DNA of 64,000 bases from Sipunculus nudus (Eukaryota > Annelida > Sipuncula > Golfingiida > Sipunculidae): NCBI GenBank assembly GCA_026874595.1, contig CM049320.1, positions 42,914,714 to 42,978,713 of the forward strand, read 5' to 3'. Shown here piece by piece: positions 1-64,000 of the stretch. A program made the translations under genes and the position numbers. Positions within the stretch are counted from its first letter, which is position 1, and each line of letters opens with the position of its first letter. The notes under the pieces are model-generated. The model ran no database searches, was not told the origin of the DNA, and saw only the letters and a program-made list of their open reading frames with translations.

Positions 1-490
1 AAAACCATTCAGTATACAGTTACTAACAGAGACAGACCAAAAACCATTCAGTATACAGTTACGGTCAGAGACAGACCAAGAACCATTCAGTATATAATCA
101 CTGTCAGAGACATGCCAAGAACCATCAAATATACTTACTGTCAGAGAAGACCAAGAACCATTCAGTATATATTCACTGTCGTGGCCAGACCAAGAACCAT
201 CAAATAAATAGGTTCTGTCAGAGATATGCCAAGAACCATTCAGTATATAATCACTGCCAGAGCCAATCCATAATCCATGCGATTATACGCAGCGATATAA
301 AGTTACTGTCGGAGACGACGAAGAACCATTCAGAAAATAATCTCTCAGCCTCAGGCCAAGAACTGTGCAATATATAGTTATAATCCTGTCAGAGGCAGGC
401 CAAGAACCGTTCAATGTATAATTTCGGTCAGGGCCAAGAACCACTAGGTGACATTCTACCACTCTGTACCGTTTCTGTTTCAGAGACAAC
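1..490. repeat. 39-bp tandem repeat, about 12 degenerate copies
   Basis: The motif ACCATTCAGTATA recurs every 39 bases (at about 4, 43 and 82, then with growing divergence), alternating with GTCAGAGACAGACCAAG. Copies decay toward the right end near 490. The array is cut by the window edge, so its full length is unknown. No coding signal is seen. Confidence 0.85.
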
Positions 491-500
491 CAAGCTATTA

Positions 501-646
501 TGAACTGACACCTGTAAGTGTCTCAGAGTGACCAGTCCAGGTTAAGGTGACTCCACTTTTGTCTATGGCTAGTGAACTGACACCTGTAAGTGTCTCAGAG
601 TGACCAGTCCAGGTTAAGGTGACTCCACTTTTGTCTATGGCTAGTG
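501..646. repeat. 72-bp direct duplication
   Basis: The block starting TGAACTGACACCTGTAAGTG at 501 is repeated almost exactly starting at 573. The two copies are adjacent and essentially identical, so the duplication is recent. It directly follows the 39-bp array. The stretch 647-960 after it holds no recognisable gene or repeat. Confidence 0.9.
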
Positions 647-960
647 ATCTGTATAACTTGTCCTGCCTCCCGTGACCTGCGTGCAGTGACCGAAGTCATT
701 TATCATGTGGGCGACGTCGTGTTGCTTATGCTTTTCTTACCACTTCTTCTTGTACGTCAATGTACACGTATACCTGATGTCTCTCTTGCTGTCTCTGTAA
801 CGCTGTGAATTGATCCTGCCCCAAACCATGGGTTCCATGACCACTGATCCGTCGACTCCCTCGCCCCGGCGCCCTGGTGTGTGTATTGACGATTGTGTGA
901 TTGATCTGTGTAGTCCGCTTCACTGTATCACCTTCTAAATGTGTATTGATAATCCTGGGA

Positions 961-3160
961 ACCCTGGCGTGATGAATTCCAAACTATCTAAATACGACCA
1001 TGCCCCTTTAAAGACCTTTCGTGTCAAGCATCACCGTAAAAATCCTTGGATGCCTCGACACATTGAACAACAAATTTATCACCGCGAAAGAGCTTGATCA
1101 AAAGTAGCCTTGAAAAACGGCAGTCTCGCCTCATGGAAAAATTTTCACATTCTACGCAATCGGGTGACCTGCGTGATAACAGAAAAGCATATTTTACCAT
1201 GATAAAATAACCTCTTCATCATCTAAACAAATGTGGCAAACTCTTTACACGGTTATTCAACCAAAAAATAGCTGTGAGCATAACTCTGTCAGCTTCACCG
1301 CCTACGAACTCATTGAATAATTGAACTCAATCGGAGATGAATTATCCAGTACTTTACCCATGATCCGATAAAGCAATGTCATATCCTCAATTCCTCTGAT
1401 TCAACTTATGAGTTGGCACAAATTAATAGCCCTACTGTTCTTAATCATCTGCGACAACTGATAAGCAAACCTGGCCTTGACCTATAAAACGTCTGGCACT
1501 TTGCTTTGTGCTGCCGCAGATATTTTCGCTCCTTCTCTTACACATATTTTTTTAGTTCCTCATGATTGGAAAAGCGCTAGAGTAGTTCCAATATATAAAG
1601 GGAAGAGTAAATTAAAAGAAATAGGTAATTACCGTCCTATATCTGTAACATGGGTTACTTTCAAAATTCTTGAAAAAGAAGTAAAAAGTTCTCTTATTGC
1701 TTATCACCTTCTCTCTGAACAAACAGCTTCCTGTCAAATAACTCCACTCAAACTCCTCCTCACCTTAGTCGACAACTGCCTCTTATCATTGATCAGTGCT
1801 AACTTAATGCCGCGCGTTTTCTAGATTTTGAAAAGGGCTTTGATTCTCCAACACACAATATTCTTTTGAATAAAACGGAACAATACAGAGTTTATGGGAC
1901 TTCTCTGAAGTGGTTTCATTCACATTTAAATGATCGCAAACAATTTGTAACCTTCGCTAACTTCGCTAAATTAGATGCGTAATAAAAGCTCTTAATAAAT
2001 GCCGAAAAATAATCTTTCGTGTTAATACACTCCAAACAACGTAGGTCTAATGATAACTTATCAATCAGTATAGGTGCTTGTACTATTGTGAGTGTTGCAG
2101 ATGTTCGCTATTTGGCAATTGCAATTGACCGCCATCTATCTTGGAAGAATCAAACAAAAGCAGTAATAAAGAAATTATGATCAAAGATAGGATTCCTGCA
2201 AGGAACTAGCAAATTTCTCCCAAAAAATACTTAAATACATTTTACCATGGGTTCATTTAGCCAAATATAGAGTATGGCCTTACTGTTTTGGGAAATTGTG
2301 CTCGTACATTTCGTTTTCCCATTAGAGGCTTCAAAGTCGAGAAGCCAGAATAATCTAGGTCATTCATGATCACTAGCATAGCAGCTTGACAATGATCCAT
2401 GACAATAGATGGAAGAACATACAGCAACGATACTTGTACCTTTTATAGATATTGACGTATCAATATATCATTGGAATCGCACCTTCTTATCTTAACAAGA
2501 ATTTTACTTTTACCAGTGATTTTCATCAGTATAACACTCGTTTATCAGTAAACTCTCACGTTTATCTTCCGAAACCGCACTAAGAAATTCTAAAAAAAAT
2601 CCTGTTATGTCGGTAGTGTTCTATGGAATAGCCTTCCGATAAAACTAAAAAAAATGCCAACAATCTAAAGAGCTTAAAAAGGGTAGCGCGCTCATATTTT
2701 CTTGCATATAAAACAAATGTAGAATAACTTCCTTTTATTTTCTACTTGTATTTATGGCTAAATAAAACTTATATTTAAGCGTAATCTAATTTTTTTCATT
2801 ACAATACTTGTGCACATTTTATCTAGACCATACACATTTTTTTTCAGTTGTACACAATGGTGCTTTCTTGAGTTTTTAACCAAGCCTCGTTTTATGTATT
2901 TAGTTGCTCTGTTGCATACTTTTTTACAACGTATCACTACTATATATATATATTTGTACCTCATTTATAGCTGTGTTTATACGTCACTGCGTTTTCGCTA
3001 AATGATTTGTGATTGTATGATGTCATTTTAGTTTAATGGACCTACTGGAAATTGGATTTTGTTGTGATTTCTCTATGTATTACAGGGCCTTTCTCTAAAC
3101 AATTTTATTCTGATAAAGGCTATCCTTGAAGATGTTGTAATAAATAAATAATATCTAGAG
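961..3160 (+). mobile_element. Non-LTR retrotransposon (LINE) relic with reverse-transcriptase remnant
   Basis: Around 1550-1680 the + strand encodes the fingers region typical of LINE reverse transcriptases: HDWKSARVVPIYKGK followed by GNYRPIS and a leucine/isoleucine-rich stretch. Before it (about 990-1450) lie frameshifted fragments that read like the endonuclease-RT linker. After it (1810-1960) come DFEKGFDS, LLNK and GTSLKWFHSHL, in another frame, which match the RT palm. Many stops and frameshifts show it is dead. The right end, near 3140-3155, is a TAATAAATAAATAA tail of the kind LINEs carry. The longest intact piece is 1477-1824. The family is not determined. Confidence 0.75.
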
Positions 3161-3216
3161 CTTTCCTTGTGCGCAGCGTCCAATATTTTGTCCCATAGGA
3201 TACTCTATATATACAG

Positions 3217-3432
3217 CAGAAGCGGATCCAGACAGAGGATCGATGACCCCCCCCCCCCCCGCCCCCGCCCTTTCCTTTTTTTCAACCACAGCTACTTTTT
3301 TCAGACTTTCGGACCGAATTTTAAAGGCTGGACCCCCCCCCCCCTTCCGGAACTAGGGGACCTTTTTAGGTTTCGTTTATAGTCGTCCTGGGTTAGTCCC
3401 CTCCGTTTTCAAAATGTTGGATCCGCCCCCTG
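3217..3432. mobile_element. Short hAT-like non-autonomous element
   Basis: The left end CAGAAGCGGATCCA and the right end TGGATCCGCCCCCTG are inverted copies of one another (right end reversed: CAGGGGGCGGATCCA). The interior contains poly-C runs at 3247-3260 and 3337-3348. CAG-type ends with a GCGGATCC core fit hAT-type MITEs. I could not find a clear 8-bp target duplication. A single related end, AGAAGCGGATCA, occurs at 6964. Confidence 0.6.
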
Positions 3433-4860
3433 AATTACATGTATACTAATTATCGTTGTCCGCCTTTCCACCACCCCCCCCCCCCCCACCCCCAAGATTT
3501 TTTCTCCATTTTTGGTAATATCCAAGTTAAAATAGAAAAAGGTGATACAAATGATAAAGAAGATTTCACTCCGGATCAGTGCCCTGTCCATCTGCTATTT
3601 TGTTTCAAACCGGTTTAGGCCCAGTTGCCAAACCAAGCCAATCAGTTGAATATAAATGAAATATCACTAGAGTATGGTCCTTTTTTCAGCAGACTTAATA
3701 AAAAACCAATTTGTCAATTCATATACATAAACTGCCTCAATGTTTGTTATGCATGTTAATCTTATAAAGCCATGAAACCGGTCCTGCCACCCGAAACCTT
3801 TTCTTGATGTTTGCCGGTTTAATGATTGAGACTAAAAATATCAAGCATGTCGCAGAATTATCCCCGTAAATCATCTGAAGAAACGTGACAAATGAAAATT
3901 TTCTGTATGATTTAATTATTTTACTTTGACCTGTTAACCTTGATGAATATGTCATAAAATACATATAGTTTATCAAATAGTTCAAGTGTTGGTTGTTTTT
4001 AATCCAGGTTTAGATATATATTATTTCATAGTAAACACAGAAAGGGAACCAAAGCCTATAATTCATATTTTTTATATATTTCATTTCCAATATATCAATA
4101 TTTTTCTGTTTATTGCAGGGGGGAGGGTGATAACATTGACACCCCCCCCCCCGCACCACCCCGTTGCTAATCGAAAAATGTTTTAATTTCTTGTCTGGCT
4201 GGCCATTTGAAGATGTTCGTGATCCTGACCAAGCTATCACCCGCTGGTCCTACTGTTTATCATTAGACACTATTTAGATATTATTGAGATACTATTTTAG
4301 GTTGTATTGTATTCGGATACTGTATGTATGTACATGTAACAATAACAAACAAACTTTTTCTTCTTCATCGTCTTCTTTTTGTAGCCGGCAAACGTAAAAC
4401 GAAACAGCTAGGCCGCCAGTCTTAAGTCGTATGTGACTGATATGGTCGGTATAATCGTATATATCAGTCAGTCACGTTTTCTCGTTTGTCAATCACATTA
4501 TTTCAAAAAGATACATATTAATAAAGCAACATTTATATACATACCATTTATATACCATATATATACCATGTATGTACCATAAGTTATATGTACCAGAAGC
4601 TCTTGTGCCGACCACGACAAGGAATTCTCTATAGCAATAATCTGTGTGCCTGATTGTGTTAATGCATGAGTGTATATAATACAACATTTGCAGTATTAAT
4701 TAGCAGTGTGTAATTTGAACCAACCCAAGAACCAGAATCAGCAGCATATACTGACATTTGGCAAGCAATTATTGTTTTTCCATCTATCAACTTGAGAAAC
4801 AATATTTTTCCCTAATATCGGGGCCAATAAAGAGAACCACTCTCATGAAAAGGAGATGAA
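3433..4860. other. Intergenic, no gene seen
   Basis: AT-rich sequence with poly-C runs (about 3473-3488 and 4141-4152) and no conserved reading frame. Short open frames here are not protein-like. Confidence 0.6.
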
Positions 4861-5880
4861 TTTATACTTTATAAATGGTAAGGTAGGTGGCGCCACCTGT
4901 CTGCTTGACGAGAAAACTCTCCAAGATTGATTTACATGCCAAATTTGAGACCAACACATTGAAGGCTCCTCAGATAAGAGCAATTTTCATCTAAAAACAA
5001 ATATACAGGTGGACGTCATGGCAAAACGATTGCAGATGGCGCCACCAGTCTTGCGTACAAGATGGAGGAGTCCAAGATCCATAGATATGCACAATATAGG
5101 CCAAAAGGCCAAATCATTCCTGAGAAAAGGGCATCATTTTATTCAACAAAAAAAGGAAGTTACGTGGCGCCACCTGTCTGTTTATGAGAAAACTTTCAAA
5201 GATGGATTGACATGCCAAATTTTCGGACAAATACCTTGAACCACTTCGGTGATAAAAGAAATTTTCACCGAAAACACATTTACAGATGGACGCCACAGCA
5301 AAATAATTGCAGATGGCACCACCAGTCTTATGTACAAGATGGAGGAGTCCAAGATCTATGGATATGCACAATTTCAGGGCATTAGGGCAAACCACTCCTC
5401 AGAAAAGGGCATTAATTTATTCTAAAAAAAGTGAAGGTAAGTAGCGCCACCTGTCTGTTTATGAGAAAACTTTCAAAGATGGATTGACATGACAAATTTT
5501 CAGACAAATACCTTGAACCACTCCGGTGATAAAAGAAATTTTCACCGAAAACACATGTACAGATGGACGCCAGAGCAAAATAATTGCAGATGGCACCACC
5601 AGTCTTATGTACAAGATGGAGGAGTCCAAGATCTATGGATATGCACAATTTCAGGGCATTAGGGCAAACCACTCCTCAGAAAAGGGCATTAATTTATTCT
5701 AAAAAAGTGAAGGTAGGTGGCGCTACCTGTCTGGTTTACGAGAAAAATTTCCGAGATGGATGGACATTTCAGACCAATACCTTGGACCACTCTCCTTGTA
5801 AAGGTCCTGGCCCCAATTTAAATATACATCATCCCATAACCCATGTCTATGTATATGCTTAATATGCAAGAAATCTGTCC
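4861..5880. repeat. 277-bp tandem repeat with GGTGGCGCCACC palindrome
   Basis: The marker ACAGRTGGACG starts at 5005, 5282 and 5559, a 277-bp period, with partial units on both sides. Each unit carries a GTGGCGCCACC-type palindrome or a derivative (exact 12-mer at 4886-4897; variants near 5037, 5164, 5304, 5445, 5593 and 5718). The flank near 5808-5860 (CCCCAATTTAAATATAC) recurs inverted at about 30835-30855 in the transporter's intron 2. The small open frames here arise from the repeat and duplicate each other, so they are not genes. Confidence 0.85.
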
Positions 5881-8639
5881 ATTAGTTTTGACTTATAATG
5901 CTCAAAGTACTGTTAAGTGGCAATGATGGGGGTATTAAATGGCAAGAAAACAAGAAAAGGAAAACAGGTGGCGCCACCAGTTTCTGATACATAAAAACAC
6001 ATTCTAAGATCTTCAGTCAAGTTGATTTTTGGATCAATCCGTGCAAGATTTCTTGATATAATTTTTTAAGAATTTGTGTGATTTTTCCCAAAAATGGACC
6101 TATTCAAGGTCAAGGTCATGACCCTATTTTAAAAAGACTTCGTCCTCTGACCCATATCTATGCACATGTCAAGTTTGGTAAAGATCCATAAATATTTTAT
6201 GAGTTATCCCGTCCAAACGAAATCTCTGCGGCGCAGAAATCTCTTTGTCTGGCGATACAATAATGATCAATGAACAGTGCATTTTTTCAGAACAATTCGC
6301 AAAACCATTTCTCATACCAAGGTAATGATAATTCTGAATGAACCTTATTTTTCTATGGGCGAGAAACCTTGAGGATTTTTTTTTAATTTCAATCCTTTAT
6401 TAGTGTTCATCTGGCTGTCATAATAAGGCAGTTAGTTTATGAGGTAGTGGCATAGGAGGTCAACTATGCAAATGAAAACAAAAAAACATTTATTGCTCCA
6501 CCAGCCAAGATGAATATATTCATCATACTTTAGGGTTACCTTTTCTTTGGAAACCTATTATTTTGTACCATAAAAAGCCTGGGAAGCTTAAAATATAAAC
6601 TAATGATCACTTAGTGTATTGCATATGTATCTATCTTCGCTTATGTTGAACTTCTGGTGACTCTGCTTTCATGATTGTGTTATTAGAAAATATACTAAAT
6701 GTGTTTTATCTAGCATGCATGGGGACACCTATACATACCACGAAACAGCCTATTACCATGGGTTCATGTTTTCTCCTTTCATGTATTGGTATTGTAGGAC
6801 TGGTCAGATAACTTATTGATCGAATAAATACAGTAATAATTAATAATATTTCTATTTGGAGTAAGCATCTAAATACCATGGTGTAATTCACCTTGACCTA
6901 CGACCTTTATCCTTTAACACTCGCACCCTTAAATCTATAGTTTTTTCAGAGTGATGAATGACAGAAGCGGATCAAAGGGAGGTCCAGGAGGTTCGAACTT
7001 TTACTTTTGCACTAGTACACAGCTTACAGTTTTGTTCAGAACTAGTTGAATTCGCTTCAAAGCCAAATGAAATATAAATTACAGATTTTGCCATTTCATA
7101 AGGTAAGGCATAGCAGCCAGACAGGTTTTCCTTGTTTTGTTGGGTATTTATTCCTTAAGATCAGATAAACTACCCAAAATCGGAAAATGGTTATCTGGAG
7201 TTAAATTGAGTGGCCATGATTACCTAAAGTGGAATTAATATATGCAAATAATCTTATTTTGGGTGATCAGTAATATCTGATCACATGCTTTATGGCACAG
7301 CGGGAAATGGGAAGTAATAGAAAGTTATACATATTACTCTTATTATATTATCATTCCTATTACAGCTCCATTTATATCTATTATATTACAATTACTTTGA
7401 AAATCTGAAAATTTGTGTTATTATATATATTATTATCCCATCCCGGGTGTGCTAAATTTGTTGATACAAACAATTCAGGAACAGTGATTAAGAAGCATTT
7501 AATCTGTTGTCATGTTCCTTCTGTTACCATTGAGAGGAATTTGTGTTTGATTTTAACCAAATACTGCATGGCCGATCTTTACACTGACCTGGTGCAACTT
7601 TCAATGAGCGACACCTAGGAAAATATAAGATTTGGAACTTCTGTTCATCAATTTAGATCAGGTCAATGAAGCCTGTAAACTTCAATTGCAATTCAATCCC
7701 AATTCATTTTATTTCCCGTCATTTCCAATTCAATTCCAATTCAATTCAGAAATGACTCCAGGCCTGGTCTCACCTGGTCCACATGGGCCCATCCAGCAAG
7801 AACCTAACTTGTCATGAGCAGCCGGTGGATAGAACAAATAATCCCGGTCTCCTTCTGTGAAACCTCAGGGCTACATTTGACTTCTTCGCCAGGCACTTCT
7901 AAACCACCCGTCTTGACAAAACTCGCGTTCCTCCCTCGTCTTCCAGCCAGGACGCGGCTATCTTCCGTCTGGAGTAGACTGGTATATGCTCACATATCTA
8001 AATACATAATGGCTGTAAGTGCAAAATGTGATTAACGAATCAAGACGCCATATGTTGTCTGACTTGCATTCTGGATACTCTGTATAGAGTTTACATAGTT
8101 TACCAGAGGGGCAGCTTCATACAGTTTGGCTTGACAGGCTATACCAGTCATACATGCCCCTTTTAAAGGAGATAATATAGTGACTATGGTACCGGATTCG
8201 AATAGCTATACTTCTATAGACTTCAGACATTTCATTTAAACCGTTGTTTTAGGTGCCACTTCATAATAAAGGTTTATGGGCTCAAATGATAGACATCTTG
8301 TCAGAAAATTTACCTCTTTCTAAACCAAACTAATCGAACGAAAAAATTATTGTTCTGTCAGGAGTGATTTACCCATGTAAAGAAATGATTTCTTTATCCT
8401 TATCATGGATGCATAATTACTTATTGTTAAGCTTACACATTGAACGACATCGGATTAGGATAATCTCTAACTTAAACCTATTGCCACACACAGTTATGTA
8501 CTGTCCCTTTATGCATCAATCTGCAAATTGCTCTTTGAGATCCTACCGTTTCTGGTCAATTATCTTTCCTAATATTTACCTTCTCGTATTTATCATACCG
8601 AGACGGTGTACTGGTTGAATCAGATAATGGCATATCGGA
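5881..8639. other. Intergenic, dispersed repeat fragments only
   Basis: Contains another exact GGTGGCGCCACC palindrome at 5967-5978, and a CAATTCCAATTCAATT-type low-complexity stretch at about 7684-7750. I see no conserved coding frame. The block 7750-8030 is more GC-rich than its surroundings but gives no recognisable protein. Confidence 0.5.
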
Positions 8640-9179
8640 TCGTGATTTTTCTCAAGACTAGTCTCTACACGGGCATCCTTACTGGTAGGCCCAGTAGGAG
8701 TATCAGAATCCCGGTACTTCCTGGTTACTTCCGGTACATTTTCTAAGGTAAAGGGTACATCTGTCTGCGGATGCGTCTTTTTTTAGGCAGTGCTTCTTTA
8801 ATCACTCCATGTTCTACTGATTTCTATTTCTGAATCTGACAGATTCAACCGGGATTGGCTGGAGAATACTTTGGCTTTTCCTGTCATATATTTTCTGCTC
8901 GTCCTGCCTAGTTTCCTGCGGAAAAGTACGGCTTCGCATTCCATAATTTCAGAATGAAATGCATGGTAAGGCTTGGTCTCTATATAGGCACATTCTTTCT
9001 AAATCTCGGCCATCCTGATTCCACAAGTTCACTTACCTTCATTAGCGCTGGATCTCGTGCAGCTAATCTAGGCTCATTTATGGAATCTGACAGATAATGC
9101 TCATGATCTCCCGAGCATCGTCATGCTCTGGGGCTCGTCATTTACTGTGGCAGGGCTCAATTCATCGGAAATTAGCAGT

Positions 9180-9459
9180 TCTTTGCCAGGTATCCATACG
9201 ACTTCTAAGTTATATCTCAGTAATGATATACTGAATTAATTCGGAATTAATTTGCGTAGGGGTTTCTGGAAGATCAAAACTAAGGGTTTATGATCTGTTT
9301 GGACAAATGCTAAAGCTATGGTAATGGAATGGCTGGCAGCCAAACTGAAAGGCATTTATTTCGAATTCTATGGGCGCGTAATTTCTCTCCGCTTAGATGT
9401 TGAGTCTCCGTGACGCATACACGACGGGTTGCGTCTCTTGGCTGTTCATGGCTCCTTAG
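9180..9459 (-). pseudogene. Gypsy RNase H, C-terminal half (relic)
   Basis: The minus strand reads PVVYASRRL, then AERNYAPIE, then FGCQPFH. After a frame change it reads TDHKPLVLIFQKPL and WIPGKELLISDELS. These are the diagnostic strings of the RNase H domain and the start of the connection to integrase in Ty3/Gypsy pol. It continues the half found at 10490-10706, from which it is separated by the hAT-like insertion. At least one frameshift and several stops are present. Confidence 0.8.
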
Positions 9460-9467
9460 TCCATGGA

Positions 9468-10338
9468 CCAGTATGGGTATAGCTGGAGGGGGGGGGGGAT
9501 TCTAGACTCTAAGGTCCTTATAGCTAAAGCTCCCTAGTTTGTGAAAATGAATGTTGGCACTTGAAACAAGGCCGATTTTTCAAGAAATGGCCCTTTTATC
9601 ATACCGCGTCAAAGAGCCAAGTTCACGGCGGAGAGAAATCGTTAGGGGGTATGGTCACAGAATCGACTGTAACTTCCTTAATACTAGTCCTATGGTAGTG
9701 AAATAAACGTCATTTTACTCCTCTCTTATTGCTCAATAAGATAGATATAAATGTGTTTGTATATGGATGAATTACATGTTTATAAAGTGCAGTTATGTCT
9801 AACTCCCAAAATAATTTTAAATGTATATAATGTGTATACATTAAAAAAATAGACATGATGAATTAGTCGGATCTACTTCATAATCTGAGTTTATTTTATA
9901 GTTTCTGTGATCCCCTGATTATGAAAAGTAATTTTGGTAGTTGAAACTAGGTGAAATTTTGGAGAAATGGCCTGCTTATGAACCGTGTCAAAGTTCCAAG
10001 GCCTAAGAAAGGCGGAAATGGGACATGAATGGTCACTAAAATCAACTATAACTTCCAAAAAACTAGTTCCAGGGCCATGAAATAAGTACCATTTTATTCC
10101 TTTTTTATTGCTGCATAAGACATATAAATTGGTGTCGAAAATTCTTTTTTTGCAGTGAAAATCCGACAACGTCATGAATTAGTTGACATTTGTATAAATT
10201 TACCTTAAAATTTTCAGTATACTTAAATGCAGAAAATAGTCCACTGGCATATCTGAGTCTGAGCCATACTTTTCTGCAAAATTACAGGAGTTATAATTGG
10301 AAAACTTCTGTCGCTAGACCATATTATATTTAGCCAAC

Positions 10339-10397
<59 letters not shown>

Positions 10398-10489
10398 TCC
10401 AGAACCTTCGGGTCTAAGTAATGTGTGACTTCTAGGTATGAGAAAATTAGGGTCTAGAAAATTTTCTCGGGGGGTGGGGAGCTTACTGG
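9468..10489. mobile_element. 1022-bp hAT-like insertion inside Gypsy RNase H
   Basis: The insert begins CCAGTATGGG and ends TTACTGG, so CCAGTA is inverted at both ends. It is flanked by near-identical 8-mers, TCCATGGA (9460-9467) and CCCATGGA (10490-10497). The host RNase H reading (TDASGLGLKSM to the right, QETQPVVYASR to the left) is contiguous once the insert is taken out. An 8-bp duplication with short CAG-type ends fits hAT elements. Inside are two diverged copies of a roughly 230-bp sequence (about 9510-9750 and 9895-10130) and a (CA)n(TA)n microsatellite at 10338-10391. No transposase is seen. Confidence 0.75.
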
Positions 10490-10706
10490 CCCATGGACTT
10501 TAGACCAAGACCGCTCGCGTCAGTTTGCAGGGTAACTTGTCTGGAGAGATCGCAGCGGGGGCAGCTGAGGCAGCACTTATCAGCTGATTAAAATCTTTAT
10601 CATGGCGCTTTTCTCCCAAGTCCATGCGATATCTTTCTTCCACCAATTCTCGGAATGGAGATGATAGACGCGACAGGTTGGGGATACATTTTGCTAAATG
10701 GACCAT
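10490..10706 (-). pseudogene. Gypsy RT-RNase H junction (relic)
   Basis: The minus strand reads MVHLAKCIPNLSRLSSPFREL, the conserved post-RT segment of Ty3/Gypsy pol (usually YLAKFIPNLS...PLR.L). In another frame it reads VTLQTDASGLGLKSM, containing the D-A-S of the RNase H active site. It is truncated at the hAT-like insertion boundary. Confidence 0.8.
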
Positions 10707-10749
10707 GATATCAAGGAATGATTCTAATTCGGATCTGTTCTAAGGTTTA

Positions 10750-11344
10750 GGCATATCTTGTAGGGCTCTGACACGCTCCTGGTCACGCTTGAGACCCTGA
10801 TCCGTCACCATGTGACCCGAGTATATACAAAACTATTCATACTAATTTTTCAATTTGGGAGATTGAACTTCAGAACCGATTCTCTGGCACGGTCAAGGGA
10901 TTGTTATAATTGGTTTCCAGGTTGTCTATTGGAATCACCTGAGGGCATTTTGTCTATAATGATATCTAGACCATCTAGTATGTCGACCTCCTCTACCAGT
11001 GCACGCTGCCAAATTTCTACCGCCGAACTGATTCCAAACGGCATTCTCTTGAATATGAACCAGACCTAGGGAGTATTCAAACAAGTGAGTTTTGAACATT
11101 CTTCTGTTAATCTTAACTGCCAATAGGCCGATGTTGCATCAAATTTTGAAAATATTCTGGCATTAGGCATTTTGGAGACTTCATGTTCCAGGGTTGTGGT
11201 AGGGAAACGCTGACGGCGTATCGATTTGTTCAAGTCCTGCAGGTCCTGGCAAACTCTAACATTGTTTTCATGGTGGTAGTAATTTGATTCAACCACAGTA
11301 TATGTCGGTTCGGTAATGGGCTCGCTTACACCCAGACCCACCAT
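10750..11344 (-). pseudogene. Gypsy reverse transcriptase (relic)
   Basis: From 11344 leftward the frame reads VRVCQDLQDLNKSIRR, then IFSKFDATSAYWQLRL. These are the R.C.DLR.LN and FSK.DA..GYWQ motifs of Ty3/Gypsy RT fingers and palm. A frame change near 11100 leads to MPFGISSAVEIWQRALVEEV and DGLDIIIDKM. The last is where the catalytic Y/V-x-D-D box should be, and the second Asp is replaced by Lys. So the RT is inactive by both frameshift and catalytic loss. Confidence 0.85.
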
Positions 11345-11507
11345 TCTATCTATTTTTTATCCTTTGCCTTATCTCTTATCATATAGATTAACTGGCGAGG
11401 GGGGTTGGTGCTGCGGTTTTGCGGGCGGATGGGGCGATACGTTGTGGGAATCCGACTTGTCACAATACGCAGCGAGGGAGAGGATACCACCAATATCATG
11501 GTCAATT

Positions 11508-11750
11508 CTTTTATAAATATAAGCTTTATTTATTTTACTTGGATAGTACAACTAGTTATGATAACTAATACGAGGCACTATCCATGGCTCGGATGTTGGC
11601 GCTCGTTAGTCTGTAAGGTTGGAGAAATCAAGAACCCGGAGAAAACCACCGACCCTCGACGAGCATCTACAACCCACTCTTATAGCCACGCCGGGAACCG
11701 ATCCCGAGTCGCCAGCAGAGAAGGCCAGGCGTTTTACCACTCAGCTGTCC
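11508..11750 (-). mobile_element. tRNA-headed SINE, 243 bp
   Basis: The element is flanked by a perfect 10-bp direct repeat ATGGTCAATT (11498-11507 and 11751-11760). On the minus strand it starts with a tRNA-like head: an A-box-like AGCTGAGTGGTAAAACG (11746-11730) and a B-box-like GGATCGGTTCCC (11704-11693). A GGTGGTTTTCTCCGGG-type central segment follows, reminiscent of the conserved central domains shared by metazoan SINEs. The AT-rich tail ends AATAAATAAAGC...AAAAG. It sits between the protease and RT of the Gypsy relic, so it is younger than that element. Confidence 0.85.
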
Positions 11751-12008
11751 ATGGTCAATTTCATTTGCAACATCACAGATACGTTGCAAAATGCCCAGCA
11801 TTTCACGAGTAGTCTTGCCTAGGATTGGGACTATGCTGTCGCAGACTATACCTGACAGGTTACTTGGGTTGGATTGGGCATTAGGCCTGTTTCTTTACCT
11901 AAATCTGTGTGGTTTCACCATTAATGAGTCCGTCCTAATTGCTAATGGAATGATTGCTATAACGTTTCAAGTTTCACTAGGTTTCAATTTACCCTGAAAA
12001 GCCTCAGG

Positions 12009-12236
12009 CTACCGTTTGAACGTTACCCGAGGAAAAGTATCGACTTGAGACCCACTATCCAGTTTGAACTTTACCAGTGTATTACCAATAAAGCAGTATT
12101 TATCCATTCTTGAATGACAATACCAAACACTACCTTTATCCGTCCGAGCAGACACAGTTTCGTCAATTGAAAACACAAAAGTTGGGTCGAAAACCCGTTC
12201 ATCCTGCTCGTCTGCTTCCAGCGATCCTCCAGTCAA
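12009..12236 (-). pseudogene. Gypsy aspartic protease, N-terminal part (relic)
   Basis: The minus strand reads VKFKLDSGSQVDTFP, the FxLDSGSxVxxxP signature of Ty3/Gypsy retropepsins. The catalytic triad is Asp-Ser-Gly where cellular and retroviral enzymes have D-T/S-G. The reading frame runs from the minisatellite into the protease. The later flap and ILG motif are not clear in this copy. Confidence 0.75.
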
Positions 12237-12237
12237 T

Positions 12238-12905
12238 TAAATCCTCCACGGGCTCTGGACAGATCCTCCACTGGCTCTGACATATCCCCCACGGGCTCTG
12301 GACAGATCCTCCACGGGCTCTGATAGATCCTCCACGGGCTCTGGACAGATCCTCCAGAGGCTCTGACAGATCCTTCACGGGCTCTGGATAGATTCTCCAT
12401 GGGCTCTGACAGATCCTCCACGGGCTCTGGACAGATCCCCCACGGGCTCTGGACAGATCCTCTGCGGGCTCTGATGGATCCTCCGCGGGCTCTCGATAGA
12501 TCCTCCACGGGCTCTGACAGATCCTCCAAGGGCTCTGGACAGATCCTCCACGGGCTCTGACAGATCCTCCGCGGGCTCTGGACAGATCTTCCTCCGCGGG
12601 CTCTGATAGATCCTCCGCGAGCTCTGGATAGATCCTCCATGGGCTCTGACAGATCCTCCGCGAGCTCTGACATATCCTCCACGGGCTCTGGACAGATCCT
12701 CCACGGGCTCTGGACAGATCCTCCACGGGCTCTGGACAATCCTCCACGGGCTCTGATAGATCCTCCACGGGCTCTGGACAGATCCTCCACGGGCTCTGGA
12801 CAGATCCTCAACGGGCTCTGATAGATCCTACACGGGCTCTGGATCGATCCTCCACGGGCTCTGACAGATCCTCCACGGGCTCTGACAGATCCTCCACCGC
12901 CTTGA
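12238..12905. repeat. 21-bp minisatellite inside the Gypsy relic, about 31 copies
   Basis: The unit is CCTCCACGGGCTCTGACAGAT, with ACAGAT/ATAGAT, ACGGGC/GCGGGC and GACA/GGACA variation. Most of the array keeps a 3-bp phase. As a result, all three minus-strand frames and one plus frame remain open for 100-190 codons, giving repeats such as EPVEDLS and RARGGSV. This explains several long overlapping open frames here, none of which is evidence for a gene. It is much more GC-rich than its surroundings. Confidence 0.9.
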
Positions 12906-12944
12906 TATCCACGATTTGCTTGGGTTCTTGCTTGCCTGGATGGA

Positions 12945-13166
12945 TCAAAATTTTAAAGAGAAGTGGTTTATTTTGCACTTATTACACGTCTTTGGCAGGC
13001 CATTTACCAAGATCATGAGTGTACCATGGTCCCTTTCTGATCTGTCAACGGAGTTCACTTCTTGGTCGGTATTTGGGTTAATTAGTGACTTTAAAATGTC
13101 TGCGCTTAGATCGGCTACCTTGTATGCATTGAATGCCTGTTCCACCCTTTTCAATACGGATACCAA
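12945..13166 (-). pseudogene. Gypsy gag C-terminal part with Cys-His knuckle (relic)
   Basis: The frame ends KTCNKCKINHF, the second half of the compound zinc knuckle seen in many invertebrate Gypsy gag proteins. The upstream residues (SADILKSLINPNTDQEV) are compatible with the gag linker. It continues the gag at 13151-13590 after a frame change. Confidence 0.65.
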
Positions 13167-13590
13167 ACAATGTGGTAGCAGAGAAATAAATCTGTAATGT
13201 CATCCGGGAATTCACAGTCCTTTCTCAACGTTCTCAGTGCCGTGAAATTTTCACTGGGTTTGTTGCCTACTATTGAACAGATATCGAGATGCTGTTGTGC
13301 TTTTCTTGGTCTCACAATAGAGTGCATATATCTCTTTAACACCATTATTTTATCTTTATCTGCATCAGCAAATGTGAATGTTTCAAATACCTGCTGCGCC
13401 GGAAGTCCAGCGAAGTGTAGAAACGTGGCACCTTTGACCGTCACCTTCTCACCTTTTTGGAGCTCCGCCGAGGTGGAGGATATGTACGTCCCAGCTCCGC
13501 TTTCAGTCTTTCCAGTTCTTTACCATGTTTCCTACGAGGGACAGAGCGGATGGTTCCTTCAAATTAATATTGGCAATGCTGCTTATTCCT
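13151..13590 (-). pseudogene. Gypsy gag N-terminal part (relic)
   Basis: From about 13585 leftward the minus strand reads NLKEPSALSLVGNMVKNWKD, a typical invertebrate Gypsy gag start. After a stop and a frameshift it reads VKGATFLHFAGLPAQQVFETF, the ATFLH.AG..A..V...F motif of the same gag family, then KRYMHSIVRPRK. A hAT-like element begins just upstream at 13600. Confidence 0.7.
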
Positions 13591-13599
13591 CATTCCTTC

Positions 13600-13721
13600 C
13601 AGTGGCGTCAACTTTTTTTCCAGGGTGGGGGGATGACTTTGTATAAATATATATATACACACACAATATAATATATACCTTTTTCAGCATCTCTGAGTGA
13701 CATATTCATCTATATATATAT

Positions 13722-13770
<49 letters not shown>

Positions 13771-14099
13771 CACATATAGGCCTATATATACGATTATAAT
13801 ATATATATATTTATATATATATACTTAATTATATTTCAAATAATTATAATATTAAAGTAGAAAATAAGTTATTTTGTGAATTCTAAGCAAGGTTAAGATA
13901 TAACATTTTCTAGTAAATGGATCCAAATTCTTTAATTCTATTTATTAATATAGGCCCCTATTTCATTTGCAATATTATAATATTATTCTTTGAAAAGTGG
14001 GGGGGGGGGGGATGATTACATTGGCCATCCCCCCCTGCCCAAAAAGTGGGGGGTATACCCCCCATCCCCCCCCCCCCCCCCCCCATATTGACGCCCCTG
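13600..14099. mobile_element. 500-bp hAT-like non-autonomous element
   Basis: The ends CAGTGGCGTCAAC and ATTGACGCCCCTG form an inverted pair (right end reversed: CAGGGGCGTCAAT). The flanking 8-mers are ATTCCTTC (13592-13599) and CTTCCTTC (14100-14107), matching at 7 of 8. The interior is (TA)n-rich (about 13640-13830), with G/C homopolymer runs near 14002 and 14066-14084. No transposase is present. An 8-bp duplication and CAG-type ends indicate hAT. Confidence 0.75.
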
Positions 14100-15955
14100 C
14101 TTCCTTCCTTCTGACAACATGAAAAACGAGTCAAAACGCAAGTGGTCGTCCCATGTGCATTCTGATCAACTTTATTCAAACTAGTTTACGTAGCTTAAGA
14201 TAGGGGGCAGCACCATACGGTATGGTTTGATTGTCATCCATCACACTCGTGCACACAAAATTTGTGAGAATTGCCCAGCCATTCCATAAAAAAAATGTTG
14301 TCGACAGACGAAAGGCGACAGACGGACGCTGCGCAATGGCTAAAGATCATAAGTGAGCGACTGAGCGTGCATACTCGTGTACTATAATGTTAAAAAAAGA
14401 CTTATTAAGCGCGTTTCTTTTTTCCCCATGATATTTTTTAGATAAATATTAATTTGGTTTTTTTTTCTTTACTTAATATTGATATTATTCTAATATAAAT
14501 TATTTTTCATAAAATTTTATTTTTAAAAATACATTCTATATGTTACGAGCTCTTAAGCAATAAATTATAGATATATTTAAATTACATTAATGTTTCTAGA
14601 ATAGTTTACGCCTGACATACGGAACAAACTTTTTTTCAATATACACAAACCACAGTTTAGAGAGTTTGCAGCTTTATTTTATATACGACCACGGTGGGAC
14701 AACCATTTGATCGTGTTTTTAACAAGGGGTCCATGTCACGTATCTCATTCCGTGTTTTATGCAGACCCTGCCACGTTATGGTCTCCAGTATCCCGCGCAC
14801 ACACACACCCACTCTCACACAAACATACCCTCGGTATTCTGGTCGGTGTAACTGTTACACATCATGATCTGAGAGTTTCAAAGACAGGCTCACTGCCTGT
14901 TCCTGCAGTTTTGCAGGTCGTTCAAAGAAGTGCCACTTGGCACCATAGATTTTTGGCGAAAGCCTGGTCACTTATTGAGTGGGTAGTCGAGCTGTCAGTG
15001 GGAAGAGTAAAACTAAAACGTTGGATGCTAAAAGTCGAAAGAGCTCCGTAGAATCATCAATCGCAATGCTTGTCATACTTGTAGAAACGTAGAAAATGTC
15101 TATTTTGATTATGTCAGTTAAGACATTAATACGGAAATTATGTCATTACAAAGCTTTAAACATGAAATCCGTAAAAAATACTTGAAAAAAAAATTGGAAA
15201 TCCCCTTTAATTGATATATTTATTGAATCTAGTTTGATGATGGATTTGACAAAAATATTTTGTAACAGGCTCTCGCCGCGAGCACAACACACACACGCAC
15301 ACATTCAGAAATGACGTAGTAAAATCAGCTATTTGCAGAAATTCGAAATTTGACCCATACTCATAAGAAACACTTTTGCTTTAACTTGTATCCATTCTAA
15401 TAATACATATGTTTAGCAGGACGCCTATTTACGAACGCCGTCTTAAAATTTTAAAAGGCGAACCGAAAATTTATTCGTTTTAACGAAATATTTTTCTAGC
15501 ATGTAAATATTCATTTATTTATTTTATAATTTTATCTATTTTAAAGATAATTTACCAGTATGGCCTATTCAGCACAATATGCTGATTTTCAATAGGGTGC
15601 TGGGTCCAGTGAACATTTCAATTATATACACATAAATGGCAATTTTACTACACTCATCCTATATGGACCCGCTCGACGAACTCGCCATGAGGTAGTGGCA
15701 ACGCCATGTCCCTCAGCACTGCATATAGAAGTGGGAGAGCAGCTACCCGAACAGGTAAGTCTGCCGAGCGGAGCCTCGTTAGGTATGAGTGAGCGAGCAC
15801 GTTGAATATGTAAATATATAAAAATGTAAATATATAAAGATGTAAATGCTGAACATATAGCATGAAGATAAATACATAATTAGTACCCGAATAACTACAT
15901 TGAAATCTAAGATAATTGTACACTCTAGGACATTAACTAAAACATTTACAATAAA
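14100..15955. other. Intergenic, no supported gene
   Basis: Mostly AT-rich with poly-T and (AC)n patches (14800-14820, 15280-15300). A more GC-rich patch at 15650-15760 ends in ACAG|GTAAGT and could be mistaken for an exon. I could not connect it to any gene (see the rejected list). Confidence 0.5.
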
Positions 15956-16530
15956 ATGCAAACGAGAATATGACTATGGCAAATATTAGGTATGTACCGG
16001 TATACATACATTATAAAATGTTCTGTTACATTAAACTCTGTATTAGGGCTTAAAAAGCCTTTGACGCAGTCGGAAATTCAGCCAAGTGGCAACTGATCCC
16101 TAAGACAAGGGCAAGCATAATATGTAGCAGATATATGTATAAGTATACATCTAATTATATGTAAGGCGGCGTCGATAAAATGTTCACTATCCGATGCTGA
16201 CTTGAAAATAAGCTGATTAAAGACATAGATCGAGATAATAAAAACTAGACTTAAAACCTAAGCGAAAATACAAATCATGATAATGGTGAACTCATTGGCT
16301 ATAAACTAAAACAATACAGCACATATCTATATTATACGAGAAATCCAATGAATTGGCGAATATCGGGTAAGAATACATATAATTATTAAATGTTCTGCAT
16401 CGAACTTTGTACAAGTACTTAAAATGATCGCTATCTGAGGCGGTCTTTAAACTAAATGGCAAGTGATTCCAAAGACGGGGGCCAGCGTAACAAAAACTGG
16501 ACTTAAAACATTAACTTCTGGGCATAGGTA
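15956..16530. repeat. Two diverged copies of a ~150-200 bp repeat
   Basis: The segments near 16015-16130 and 16380-16495 share AAATGTTCTG, a run of similar words, then GGCAASTGATYCC and AAGACRRGGGC. They look like old tandem copies or the decayed 3' part of a mobile element. I could not identify it further. Confidence 0.45.
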
Positions 16531-17810
16531 TACATGATTAAATTGTGTTTAGCAGAAGATCTTGTTTTGTATGGAATCTCTTGATAATAAAGAGCATTTT
16601 TAAATATTCAGGTACGTCCTCAGACAAACATTTATATATACATGTACCCACATAAAGTAGCGATACCTTTGTTAAACAGCCATCCAACCTAGTTTGTTAA
16701 TTAAAGACGCAGAGGATGCATGTGTTGCCAGTGCAAAGATGTGCCGTCATGCACTAGCAAAATATAGCTTATATTCCATACAAATGTCTATATTTTGCCT
16801 GTACAAAAAAGACATCCACTGTAACTTTGATTGTGTCATAAATTAAAAGCTTACATAGGGCAACTCATTCAATTAGAGGAGTTGTTTAAGCAAGGGTGAG
16901 TTTGTGCTATGATGGTCACATCGTAAAAGGTTGTACTGACATAATAAGGTGGGTTGTTTGAGTTTGTTTGTGTCATAGTGGTCACACCTTCAAAGAGGAC
17001 TCTGCAATGAGAAAAGCCAGGAATAATAAAATCTTTTACACCTATTACATCTTGTTTTTATACATAGTCTACAACACAGTGTGTATTACCAGCTATATAG
17101 CCAACTGTGCTATGGTTATGTGAAGTCTATATATGAAAATATGTTTGTGTAATCTCAAACGCAATACAATGATTATACACTTATTATACCTATGTTTTTA
17201 TGCATATATATATACTCTACAACATAGAGTTTATGGTATCCATTACCAGCAATATAGCCTACTTGGCTATGGTTATGTATAGTCTATATGTATATATTCC
17301 TGTCACTCATTATACGTGTGCTGCCTTTAGACTGTAAAAGAAACTAACCGAGCTTCGCCAATGGCGATGAAATTTGAGCTTTCCCTTCGGTGAACCTAAT
17401 GAAGAAAGGGCATGCACGTTTCCTAAAAGCAGGTTAGACTGATCAAACCTTGTCAAATAAGGTCTGCAATATAGGCCTATCCAATATTTTATATATTACC
17501 CGGTCATCCATTACGTAGGTCGAATTTTAACCGGGGTAAATGGCATTAAGTCAATCATTACCTGCATGTCATACGAACTTGCCGATAGACCCATGACCGT
17601 TTTTTTCCGAAATTTCGTTTTTCCTAACAAAATGCCTGTCCCCGACGTTTTGAGAAAAACGGTGGTCTACTGAATATATATATATAAAGAATCTTAGTCC
17701 ATTGATACATGTATTATAAAACTAGCTCGTCGTCATTAAGACATTATGCTGCTCGATCATACTTACAAAGTTGTCATCAAATTGATAACAGTCACAACAA
17801 TGAAATGAAT

Positions 17811-17884
<74 letters not shown>

Positions 17885-18302
17885 GTGATATGATATTGAA
17901 TGTTTATACAACAATGAGATCATCAAGAGGCCATTATATGTGCATCAAGCTACGACGCTCACTGTCCGTGACTGATATTATTACTTGAGAAAATCGAGGA
18001 ATTCATATGATAAAATAATTATTGTACATGTTCACACAGCTGATTTTACTCCAGGGTATGTTACAAAATGAAAACGCCTTTAATATGCAGTAAAAGGCGG
18101 TATATATGTCACAAATATAAAAATAATTTTATTGCGGGTTGCTACCATTAAATATGAGAAGTGAACTAATATTATAAGCTTAATAGTATGTCAGCGAATC
18201 AAAATGATAAAATATATAACCTGAAGTTTTTATTTCATAAAGTAATATGTCGGTTTTTAACTCAATTCTGTAAAAAAAAATCTGTAAAAAAGGGGAGCGC
18301 GT

Positions 18303-18346
<44 letters not shown>

Positions 18347-18532
18347 TCTCTCACACACGCGCGCGTGCACACAAGCACACACACGTTTATAAAATTCATT
18401 TTCTTACATGTAAAGATACTCGCAAAATACTCAAAATTTTCTCCTTTTTAATCGCGAAGCACATCCACCTGTGTAGCTGTATTAACGGCCAGCCGACATC
18501 CAAGTTTTAGCCCGCACTGATATTCAGATTAT
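16531..18532. other. Intergenic with microsatellites
   Basis: Contains a long perfect (TA)n tract at about 17813-17882 and a (CT)n tract at 18305-18341. A repeat at about 17925-18085 (CTTGAGAAAATCGAGGAATTC) recurs diverged at about 23490-23665. I see no gene. Confidence 0.6.
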
Positions 18533-18796
18533 TCACTGGTAATAGGACACAACATCACACGGCCGGCAACAACATGTGCAGACGAGAAGCGACCAAGACC
18601 TCTGGTCCAGAGTGAAACAGGATTTATCCTGGGTCAGCTGAGTCTGGGCCCTGTGTATTGAGAGTCCATCGACTTTACATATTACAAAGTTGGACGTCTC
18701 CGCCAGACACAAGTTTACACCACAGTCCTCGGGTAGGTCTTCACAACCGTACCGGTGTATACACATATAGCCCACAGGCCAAAACCCGGAACGCAC
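18533..18796 (-). CDS. Uncharacterised cysteine-rich ORF, possible exon
   Basis: An 87-codon open frame ends with TGA at the left. It holds eleven cysteines, ending CTCCCRPCDVVSYYQ. The patch is clearly richer in GC and CpG than its flanks, which favours past or present coding. I do not recognise the protein. Cysteine spacing suggests a small secreted disulfide-rich domain, but no signal peptide lies in frame and an in-frame stop (TGA) precedes the first sense codons. A second frame just upstream offers MIRAFRVLACGLYVY, so a frameshifted pseudogene is possible. No convincing splice acceptor is visible. Confidence 0.3.
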   Translation of the reverse strand: MRSGFWPVGYMCIHRYGCEDLPEDCGVNLCLAETSNFVICKVDGLSIHRAQTQLTQDKSCFTLDQRSWSLLVCTCCCRPCDVVSYYQ

Positions 18797-20535
18797 GGAT
18801 CATGGAAATTGTGTATGTATAAATATATGCAACTGTAGAGTTTGAGAATGTATGTTATTTTTAAATAATAATATTAATAATAATGAAAAAAATTATTAGG
18901 ATCATGTATTATTTCTGTTGATAATACATCCTCAAATAGGTGAATTAGCATATTAGATTGTTTTAATTATCATATTTGACACTTTATAAGGGCGTTTAAG
19001 ACATTTGAGTTTGTATCTGAATTTGCCTCTATGTATATATATATATATATATATGTTGATACTGGGTGCATACAAACTAAACTGCCTCACCATTAACCCA
19101 GCAGGCACTGGATGTTGATTCAACATTAATTCAACGTTTTCAACATGATTTCAACTTTAAATCAACATTGACAACATGGAATTATAGTTAAATCAATGTC
19201 CAGTGGCCCCTGGGAAGGCTGGCTTTGTTTTGCGAAGCAGATTAAGAAAATAATAGGCTTGCGTGCCACCTAACAAAAGTGGGGCTCCTCCTAACAGGGT
19301 TGGCAAGTTTCTGCCATTGCCATTTCTGCTGTGGGTTTCTGCCTGGCAACTGCCGTGTAACAGAAATACCTTTTGGCCCTTGTGTCTGCCATAAGGGCAT
19401 AAATTTTCTGAAAACTGCAATAAAATGAATTAATAATAGCTACCCAATTTGAATATAATACAGCAAATACAGCAGTAATATAACAGTAATAAAATTGAAC
19501 CAGGTGTAAACTTGTGACAGAATATATTAATAATTACTGGAGGTTCCAGGAGCTCCCTGAAGAAGGCCTAAGAAACCTAAACTATAGAGAAGGTTGGGGG
19601 GGGGGGGGTGAAGTTCACAGTGGGGGGGGGGGGGGCTTTGCTGATCGCTCAGTTAATAATCTAAACTTAAGCAGGGTTCCTGCAGCAAAAGTCAGAGGCT
19701 CAGTTAGCATCATTTTGGTCAGCATTATGTCATGCATGAAGGAACACATGATCTTTCCACATCACACTCATCAGTGCTTAGTAACTACTGGACTCAGGCT
19801 TGCCTACCCTTTCCCTTTAAATGCTCAGCCTTAGGAGAGCACTACTGTAGCTAGGCTCCGTTACATCATTTCAGGTACCCGTTACACACATGACTATGTA
19901 AACAAGTTATACATATCAGTAATCCTAAAGGGCTGTGATAATGACATTACCTGAGCCTAGGAACCCATGTGCCACACATATACATGGTCTCCTACAAGGC
20001 AATACAGGCTCTAGTCAGCTGGGACAGTATAATCCCACTCAACTGGAAATCATCACATACGCCTAAAGATTTTGAGTTTAGAACAGCCCTGTGACTACAC
20101 TGCTTCCGTCACAACAGTCTATATAAATCGTTTAGTCATTTATATAAATTTGGGCAAAATTGGTTTAGGCAAAGTGCTGTTTTGAGCTGGCAATTAAAAT
20201 CAGTTTATAATCCTATTGCTTAATCCCCCTAGAACTTGCAAACCTTGTTTGTTACAGAAAGTGAAGAGGAACACTGGTCATTTTTATCATTTACTAAATT
20301 GAATAAAATAACTATCATTTCTTAATATATAAATATAATGCTTGTATTGTACATGTTAAAGGCAGCTTTTGATATATTAAGATTACTATCTCTTGTTAAA
20401 ATACAGTATGTATTTTGATAAATCAGTCTGCCATTTCTGCCCAGCTGAAACACATTTCTGCCTGGCAGAATGGTTTTCTGCCTCATTTCTGCTTCAATTT
20501 TTTATTTTGGATATCTCAGTTTTCATTTTGTTACA
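18797..20535. other. Intergenic, repeat remnants
   Basis: Contains a TTGATTCAACATTAATTCAACG-like dispersed repeat at about 19095-19205 and poly-G runs near 19597 and 19621. Sequence rich in TTTCTGCC words lies at 19300-19420 and again at 20425-20500. These two TTTCTGCC patches may be ends of one decayed element that also includes the coiled-coil frame at 20536-21085. Confidence 0.4.
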
Positions 20536-21085
20536 TTAATTCCTGATAATTTGGATTTCTTCCTGTTTTTTTACATATGTTTCCTTAATACAACCCATCT
20601 GATCAACACTTTCTTCTAAACATTTATTTTTACTTTTTAACAGTGCATTGCTACTTTGTAACCTCAATTTTTCTTCTTTTAATTTCTGAATTTCATTTTC
20701 AAGATCACATACTATAGAATATACAAGCAGCTCCAGCTGATCAAATCTTGCAGACTGAGCACATAATTCAGTCTTCATAGATGCAACTGAATCTGTAAGC
20801 AACTGTCATGAACAGTTATTACCTTCACGAGCGACAGATTCCCCAGCAATTGCACTAGCAACATTGTTATACTAGGACATTTCATCATTATTGTCCACCA
20901 AGACTGAGATATCACACCTACGGTTAGAGGTGCTGATCACTTCTTTGAGATCGCACACAGGGCCGCCCTGCATAAAGTTATGCAATGTGAAGCAGTCTCT
21001 AGCCAGTTTTTTGGCTAATGGGTCTCCACGTTTAGTTCTTGGGTTCTGCCTCTTAATCAGTGTACCCTCAGGAAAATATTCTTGT
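20536..21085 (-). pseudogene. Decayed coding sequence with coiled coil, unidentified family
   Basis: On the minus strand a single frame reads from about 21085 to 20536 with only a few stops. It starts QEYFPEGTLIKRQNPRT, then GDPLAKKLARDCFTLHNF, then DLKEVISTSNRR. After two stops it ends in a Lys/Glu/Leu-rich coiled coil of about 60 residues (ENEIQKLKEEKLRLQS...). The last 88 codons (20802-20536) are uninterrupted. Sense meaning on both sides of the stops indicates a once-functional protein. The N-terminal style (basic segment, then an LARDC segment) recalls uncharacterised transposon-associated proteins of marine invertebrates, but I cannot name the family. Confidence 0.5.
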
Positions 21086-22436
21086 GTTTAAGTGCAAAGA
21101 AATAAGGCCATGCTTATATTTTGTAGTGTCGTCACATTTTCACAAACCTTTAATAAAAGGCTGTCAATAAATGTGTCTTTAAGACTGTGTTTTATTGTAG
21201 CAACATTGTATGTTTTTGTAGCAATATACTCTGATCGTCAGACTGTGCTACATTACACATTTAAACTTGCGTCAAAAGACTGCCAGTATAGTCATCATTT
21301 TGAGTACCAGCAGCCAAATGTTCTATATAACCAAATTTCCAAGTGTTGCACAGTCACTGTCATAATTAACATCTTCATTAAGCACAGCGTACGACTGTGT
21401 TATTAAAGTTTTACCATGCTGAGCATTTATTTTCCTGTCCTAACCAAGTAGGTTTAAAGGGACATAATCACGTAAAAAGCATGTTGAATAAACACCAAAA
21501 AAAACAGCATTTTCTCTTTGAAATAATTTGGCACCTGCAAAATTTTTTGTGCTACAGATTTGTTGTGGCAGCTTCTACAGTAAATTTACATTTGGCCCAT
21601 GGTCTGTAATGTCCATCCAGCAGAGATATATCAATATATCAGAGGACATGAAGGTCCATGTGTGGACTAGTTTGGACTAGTCCTTGTTTGGGATCTGTCA
21701 TACATGTGCAAAATCTGACCTCGGGTCATGCTGCCTTGTTATGATGGACAGACACACACAACCATAACAAAATGTAAAAGCCATATGAGAGATACTGAGA
21801 CTGTGTGATAGAAGGGTTTTGCTGGGAAACTGTTGTATAAAGCAAAACCAAACTGATTGTGTGAAAGATTAGGCATTATATTGCTCCTGAAATTTTATTT
21901 CCCTTTAACAGTGGGTAAGTATATATAAACTAGCTGTTTCCTGACTTGGCCATCCTGCAGTAATGTAGTGGAGCCACACTATCCGAGTCCAATGTCCGAG
22001 TCCAGGCCACTAAACCAAGTCAGGTGAGTCTTTGAGTTCAAGTCCACTTTCCTCTTGTCCGAGTCATTTGGAACCAAGTCCAGGTCTTAGTTAGAGTCCG
22101 ATGCAGATATTCTTGTTACAAGAAATTAAAAAGTATTATTTGAGGTAATCATTCAAATTTTATGTCAATTGAATGTTTAATTATGTTTAGCCCCTGATAC
22201 AGAGCTAAATTGGTATGTATAATCTTTTAAGCTATAGAGATCACTGTATGTCTGTCATCCTTCCGTCTGTCTGTTAACAGAGCACCTTGAACCCTCTTAT
22301 TTAATATCCTGGAATATCCTTGAAAAATCTGTATTGAAACCAGAAAGTAGGTCACTGTGGCCTATATTCTCTGAGTAATGGGGCGTGTTTCAGTACCCAA
22401 GAATAATTAAAAATTTAATTAAAAATTTCTGTATCT
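21086..22436. other. Intergenic, no gene seen
   Basis: AT-rich sequence. A short stretch at about 22235-22330 (AGCTATAGAGATCACTG ... GTCTGTTAACAG ... ACCTTGAACC) is a fragment of the repeat family found intact at 36036 and 62039. Confidence 0.5.
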
Positions 22437-22690
22437 TGTCACGGAACCTAATAATAACAGATCACGTAATCATGAGGAGCATAAATTTTGTATTGGATAT
22501 AAAAAATAAAAATCAGATTCCACAACACTAGGCAACATGAAATGTCTGGGGGAATGAACTAAGAAGTCAGTGGGTTTTTTTTAACAAATAATTATAATTT
22601 ATTCTTAGAACAATCCTAACTTTACAATACACTAAATCAATACAATTACACAGTATAACAATAATAAAAATGTACAGTACCAGAGTGATA
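22437..22690 (-). mobile_element. Degraded LTR fragment
   Basis: Starting at TGTCACGGAACCTAATA, this stretch matches the + strand sequence of the solo LTR at 26449 for about 250 bp. Shared words in order are CAGATCACGTA, AACACTAGGCA, AATGTCT, AAGAAGTCAGTG and TACACTAAATCAATACAATTA. It breaks off near 22690, where a different repeat begins. Orientation is inferred from the copy at 51352, whose TATA box lies on the + strand, making this one minus. Confidence 0.8.
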
Positions 22691-22878
22691 CACTCCTGAG
22701 ATATGGCCTATAATCCCTAAGATGCACAGGTGGACACAGCATACAAAAGGAGTGAAGGTGGCGCCACCAATATTTGTTAGATAGGTGATCAGGTGTGACC
22801 CAATAATTATGCCATGTTTCAGAAAGATCAGTCAAAGTGGAAACATGGTATCTGGAAAACTGTTTTGGCAGATACAAT
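22691..22878 (-). repeat. Truncated copy of the TATCCGCCAAAAC-headed repeat
   Basis: The right end reads ACTGTTTTGGCAGATACA, and its reverse complement (TGTATCTGCCAAAACAGT) equals the head of the copies at 28535, 38129 and 59671. It carries an exact GGTGGCGCCACC palindrome at 22757-22768. It directly abuts the LTR fragment. Confidence 0.7.
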
Positions 22879-24917
22879 AATGTGCCCATGCCTGTTCTTC
22901 TGGCTGATTGAATATTGCCTCCTAATATTCATCATAGAACTCTAAAGAACAAAACAAATAGGAATAATTATAAACTTTTAGCAGAAATGTTTGCATCAAT
23001 ATAGTTAATAAGAGGTCAATTAGCTGCAAGTAAACAGCTGTTGCAATCATTTATTATACCCTGTGACTATGTGCAGTTCTGATTAAGACTGTTATACTTG
23101 GTATGCAAACACTACCAGGTATTGATTGATGCCACACTGAGTGGTAAACATTAATAGTCAGTCACACTATCCAGCACTTTATAATTAACAACCACACGTA
23201 TACACACATAAAGCTCCTACTCAGCTCACAAATGAAGTACCTGGTATATTCAACACCTGCAGGACAATCATACACATGGCGTGTCCATCCAGTAGAAAAT
23301 GTGTGCATCTCTATTATACTCTATTATTTAAATGTCTTATCTGTATTATTAAATGCCTAATCTTCAGCCACCAGTAGAAAGATTTAATATTGAAGGCTAA
23401 AGCAGTTGTTATCCTATGCAACAATCACCAAAACATTGAGGTAACCACCTATATAGTATACGTTCATGTAATATACAGCCTATCTGAAACCAGGCAATCA
23501 TCAATATATGCATATATAAGCTACAATACCTACTGCCTGTGACTGAAATTATCACTTGAGAAAATCAAGGAATTCTTATGATAGATAACTATAATACATG
23601 CATACACAGCTGATTCTACCCCAGGTAAAATAAAAACTGACTACGCCTTTAACATCCAAGTAAGAATGGGCAATGCTGACTTCTAGTGGACTAAAAGAGT
23701 ATGTTACACAATTACTGTGCTGAGCATATATTTCCTTAGTGCTACAAGTACCTGCTCGCCTCCGGTCCGGAACAGCCGTGTAGCAGCTAATATTTCCTAC
23801 CCCAATGAAGCAGGGTCAGTAGTCAGCAGATGGTTAGTATATATATGCTGACTTTTCTGTCCTGCATTGGATCTTTAGTGAACCAGGGTGACTGTTAAGT
23901 ATGCTTGTAAGAGAAATAATTCCTATATTTTAACAAAATTAAAATTATTACCTATGTCTGGTTAGTATTTCTTGAAGAGATGTTATATCACACAGCACCT
24001 TAGATGTTTCAGGACTGGCTGGATTCATTGACCTCACAATTTGCATTTCCTTAGATCCCTGACAGCTTGATCTGGCACACAAGACTGGTGGTACCATCTG
24101 CAATGATTTCCCCATTTTGATGGAGTTTAAACACCCAACCAGTAGTACCTAACAACAATGTAAGCTGTTTAACTCCAAAACTATTAGATGAATTTATGTC
24201 AAATTATGCATAAATCTGTTCAGGAACAGCTGTCTTAAAAGTTAAAATCTTTTCTTAAGAAAATTAACCTCACATGTGGCCTTGCTGTGTTAATGTCCAT
24301 AGCTGCTACAGATAACAACAAGCTGCCCATTCCACTGTCTGTGGCGGGTGAGCCTTGGTTATGATGGTTATAACTCTGATTCTTCAGCAAATGTTAGCCA
24401 CAAATTTTTTTTGTTGAATGAACTAAACTGTCAAACATAAGAATAATACATGACAAATGGAACTGGTAACAGCTGGTATTTTTATGGAAGCTGAACCAAC
24501 CAGTGTTTTCATGTGGGCCACGAAAAGAATGTCATTGACTGTTTCGATGATTTATCAGTGGATGTATATGCTGGTCTGAGCTCATATGCAATTGAAAACA
24601 CAATGTCTGGATGAACATGCTGGTCTGAGCTAAAATTCATCAGAAAAAAACAACGTCTGCTGTGCCTGTTCGACTCTTTAAAATAGAATCAAAGATGAAA
24701 AAAGTTAATATGAAAGTAAAGAACTCAGTGCTTGTTCAATGTCAAATATTCCTAATCCAGAAGTCAGGCCCCAGTAACATATGACTGCTTTTATAAAATG
24801 TTAGAGGCTTCAGTATATATAACTGAAAAGATGTCATTAAAGATTGGTGCTTAAATTTAGTCATGGTCTGATGGAATTAATGTTGTAAAATAAATATTTT
24901 AAATTTATAATTAATTA
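22879..24917. other. Region upstream of the transporter, no gene seen
   Basis: AT-rich. Holds the second copy (about 23490-23665) of the repeat at 17925, and a fragment near 24070-24125 (CACAAGACTGGTGGTACCATCTGCAA-like) related to the GGTGGCGCCACC repeats. The first non-coding exon and promoter of the transporter may lie here or further left, but nothing marks them. Confidence 0.4.
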
Positions 24918-25122
24918 CAAGGTGTCTGAAAAGTAATAGGCCTGCTGTCACAAACAATTTGTTTCAGTGCCAAACAACAAACTACATGATTTCCTTTCCA
25001 GTGGTAGAAAAGGATGGAAAAGTGGAAAAGACTAAAGGCAGATTACTTTGAAGTGTTTGGTTGTTTGGTATTGAAATGACTTGTTTGTGACACCAATCTG
25101 GTTACTTTTTCAGACATACCTG
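24918..25122. mobile_element. ~205-bp foldback MITE
   Basis: The left arm CAAGGTGTCTGAAAAGTAA is the inverted counterpart of the right arm TTACTTTTTCAGACATACCTG. The similarity continues inward through GTCACAAACAA / TTGTTTGTGAC for about 60 bp. The whole unit could fold into one long hairpin. The ends resemble those of Tc1/mariner-type MITEs, but a TA duplication on the right is not evident. Confidence 0.7.
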
Positions 25123-25495
25123 GTGGATGGTTGATCATGTGATCCATGATGTAATCAGGTCTGTATCAAAAGAGCAAAACATGAAACAACCTTCATATCT
25201 TGTTTAGAATTTTTTTACAGTGGGCCATTTTGCCTGTAAAATTGAGTTCTGTACACATACAGATATGTCTTTATCTAACAAGTTGTCATTTAGTATTATT
25301 ATAATTATTGCACAATTAAAATTGGTGAAATTCCAAGATTACAATTCAGACTTCCTGTCTACTGCTGCCACCTGGTACCTACAATTCAGAAAGATCTGGT
25401 TCTTTCTTATTCCAGTGGGAGTATGCATTGTGACACCCTGCATGTATAAGTGCACAAATAATTTATTTAGAGGTCTTTATTTATATCTATTTTAG

Positions 25496-25761
25496 GGAAT
25501 GAATGGAATAACTTCCATGCCTGAAGAAAAGTACCTGTACAATAAACTATCCAAAACCAGCCAGAATGGGAAAAGGCTCCTCAGTCATAGGCTCATTCTT
25601 CCAAAGAATAACTCGCAAGAAGGCTTTGGAGAGATCTGGAAATCTTGAGACCGCACTTCATCGTTGCTATGGCACAGTTGATCTGACGCTACTTGGGATT
25701 GGTTCCATGGTTGGCTCCGGCATATACGTGGTTGTTGGCACAGCCACACGTGATCAGGCTG
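25496..25761 (+). CDS. Transporter exon with start codon
   Basis: A TATCTATTTTAG acceptor ends at 25495, so an upstream non-coding exon is expected. The frame is closed by TGA at 25500-25502, and the first in-frame ATG is 25566 (MGKGSSVIGSFF). Two upstream out-of-frame ATGs (25499, 25517) share a frame and could act as a short uORF. Coding runs to 25761, giving residues 1-65 plus one base, with donor G|GTAGG. It encodes a basic cytosolic N-terminus and the first helix (about 39-59) with GIGSMVGSGIY, the substrate-backbone-binding segment of the APC superfamily. Confidence 0.85.
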
Positions 25762-28700
25762 GTAGGAATCAAGTGTTTTTATTTGTGGTGAATTTTTGTT
25801 TTTGTGTAATTAGATAAGTGCATATATTGTGTGTGTTTAAGCAATTCCCTGAATCCTGTTCTGGCATATGAAAATCCCTTAAAGGGAAGTGCCACTATTA
25901 TTTCTGGAATTGATAATCAGCTGAAACTTTTATACTTTTTGCTTAAGGTTGATTCATGTTGGAAATCAAACTGATCAAGGGTTGTCACCATGCATTTTGG
26001 TAAGATATGTCCTTTAAACAAGACGGTGGTCAACTGGATTTTATGATGGAATGAAGAAAAATCAGTTAAAGAATATGATATGCTACAGAATTGCAATAAA
26101 GTGTAATTTGAAAACTTTTTTTAATAAAAGAAGTGAAAAAAATCATTTTTTTAAATGAAATAAAGAAATTTTATCATAAAAACAGAAAAATATATTGCCA
26201 AATCTCATATATTAAAAAAATTAAATGTCTGGCGGAAATGACCAGAATACATCACTCCTCTGCAGGAATAAAATAAAATTTACAAAAACTAGAATTGATT
26301 TCTTATTTTACTTTGACCTATGAATCACTTATACTGTATGATAAATTTTCACCCCTAAAAAATATGGGGTCACCACAGATCTAGGGCAGTCAACCACTAG
26401 TTTCTGTATTTCAGGAATATAGAACTTGCATAAAAATTATGCATATATTGTTACAGAACCTAATATAAACAGATCACGTATGCGTGATGAACACAAATTT
26501 TGCAATGGAGATAAAAACAAATCAGATTCTGTAACACTAGGCAGTGTGAAATGTCTATGGGAATGAATAAAGAAGTCAGTGTTTTTTTGTTAACAAGTAA
26601 ATATAATTTATTCTTAAAACAACCCTGACAATACAATACACTAAATCAATACAATTATACAATTAAACGGCAGTACAGCAACAAATCAATACAATCACAT
26701 AGAAAATAATGTGCACAGTACCTGGATACCAACACCATCACAACATTAAGTCCTTTAAATGTAAACTCTTGGAGAATGACAGTCCAGTGTTAAGCTCTTG
26801 TAACATCCAGAAAGTAAACTGAAGTCCAAATGCATAAAATCCATGAAAATCTATTATTGCTTCATTCGTCGGATAAGGTCCTGACACACGCTTCTGCGTC
26901 CGCTGGAATCTGCTCTGCTGCTCTCTCTGCCTCCTGCTTAAACACAGCCCCTTATATACTCTTCACCCCGAACCGAGAATTTTCCACTTCTTGAAAAGTC
27001 TATAAGGACCCTACTCAAGAGTAAACACGCGTTTCAGGAATTCTCTAGAAAACATCGCCGTGCCTCTACACACCATGGTGTACACGTGATCCCGCCCCAA
27101 GCCAGCATGACAACGAGAGTTCAACCAGTACGGATTAAACATAGAATGTAATACGCGGCCAGACACGAGTGCCACAACAGGAGTTACGCCCGTGTCACAT
27201 AATAAAAAGAGAACCGGTAACAATATCTATAAAAGAAGTTATCCTTAGCATGATGACATGAAATTCTGAGATAAGTGACTAAGCAGGAGTGGTATTGTAT
27301 ACAGAGTTGTGTGGAGGGCAATAAATTAAGCAGCAGTAGGCAATTAATTATCGATCTGCCACCTCCAATTATTTCCTATTTTTTCACTAAGTAAAGTGGT
27401 GATTGTATGATATAGTGCAACATTAATCTGTGGTCCTAACTAATACCTAAAACATAAAATTTAAATTCATTTGAAGATTATGGTTTTACCAGTTCAAATA
27501 AAAATTAAACACTTGACGGTAGCAGGAGTAAACATTAGGGCTATTTAATTCGAAACATGTTGAAAATTGGACCTCTGTGCCCCATACAATGCATGACGAT
27601 TTGGGTCCAGTTATCGTCTATGGTACGTTCATTATATAGCCTTTTATGAGACCATCCCGAAAACCGTAATAAATGCTTGAAAATCAGAATATTTTACGTT
27701 TTAAATCATGTACACAGTTATGTGATTGTCTAATCTAACGTTACCAGTAAATTGAGAAATATATAATTTGCAATTTCCCGGGAGACGTATGTCGGGAAAA
27801 TTGACCGTCTGTCGGACCATATGTTTTAGTGAGGTATCGGCTTGCTTTTCCAAATTTTAGTTCCCTTTCTGGTGTCTGTGGTTAGATAACTGTCCATTCT
27901 ATTATAATCAACTATAGAAAGTGTAAAATATGCATAAAATAAGTATGATACGGGTGTGGCCTGTGGGCCTGGGTTTTCTGACGGCCCCAAATAAAGGCAT
28001 TTTAACCATTATTAAGAGAAATAAATTACCACTAAAAATATGAATTATCAGCAAAATTTTTATTTCATAGGGAATTGATAAACCCAATCTTAATGATTAA
28101 CTCAGTATCAAGATCGATTCTATTATGTAAGGGTCTTTATTCATGTGTTTAAATAGGCCTTAGTTTCTCATTCTGGGCCCGGCTTTCAGTGTGTCCCAAT
28201 ACCGAGTGCACCAGTAGCTAGCTGGGCGTCCGCGCTGTGCAGTAGCAAGGGTGGCACTTCCCTTTAATGTGCTTTTCACCTGTAGCAGTGTACCTCCTGT
28301 TGTTGAGACTACACGGGAGATGGAAGGGGTTAAAATTAATCACCAACATAGGATAGTCCCTAAAATCTTTTTTCAGTTTCAGTGGCATACCTCCAGAAAA
28401 GGGAAATGAGTCAAATGGCATTTTGTGATATATGTGTGCCCTGATAGTCATCCCCCCCCCCCCCCCCAATATTCTCATCAACTCAGGGCAGAAAATAGTG
28501 AAAAAAAATAATCCATATCAAGATTTATATATTGTTTCCACCAAAACAGTTTTGTGGATACTATGTTTTCAGCAGGACACTGCCACTGCATAGATATTGG
28601 GTTGACCTCTGCCTGTTCCTGTCTGCAGAGCGTCCATTTGTGCATCTGTTTTCACACATAAACCCATATATCTTGGGACTTATTTCTTGGGACATACACA

Positions 28701-31700
28701 AAACTAGTGGCACCATCTACAACCATTTTTGCACAGCATCAATATGTTCATTTGCACATCATGGAAAGGTTTCTCATTTATATGACAGGTTGCCCTACCT
28801 ACTATCTCTTTTATACTGCAGACATCCATGCTAATATCTCAGGACTGGTTCGGCTTATCAGCCTGAATTTTTGCATGTTTATAGATCTTACATTGTTCTT
28901 TATAATACAAAAAACTGGTTGCCCCACATACAAAACTATTTTTACATGGGGTTCATTTGTTTTTCTGTCTAGGGTAAAAATCACTAATATCCCGGCAGTG
29001 GTTAGACTTATCAGCCTGAAATTTCGCATGTGTACATATCTTGGATAGATTTTTTGTTGAATTGGCAGGTGGCACCACCTATAAACATGTTTACTAGGCA
29101 GACACCCATGCTTATATCTCAGGACTGGTTTGACATCTCGGCCAAATATTTTGCATTTGTATAGATCTTACATAGTTCTACAGCTTTAAATACAAATTTG
29201 ATGGCCCAACCAACAACCATTTTTGCATGTAGTCCATCTGCTTCTCTGCCCAGGGTAAAAATCACTTATATCTCAGGATTGGTTTGACTTATCCATCTGA
29301 AATTTTGCATGTGTATACATCATGGACAGGTGGCTTCCATGCTTATATCTCAGGACTGGTTTGACATATCAGCCTAACCCTCCACCCCATTAATAATGCA
29401 ACACATCTCCCTCCATTTCCCCTTAGCACTTGATCCATGCCTCACTTCAACAATACCACTCTGATATCAGTGTTCTTTTCAACTAGCCATATTCTTATTG
29501 GTACTCAGTAACAAGTGTATGCCTGAGAATGACAAGTAAATGTGTGTGTGTGCACTGTTTGTGTGTATGTTTTTTTTTCAAGTTGATTAAAATTAAAACA
29601 CAATGCATCTGAAGAAACAGAAACAAGAGAAATTATAATCCTTTCACTGACATAAACTTGTTCTGTGAATGTTTGTGATTTCAGGCCCTTGGGTAGCACT
29701 GTGATTTATATCTGTTCTGTAAAATTTTGTGATTTCAGGCCCTTTGGTAGCACTGTGATTTATATGTTCTGTGTACGTTTGTGATTTCAGGCCCTGGTAT
29801 AGCACTGTGATTTATATCTGTTTTGTATGTGTTGTGATTTCAGGCCCTGGCATAGCACTGTTATTTAAATCTGTTCTGTAAAATTTTGTGATTTCAGGCC
29901 CTTTGGTAGCATTGTGATTTATATGTTCAGTGTAGGCCTACATTTGTGATTTCATGCCCTTGGGTAGCACTGAGATCTGTTCTGTAAAATTTTGTGATTT
30001 CAGGCCCTTTGGTAGCACTGTGATTTATATGTTCTGAGTACGTTTGTGATTTCAGGCCCTGGTATAGCACTGTGATTTATATCTGTTTTGTATGTGTTGT
30101 GATTTCAGGCCCTGGGATAGTACTTTCCTTTTTGGTAGCAGCAGGGGTGGTGGCTCTGGCAGCGGTGTGTTTTACAGAGTTTGCTACTCGCATCAGTAAG
30201 ACCGGCGGCACATATCTGTACACCTACTGCAGTCTTGGGGAGATCTGGGCGTTCCTGGTGGGCTGGGGTCTGCTCTGCAGTGAGTACCTCAAATTACATA
30301 AAATGTTCTGGACTAATCACAACATCATTGAAAAGTTGGCAATGAATGCAAAATATCTGCAACAAGTTACATACTGTACTCCTCAGAAAATTACTTGATT
30401 TCATTAACTGGAAATCAGTTTTAGTACCAGATAGTCTTGCAAAAATGGAAACACAGACTCCTCCTTCAAAATGATTCATTTACCATGATAAAGCCTGAAT
30501 GCTAGCTTACTAGCAGACAGTATCATATTTGCATACTAAGCAACTTTTCCTTTCCAGTTCACTGGATGTGACAGTTATTATTGTATAAATGGTTAACAAC
30601 TGTTGATTAAACTGACAGTACTTTGAACTCTTTGCCAATATAACACATTAACACTGTTGTTGATCATGTAAAGTAGTTCATGTAACAGTTTAAGCCACTC
30701 AAAGCAGTTGTCATTCTTTGTATCCCCAGTCAAAGTCAGGGATATTATGGTTTAAGCACAGTCCCACCACTGCTGTCCAACTGTTGGACAGATTTCTTTC
30801 ATATTATCCATATGCAAAGATATAAGGTTTATGGGATGAGGTATATTTAAATTGGGGTCATGACCTTTACCATGAGAGTGGTCTTGACCTTGAATATCTC
30901 CATATTTGGTGAAAATCACACCAAAATGTTGTTTCTGAATTGAATGTATCTGTCTGATAATCAAAATGAAAGATGTCAGATGATAAGTTGTTGAAAGAGT
31001 TTAAAAACCTGTGACCTTCACCTTCACCTGTCAAATCTGCCAATTTATAGAATCTTTGTTTACCCCATTACTTTTGAAGTACCCTATCTTTCTTCAAATG
31101 TGACACACAGATTGTTTCCTCCAAAATCTCTGACATGTTTAAAGTCTTGTGACCTTGACCATGTTTTCAAGGTCAAATATGTGGAAACAAAGGAATTTTG
31201 TTTACCCCTTAACTTTTGAAGTAAAGTATTTCTTTTCTTCAAATTTTATACATAAATTGTTTCATACAAGTTGTTGGATGTGTGGACATGATTCTGGTTT
31301 CCTTGGCCTTGTCAAGTGTTAATGTATGCTTCAGAAGAAGGGGGCCTATTTAAGAGGGGTTATGCCTTAATAATCTCTGGTGTGACTGGTCTGTCCCTGT
31401 GTACACAATGTACAAAATAATCTAATTCTTGTTCAAACTCTGTTGTAGTTTTATCAGTGTTATGTTGTGGTGCTCTACTTAAAGTCAGCAATGTATAGTT
31501 CTTCCCCTTTTCTTTAGGTGTATTCAATGTCATATTTCTCTAATCTACTGAGCATTCTCTGTATTTCCTGGAGGTGTATGCATCAGAGGTTTTCTAAATA
31601 TAGTTTCAAATGGTTTGTGATCATTTTCGATTTTGAGTTTTTTTTCATAAGTGTACTGATGAAACCTTACACAAGCAAAAACTACTGATAAACATTCTTT

Positions 31701-34700
31701 TTCTTACTGTGCATGGATTTGTTCTGTGTATGGGCTTATGAAGCATATAACATGGGTTGTCCTTGCTGTAACAACACAGTATCTAATCCTGGTGTGCTTG
31801 CATCACATGATATTGTTGCTTCATTTTCAAGATTATAATATTTCAAACAGTGTTTGCTTGTAACAACTTCTTTGATCTTTTTAAAAGCTGTTTCTTGTGC
31901 CAATTCCCACTAAAATTCTACATCTTGTTTGAGCATCAATTTAAGTGGTTGTGTCACATATTAAGCATTTGAAAAAAACCTGGATAACCAGTTAACCAAA
32001 CCTTCTAACCTGTGTATACCCTGTTTGTCTGTTGGTCTTTCCATTTTGACAATAGCTTTAACCTTGGATAGATCTGGTGACATCCCTCCTCCTGTGATAA
32101 TGTGCCCTAAATACTTTATGCTACCCTGTTTGATCAGACATTTCTCCACATTCAGTTTGATGTTTTCTATTTTGCATGTTTCTAGTACCCGTTGTTATAT
32201 CTGATCATTTTCCTGTTCTGTTCTGGCATATATCAGTATGTCATCCACATAGTTTACAGTGCCTGTTATTCATTTTAACAGTTGACTAACCTTTTTCTGA
32301 AACACTTCATGTGCACTAGAAATTCTGAGAGGCATTCTCCTAAACCTGTAATGCCCAAATGGTGTGTTAAAGGTTGTTCACCTTGAGCTTTTCTCTTAAG
32401 AGTTTTACTTACCAGTACCCTGATGAGCAATCTAATGTGGTGAAATACTTACAACCTGCTAGTCTAGCCTGAATATCTTCCATGGTTGGTCTAGTATAAT
32501 CTCTTTTTATTACCTTGTTCAGCTCTCTGGGGTCCTAACATATTCTGAGTGATATATCTGGCTTCTCAACTGTAACCAAACTGTTAACCCAATCTGAAAG
32601 CTCATCCACTGGTGTTATTATTTTGTTTTTGACCATCTTGTCTAAATAAGCTTTCAGTTTTGGTTTTATGCTTTCTGGAATTCTTCTCACTGGGTAAGCT
32701 ACTGGTTCTACATTCTCCTGTAAACTTAGGTCATATTCAACTTTTAGTTCTCCTAATCCTTTGAATATATCTTTGAGTAAATACATCTTCTTGTTTGTAA
32801 GAATCTCTTTGCATAGCGTGGATACTCTGAACCATATTAAGTTCTGTCAATGTTTTCAGTCCCAGGATAGGTATAGAATCAACCTCTACAATGAAGAATT
32901 TTACAGGATACAACCCTCCTCTGTACTCTAGATTTACTATCACTTTTTTACCCACAACTTGTTGGCTGCTGGTATCTCTGTTATATGCACTAATCCTCAC
33001 TTTACATTTGTTCAACTTATCTGGTATGTCTAGATCTTTATACACCTTGTTTGGTATTATGTTTATCTGAGACCCAGAATCCAATTTGAAATTTAGTTGC
33101 TGGTCAGCTTCACATATCTCTGTCTGCTCAATCCACTCATCGTCATCTTGTTCTACATCTGTACTACATTTGCTCAATGCATTTGTTGTCATACCTTCAT
33201 GTACATTGTGATTATCAGCATCAACATGAACTTTATCATTATCATTTAACTGTGAACAGCATCAACATGAACTTTATCATTGTTATCATGTATAACATCA
33301 TCATCACATGCATCAAACATATTATTCAAGTGCATATCAATGTGGTCATCTTTGTAAAACTAGAGTCTCTATAGAATAATTAAAGTCTCTCTCACCGGTC
33401 CTGGACTCAGTCTCTGATACCTGTTGTACCGGTATGTACTCTGTATATATGGTGCTTCTCTATGTGGCTTTCTCTTCTGTGTTTTGTGTTGTCTGACAGC
33501 ACCTTGTGAAATGGTTAGTCTTGTTTTACTTCTTGCATGTCTTGCAGTGTGCATGAAAGTTTTCTGGTGCATGTTGTGAGCCACATCTGGTACATCTAGA
33601 TATAGGTCCTTCTGCTACAGGTGCCACATTTCTACTGTGTCTACGAAATCATGGACAGATTGACTCGTCACGTGGGAGCCAGTCATGTGTATTATTTCGG
33701 CCACTTGTTCTCTGGATGCTTCACAATATTCCTGTGGGCACAGCAGTAACACTTGATACCCTTTTTATACTGGACTACTTTGTTTATTCTTTTACAATAT
33801 CAGTTCACTGTCTAGACCAATGACCTTGACCTTAGCCTTATAAGCCATGAACAATATAAACAATAAGATAGTTCAATTATGTAACAACTGTGGATTTTTT
33901 TTGTGAGCTATGTGAAACAACACGATTTGAAAACCCTATAAGTCAGATTGACACAAGTCATAGCAGTTTGACAGAGAAACTTCTAACTTTGCATCCAGGG
34001 AGTTCCTGGTAAAATCTTCTTGGTAACTTTAAAAAAGGTGACTGTGACCTATTTTTCTAAAGATTATCAGCAAAAAAACATGATTTTGAACACTCTGGAA
34101 GTGACTCTACCCATTGTTCAAGGTTCCTCAACAAATAGTTTTCATTTGATCATAACATCAATAGTTGATTGAATTTCTAAGTGTCAGAGATTAACTGAGC
34201 ATCATGACCCCTAGGTCACTTGTTTATAACACTGGAAATAACATCTGCAATATATCTGTTGTTTCTTTTGTTTACTTTTCCATGAGTACATCAAGTGTTT
34301 GCTTTAGAGACATGTCTGTAATGTAGACATTCAGAGAGCTTCCTTTGTGTACCTATATTAAATCAATGCAAGAATAAACATTGGGATGCTTCTTTCATTT
34401 CAGCTAGTGTTGCTAGTGCAGCAACTAATGCCAAAGCATGGAGTGGATACCTGGACTCACTGTTTGACCACCAGATCAGGAATCTGACAGAGACCTATGT
34501 TGCTCACTGGACAGTGGGTAAACCTATTGGTTCCCACCCGGACTTTGTGGCATTGGGAGTCATATGTATCCTCATGGTGGTAGTATCTTTGGGTGCTCAG
34601 TGTACAGCCAGATTTAACCATATATTTGCAGGGCTTAATGTGCTAGTTCTCATGTTTGTGACAATAACTGGGCTAGCTCATGCCAACATTTCTAACTGGA

Positions 34701-37700
34701 CATCTAACAGTACCGGTGGATTCTTGCCATATGGAGTCAAAGGAGTTCTAGCTGGGTCGGCTTCAGCCTACTGGGCAATGACGGGATTTGAAAGTATTTC
34801 TGTTGCAAATGAGGAAACTAAAGATCCGTTAAAGTCCATCCCTTGTGCAACAGCTGCAGCAATAACCACTGTTACTCTGTTGTATATCGGAACCAGTTCA
34901 TCACTCACGTTAATGACATCCTACAAAAATGTGGAAGTCAGGGCACCATTACCAGGAGCTTTCGCAGATATTAACTTAACATGGGCCCAATACATCGTGG
35001 CCATTGGTCCTCTATTTGGCTTCACCACAACCTTACTTGGGACTGTGTATTCCTATACCAGACTCAGCTATACAATATCTCACCATGGCCTCTTGCCTCA
35101 GATTTTAGGTAAGCTAAACAGCAGAACAAAAGTACCAGTCAATGCTGTGCTGATCGGAGGAAGCCTGATGGCATTAATCGCCGTGTTCTTAGACATCAGG
35201 GACACCATTGACTTTGCGGTTAACCTGACCTTGTTACAGTATTTATTAATCGCATCTTGTGTTCTTGTTCTTCGGTATCAGCCATCAGACTCCCATCTGT
35301 TGGACCTGCCAGGTTTCCTGGACAACAGCATGAAACGTGACAGCGACGGGAAATGTGACAGTGAAGAGGAAGTTGTGCTGCTTGATGTTCCAGGAGCATT
35401 GAAAGGCATACACAAGGACCCTGATACAACACAGCTAGCAAACTCCAGTAATAACAAAACAAACAGTACATCAGAACTCATGCCATCTAAGGCCCCACAA
35501 GGGGAGGATAATGCTCTGTTCTCATCTGATGATGAACAATCAGGTTTATCAAGACACAGACATCCATCCACCAGCAGTGACATTCTAACAAATGTACATG
35601 AAGATGAAGTTGGAAGAAGTCCTCATAATAAACCCAGGTCACATTCACCCACAGAGGATTTGATATTTAGGTCTTCTACTGCGCTGCAAGTTCCATCAGG
35701 TCATACCTTGAACAGTGCATTAAATGCAGGCCAATTAAAAGACACATTCAGATGCCTGCAGCCAGTCTCAATCCCTCCTGCTGGATGCTGTGTGAAGATT
35801 TCCATTGTCCTCTCTATTGTCTGCATGACACTTTTGTTATTAGTGGTGGTGTTTGCTCATGTCCAGTTGGCTCAGGGGGCATGGTGGCTTATTGCTACAG
35901 TTGTCATATTAATTATCCTCATCATCATCCAAGGATTCATGATCTGGACTCATCGCCAAAATATATACAAACTCAAGTTCAAGGTTAGTACTCTGTTCTT
36001 TATAAAAGTCAAGTTTTAAAGTTATGGTTGGTTTTTAGCTCAGCTGACTGAAAGTCATCTGAGCTATAGCGATCACTCTTTGTCCGTCGTCCGTCTGTCC
36101 GTCTGTCTGTCTGTCCGTCTGTCTGTCTGTCCGTCTGTCCGTCTGTCCGTCCGTTAACCAGGCACAAATCGTAACCGCTGGACCTAGAACCTTGTAACTT
36201 GGGATTCTGAGAGGTCCATAAAAAATCTCCTTGGAAACCAGAAATTAGGTCTCTGTTTCCCATATCCTTCGAGCTATGTGGCCCCAAATACCCCCAGAAA
36301 AGTAAAAAATTTCATACAAAAACTTCAATATCTCATTAACTACTTGACTGATGGTCATGATTTTTGGCATACATATTGATCATGAGATGTTACATCACTT
36401 CCTGCAGACTGGTGGCGCCACCTGTATTTTTCGATTTTTTACGAATTTTTTTCTCTATTTTTGAGACCTTTAAAAATGTGAACATCTGTTAACAAGGCAC
36501 AAATCATAAAGACTGGACTTAGAATCTTAATTCTTGACACACTGAGAGGTCCATGAAAAATCTCCTTGGAAACCAGAAATAAGGTCTCTGTTACCCATAT
36601 CCTTTGAGCTATCGGGCCCCAAAGTACCCCCCAGAATAGTAAAAAATTTCATACAAAAACTGCAATATCTCAATAACTACATCACTGATGGTCTTCATTT
36701 TTGGCATACATATTGATCATGAGATGTTCGATCAGTTCCTGCAGACTGGTGGCGCCACCTGTACTGTTTGATTTTTTACGATTTTTTCCTCTATTTTTGA
36801 GACCTTTGAGGATGCTGTCATCTGTAAGCGTGGCACAAATCGTAACGACTGGACCTAGAATCTTTATTTTCGACACACTAAGAGACCTATGAAAAGTCTC
36901 CATGGAAACCAGAAATTAGGTCTCTGTTACCCATATCCTTCGAGCTATGGGGCCCAAAATTACCCCCCAGAATAGTCAAAAATTTCATACAAAAACTTCA
37001 ATATCTCATTAACTACATCACTGATGGTCATGATTTTCGACATACATATTGATCATGAGATGTTTCATCAGTTTGTGCAGACTGGTGGCGCCACCTGTAT
37101 TTTTTAATGTTCACGAATTGTTTTCTCCATTTTTGAGACCTTTAAGGATGTAGTTATCTGTCAACAGGGTACAAATCGTAACGACTGGACCTAGAATCTT
37201 CGTTCTTGACACACAGGGAGACCCATGATAAGTCTCCATGGAAACCTGAAATTTGGTCTCTGTTACCCATATCCTTTGAGCTATGGCACTCCAAAGTACA
37301 GCTCAGAATAATGGAAAATTTGATACAAAAGCTAAAGTATCTGAACAACTAATGCAGAGATAACCATAATTGTTTGCATGGATATTGATCATGGAGTGTT
37401 TCATAAGTTTCTGCAGACTGGTGGCACCACCTGTATTTGTTCGTTTTTTTTTACGAAATTTTTCTGTATTTTTGAGACCTTTAAAGATATGAACATCTGT
37501 TAACAGGGCACAAATCATAAAAACTGGACCAAGAATCTTCATTCTTGACACACAGGGAGACCCATGAAAAGTCTCCATGGAAACTTGAAATTAGGTCTCT
37601 GTTACCCATATTCTTTAAGCTGTATGGGTCCAAAATACCCCCCCCACCATGAATAATGGAAAATTTGATACAAAAACTGCAGTATTTCAATAACTACAAC

Positions 37701-40700
37701 ACTGATGGTCATGATTTTCGGCATACATATTGATCATGAGCTGTTCCATCAGTTTCTGCAGACTGGGTGTGCCACCTCTATTTTTTTTCAAATTTTTACG
37801 AATTTTTTTCTTTTTTTTGAGACCTTTTAAGATGTGGTTATCTGTCAACAGGGTACAAATCGCAACAACTGGACCTAGAATCTTCATTCTTGTCATGCAA
37901 GGAGGCCCATGAAAGGTGCCTGTGGAAACTTGAAATTAGGTCTCTGTTACCCATATCCTTCAAGCTATAGGACTCCGAAGTATCCCTCAGAATAATGGAC
38001 AATTTGAAACAAAAACTGAAGTATCTGAACAACTAATGCAGAGATCACCATGATTTTTTGCATGGATATTGACCATTAAGTGTTTTTATTAGTTTCTGCA
38101 GACTGGTGGAGCCACCTGTATTTTTGTATCCGCCAAAACGAAGTTTTGCAGATACTATGTTTCTGACCGAGTTCCTCCGCCGTGGCGGCGTTCGTTTCCA
38201 GAGAGCTCGTCGGAGACTAATGGACCAATTTTTCCCAAACTTACACCTATTATCGGGTCACATGTGAACTGGTGCCTAACCAATTTGCATTGACCTCTGA
38301 CCTTTCCTCTCTATCCAGTGTCCATTTGTGGGTCTGTTTCCACTCATAAACCCTCATATCTCGGGAACCGTTTGACCGATCAGGAAATAAAATTGATACA
38401 AATGTAGCCCTTGGATTGCTTTATAACATACACAAAAAATGGTGGCGCCACCTGTAACCATGTTTCCACAGTGTCCATCTGTTCATCTGCCTTGGGTTAA
38501 AATCACTCATATCTCTGCAGTGAATTGACTAATTCACCTGAAATTCGTCATGTGTATACATCCAGGATAGCTTTCTTGATTTTATGACAGGTGGCGCCAC
38601 CTACGTTCACGTTCACGCTGATGACATCCAAGCTTATATCTCGGGAACCGTTTGACCGATCAGGAAATAAAATTTATACAAATGTAGCCCTTTGATAGCT
38701 CTGTAACATACACAAAAAATGGTGGCGCCACCTGTAACAATGTTTGCACAGCGTCTGTCTGTTAGTCTGCCGTGGCCTAAAATTACTCATTTCCCTGTAG
38801 TGGTTCGACATAACTGCCTAAAATTTTGCAGGTTTATACATTGTGGACAGCTTTCTTGATTTTATGACAGGTGGCGCCACCTACATTCTAGTTAACGCTG
38901 GACACATCCAAGCTCATATCTCAGGAACCATTTGACCGATTGGGCCAAAATTGTGCATGTGTTTAGATCTCACATAGGTCTTTATCATACACAAAACTGG
39001 AGGGGTTACCTGCAAAGATTTTTGCACAGTGTTTGTCTGTTTGTCTGCCATGGGCAAAAATCGCTCATATACATGTAGTGGTTTGGCTTTTCTGCCTAAA
39101 ATTTTGCAGGTGTATACAACTTGGACAGATTTCTGGATATGTGGTAGGTGGCACAACCTACATACACATTTAGGCTGCAGACATCCATGCTAATATGCAA
39201 CATACCTCACTCTATTTCCCCTTGCCACTCAATCCATGCCTCACTATCCGATTTTGGCAGATACATGTAGTCACTTGTCGGTTACCCGTATTCTAGTTTT
39301 AAAAGTTTACACATTTTTCTCTATTTTTGAGATATATAAATACAGACTAAATCTTGGCCTGTTGGTTAATCTGTTTGATGCTTCAGTTGAATGGGTATAT
39401 ACTACCATTCTGGTGATAAATTTCCTTTTGCGAATCTCTTCCCAGTCAGCTGAGCGCCATGACCCATGGGTCACTTGTTGATGGTGTGAAGTAAAGAGAG
39501 TTTCTTTTGAAAGAGTACAACATTGGAAAAGTGGTATTACTTAGAGATAAAAGGAAAAAAAAGAAAATAAATAAAAGAACAAGATGAACCATCAGCTAAT
39601 GTATGGTGTCACTGCTGTGTTCAGATCTGTACTGTGTGTTGTAGTTCTTCTTAATTTCCTGAAATGAGTCACATTCATTATTATAAATAATTTTTTTTGA
39701 AAATTTAATGTTATTTTTCAACAGTTTCTTAACATATTTATCTTTTTTGCATTATTAACCCAGGTCCCATGTGTACCAGTACTACCGCTGCTCAGCATGT
39801 TCAGTGTGCTGGTGTTAATGGTGAACTCAGGGTCAGTTAGTAGTTGGGTAGGCTGCCTGACCATCATGTTAATAGGTAAGTACAGTGTGCTGATGTTTAT
39901 GGTGAACCCAGGGTCAGTGAGTATTTGTGGAAGTTGCTTGGCCATCATGTTACTAGTTAGGTCTAGTGTCCTGGTGTTAATGGTGAACTTAGAGTGAGTG
40001 AGTAGCTGGGTAGGCTGCCTGGCCATCATGTTATTAGTTAGGTACAGTGTCCTGGTGTTAATGGTGAACTCAGAGTCCGTGAATAGCTGGGTAGGCTGCC
40101 TAGCCATCATGTTATTAGTTAGGTACAGTGTCCTGGTGTTAATGGTGAACTCAGGGTCAGTTAGGAGCTTGGGAGGCTGCCTGGCCATCGTGTTATTAGT
40201 TAGGTACAGTATGCTGGTGTTAATGGTGAACTCAGAGTCAGTGAGTAGCTGGGTAGGCTGCCTGGCCATCATGTTATTAGTTAGGTACAGTGTGCTGGTG
40301 TTATGGTGAACTCAGGGTCAGTTAGTAGCTTGGGAGGCTGCCTGGCCATCATGTTATTAGTTAGGTACAGTGTGCCGGTGTTAATGGTGAACTCAGGGTC
40401 AGTGAGTAGCTTGGGAGGCTGCCTGGCCATCATGTTATTAGTTAGGTACAGTGTGCTGGTGTTAATGGTGAACTCAGAGTCAGTGAATAGCTGGGGAGGC
40501 TGCCTGGCCATCATGTTATTAGTTAGGTACAGTGTGCTGATGTTAATGGTGAACTCAGGGTCAGTTGGTAGCTTGGGAGGCTGCCTGGCCATCATGTTAT
40601 TAGTTAGGTACAGTATGCTGGTGTTAATGGTGAACTCAGGGTCAGTGAGTAGCTGGGTAGGCTGCCTGGCCATCATGTTATTAGTTAGGTACAGTGTCCT

Positions 40701-43700
40701 GGTGTTAATGGTGAACTCAGAGTCCGTGAATAGCTGGGTAGGCTGCCTAGCCATCATGTTATTAGTTAGGTACAGTGTCCTGGTGTTAATGGTGAACTCA
40801 GAGTCAGTGAGTAGCTGGGGAGGCTGCCTTGCCATCATGTTATTAGTTAGGTACAGTGTGCTGGTGTTAATGGTGAACTCAGGGTCAGTTAGGAGCTTGG
40901 GAGGCTGCCTGGCCATCGTGTTATTAGTTAGGTACAGTATGCTGGTGTTAATGGTGAACTCAGAGTCAGTGAGTAGCTGGGTAGGCTGCCTGGCCATCAT
41001 GTTATTAGTTAGGTACAGTGTGCTGGTGTTATGGTGAACTCAGGGTCAGTTAGTAGCTTGGGAGGCTGCCTGGCCATCATGTTATTAGTTAGGTACAGTG
41101 TGCCGGTGTTAATGGTGAACTCAGGGTCAGTGAGTAGCTTGGGAGGCTGCCTGGCCATCATGTTATTAGTTAGGTACAGTGTGCTGGTGTTAATGGTGAA
41201 CTCAGAGTCAGTGAATAGCTGGGGAGGCTGCCTGGCCATCATGTTATTAGTTAGGTACAGTGTGCTGATGTTAATGGTGAACTCAGGGTCAGTTGGTAGC
41301 TTGGGAGGCTGCCTGGCCATCATGTTATTAGTTAGGTACAGTATGCTGGTGTTAATGGTGAACTCAGGGTCAGTGAGTAGCTGGGTAGGCTGCCTGGCCA
41401 TCATGTTATTAGTTAGGTACAGTATGCTGGTGTCAATGGTGAACTCAGGGTCTGTGAGTAGCTGGGGAGGCTGCCTGGCCATCATGTTATTATTTAGGTA
41501 CGGTGTGCTGGTGTTAATGGCGAGCTCAGGGTCAGTTAGTAGCTTGGGAGGCTGCCTGGCCATCATGTTATTAGTTAGGTACAGTGTCCTGGTGTTAATG
41601 GTGAACTCAGAGTCAGTGAGTAGCTTGGGAGGCTGCCTGGCCATCATGTTATTAGTTAGGTACAGTGTGCTGGTGTTAATGGTGAACTCAGGGTCAGTTA
41701 GTAGCTTGGGAGGCTGCCTGGCCATCATGTTATTTTCATTAGGTACAGTATGCTGGTGTTAATGGTGAACTCAGAGTCAGTGAGTAGCTTGGGAGGCTGC
41801 CTGGCCATCATGTTATTAGTTAGGTACAGTGTGCTGGTGTTAATGGTGAACTCAGGGTCAGTTAGTAGCTTGGGAGGCTGCCTGGCCATCATGTTATTAG
41901 TTAGGTACAGTATGCTGGTGTTAATGGTGAACTCAGAGTCAGTGAGTAGCTTGGGAGGCTGCCTGGCCATCATGTTATTAGTTAGGTACAGTGTGCTGGT
42001 GTTAATGGTGAACTCAGGGTCAGTTAGTAGCTTGGGAGGCTGCCTGGCCAACATGTTATTAGTTAGGTACAGTGTGCTGATGTTAATGGTGAACTCAAAG
42101 TCTGTGATTAGCTGGGGAGGCTGCCTGGCCATCATGTTATTAGTTAGGTACAGTATGCTGGTGTTAATGGTGAACTCAGGGTCAGTGAGTAGCTTGGCAG
42201 GCTGCCTGGCCATCATGTTATTAGTTAGGTAGAGTGTCCTGGTGTTAACGGTGAACTCAGGGTCAGTGAGTAGCTTGGGAGGCTGCCTGGCCATCATGTT
42301 ATTAGTTAGGTACAGTGTGCTGGTGTTAATGGTGAACTCAGAGTCAGTGAGTAGCTTGGGAGGCTGCCTGGCCATCATGTTATTAGTTAGGTAAAGTGTG
42401 CTGGTGTTAATGGTGAACTCAGGGTCAGTTAGTAGCTTGGGAGGCTGCCTGGCCATCATGTTATTAGTTAGGTACAGTGTGCTGGTGTTAATGGTGAACT
42501 CAAAGTCTGTGATTAGCTGGGGAGGCTGCCTGGCCATCATGTTATTAGTTAGGTACAGTATGCTGGTGTTAATGGTGAACTCAGAGTCAGTGAGTAGCTG
42601 CGGAGGCTGCCTGGCCATCATGTTATTAGTTAGGTACAGTGTCCTGGTGTTAATGGTGAACTCAGAGTCAGTGAGTAGCTGGGGAGGCTGCCTAGCCATC
42701 ATGTTATTAGTTAGGTACACTGTGCTGGTGTTAATGGTGAACTCAGGGTCAGTTAGTAGCTTGGGAGTCTGCCTGGCCATCATGTTGTTAGTTAGGTACA
42801 GTATGCTGGTGTTAATGGTGAACTCAGAGTCAGTGAGTAGCTTGGGAGGCTGCCTTGCCATCATGTTATTAGTTAGGTACAGTGTGCTGGTGTTAATGGT
42901 GAACTCAGGGTCAGTTAGTAGCTTGGGAGGCTGCCTGGCCATCATGTTATTAGTTAAGTACAGTGTGCTGATGTTAATGGTGAACTCAGAGTCAGTGAGT
43001 AACTTGGGAGGCTGCCTGGCCATCATGTTATTAGTTAGGTACAGTGTGCTGATGTTAATGGTGAACTCAGGGTCAGTTAGTAGCTTGGGAGGCTGCCTGG
43101 CCATCATGTTATTAGTTAGGTACAGTATGCTGGTGTTAATGGTGAACTCAGGGTCAGTTAGTAGCTTGGGAGGCTGCCTGGCCATCATGTTATTAGTAAG
43201 GTACAGTATGCTGGTGTTAATGGTGAACTCAAGAGTCAGTGAGTAGCTGGGTAGGCTGCCTGGCCATCATGTTATTAGTTAGGTACACTGTGCTGATGTT
43301 AGTGGTGAACTCAGAGTCAGTTAGTAGCTTGGGAGGCTGCCTGGCCATCATGTTATTAGTTAGGTACGGTATGCTGGTGTTAATGGTGAACTCAGAGTCA
43401 GTGAGTAGCTGGGTAGGCTGCCTGGCCATCATGTTATTAGTTAGGTACAGTGTGCTGGTGTTAATGGTGAACTCAGAGTCAGTGAGTAGCTTGGGAGGCT
43501 GCCTGGCCATCATGTTATTAGTTAGGTACAGTATGCTGGTGCTAATGGTGAACTCAGAGTCAGTGAGTAGCTGGGTAGGCTGCCTGGCCATCATGTTATT
43601 AGTTAGGTACAGTGTGCTGGTGTTAATGGTGAACTCAGGGTCAGTGAGTAGCTTGGCAGGCTGCCTGGCCATCATGTTATTAGTTAGGTACAGTGTGCTG

Positions 43701-46700
43701 GTGTTAATGGTGAACTTAGAGTCAGTGAATAGCTAGGGAGGCTGCCTGGCCATCATGTTATTAGTTAGGTACAGTGTGCTGGTGTTAATGGTGAACTCAG
43801 GGTCAGTTAGTAGCTTGGGAGGCTGCCTGGCCATCATGTTATTAGTTAGGTACAGTATGCTGGTGTTAATGGTGAACTCAGGGTCAGTGAGTAGCTGGGT
43901 AGGCTGCCTGGCCATCATGTTATTAGTTAGGTACAGTATGCTGGTGTTAATGGTGAACTCAGGGTCTGTGAGTAGCTGGGGAGGCTGCCTGGCCATCATG
44001 TTATTATTGAGATACAGTGTGCTGGTGTTAATGGCGAGCTCAGGGTCAGTTAGTAGCTTGGGAGGCTGCCTGGCCATCATGTTATTAGTTAGGTACAGTA
44101 TGCTGGTGTTAATGGTGAACTCAGAGTCAGTGAGTAGCTTGGAAGGCTGCCTGGCCATCATGTTATTAGTTAGATACAGTGTGCTGGTGTTAATGGTGAA
44201 CTCAGGGTCAGTTAGTAGCTTGGGAGGCTGCCTGGCCATCATGTTATTAGTTAGGTACAGTATGCTGGTGTTAATGGTGAACTCAGAGTCAGTGAGTAGC
44301 TTGGGAGGCTGCCTGGCCATCATGTTATTAGTTAGTTAAAGTGTGCTGGTGTTAATGGTGAACTCAGGGTCAGTTAGTAGCTTAGGAGGCTGCCTGGCCA
44401 TCATGTTATTAGTTAGGTACAGTGTGCTGATGTTAATGGTGAACTCAAAGTCTGTGATTAGCTGGGGAGGCTGCCTGGCCATCATGTTATTAGTTTGGTA
44501 CAGTATGCTGGTGTTAATGGTGAACTCAGAGTCAGTGAGTAGCTGAGGAGGCTGCCTGGCCATCATGTTATTAGTTAGGTAGAGTGTCCTGGTGTTAATG
44601 GTGAACTCAGGGTCAGTTAGTAGCTTAGGAGGCTGCCTGGCCATCATGTTATTTGTTAGGTACAGTGTGCCGGTGTTAATGGTGAACTCAAGAGTCCGTG
44701 AATAGCTGGGTAGGCTGCCTGGCCATCATGTTATTAGTTAGGTACAGTGTGCTGATGTTAATGGTGAACTCAGGGCCAGTGAGTAGTTGGGTAGGCTGCC
44801 TGGCCATCATGTTATTAGTTAGGTACAGTGTGCTGGTGTTAATGGTGAACTCAGAGTCAGTGAGTAGCTGGGGAGGCTGCCTGGCCATCATGTTATTAGT
44901 TAGGTACAGTGTCCTGGTGTTAATGGTGAACTCAGGGTCAGTGAGTAGCTTGGGAGGCTGCCTGGCCATCATGTTATTAGTTAGGAACAGTGTGCTGGTG
45001 TTAATGGTGAACTCAGAGTCAGTGAGTAGCTTGGGAGGCTGCCTGGCCATCATGTTATTAGTTAGGTACAGTGTGCTGGTGTTAATGGTGAACTCAGGGT
45101 CAGTTAGTAGCTTGGGAGGCTGCCTGGCCATCATGTTATTAGTTAGGTACAGTGTGCTGGTGTTAATGGTGAACTCAGGGTCAGTGAGTAGCTGGGTAGG
45201 CTGCCTGGCCATCATGTTATTAGTTAAGTACAGTGTGCTGATGTTAATGGTGAACTCAGAGTCAGTGAGTAGCTTGGGAGGCTGCCTGGCCATCATGTTA
45301 TTAGTTAGGTACAGTGTGCTGATGTTAATGGTGAACTCAGGGTCAGTTAGTAGCTTGGGAGGCTGCCTGGCCATCATGTTATTAGTTAGGTACAGTATGC
45401 TGGTGTTAATGGTGAACTCAGGGTCAGTTAGTAGCTTGGGAGGCTGCCTGGCCATCATGTTATTAGTAAGGTACAGTATGCTGGTGTTAATGGTGAACTC
45501 AAGAGTCAGTGAGTAGCTGGGTAGGCTACCTGGCCATCATGTTATTAGTTAGGTACACTGTGCTGATGTTAATGGTGAACTCAGAGTCAGTTAGTAGCTT
45601 GGGAGGCTGCCTGGCCATCATGTTATTAGTTAGGTACAGTATGCTGGTGTTAATGGTGAACTCAGAGTCAGTGAGTAGCTTGGGAGGCTGCCTGGCCATC
45701 ATGTTATTAGTTAGGTACAGTATGCTGGTGTTAATGGTGAACTCAGAGTCAGTGAGTAGCTGGGTAGGCTGCCTGGCCATCATGTTATTAGTTAGGTACA
45801 GTGTGCTGGTGTTAATGGTGAACTCAGGGTCAGTGCGTAGCTTGGGAGGCTGCCTGGCCATCATGTTATTAGTTAGGTACAGTGTGCTGGTGTTAATGGT
45901 GAACTCAGAGTCAGTGAATAGCTGGGGAGGCTGCCTGGCCATCATGTTATTAGTTAGGTACAGTGTGCTGGTGTTAATGGTGAACTCAGGGTCAGTTAGT
46001 AGCTTGGGAGGCTGCCTGGCCATCATGTTATTAGTTAGGTACAGTATTCTGGTGTTAATGGTGAACTCAGAGTCAGTGAGTAGCTGGGTAGGCTGCCTGG
46101 CCATCATGTTATTAGTTAGGTACAGTGTGCTGGTGTTTATGGTGAACTCAAAGTCTGTGAGTAGCTGGGGAGGCTGCCTGGCCATCATGTTATTAGTTAG
46201 GTACAGTGTACTGGTGTTAATGGTGAACTCAGAGTCAGTGAGTAGCTTGGGAGGCTGCCTGGCCATCATGTTATTAGTTAGGTACAGTGTCCTGGTGTTA
46301 ATGGTGAACTCAGGGTCAGTGAGTAGCTGGGTAGGCTGCCTGGCCATCATGTTATTAGTTAGGTACAGTATGCTGGTGTTAATGGTGAACTCAGGGTCAG
46401 TGAGTAGCTGGGTAGGCTGCCTGGCCATCATGTTATTATTTAGGTACAGTGTGCTGGTGTTAATGGTGAACTCAGGGTCAGTTAGTAGCTTGGGAGGCTG
46501 CCTGGCCATCATGTTATTAGTTAGGTACAGTATGCTGGTGTTAATGGTGAACTCAGAGTCAGTGAGTAGCTGGGTAGGCTGCCTGGCCATCATGTTATTA
46601 GTTAGGTACAGTGTGCTGGTGTTAATGGTGAACTCAGGGTCAGTTAGTAGCTTGGGAGGCTGCCTGGCCATCATGTTATTAGTTAGGTACAGTATGCTGG

Positions 46701-49700
46701 TGTTAATGGTGAACTCAGAGTCAGTGAGTAGCTTGGGAGGCTGCCTGGCCATCATGTTATTAGTTAGGTACAGTGTGCTGGTGTTAATGGTGAACTCAGG
46801 GTCAGTGAGTAGCTTGGGAGGCTGCCTGGCCATCATGTTATTAGTTAGGTACAGTGTGCTGGGTTAATGGTGAACTCAGAGTCAGTGAGTAGCTTGGGAG
46901 GCTGCCTGGCCATCATGTTATTAGTTAGGTAAAGTGTGCTGGTGTTAATGGTGAACTCAGGGTCAGTAAGTAGCTTGGGAGGCTGCCTGGCCATCATGTT
47001 ATTAGTTAGGTACAGTGTGCTGGTGTTAATGGTGAACTCAAAGTCTGTGATTAGCTGGTGAGGCTGCCTGGCCATCATGTTATTAGTTAGGTACAGTATG
47101 CTGGTGTTAATGGTGAACTCAGAGTCAGTGAGTAGCTGGGGAGGCTGCCTGGCCATCATGTTATTAGTTAGGTACAGTGTCCTGGTGTTAATGGTGAACT
47201 CAGAGTCAGTGAGTAGCTGGGGAGGCTGCCTAGCCATCATGTTATTAGTTAGGTACACTGTGCTCGTGTTAATGGTGAACTCAGGGTCAGTTAGTAGCTT
47301 GGGAGGCTGCCTGGCCATCATGTTGTTAGTTAGGTACAGTATGCTGGTGTTAATGGTGAACTCAGAGTCAGTGAGTAGCTTGGGAGGCTGCCTGGCCATC
47401 ATGTTATTAGTTAGGTACAGTGTGCTGGTGTTAATGGTGAACTCAGGGTCAGTTAGTAGCTTGGGAGGCTGCCTGGCCATCATGTTATTAGTTAAGTACA
47501 GTGTGCTGATGTTAATGGTGAACACAGAGTCAGTGAGTAGCTTGGGAGGCTGCCTGGCCATCATGTTATTAGTTAGGTACAGTGTGCTGATGTTAATGGT
47601 GAACTCAGGGTCAGTTAGTAGCTTGGGAGGCTGCCTGGCCATCATGTTATTAGTTAGGTACAGTATGCTGGTGTTAATGGTGAACTCAGGGTCAGTTAGT
47701 AGCTTGGGAGGCTGCCTGGCCATCATGTTATTAGTAAGGTACAGTATGCTGGTGTTAATGGTGAACTCAAGAGTCAGTGAGTAGCTGGGTAGGCTGCCTG
47801 GCCATCATGTTATTAGTTAGGTACACTGTGTTGATGTTAATGGTGAACTCAGAGTCAGTTAGTAGCTTGGGAGGCTGCCTGGCCATCATGTTATTAGTTA
47901 GGTACAGTATGCTGGTGTTAATGGTGAACTCAGAGTCAGTGAGTAGCTTGGGAGGCTGCCTGGCCATCATGTTATTAGTTAGGTACAGTATGCTGGTGTT
48001 AATGGTGAACTCAGAGTCAGTGAGTAGCTGGGTAGGCTGCCTGGCCATCATGTTATTAGTTAGGTACAGTGTGCTCGTGTTAATGGTGAACTCAGGGTCA
48101 GTGAGTAGCTTGGGAGGCTGCCTGGCCATCATGTTATTAGTTAGGTACAGTGTGCTGGTGTTAATGGTGAACTCAGAGTCAGTGAATAGCTGGGGAGGCT
48201 GCCTGGCCATCATGTTATTAGTTAGGTACAGTGTGCTGGTGTTAATGGTGAACTCAGAGTCAGTGAGTAGCTTGGGAGGCTGCCTGGCCATCATGTTATT
48301 AGTTAGGTACAGTGTGCTGGTGTTAATGGTGAACTCAGGGTCAGTTAGTAGCTTGGGAGGCTGCCTGGCCATCATGTTATTAGTTAGGTACAGTGTGCTG
48401 ATGTTAATGGTGAACTCAAAGTCTGTGATTAGCTGGGGAGGCTGCCTGGCCATCATGTTAATAGTTAGGTACAGTATGCTGGTGTTAATGGTGAACTCAG
48501 AGTCAGTGAGTAGCTGGGGAGGCTACCTGGCCATCATGTTATTAGTTAGGTACAGTGTGCTGGTGTTAATGGTGAACTCAGGGTCAGTGAGTAGCTTGGG
48601 AGGCTGCCTGGCCATCATGTTATTAGTTAGGAACAGTGTCCTGGTGTTAATGTTGAACTCAGAGTCAGTTAGTAGCTTGGGAGGCTGCCTGGCCATCATG
48701 TTATTAGTTAGGTACAGTGTGCTGGTGTTAATGGTGAACTCAGGGTCAGTGAGTAGCTGGGTAGGCTGCCTGGCCATCATGTTATTAGTTAGGTACACTG
48801 TGCTGATGTTAATGGTGAACTCAGAGTCAGTTAGTAGCTTGGGAGGCTGCCTTGCCATCATGTTATTAGTTAGGTACAGTATGCTGGTGTTAATGGTGAA
48901 CTCAGAGTCAGTGAGTAGCTTGGGAGGCTGCCTGGCCATCATGTTATTAGTTAGGTACAGTATGCTGGTGTTAATGGTGAACTCAGAGTCAGTGAGTAGC
49001 TGGGTAGGCTGCCTGGCCATCATGTTATTAGTTAGGTACAGTGTGCTCGTGTTAATGGTGAACTCAGGGTCAGTGAGTAGCTTGGGAGGCTGCCTGGCCA
49101 TCATGTTATTAGTTAGGTACAGTGTGCTGGTGTTAATGGTGAACTCAGAGTCAGTGAATAGCTGGGGAGGCTGCCTGGCCATCATGTTATTAGTTAGGTA
49201 CAGTGTGCTGGTGTTAATGGTGAACTCAGAGTCAGTGAGTAGCTTGGGAGGCTGCCTGGCCATCATGTTATTAGTTAGGTACAGTGTGCTGGTGTTAATG
49301 GTGAACTCAAGGTCAGTTAGTAGCTTGGGAGGCTGCCTGGGCATCATGTTATTAGTTAGGTACAGTGTGCTGATGTTAATGGTGAACTCAAAGTCTGTGA
49401 TTAGCTGGGGAGGCTGCCTGGCCATCATGTTATTAGTTAGGTACAGTATGCTGGTGTTAATGGTGAACTCAGAGTCAGTGAGTAGCTGGGGTGGCTGCCT
49501 GGCCATCATGTTATTAGTTAGGTACAGTGTCCTGGTGTTAATGGTGAACTCAGGGTCAGTGAGTAGCTTGGGAGGCTGCCTGGCCATCATGTTATTAGTT
49601 AGGAACAGTGTCCTGGTGTTAATGTTGAACTCAGAGTCAGTTAGTAGCTTGGGAGGCTGCCTGGCCATCATGTTATTAGTTAGGTACAGTGTGCTGGTGT

Positions 49701-52700
49701 TAATGGTGAACTCAGGGTCAGTGAGTAGCTTGGGAGGCTGCCTGGCCATCATGTTATTAGTTAGGTACAGTGTGCTGGTGTTAATGGTGAACTCAGGGTC
49801 AGTGAGTAGCTTGGGAGGCTGCCTGGCCATCATGTTATTAGTTAGGTACAGTGTCCTGGTGTTAATGGTGAACTCAGAGTCAGTGAGTAGCTTGGTAGGC
49901 TGCCTGGCCATCATGTTATTAGTTAGGTACAGTGTCCTGGTGTTAATGGTGAACTCAGAGTCAGTGAATAGCTTTGGAGGCTGCCTGGCCATCATGTTAT
50001 TAGTTAGGTACAGTATGCTGGTGTTAATGGTGAACTCAGAGTCAGTGAGTAGCTTGGGAGGCTGCCTGGCCATCATGTTATTAGTTAGGTACAGTGTGCT
50101 GGTGTTAATGGTGAACTCAGGGTCAGTTAGTAGCTTGGGAGGCTGCCTGGCCATCATGTTATTAGTTAGGTACAGTATGCTGGTGTTAATGGTGAACTCA
50201 GAGTCAGTGAGTAGCTTGGTAGGCTGCCTGGCCATCATGTTATTAGTTAGGTACAGTGTGCTGGTGTTAATGGTGAACTCAGGGTCAGTTAGTAGCTTGG
50301 GAGGCTGCCTGGCCATCATGTTGTTAGTTAGGTACAGTATGCTGGTGTTAATGGTGAACTCAGAGTCAATGAGTAGCTTGGGAGGCTGCCTGGCCATCAT
50401 GTTATTAGTTAGGTACAGTGTGCTGATGTTAATGGTGAACTCAGAGTCAGTGAGTAGCTTGGGAGGCTGCCTGGCCATCATGTTATTAGTTAGGTACAGT
50501 GTGCTGATGTTAATGGTGAACTCAGGGTCAGTTAGTAGCTTGGGAGGCTGCCTTGCCATCATGTTATTAGTTAGGTACAGTATGCTGGTGTTAATGGTGA
50601 ACTCAGGGTCAGTTAGTAGCTGGGTAGGATGCCTGGCCATCATGTTATTAATTAGGTACACTGTGCTAATGTAATGGTGAACTCAGAGTCAGTTAGTAGC
50701 TTGGGAGGCTGCCTGGCCATCATGTTATTAGTTAGGTACAGTATGCTGGTGTTAATGGTGAACTCAGAGTCAGTGAGTAGCTTGGGAGGCTGCCTGGCCA
50801 TCATGTTATTAGTTAGGTACAGTATGCTGGTGTTAATGGTGAACTCAGAGTCAGTTAGTAGCTTGGGAGGCTGCCTGGCCATCATGTTATTAGTTAGGTA
50901 CAGTATGCTGGTGTTAATGGTGAACTCAGAGTCAGTGAGTAGCTTGGGAGGCTGCCTGGCCATCATGTTATTAGTTAGGTACAGTATGCTGGTGTTAATG
51001 GTGAACTCAGAGTCAGTGAGTAGCTGGGTAGGCTGCCTGGCCATCATGTTATTAGGTACAGTGTACTGGTGTTAATGGTGAACTCAGAGTCAGTGAGTAG
51101 CTGGGTAGGCTGCCTGGCCATCATGTTATTAGTTAGGTACAGTGTGCCGGTGTTAATGGTGAACTCAGGGTCAGTTAGTAGTTGGGTAGGCTTCCTGGCT
51201 ATCATGTTATTAGCTAGGCACAGTATGCTGGTGTTAATAGTGAACTCAGAGTCAGTGAGTAGCTGGGTAGGCTGCCTGGCTATCATGTTATTAGGTAGAT
51301 ACAGTGTGCTGGTACTGATGTTGAACTTGGGGTACTTCTATAACTGGCCTGTGTTACAGGTGCTCTTTTTATTGTGTGACACGGGCGTGACTCATGTTGT
51401 GACACCCTCGCCGGGCAGTTTGTTACATTCGCAGTTTAATCTGTACTGGTTGAACTCTCATTGTCATGGCTAGCTTTGGGCTTTTTCGCCTGGTTGTGAG
51501 TCACGTGTGGACCCTGGTATGTAGGGACGCACACGGCAATGTTCTTCTAGATGGTTCCTGATGGTTCGTGTTTACTGTGTATTGTAGGATCTTTTAGACT
51601 GTTAGAGAAAAGGAAAATTCTCGGCTTGGGGTGAAGAGTATATAAAGGGGCTGTGTTTTAGAGCCAAGAGAGCAGCAGAGAAGATTTCCAGTGTACGCAG
51701 AAGCATGTGTGTCAGTAGCTGGGACCTTATCTGACGAGTGCGGCAATTATAGATTTTCTTCAAACTTTCTCCTGGATTTTGTGCATTTGGACTTCACTTT
51801 ACTTTTTGGATTGTTACAAGAGCTTTACACGGGACTGTCATTCTCCGAGAGTATATATTTAAAGAACATATCGTTGTGATGGTGGTGGTATCCAGGTAAT
51901 GGGCACTTTGTGTATTTTACTGTGTGATTGTATTGATTTCTTGTCATACTGCTGTTTTACTGTATAATTGTATTAATTTAGTGTATTGTAATGTTAGGGT
52001 TGTTTTAATAAATAAATTATGGTTATTTGTTAACAGAAAAACACTTACTTCTTTATTCATTCCCCTAGACATTTCACGCTGCCTAGTGTTACAGAATCTG
52101 AATTTTTTTATCTCCATTGCGGGATTTGTGTTCATCACGCATACGTGATCTGTTTATATTAGGTTCTGTAACACCTGTCATACCAGTCGTTGGTATTTTA
52201 CCAAATAAAGATATATCAAGAGAAAAAAAGCCTTGTGAAGCTTTTTATACAGTTGTAGTTTATGTAAAATATGTCTGTACTCAGTGGTCTACTTCACATA
52301 GTCTCCTGTAGAATATGTGCATCTTCTCACTGTATATACTAGGGCTGCATCAATATACCAATACACATCAATTTGGTTACCAATACACCTCGCATGCTGT
52401 ATCTTTGTATCAATTAACAATTCCTGCAAACAAATATAGAGACAATGCTAACCTAAGCTATGATCATAATCTTGAGCTAGTTTTGTTTCTTTTGTTGGCC
52501 TTTTAAGACTTGAATAAGATCACATTTATTGTTGTATGATCAACTAGATAAGGGATGTATGTACACTTGCCAGTGCTTCCATGACAAACCGGCAAGTGTG
52601 AGCATTGACAGACAGATAATGTGAACGGTCCTCCATAGCGTTGATTGTATTTCTATCACTGAAATATGTATATGTACGGCATGTATTTCATTTTATGATT

Positions 52701-53668
52701 CATTATCATATCTCTGATTATTTTTTAAATATGAGCAAAGCAATGTCTTGAGGTCTTTTTATACCTGCACAGCCTGTACTAGATGAAAACAACTGTAATT
52801 GGGCGTCAAAGCCTAGTGAAAATCAACCATTACTTTACCAGGAGAAATGTGATTTTGGGATTCACATTCCCAGAAACATATGAAAACTGTGCTTTCATAA
52901 CATATAAGATAATGACCTGAATTCTTCCCATTAACCTACTAGGAAGGGGTTGAGGAAAGGACAAAAAAACAAAATCTAAATTTTAATACCTGATATTTAG
53001 TCCACTTTTAAACACATGAGGTTAAATAAATAGGAGATAAAACTTATCTAAATATTAAATATCTCATGCCATATATGAAATGAATGTTTTTGCCCATCAT
53101 TTGAAATGAGTGCCTACCAACCCTGAAGTGGACACTGCAGCACTATCTTATGGCGTCACTGATATGTGGATCACTTGAGCTAAACATAAGCATACGACTG
53201 CCTGAAATGCTCTGGCATATATTTGTATATATGTAAATATATATATATATATATGTAAGTATGTGTGTGTGTTTCTGTGTGTACACATAAATTATGGGTC
53301 TTTTTAATCACAAAAGTTTTAATAAGAAAATGATTCACAAAGAAAACTAAGCGTATCATCAATACGTATCAGATATCGCTTTAGGTGTATCACAATTCGT
53401 ATTGTACTAGAATAGGCTGACCAATACCTAGCCCTAGTAGATACACTAGTGTACTTCATGTGCAGTCTCCTGTCTAATATATCTGCTGTATTTTCTCTGT
53501 AGGTAGACTGCTGAACTTCACTTGCAGACTCCTGTGTAATATGTTTGTATTTTCTCTGTAGGTACCGTGGTGTACTTTACATACAGTCTCCATCACAGCG
53601 TAGAGAATCACGTGTTCAGAGAAGACATCCAGTTGGAGGAAAGAGCTTTACTCCTTGACCAGGAATGA
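25566..53668 (+). CDS. SLC7A4/SLC7A14-like: SLC7 cationic amino acid transporter family protein (five coding exons, 721 aa)
   Basis: Joining 25566-25761, 30109-30279, 34404-35983, 39764-39875 and 53562-53668 gives 2166 nt, ending in TGA. All introns are GT..AG and all phases match (1, 1, 0, 1). The product carries the CAT hallmarks in order: LLGIGSMVGSGIY (first helix), EFATRISKTGGTYLYTY and GEIWAFLVGWGLL (helices 2-3), AWSGYLDSLF, SANEE-type VANEETKDPLKSIP, TRLSYTISHHGLLP, then VPCVPVLPLLSMF and IGTVVYFTYSLHHS near the end. An acidic/Ser-rich loop of about 170 residues (about 415-585) precedes the last helices. That loop and the 721-residue length favour the SLC7A4/A14 branch over classical CAT1-3. 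Expected role: multi-pass membrane amino-acid transporter. Substrate cannot be told from sequence. Its introns are swollen by repeats. Confidence 0.85.
25762..26448. other. Intron 1, left part
   Basis: AT-rich intronic sequence between the exon-1 donor and the solo LTR. I see no repeat copy or coding exon. Confidence 0.6.
26449..27222 (-). mobile_element. Solo LTR, 774 bp, inside intron 1
   Basis: Begins TGTTACAG and ends CGGTAACA, with the 4-bp duplication ATAT on both sides (26445-26448 and 27223-27226). It is homologous along its length to the reverse complement of 51352-52173. Read on the minus strand it has a GAGTATATAAGGGG TATA box near 26950-26965 and an AATAAA-type signal further on. 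No internal retroelement sequence adjoins it, so it is a solo LTR left by LTR-LTR recombination. Confidence 0.85.
27223..28534. other. Intron 1, middle part
   Basis: Intronic sequence with a poly-C run at 28452-28467. I see no gene; a short GC-richer patch near 28200-28260 is not protein-like. Confidence 0.5.
28535..29465 (+). repeat. Degenerate copy of the TATCCGCCAAAAC-headed repeat
   Basis: The head reads CACCAAAACAGTTTTGTGGATACTATGTTTT (in pieces), a decayed form of the perfect hairpin at 59671. It continues with repeated modules TATCTCAGGACTGGTT and AAATTTTGCATGTGTA, and ends with ATTTCCCCTTAGCACTTGATCC. The ends of the copies at 39230 and 60775 have the same last module. The palindrome here is degraded to GGTGGCACCACC (near 29068). 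Confidence 0.75.
29630..30108 (+). repeat. 53-bp tandem repeat of the exon-2 splice acceptor (nine copies)
   Basis: The word TGATTTCAG|GCCCT occurs with its AG ending at 29684, 29738, 29790, 29843, 29897, 30003, 30055 and finally 30108, the real acceptor of exon 2. One more copy (near 29955) has AG changed to AT. Spacing is 48-58, mostly 52-54. Each unit holds the pyrimidine tract, AG and the first 15 or so exon bases. In the decoys the exon frame ends quickly (for example GC CCT TGG GTA GCA CTG TGA). Three flavours of spacer (AAATTTT, GTACGTTT, TATGTGTT) recur in order, which points to duplication in blocks. Confidence 0.9.
30109..30279 (+). CDS. Transporter exon 2
   Basis: Starts in phase 1 (completing a Gly codon) and ends TGC A|GTGAGT. 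Encodes PGIVLSFLVAAGVVALAAVCF (helix 2), then the conserved EFATRISKTGGTYLYTY loop and GEIWAFLVGWGLL (helix 3) with the invariant GE-WAF. Its 5' boundary is the last unit of the 53-bp acceptor repeat. Confidence 0.9.
30280..31369. other. Intron 2, left part with dispersed repeat
   Basis: From about 30740 to 31330 a dispersed repeat appears. It includes the inverse of the CCCCAATTTAAATATAC segment found at 5812, and a pair of modules rich in TTGACC and ACTTTTGAAGTA near 31060-31230. I see no exon. Confidence 0.55.
31370..31960 (-). pseudogene. Gypsy RNase H and connection (relic)
   Basis: The minus strand reads FKKIKEVVTSKHCLKYYN, then ATISCDASTPGLDTVLLQQG, which holds the RNase H D-A-S. It continues QPMLYAS (stop), then QEIQRMLSRLEKYDIEYT and YTLLTLSRAPQ, the usual end of the domain before integrase. 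Several stops are present. Confidence 0.8.
31961..32786 (-). pseudogene. Gypsy reverse transcriptase (relic)
   Basis: 32786-32535 reads YDLSLQENVEPVAYPVRRIPESIKPKLKAYLDKM and VKNKIITPVDELSDWVNSLVTVEKP, the N-terminal entry of Ty3/Gypsy RT. The catalytic box is intact as YVDD (32251-32240). 32149-31961 reads CLIKQGSIKYLGHIITGGG and VNWLSRF, the RT thumb. Frame breaks lie between these pieces. Confidence 0.85.
32737..33192 (-). pseudogene. Gypsy aspartic protease (relic)
   Basis: A 151-codon open frame holds FKLDSGSQINIIP (catalytic DSG), then VNLEYRGGLYPVKFFIVEVDSIPILGLKT. The last part contains the flap-to-ILG region that closes the retropepsin fold. This is a complete-looking protease domain. 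The related protein upstream of the minisatellite at 12.2 kb shares LDSGSQ. Confidence 0.85.
33480..33650 (-). pseudogene. Gypsy gag zinc knuckle (relic)
   Basis: The minus strand reads CTRCGSQHAPENFHAHCKTCKK, then a stop, then NKTNHFTRCC. This is the compound C-C-H-C / C-C-H-C knuckle common at the gag end of invertebrate Gypsy elements, with one Cys codon position lost to TAA. Confidence 0.75.
33651..34403. other. Intron 2, right part
   Basis: AT-rich intronic sequence ending in the exon-3 acceptor CTTTCATTTCAG (AG at 34402-34403). Nothing else is seen. Confidence 0.6.
34404..35983 (+). CDS. Transporter exon 3 (large)
   Basis: Starts in phase 1 (A|CT) and ends AAG|GTTAGT in phase 0; 1580 nt, residues 123-649. 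Encodes AWSGYLDSLF, two N-glycosylation-type sites (NLT, NIS) in the outer loop, then about seven helices. It includes YWAMTGFESISVANEETKDPLKSIP (the CAT helix 6 region) and FTTTLLGTVYSYTRLSYTISHHGLLPQ. After VLVLRYQPSD comes an acidic, Ser-rich cytosolic insertion (about residues 415-585). Two more helices follow (CVKISIVLSIVCMTLLLLVVV and WWLIATVVILIILIIIQGFMIW) and then a basic tail. One very large internal exon next to three small ones is notable. Confidence 0.9.
35984..36035. other. Intron 3 start
   Basis: Donor GTTAGT at 35984 with short intronic sequence before the repeat block. Without splicing, the frame closes at 36017-36019 (TAA). Confidence 0.7.
36036..38128 (+). repeat. Hairpin-headed dispersed repeat with six ~337-bp internal units
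   Basis: The head reads AGCTCAGCTGACT-GAA-AGTCATCTGAGCT, a 13-bp near-perfect stem (one mismatch) with a 3-nt loop, at 36038-36066. A (GTCC/GTCT)n tract follows. Then comes a unit with the palindrome GGTGGCGCCACC at 36411, 36748 and 37084, and decayed palindromes near 37421, 37765 and 38107, for a period of 336-344. Shared words per unit are TAACRRGGCACAAATC, GGAAACCAGAAAT, ATTGATCATGAGATGTT and TTTTTGAGACCTTT. Single-unit relatives of the family start at 62039 and 62387. Confidence 0.85.
38129..39305 (+). repeat. TATCCGCCAAAAC-headed dispersed repeat, long copy
   Basis: The head GTATCCGCCAAAACGAAGTT and the tail module GATTTTGGCAGATACATGTAG (near 39250) are inverted relatives (TATCYGCCAAAAYC), followed by TACCCGTATTCTAGTTTT as in the copy at 59671. 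Inside are four exact GGTGGCGCCACC palindromes at 38441, 38590, 38721 and 38870. Repeated modules include TATCTCGGGAACCGTTTGACCGATC. It directly follows the previous repeat with almost no spacer. Confidence 0.8.
39306..39763. other. Intron 3, right end
   Basis: AT-rich sequence ending in TTTGCATTATTAACCCAG, the exon-4 acceptor (AG at 39762-39763). Nothing else is seen. Confidence 0.7.
39764..39875 (+). CDS. Transporter exon 4, source copy of the 81-bp array
   Basis: 112 nt, phase 0 to 1, residues 650-686. Encodes VPCVPVLPLLSMFSVLVLMV, matching the VPL.P.LP..S of CAT helix 13, then NSGSVSSWVGCLTIMLIG, the start of the last helix. Donor ATA G|GTAAGT is strong. From about 39798 on, the exon is itself the first unit of the minisatellite that fills intron 4. 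So the 3' two thirds of this exon and its donor lie within the tandem repeat. Confidence 0.85.
39798..51340 (+). repeat. 81-bp exon-derived minisatellite, about 142 copies
   Basis: The ATG of CCATCATGTTA recurs exactly every 81 bases (39868, 39949, 40030, 40111 ... 51287). The unit equals exon 4 from CAGTGTGCTGG through the donor region. In the + frame it reads SVLVLMVNSGSVSSLGGCLAIMLLVRY, a 27-residue hydrophobic module. In antisense it reads MMARQPPKLLTDPEFTINTSTLYLTNN. Because 81 is a multiple of 3 and both frames lack stops, frames stay open for up to 965 codons (47777-50674, +) and 712 codons (50661-48523, -). Rare indels shift phase (-1 at 40301 and 41029; +1 at 43231, 44690, 45501 and 47769; -4 at about 51053). 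Interior units have TTAGTTAGGTAC in place of the exon donor ATAGGTAAGTAC. There is no evidence that the array is translated. Confidence 0.95.
51295..51300 (+). other. Candidate alternative splice donor in the last array unit
   Basis: In the final unit the sequence is ATG TTA TTA G|GTAGAT, aligned base for base with the real exon-4 donor ATG TTA ATA G|GTAAGT and in the same phase. The unit near 51056 has G|GTACAG at the same place. Interior units lack this. Whether it is used cannot be told. Confidence 0.35.
51639..51646 (+). promoter_or_regulatory. LTR TATA box
   Basis: TATATAAA followed by GGGGCTG, conserved in the minus-oriented copy near 26955. It could start transcription toward exon 5 of the transporter. 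Confidence 0.65.
52007..52016 (+). promoter_or_regulatory. LTR polyadenylation signal
   Basis: AATAAATAAA lies about 360 bp after the LTR TATA box and on the same strand as the transporter gene. It could cause premature 3' end formation within intron 4. Confidence 0.5.
52260..53561 (+). repeat. ~58-bp tandem repeat of the exon-5 splice acceptor, split by a hAT-like element
   Basis: The real acceptor region TCTCTGTAG|GTACCGTGGTGTACTT ... CAGTCTCC is preceded by TCTCTGTAG|GTAGACTGCTGAACTT ... CAGACTCC (AG ending 53502, 59 bp earlier). Before that is CTGTATATAC...ACTAGTGTACTT...CAGTCTCC, now divided by the insertion at 52340-53436. First in line is a diverged copy near 52275 (CTGTACTCAGTGGTCTACTT ... 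AGTCTCC). So the acceptor and the first 30 or so bases of exon 5 exist in four local copies. Confidence 0.8.
52340..53436. mobile_element. 1097-bp hAT-like element in intron 4
   Basis: The ends TAGGGCTG and TAGCCCTA are inverted. The inner ends CATCAATATACCAATAC and GGCTGACCAATACC are related. The flanking 8-mers are GTATATAC (52332-52339) and GTAGATAC (53437-53444), 7 of 8 identical. The interior has no transposase; it contains a (TA)n/(TG)n patch at 53229-53270. It landed inside one unit of the exon-5 acceptor repeat. Confidence 0.75.
53562..53668 (+). CDS. Transporter exon 5 with stop codon
   Basis: Begins in phase 1 and completes Gly, so the join reads LIG-TVVYFTYSLHHS, the usual end of the last CAT helix (IG.LIYF.Y...HS). 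It continues VENHVFREDIQLEERALLLDQE and stops at 53666-53668 (TGA). The acidic cytosolic tail with a dileucine-like EERALLLD could serve in sorting; that is inference. Its acceptor is the last unit of the 58-bp repeat. Confidence 0.88.
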
Positions 53669-53799
53669 ATATGTATGTAACAGAGGGCTTACTTTACAAC
53701 CAGTTTATCTTATAGATGCCAACTGTTTCACCTCTAAATATTTGTGTTGAAAGGTTTGGTTTTGTTGCATTAAACATGTTGAGAGGTTAACACACTAAC
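53669..53799 (+). other. Transporter 3' untranslated sequence (start)
   Basis: AT-rich sequence after the stop. The variant poly(A) signal ATTAAA lies at 53769, just ahead of the 45-bp minisatellite. The next canonical AATAAA on this strand that I noticed is near 55734, beyond the minisatellite. Confidence 0.4.
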
Positions 53800-55345
53800 A
53801 CAAACTGCTTTGTCAGTTTAACAAGGGAATGACTGAGGGATTAACACAGCTGGCTTGTCAGTATAACAAGGAAATGACAGAGGGACTAACACAGCTGGCT
53901 TGTCATTATTGTAAGGGAATGACAGAGGGACTAACAAAGCTGGTTTGTCAGTAAAACAAGAGAATGACTAAAGGACTAACACAGCTGGCTTGTCAGTATA
54001 ACAAGGGAAAGACTGAGGGACTAACACAGCTGGCTTGTCAGTATAACAAGGAAATGACAGAGGGACTAACACAGCTGGCTTGTCATTATTGTAAGGGAAT
54101 GACAGAGGGACTAACACAGCTGGTTTATCAGTAAAACAAGAGAATGACTAAAGGACTAACACAGCTGGCTTGTCAGTATAACAAGGGAAAGACTGAGGGA
54201 CTAACACAGCTGGCTTGTCAGTAAAACAAGAGAATGACTGAAGGATTAACACAGCTAGCTTGTCATTATAACAAGGAAATGACAGGGACTAACACAGCTG
54301 GCTTGTCAGTAAAACAAGAGAATGACTAAAGGACTAACACAGCTGGCTTGTCAGTATAACAAGGGAAAGACTGAGGGACTAACACAGCTGGTTTGTCAGT
54401 AAAACAAGAGAATAACTGAAGGATTAACACAGCTGGCTTGTCATTATAACAAGGAAATGACAGGGACTAACACAGCTGGCTTGTTAGTAAAACAAGAGAA
54501 TGACTAAAGGACTAACACAGCTGGCTTGTCAGTAAAACAAGGGAAAGACTGAGTGACTAACACAGCTGGCTTGTCAGTAAAACAAGAGAATGACTGAAGG
54601 ATAAACACGGCTGGCTTGTCATTATAACAAGGAAATGACAGGCACTAACACAGCTGGCTTGTCAGTATAACAAGGGAATGACTGAGGGACTAACACAGCT
54701 GGCTTGTCAGTAAAACAAGAGAATGACTGAGGGACTAACACAGCTGGCCTGTCAGTATAACAAGGAAATGACAGATGGACTAACACAGCTGGCTTGTCAT
54801 TATAACAAGGAAATGACAGAGGGACTAACACAGCTGGCTTGTCAGTAAAACAAGAGAATGACTGAAGGACTAACACAGCTGGCTTGTCAGTATAACAAGG
54901 AAATGACAGGGACTAACACAGCTGTCTTGTCAGTAAAACAAGAGAATGACTAAAGGACTAACACAGCTGGCTTGTCAGTATAACAAGGGAAAGACTGAGG
55001 GACTAACACAGCTGGCTTGTCAGTAAAACATGAGAATGACTGAAGGACTAACACAGCTGGCTTGTCAGTATAACAAGGGAATGACAGAGGGACTAACACA
55101 GCTGGCTTGTCAGTAAAACAAGAGAATGACTAAAGGACTAACACAGCTGGCTTGTCAGTATAACAAGGGAAAGACTGAGGGACTAACACAGCTGGCTTGT
55201 CAGTAAAACAAGAGAATGACTTAAGGACTAACACAGCTGGCTTGTCAGTATAACAAGGAAATGACAGAGGGACTAACACAGCAGGCTTGTCATTATTGTA
55301 AGGGAATGACAGAGGGACTTACACAGCTGGCTGGTCAGTAAAACT
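53800..55345. repeat. 45-bp minisatellite, about 34 copies
   Basis: The unit is AGCTGGCTTGTCAGTATAAC / AAGGGAAAGACTGAGGGACT / AACAC, with AAAACAAGAGAATGACT variants and some 43-bp units that lack one AG. Longer blocks (two to four units) recur in the same order, so it too grew by block duplication. The antisense 15-residue repeat frame at 54622-54876 comes from the array and is not a gene. Confidence 0.9.
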
Positions 55346-57955
55346 AGGGAATGCTTGAGTTTGCACTAATACATTTTGATACTTATTTGTCATCTTCCAT
55401 CATCTCTGATAACCAGTGTGTGACAATATGTATGTCTTATTGTGCATATTTATCAAAAAGCTTGTATGAAGGGGGTAGAAACTGTCCCAGACCTGTGTCA
55501 GATGTCCCTAAGGGGGGCCTAAATGTTACATAACACAGGGACACCTACTGATTATAAGACCAGCAGAGCATTAGAACCGACACCCTCCCCCCCCCCCCCC
55601 CCCCACCACCACTAACCATTTGTTTGTTTCTGATCCTGTGAATCTAAAAATTAACATTCTACAGTAATTATATATAAAAACATATATTCCATTGGCCAAT
55701 GTGGGCACATTGTATGTACCATGATATGTAAATAATAAAAGGCAGCATCCCACATTTTACACAGATGCCAGCTAGTAGCTGGACAATGTATGCTTTTGTA
55801 GCTGTGAAGGTCCCTCATAATATTCCCACATCAGAAATTAAACATTTGCATTCATTCTATAAAGATCAAAGAGCATTTTTCATCACTATCATAAGCTCCT
55901 TGATATTTATATAAAAATACAGTATACAGTTCTGCTTCAACATACTTCTCCTACCTAGATGATTTTAGTCAATACAAGATGGCAGCACAGGTCTACCCAA
56001 ACTCTGTCACATTGTAATGTATCATATAAACACCAGGTGACAGCACACGTTTATTAGCCTCATGAAATATCTTTCTGGCCTTCTCACATTCTAGTAAGGT
56101 TAAGTATAAAATTTACTAGCAGTGAAAGGCAAATTGTTCCTGTGGCAATGCCATGTTTTTATTTAATGCACTTTATTTTTATTTCTGGGACTTCAGAATT
56201 ATAAAAACGGATCAGGGTAGGAGAAGTCTAATCATTGGAAGATTTTGTGATTTTATTTGTGATATGCATGTCCAGGGTAAGATTCTTGTTGGCTACAAGA
56301 AAGATAACATTGGCTTTATATTTACCAGAAAAGAAACAGTCATAACCAATTGTTAACAAAGGTGTTGTGCATTGTTTGGATGAAATTAAACAATTGTCAG
56401 ATGTCCACTTGAAAGGGCATATGGTCTGCTGAGTGTGCAATCAGTGTACCAACTGTATTGATAGGTGGAATAATATTTTTTTTATCGTGTGGGACCTGTT
56501 CATGTGTGTAACCATTCAAGTGGTTCTAATGAGTTTGGTATGAGATGTTCACATGTTTAGGCAATATCATATAATGTATTTATATAAATGTATTTAACAT
56601 GTATGTTTATTTTTATTTGTATAGTAACTGTGATGAAATATTTTCAATGCCTATGTCATTTAATTTCAAGTTAGATAATCTGGGTGCCTCATGAGACCAG
56701 ACCTTGTCAATTTAGTGGCAGGTTAACTATGTTATTTAAAGATGTACTTAAATATTAGCTCAAGGATACAGTATCAGCTTATTCCTGAAGTCTTATGAAA
56801 AGTCATCAACGCTACAGGCACTTTACGCTCAGACCCATGGAAACTTGTAATACTGTTATGAAGTGGTAACTTTAAATACTGGTAATTAAACAAACTCTAA
56901 ATTCAGTGACAGAAACATTTTGATCCACAGGTATCAGGATGTATGAGGCCTGATATTCAGACAGAGCCAAAGAATATTAATGTCATCACGGAACCAAGTA
57001 ACTAATGGTAATTCATTATGTTTGTAAAGCCTTAATATACTCTCACAAATTAGCTCTAAATTGGTTTCTGTGATGAAATTATCAAATCATTTTCATATGA
57101 GTCTGGGAATAGGATTTTCAGGTCGTCTATGACTGGGTGTATGTCAAGTCAGATTTGGAATTTACCAGAGAACTTTAGACCAATCAAATCAAATGAAATT
57201 GTTAAGGTAATTTTGACGTAATTGTGACCTACTTTGGGTCATCCGATAAGGTTAAGCTTTCATGACGAAATGCAGAAACATGGATATATATGTCCCGTGA
57301 CAGCTCTGTATCAAAACTATCTGTAGTGTGCACTTTGGGAGAGTCAGAGAGACGGACCTTCTCTGCCAGGCCCTGCAGACTACCGGACACCTCTCTGCTG
57401 TGAATAAAGACTTCTGTCATCAAACTGGTCTTGGAACATTGTTAGCAACACGCAACAGTAACAGTATGTGGTCCACACACAAATATGATGACAGATCCAC
57501 ACAAGTACTTGGTGCCAAACTATTGAATGAACTTTGACCTGTCCTTCAATCTCCAATGTCATCGTAAGCTGCATTCAAAGGGCATCATGAGGCTCATAAT
57601 CATAAAGGTTGATTAATTTTAACATTGGGTCATCTTTCAAGAACTCAGTGCAATATACTTATTTCAAATGAGATGTAATGGCCTTAATGTTGATTTTGGA
57701 CAGAAGTAAAGTTTCAGTTTTATTTATGTGACATTTAATACATATTTTTTATTTGATTCAAATGTATTGTGAAAATTATTAATTGAGTGGGCTTTATGGT
57801 TTTAACTGTAGCTTTTCTTATGATAAGGCAAATTTATACATACATAAACATGAACACGTTTTAAAATGTTGTTAATAGTAAAACTGTCAACAAAATGATT
57901 TTGTTAAAGAACCTTAAGGACATATTCCAGATTCCTGCCCAAAACTGGTATTATC
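55346..57955. other. Downstream region, no gene seen
   Basis: AT-rich sequence with a poly-C run at 55587-55604. Short open frames at 56153-56440 and 57229-57574 have no recognisable domain and no coding-like composition. Confidence 0.55.
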
Positions 57956-58438
57956 CAGGGTTGGGGGTCAAATACATATTTATATTTGTACTTGTTTTTA
58001 AATACAGTCAAATGTATTTGTATTTAAATTTGTTTTTGTGTTGTGCAAAATGATAATATTTGTATTTGTATTTCATCTCATTGATCAAATACTGTATTGT
58101 ATTAATACATATTCATATCTGCCATAATTTTAAAAATTTAACTACTACCTAATTTATGAACAACTCAAAATACTGCATCAAGTCAAGTGTTTGCCATCAC
58201 AGATGTGAGTGGATAATTAACTGCTCAATCCCTTTGCTCATTAACTGCTCTTGGTCTCTGCCTCACCAGGTTGTTCAGTGCCAAGAGTCAGTATTTGATT
58301 TGTATTTGTATCTGATGTTTTTTATTTGTATTTATCTTCACTCACTCATATTTGTATTCGTATTTGTATTTTGAGGAAACAGCTATCATATTTATATTTT
58401 TATTTGTATTTGGTACACTGAATTTGACCCCAACTCTG
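57956..58438. mobile_element. 483-bp hAT-like non-autonomous element
   Basis: The ends CAGGGTTGGGGGTCAAAT and ATTTGACCCCAACTCTG are inverted over about 17 bp. The flanking 8-mers GTATTATC (57948-57955) and GTATTTTA (58439-58446) match at 6 of 8. The interior is unusual TATTTGTATTTGTATTT-rich sequence near both ends. No coding capacity is seen. Confidence 0.75.
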
Positions 58439-58541
58439 GTATTTTAACACCTTTAATGCAAGGGTCTGTGAACATGATGTAAGCAGTATTCTGATTTACC
58501 TGTAAATTTTTTAACCTATTATTTTATCATCTGCTATTCAG

Positions 58542-58596
<55 letters not shown>

Positions 58597-59670
58597 GGGT
58601 TGGAGGTTACCGCTTCCATTTTATGCTTTCTTATCTATATCATAATCTCAGTATATACATCTGCAGAGTTTCATTCGGTTTGGGACTACCTGACAGAGCA
58701 GTAGTACTCGCTTCCTATAATATTATCATATTATTTTTGTATGTGTCTACCGCCCCTGCGGGTCCTGGGTATTGTAATCAACCCCATTTGCATTGCTGGG
58801 CCATAACACCAAGGAACCTCCTGTTGCCGGAGTTATAATTCTCATTTTGTTTAATGTTTGAATGGCGTTTTTGCCATGGCACTAAAAATTGCATAACCTT
58901 ATATCATGCCTTACAATATTGGTATACAAACAGTCACAGTTAATGTATGAATCCGTTCATTCACATTGCATCTCATTGTTATTTATGCAAAATACTTGTA
59001 GGAAGTGGGATAAGAAATAAAAAAGACAAAATTATAATAATTTTTTCTTTGTACGCCTGTGCATGTCAACCACAAGCTATGCAGGGTTCCCCTTAAAATC
59101 AAATTCGGTGTTCAGCATGGTACATAAAGACGTCAGACCAATTGCTCTCAATCGTGCATCACTCGCATGTGAACGCAAGACCACTGGTACAAGCGTATGC
59201 GACATAGTTGTGCAAGGGTCGCTCTGATTGTAAGACAGCTGTTGCATATATGATGCTTTTGTGACACTTTATGTGATCTATGGTGATAGAAGATTTCTTG
59301 AAGTTATGGACCTAGGCTATACTTAAACCCCTCTTCACCTGTATGTCACCCTTGTTGACCTTTCAGGCTAACTATACAAGCTTGAAGTGGGGCATACTGG
59401 GCAGCCAGCCAAGAGCTGGCTGGCCACAGCTGGCCCAAGGTGCCCCCCCCCCCCCCCCCCCCGAATTTGTTATGGCCCACAAAATAAAAATAAACAATAA
59501 TAAAATAATTTCTTATTGGTTTATAAAAACAACTTTAAGAAAATAAATGGAAAAGGAATTTGATATTTAATGAGTACCTTGCAATTACTGATGTTGTGTG
59601 GATCTAGTATGGATGGCCCCAAATGTATTCCAAATGGCACTGAATAGTCACCTTCAGGTATTTTTTATTG
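58439..59670. other. Intergenic with microsatellite and repeat fragments
   Basis: (TA)n at about 58549-58586. A module at about 59343-59440 (GTATGTCACC...TTGACCTTTC...GGGCATACTGG...AGCTGG) is related to 63810-63910 (GTATGTCCTCTACTTGACC...GCTGGGCATA...GCAGCTGG). A poly-C run is at 59445-59461. I see no gene. Confidence 0.5.
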
Positions 59671-60855
59671 TATCCGCCAAAACAAAGTTTTGCGGATTCG
59701 TTTTGGCGGATACTATGTTTTTGACCGGGTTCCGCCGCTGCGTTCATTTCCAGAGAACTCCTCTGAAACTACTGGACCGATTTTTCCGAAACTGACACCA
59801 ATTATCGGTTCAAATGTGAACTGGTGCCTAACCATTTGGCGTTGACCTCTGACCTTTCCTTTCTGCCCAACGTCCATTTGTGCGTCTGTTTCCACACATA
59901 AATCCACTTATCTTGGGAACCGTTTGACCGATCAGGAAAAATGTTTTGTACAAAATGTAGCCCTTGGATAGCTTTATAGCATACACAAAAATCGTGGGGC
60001 CATCTGCAACCATGTTTGCAGAGTGTCCATCTGTCTGCCTTGGATTAAAATCACTCATATCACTGCAGTGGTTTGATTCACCTAAAATTCGGCATGCGTA
60101 TACATCCTGGATAGCTTTCTTGATTTTAAGACAGGTGGTGCCACCTACGTTCACTTTCTCGCTGAAGACATCTGTGCTTATATCTCAGGACTGGTTTGAC
60201 GTATCTTCCTGAAAATTTGCATGTGTATAGGTCTCACATAGCTCTTTATCATAGCAAAACTGGTGGCATCACCTGCAACCATTTTTGCACAGCGTCCGCC
60301 TGTTTGTCTGCCGCAGGACAAAATCACTCATATCTCGGCAGTGGTTGTACATATCTACCTAAAATTTTGCAGGTTTATACATCCTGGACAGCTTTCTTGA
60401 TTTTATGACAGGTGGCGCCACCTACGTTCTAGTTTATGCTGTAGACATCCAAGCTCATATCTCGGGAACCATTTGACCGATTGGGCCAAAATTTTGCATG
60501 TGAATAGATCTCACATAGCTCTTTATCATACGCAAAACTAGTGGCGCCACCTGCAACCATTTTTGCACAGCATCCGTCTGTTTGTCTGCCGTGGGCTAAA
60601 ATCACTTATATCTCAGTATTGGTTTCACTTATCTGCATAAAATTTAGCATATGTATACAACTTGGACAGCTTTCTGGATTTTGTGGTAGGTGGCGCAACC
60701 TACATACAAATTTCGGCTGCAAACACATCTATGCTAATATGCAACACACCTCACTCTATTTTCCTTGCCACTTAATCCATGCCTCACTTCACCCGTTCCA
60801 TTCTGATTTTGGCAGATACACGTAGTCGCTTGTCGACTACCCGTATTCTAGTTTT
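59671..60855 (+). repeat. TATCCGCCAAAAC-headed dispersed repeat, best-preserved copy
   Basis: The head is a perfect 13-bp inverted repeat, TATCCGCCAAAAC (59671-59683) and GTTTTGGCGGATA (59700-59712), with a 16-nt loop. The end matches the 38129 copy: ATTTTGGCAGATACACGTAG, then TACCCGTATTCTAGTTTT. Internal modules are TATCTCGGGAACCRTTTGACCGAT and AAAATTTTGCATGTG, plus the palindrome GGTGGCGCCACC at 60411 and a one-mismatch copy at 60540. No coding frame is seen. Confidence 0.8.
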
Positions 60856-62035
60856 TCAATTGTTCCTTACTATTAGGGATTATATGTCAGACAAGGATGA
60901 AGTTATTTATAATAAACTAAATCCAAATTCCTATGTCTTTAATATGTGTTTCAATTTGTTAATTTATATTTATTGCAAAAAAATAATTATAAAATGTCAA
61001 ATATTTTAAATAGTACTCAGACAAGTACTCATTAAATATGTTAATCTTTTCTACTAATGACTTTAAGACTGGTGGATGTATCAGCTGTAACATGATACTG
61101 TGTAAATAATCAAAATTTATGTTACTAATTGCTTGATTTCAGTAAATAATAAAATTAAACATGCCCATATGCCCAATTTATTGGGTGTTCTGATCCTTGG
61201 AATATTTTTACGTGTATTAGTTTCAAAGTTGTGATTTCTTTTAATTTTTTTCTGATTCATATATTAAAAAATAAAAATATTCAAATGTGATAAAAAAATC
61301 AGGTCTTAGACAAGTTTTCATTGATGTCTATAATGTTAATAATTGTCATATGACTCTTGCTATGTTTCGTGTGAAGATTGCTGTGAAAGTAATCACTTCT
61401 GAATATAATAGTTTTATTGTTTAAATATAAATAAAAGCCATAAAATCAGGTACTTATGACCATTATTTATATTTCTGAAATTTGTATATCCTGGATTCTC
61501 AACAATTTTGTTTGACTGAAACTGAATAAATACTCGTGCGATAAAATTTACATGATAAAACTGAGAAAATCGTGTATACTTGCAGCGTCAGGCCACGTCA
61601 AAACTTGTGTGACAGTAGCACTCCATTTTCAAATGTAAATAATATAATTACATCAGTCCTCTTCCCTATATCCCAGGATTTTGTCCAAAAGTTACATAAC
61701 TTGAGTAAAACACCGTAATCTCATAATACAGCTTATATTGCCACACAAAACAGGCATTTGTCTACCCCCTCTTCCAAATCATATTTTGTGATCATATATA
61801 ACACCTGGGCACCGTGACCCATGGGTTCCTTGTTAAATGACGATCAGTCAGGCTTTCGCTCCGGGAGGTCAACATTTGATCATATATTCCGGCTTAGTCA
61901 GGCCACAGGCGCTTGAATCCCTATTTATAATAATGTCTTTATCTCCAATGTTCTTCGAGATAATACGAACAAATCAGGTCAGAGGACCCAATAATAAAAC
62001 GGTTATACCTTCTTATCACTTGTAATATGATTTTT
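60856..62035. other. AT-rich intergenic, nothing recognised
   Basis: Very AT-rich sequence (60856-61560 especially) with no gene, RNA or repeat that I can identify. Confidence 0.6.
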
Positions 62036-62386
62036 AGCTCAGCTGACTGCAAGTCAACTGAGGTATAGGAATGGCTCTTTGTCCGTCGTGTGTCCGTTAG
62101 CAGGGCAAAAATCGTAACTGCTGGACCTAGAATCTTCTTAGTGAATATTCAGGGAGGTCAATAAAAAATCTCCTTGGAAACCTGAAATTAGGTCACTGCG
62201 ACCTATATCCTCCCAGCTATGGGGCTTGAAAGTACCCCCCCCCCCCCCCAGAATAATCAAAAATATAAAACAAAACCTCCAATATCTTGATAATTAATGT
62301 ATGGATTGTCATGAATCTTGCCTTGAATATTGACCATGACTAGTTTTGTCAGTTCCCGAAAAGTGGTGGCGCCACCTGTATTTTTA
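62036..62386 (+). repeat. Hairpin-headed dispersed repeat, single unit
   Basis: The head AGCTCAGCTGACT-GCA-AGTCAACTGAGGT starts at 62039. The GTCCGTCG tract, ACTGCTGGACCTAGAATC and GGAAACCTGAAATTAGGTC match the units at 36036-38128. It ends with an exact GGTGGCGCCACC at 62365-62376, then CTGTATTTTTAGCTC, where the next copy begins. Confidence 0.8.
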
Positions 62387-63660
62387 GCTCAGCTGACTAG
62401 AAGTCATCTGAGCTATAGTCGTGATCCTTTGTCCGTCGGCTGTCCGTCCGTCCGTTAAATTGGCACGTTTTGAAACCATTGGACCTACGAATCTAAAATT
62501 CGGCATACCTTTAGATGTCCCCAAAATCTCCTACCATACCGAAAATTGGGTCACTAGGACTTTGTTCCTTAGAATTATTAAGGAAAAACCTCCGTTTTCC
62601 ATTTAAAACCCATTGTTTCACTTCAAGACTGCCTAATATCAAAACCACTGACCTGATATTGACCATTTTGAAAATATTTATTCCTCTATATATTTCCTAT
62701 GTACATACCAGAAATTACTTCAATATTTGTTAAATTCTTGAAGTAATGGGCCCAAACATAAAGCACTTTGAAAAAATTCAGATATATTTACTCCCTTAAC
62801 TTGAGAATTGCTGAAGCTAGAGACTTTCTTTCAGGTGTATAACTATATTTAATCAAGATTCAATTGTATACCCAAAATTAGATCTGAATTTTTAAAATTT
62901 TATAAGTTATTAGCATAAATATAAAATCAGTAACTTAAATTTTGCCATGATTTGACCATGGCACAGTTTTTTCCTGTAATTTTTCTGAAATTTGAAACCA
63001 GTTGATCAAAAACTGTAGATTTTATTCAAGTTTTTTAAGCACCATGTAAAGTATTGTTTAGATCAAGCAAATGTTATGCAGTTTGCTAGAGCTCAGCTCC
63101 CCAGCTTCCCAGGCCAGCTCTCAGCTCCCAAAATTTGGCATACAGTTAGATGTCCCCCAAAGCCTCCTACCATTCCAAAAGTTTGGTCACTAGAACTTCA
63201 TTCCTTCGAGATATTAAGAAAAAAACTCCGAAAATTGGGTCACTAGGACTTTGTTCCTTAGAATTATTAAGGAAAAACCTCCGTTTTCCATTTAAAACCT
63301 ATTGTTACACTTCAAGACTGCCTAATATCAAAACCACTGATCTGACTTTGATCATATAAAATATACATTTTCTTCTTTTTATACTCTATGCACATGTCAG
63401 AAATGATGCGAGTATTGCGAAATTGTTTTAAGTTATGGGCCCGAACATAATGCACTTTGTAAACAAGAAATATGTTTACTCCCTTAACATGAAAATTGCC
63501 GAAGCTAGAGATTTTTTTTCGTCAGGGATATAACATTATTTAATCAAGATTCAATTGTATACCCAAAATTAGTTCTGAATTATTCAAATATAAAGTTATT
63601 AGTATAAATATAAAATCAGTACCTTAAATTTTGCGTAATTTTTATCATGGCATGTTTGTT
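62387..63660 (+). repeat. Hairpin-headed repeat variant with 689-bp tandem duplication
   Basis: The head AGCTCAGCTGACT-AGA-AGTCATCTGAGCT lies at about 62387. From 62480 the sequence ATTCGGCATACCTTTAGATGTCC...CCGAAAATTGGGTCAC...AAGACTGCCTAATATC is repeated at 63135 onward. CCGAAAATTGGG occurs at 62539 and 63228 (689 bp apart), and TTTAATCAAGATTCAATTG occurs in both units. The second unit has an extra TTTGGTCACTAGAACTTCATTCCTT block. Open frames here come from the duplicated block. Confidence 0.75.
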
Positions 63661-64000
63661 TCGTGTAAGCACTGTTGATATAATTTTCTTATCATGCAGA
63701 AATAAGGATTTCAGCTTGTTAGTTTTGAAAGTTGAAAGAAAATGGCTAAAAACTGTAGTTTTTGTGACACCATGTCAGATCCAGGCTCTAACCAGGCCAT
63801 ATTCAGTCACATGTATGTCCTCTACTTGACCTTTCCTGCCAATTATGCACGCATGATGCTGGGCATATACTTGCAGCTGGGTAGCTTATTGCTTCCCACA
63901 GCTGATCCAGGTGTCCAACCCAGCTCATCTGTTAGTTGTTTAGACCAACAGCATAACAATAAACAATGAATAAATAAATTTTTATAGATCTATAATAACA
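63661..64000. other. Right window edge, repeat-like sequence
   Basis: Contains the module shared with 59343-59440 and ends in AATGAATAAATAAATTTTTAT, which looks like a mobile-element tail. No gene is supported. Confidence 0.45.

Follow-up and report, generated by a model that had tools for sequence, protein, structure and literature searches.

The window analysed here, a stretch of 64,000 nucleotides, carries on its + strand a gene of five exons which, when joined, comprise 721 codons and a stop codon, with GT and AG bounding all four of its introns. The protein matches the Pfam families AA_permease_2, AA_permease and AA_permease_C, and judged by its sequence the gene is an SLC7A4-like cationic amino acid transporter. 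Its coding exons are as follows:

25566..25761, + strand: coding exon 1, from the ATG (open frame with the donor GTAGGA; homology)
30109..30279, + strand: coding exon 2 (gene model; homology across the exon 1/2 join)
34404..35983, + strand: coding exon 3 (gene model; both ends single-copy)
39764..39875, + strand: coding exon 4 (its final 74 bases are the exonic portion of the first 81-bp unit, described below)
53562..53668, + strand: coding exon 5 with the stop codon (gene model; homology across the exon 4/5 join)

The best solved relatives of the transporter are structures of high-affinity cationic amino acid transporter 1 (the records 9uat and 9fqt), and the alignment to 9uat covers query residues 12-422 and 574-699, so that it crosses the joins between exons 1 and 2 and between exons 4 and 5. 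Named relatives (among the best 120 of 292 matches) are mostly annotated as cationic amino acid transporter 4 or 1. Together, the Pfam domains, the 9uat alignment across joins and the annotated relatives make the gene model independent of the repeats that we describe below. Among the matches listed (the best 120 of 292 and the best 120 of 273), the nearest named protein is from Capitella teleta (46% identity over 60%), the nearest of all is an unnamed ENA protein (46% over 64%), and none exceeds 49% identity. A host among the well-sampled lancelets, such as Branchiostoma, is therefore unlikely, but the animal may still be a cephalochordate; the general character of the DNA would suit a marine invertebrate. 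Starting 126 bases after the stop codon is an array of about 35 copies of a 45-bp unit (53794-55353), which probably lies in the 3' untranslated region or just beyond it.

Tandem arrays at three exon junctions

Each of the eight junctions of the gene, taken with 60 bases on either side, was compared with the whole window. Tandem copies were found for three of them, namely the exon 2 acceptor, the exon 4 donor and the exon 5 acceptor (9, 143 and 2 matching rows, respectively, self included). The other five junctions are single-copy: four match only themselves, and the query for the exon 4 acceptor touches the 81-bp array through its last 25 bases and, with those bases removed, gives only its self-match. 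About 170 bases past the exon 3 donor, a 335-bp unit begins that is repeated approximately six times (36150-38125) and excludes the donor itself. Considered as sequence, the arrays exceed chance, with 18 tandem clusters in the real window and none in one block-shuffled window. The features at the three junctions are the following:

29653..30124, + strand: 53-bp array of nine copies that covers the exon 2 acceptor (the unit takes in about 16 exon bases)
39799..51333, + strand: 81-bp array of 142 full copies and one partial copy that covers the exon 4 donor and occupies most of intron 4
52275..52330, + strand: degenerate copy of the unit at the exon 5 junction, set apart from the others (shuffle-tested alignment; the weakest copy)
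52331..53445, + strand: insertion of about 1.1 kb that splits the exon 5 array (16-bp imperfect inverted ends)
53437..53591, + strand: array of a unit of about 60 bp, three contiguous copies, the last of which covers the exon 5 acceptor (the unit takes in about 30 exon bases)

At all three arrays the predicted working junction sits in the copy at the exon-side edge, and the remaining copies are intronic. The gene model, homology, junction queries and array calls all bear out the original prediction that three arrays span junctions of this gene, and its coordinates were correct to within a few bases; the occurrences are also independent, as it had proposed, in that the three unit sequences are mutually unrelated and each is anchored at a junction. 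What it had said of the composition of the units held in part: intron and exon bases are indeed combined in them, but the splice dinucleotide that was supposed to accompany these bases is missing from nearly all 81-bp units (GT in only 2 of 142).

The exon 2 array contains nine acceptor-type copies at a spacing of 48-58 bp. The AG dinucleotide is present in eight of the nine, including the authentic acceptor, and AT occupies its place in the remaining one, which leaves seven of the eight intronic copies with AG. Concerted evolution is partly seen in this array, where the copies at 29739-29844 recur at 30004-30109.

The exon 4 array extends over 11.5 kb with 93% matches, and its unit consists of 74 exonic and 7 intronic bases. 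It bears a signature of turnover: 91 distinct units are found among the 142, a higher-order period of about 28 units is weakly apparent (16% of the unit pairs at that distance are near-identical), and the edges are divergent (the first two copies carry 7 and 11 changes and the last two 8 and 7, against a mean of 3.1). The array therefore combines concerted evolution in its interior with divergent edges.

At exon 5, a distance of 59 bp separates the last two junction points. The insertion of about 1.1 kb, which is probably a transposon and at its right end runs into the beginning of the next copy, lies inside the array, so that the array should predate it. The putative fourth copy, on the far side of the insertion, aligns with the coding copy at a score of 29 and with copy B at 28, and neither score is reached by any of 500 shuffles (maximum 24); its score with copy C is 23, which 2 of 500 shuffles reach. 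When the window was scanned with this fourth copy, its best matches beyond itself fell in the exon 5 array (33 and 29), and an unrelated place at 55881 scored 28. Of all the copies, it is the weakest claim.

Coding and splicing capacity of the intronic copies

The dinucleotide homologous to the exon 4 donor is TT in 135 of the 142 copies, TA in three, GT in two, TG in one and CT in one, with GT confined to the authentic first copy and the full copy at 51221. That 140 of the 142 donors are dead is strong evidence against a donor role at this position and weak evidence for counter-selection, because one dead founder could have seeded nearly all of them. Other GT sites within the array resemble donors (62 match seven of the nine consensus positions, and one matches eight, equal to the authentic donor). 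These sites, together with a unit length that is divisible by three (and hence in frame) and the AG kept in the exon 2 copies, are what might be expected if intronic copies had been selected as decoys that absorb or regulate splicing, or that yield isoforms with additional 27-residue units.

The products that splicing at the intronic copies would give argue against this. Moving the start of exon 2 to any of the eight intronic positions (seven with AG) brings in a stop after residue 71-77, that is, at codon 72-78 of 721. Ten TAG positions upstream, within or next to the exon 5 array, lead to stops after residue 688-740 (normally 721). If the coding frame is read on beyond the exon 4 donor, it ends in a stop at 39995, and splicing at the last intact 81-bp donor would place the stop at codon 727. 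The substitutions among the 81-bp copies point the same way: compared with the consensus in the coding frame, 112 of 414 differences in the intronic copies are synonymous (0.27, as against 0.28 expected without selection), or 24 of 76 when each variant is counted once. Codon position 2 is the most variable, and length changes not divisible by three shift the frame in 10 of the 142 copies. The 81-bp array changes like neutral DNA.

Translation of the 81-bp array yielded no relative at E <= 0.001 among 7990 protein-database candidates scored, which also tells against selected isoforms; with no relative and no selection on the frame, we rejected the possibility that it encodes a genuine repeat protein.

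Taken together, the truncating stops, the neutral synonymous fraction and the frame shifts make the intronic copies look inert. Selection on frame or splice dinucleotides was not found in the 81-bp copies, and the AG in eight of nine exon 2 copies stands as the exception. Because the block at 29739-29844 recurs at 30004-30109, this retention may reflect only recent homogenisation of the 53-bp array; retention in seven of eight intronic copies nonetheless counts against the view that the copies are wholly inert, and selection may have acted there.

Published counterparts

The original prediction held that no described system resembles this one, which is wrong in view of two published precedents, the lancelet 'mirages' (PMC3087553, PMC3902484) and a human IFI6 minisatellite (PMC4526556). 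Mirages are minisatellite-like tandem duplications of exon/intron boundaries, and they have been published for at least five lancelet genes (the globins BflGb6 and BflGb9, Adh3, troponin C and PGBD5; PMC3087553, PMC3902484). PGBD5 has two mirage arrays in one gene, and troponin C is cited as a further case (PMC3902484); the first report of Adh3 mirages dates from 2002. The repeat units described measure 10-160 bp and are present in 2 to 7 copies, and no interference with splicing is reported (PMC3087553, PMC3902484); mirages have been proposed there as a source of new introns (PMC3087553).

The arrays in the transporter gene share the anatomy of mirages. Intron and exon bases are combined in a unit that straddles a 5' or 3' exon boundary, the genuine copy has intronic ones next to it, some copies have splice dinucleotides and others lack them, and concerted evolution leaves out the edges (seen here in the 81-bp array and partly in the 53-bp one). 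In the present gene such a boundary-spanning unit occurs at three of eight junctions, with the genuine junction apparently in the exon-side copy. What is new here is the presence of three arrays in one gene, one of them with 142 copies that extend across 11.5 kb. In the lancelets, instability of length and the undisturbed course of splicing were examined; the present arrays are known from the DNA of a single haplotype.

The human IFI6 (6-16) gene provides the second precedent. As presented in PMC4526556, through which we cite the original report (Turri et al. 1995), two downstream repeat units of its minisatellite act as donors and three mRNA species result. The likeness is that a tandem repeat overlaps a splice donor, and the existence of a minisatellite that supplies alternative donors lends some plausibility to decoy function. 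The difference is that the units of IFI6 serve as donors, whereas at the homologous position here GT is found in 2 of 142 copies and the donor is dead in the other 140. Further parallels are the gain of introns via tandem genomic duplication, in which duplications with splice signals alter gene structure (PMC4974935), and the tandem repeats discussed at exon-intron boundaries of human duplicated genes in segmental duplications (PMC2812944). Both involve tandem duplications that contain splice signals, as here; unlike in the intron-gain cases, no new intron is seen in the transporter gene.

The titles and abstract openings listed from the open-licence literature included no account of junction-spanning arrays in any invertebrate besides lancelets. 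The transporter gene contributes a well-defined case, unusually large at 142 copies, to a phenomenon that has received little study and has been suggested to give rise to introns; a host outside the lancelets would also widen the known range of mirages.

Origin of the arrays and other repeats in the window

We consider it probable that these are three independent mirage-type minisatellites, produced by tandem duplication followed by unequal exchange or slippage, and that their functionless copies have been tolerated. In each case a short stretch of DNA that by chance contained an exon edge would first have undergone tandem duplication, through slippage during replication or through end-joining, and the pattern of the copies suggests that the array then grew by unequal exchange or slippage. 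Growth could have proceeded only into the intron, since the exon-side copy would be held in place by selection on the protein and by the working splice site, leaving the intronic copies to drift. Splicing would take place at the outermost intact copy, and the intronic copies would have no function of their own, being by-products of local DNA duplication. The coding copies retain the conserved protein and canonical splice sites, and ordinary tandem duplication and expansion can be tolerated because one intact copy of each junction remains. The repeats are real, separate and anchored at junctions, and local slippage, one of the origins that had been suggested for them, or unequal exchange is a likely source.

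The number of arrays at junctions is larger than uniform placement leads one to expect. Seven arrays lie within the gene span (units of about 280, 53, 138, 335, 280, 81 and 60 bp), of which three span junctions and four do not. In our placement model, one seed unit per array was positioned at random in the array-stripped gene, excluding seeds that lay inside an exon or contained one; the fourth copy at exon 5 did not enter the model. The expected number of arrays at junctions under this model is 0.66, with P = 0.02 for three or more of the seven. For short-unit arrays only (the three junction arrays and a 41-bp array called by TRF at 33214-33310, to which the probability for the 53-bp array was assigned), three of four lie at junctions and P = 0.0004, a value to be read with the cut having been chosen post hoc. 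Because of that cut, and because the gene was picked for being striking, the excess is only suggestive, and whether arrays occur at junctions beyond chance location is uncertain. There are more junction arrays than uniform placement expects, so blind duplication may not explain everything.

The corresponding alternative is that in this genome tandem duplication favours exon edges, as might happen through DNA structures linked to transcription or splicing, so that recurrence is far above chance. Both counts above favour it, as do the at least five lancelet genes with such repeats (two arrays in PGBD5), but at P = 0.02 some 500 such cases would arise by chance among 25,000 equally array-rich genes, the four-array count was selected after the fact, and the published lancelet cases considered here stem from studies of particular genes and not from a scan. 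We regard this alternative as unlikely. It is equally doubtful that junctions here, and perhaps in lancelets or other lineages, are true hot spots of array birth by a process tied to transcription or splicing; if they were, mirages would be a general source of intron growth and of new introns, and not scattered accidents. Long-read genomes make it possible to distinguish exon edges that are hot spots of duplication from exon edges at which arrays have merely been noticed.

An assembly artefact, in which repeats were collapsed or over-expanded, is very improbable. The copy number of an 11.5-kb array is admittedly hard to assemble, but the 91 distinct units among 142 and their higher-order pattern are unlike a simple error of duplicated reads, and copy number has no bearing on the two small arrays or on their divergence; the 91 distinct units led us to reject assembly error as the whole explanation. 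Least probable of all is the selection for decoy splice sites that had also been put forward, which we reject on account of the dead 81-bp donors, the premature stops from the exon 2 copies and the neutral pattern of change.

The remainder of the window holds further repeats and traces of mobile elements. No structured RNA was found in it at gathering score, and nine other open reading frames gave only domain matches below the cut-offs (reverse transcriptase, DUF7121 and aspartyl proteases), so that no further gene with introns was recognised among them. On the minus strand, 11066-11356 and 32737-33258 have reverse-transcriptase and aspartyl-protease matches that fall below the curated cut-offs and are probably remnants of retroelements. 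A 22-bp array of about 30 copies (12241-12897) is GC-rich relative to its surroundings. Arrays with units of 277-280 bp occur at four places (4847-5792, 28755-29377, 38353-39196 and 59968-60740) and, judged by eye, have a GTGGCGCCACCTG-like motif in common; they may constitute one dispersed family, perhaps the interior of a mobile element.
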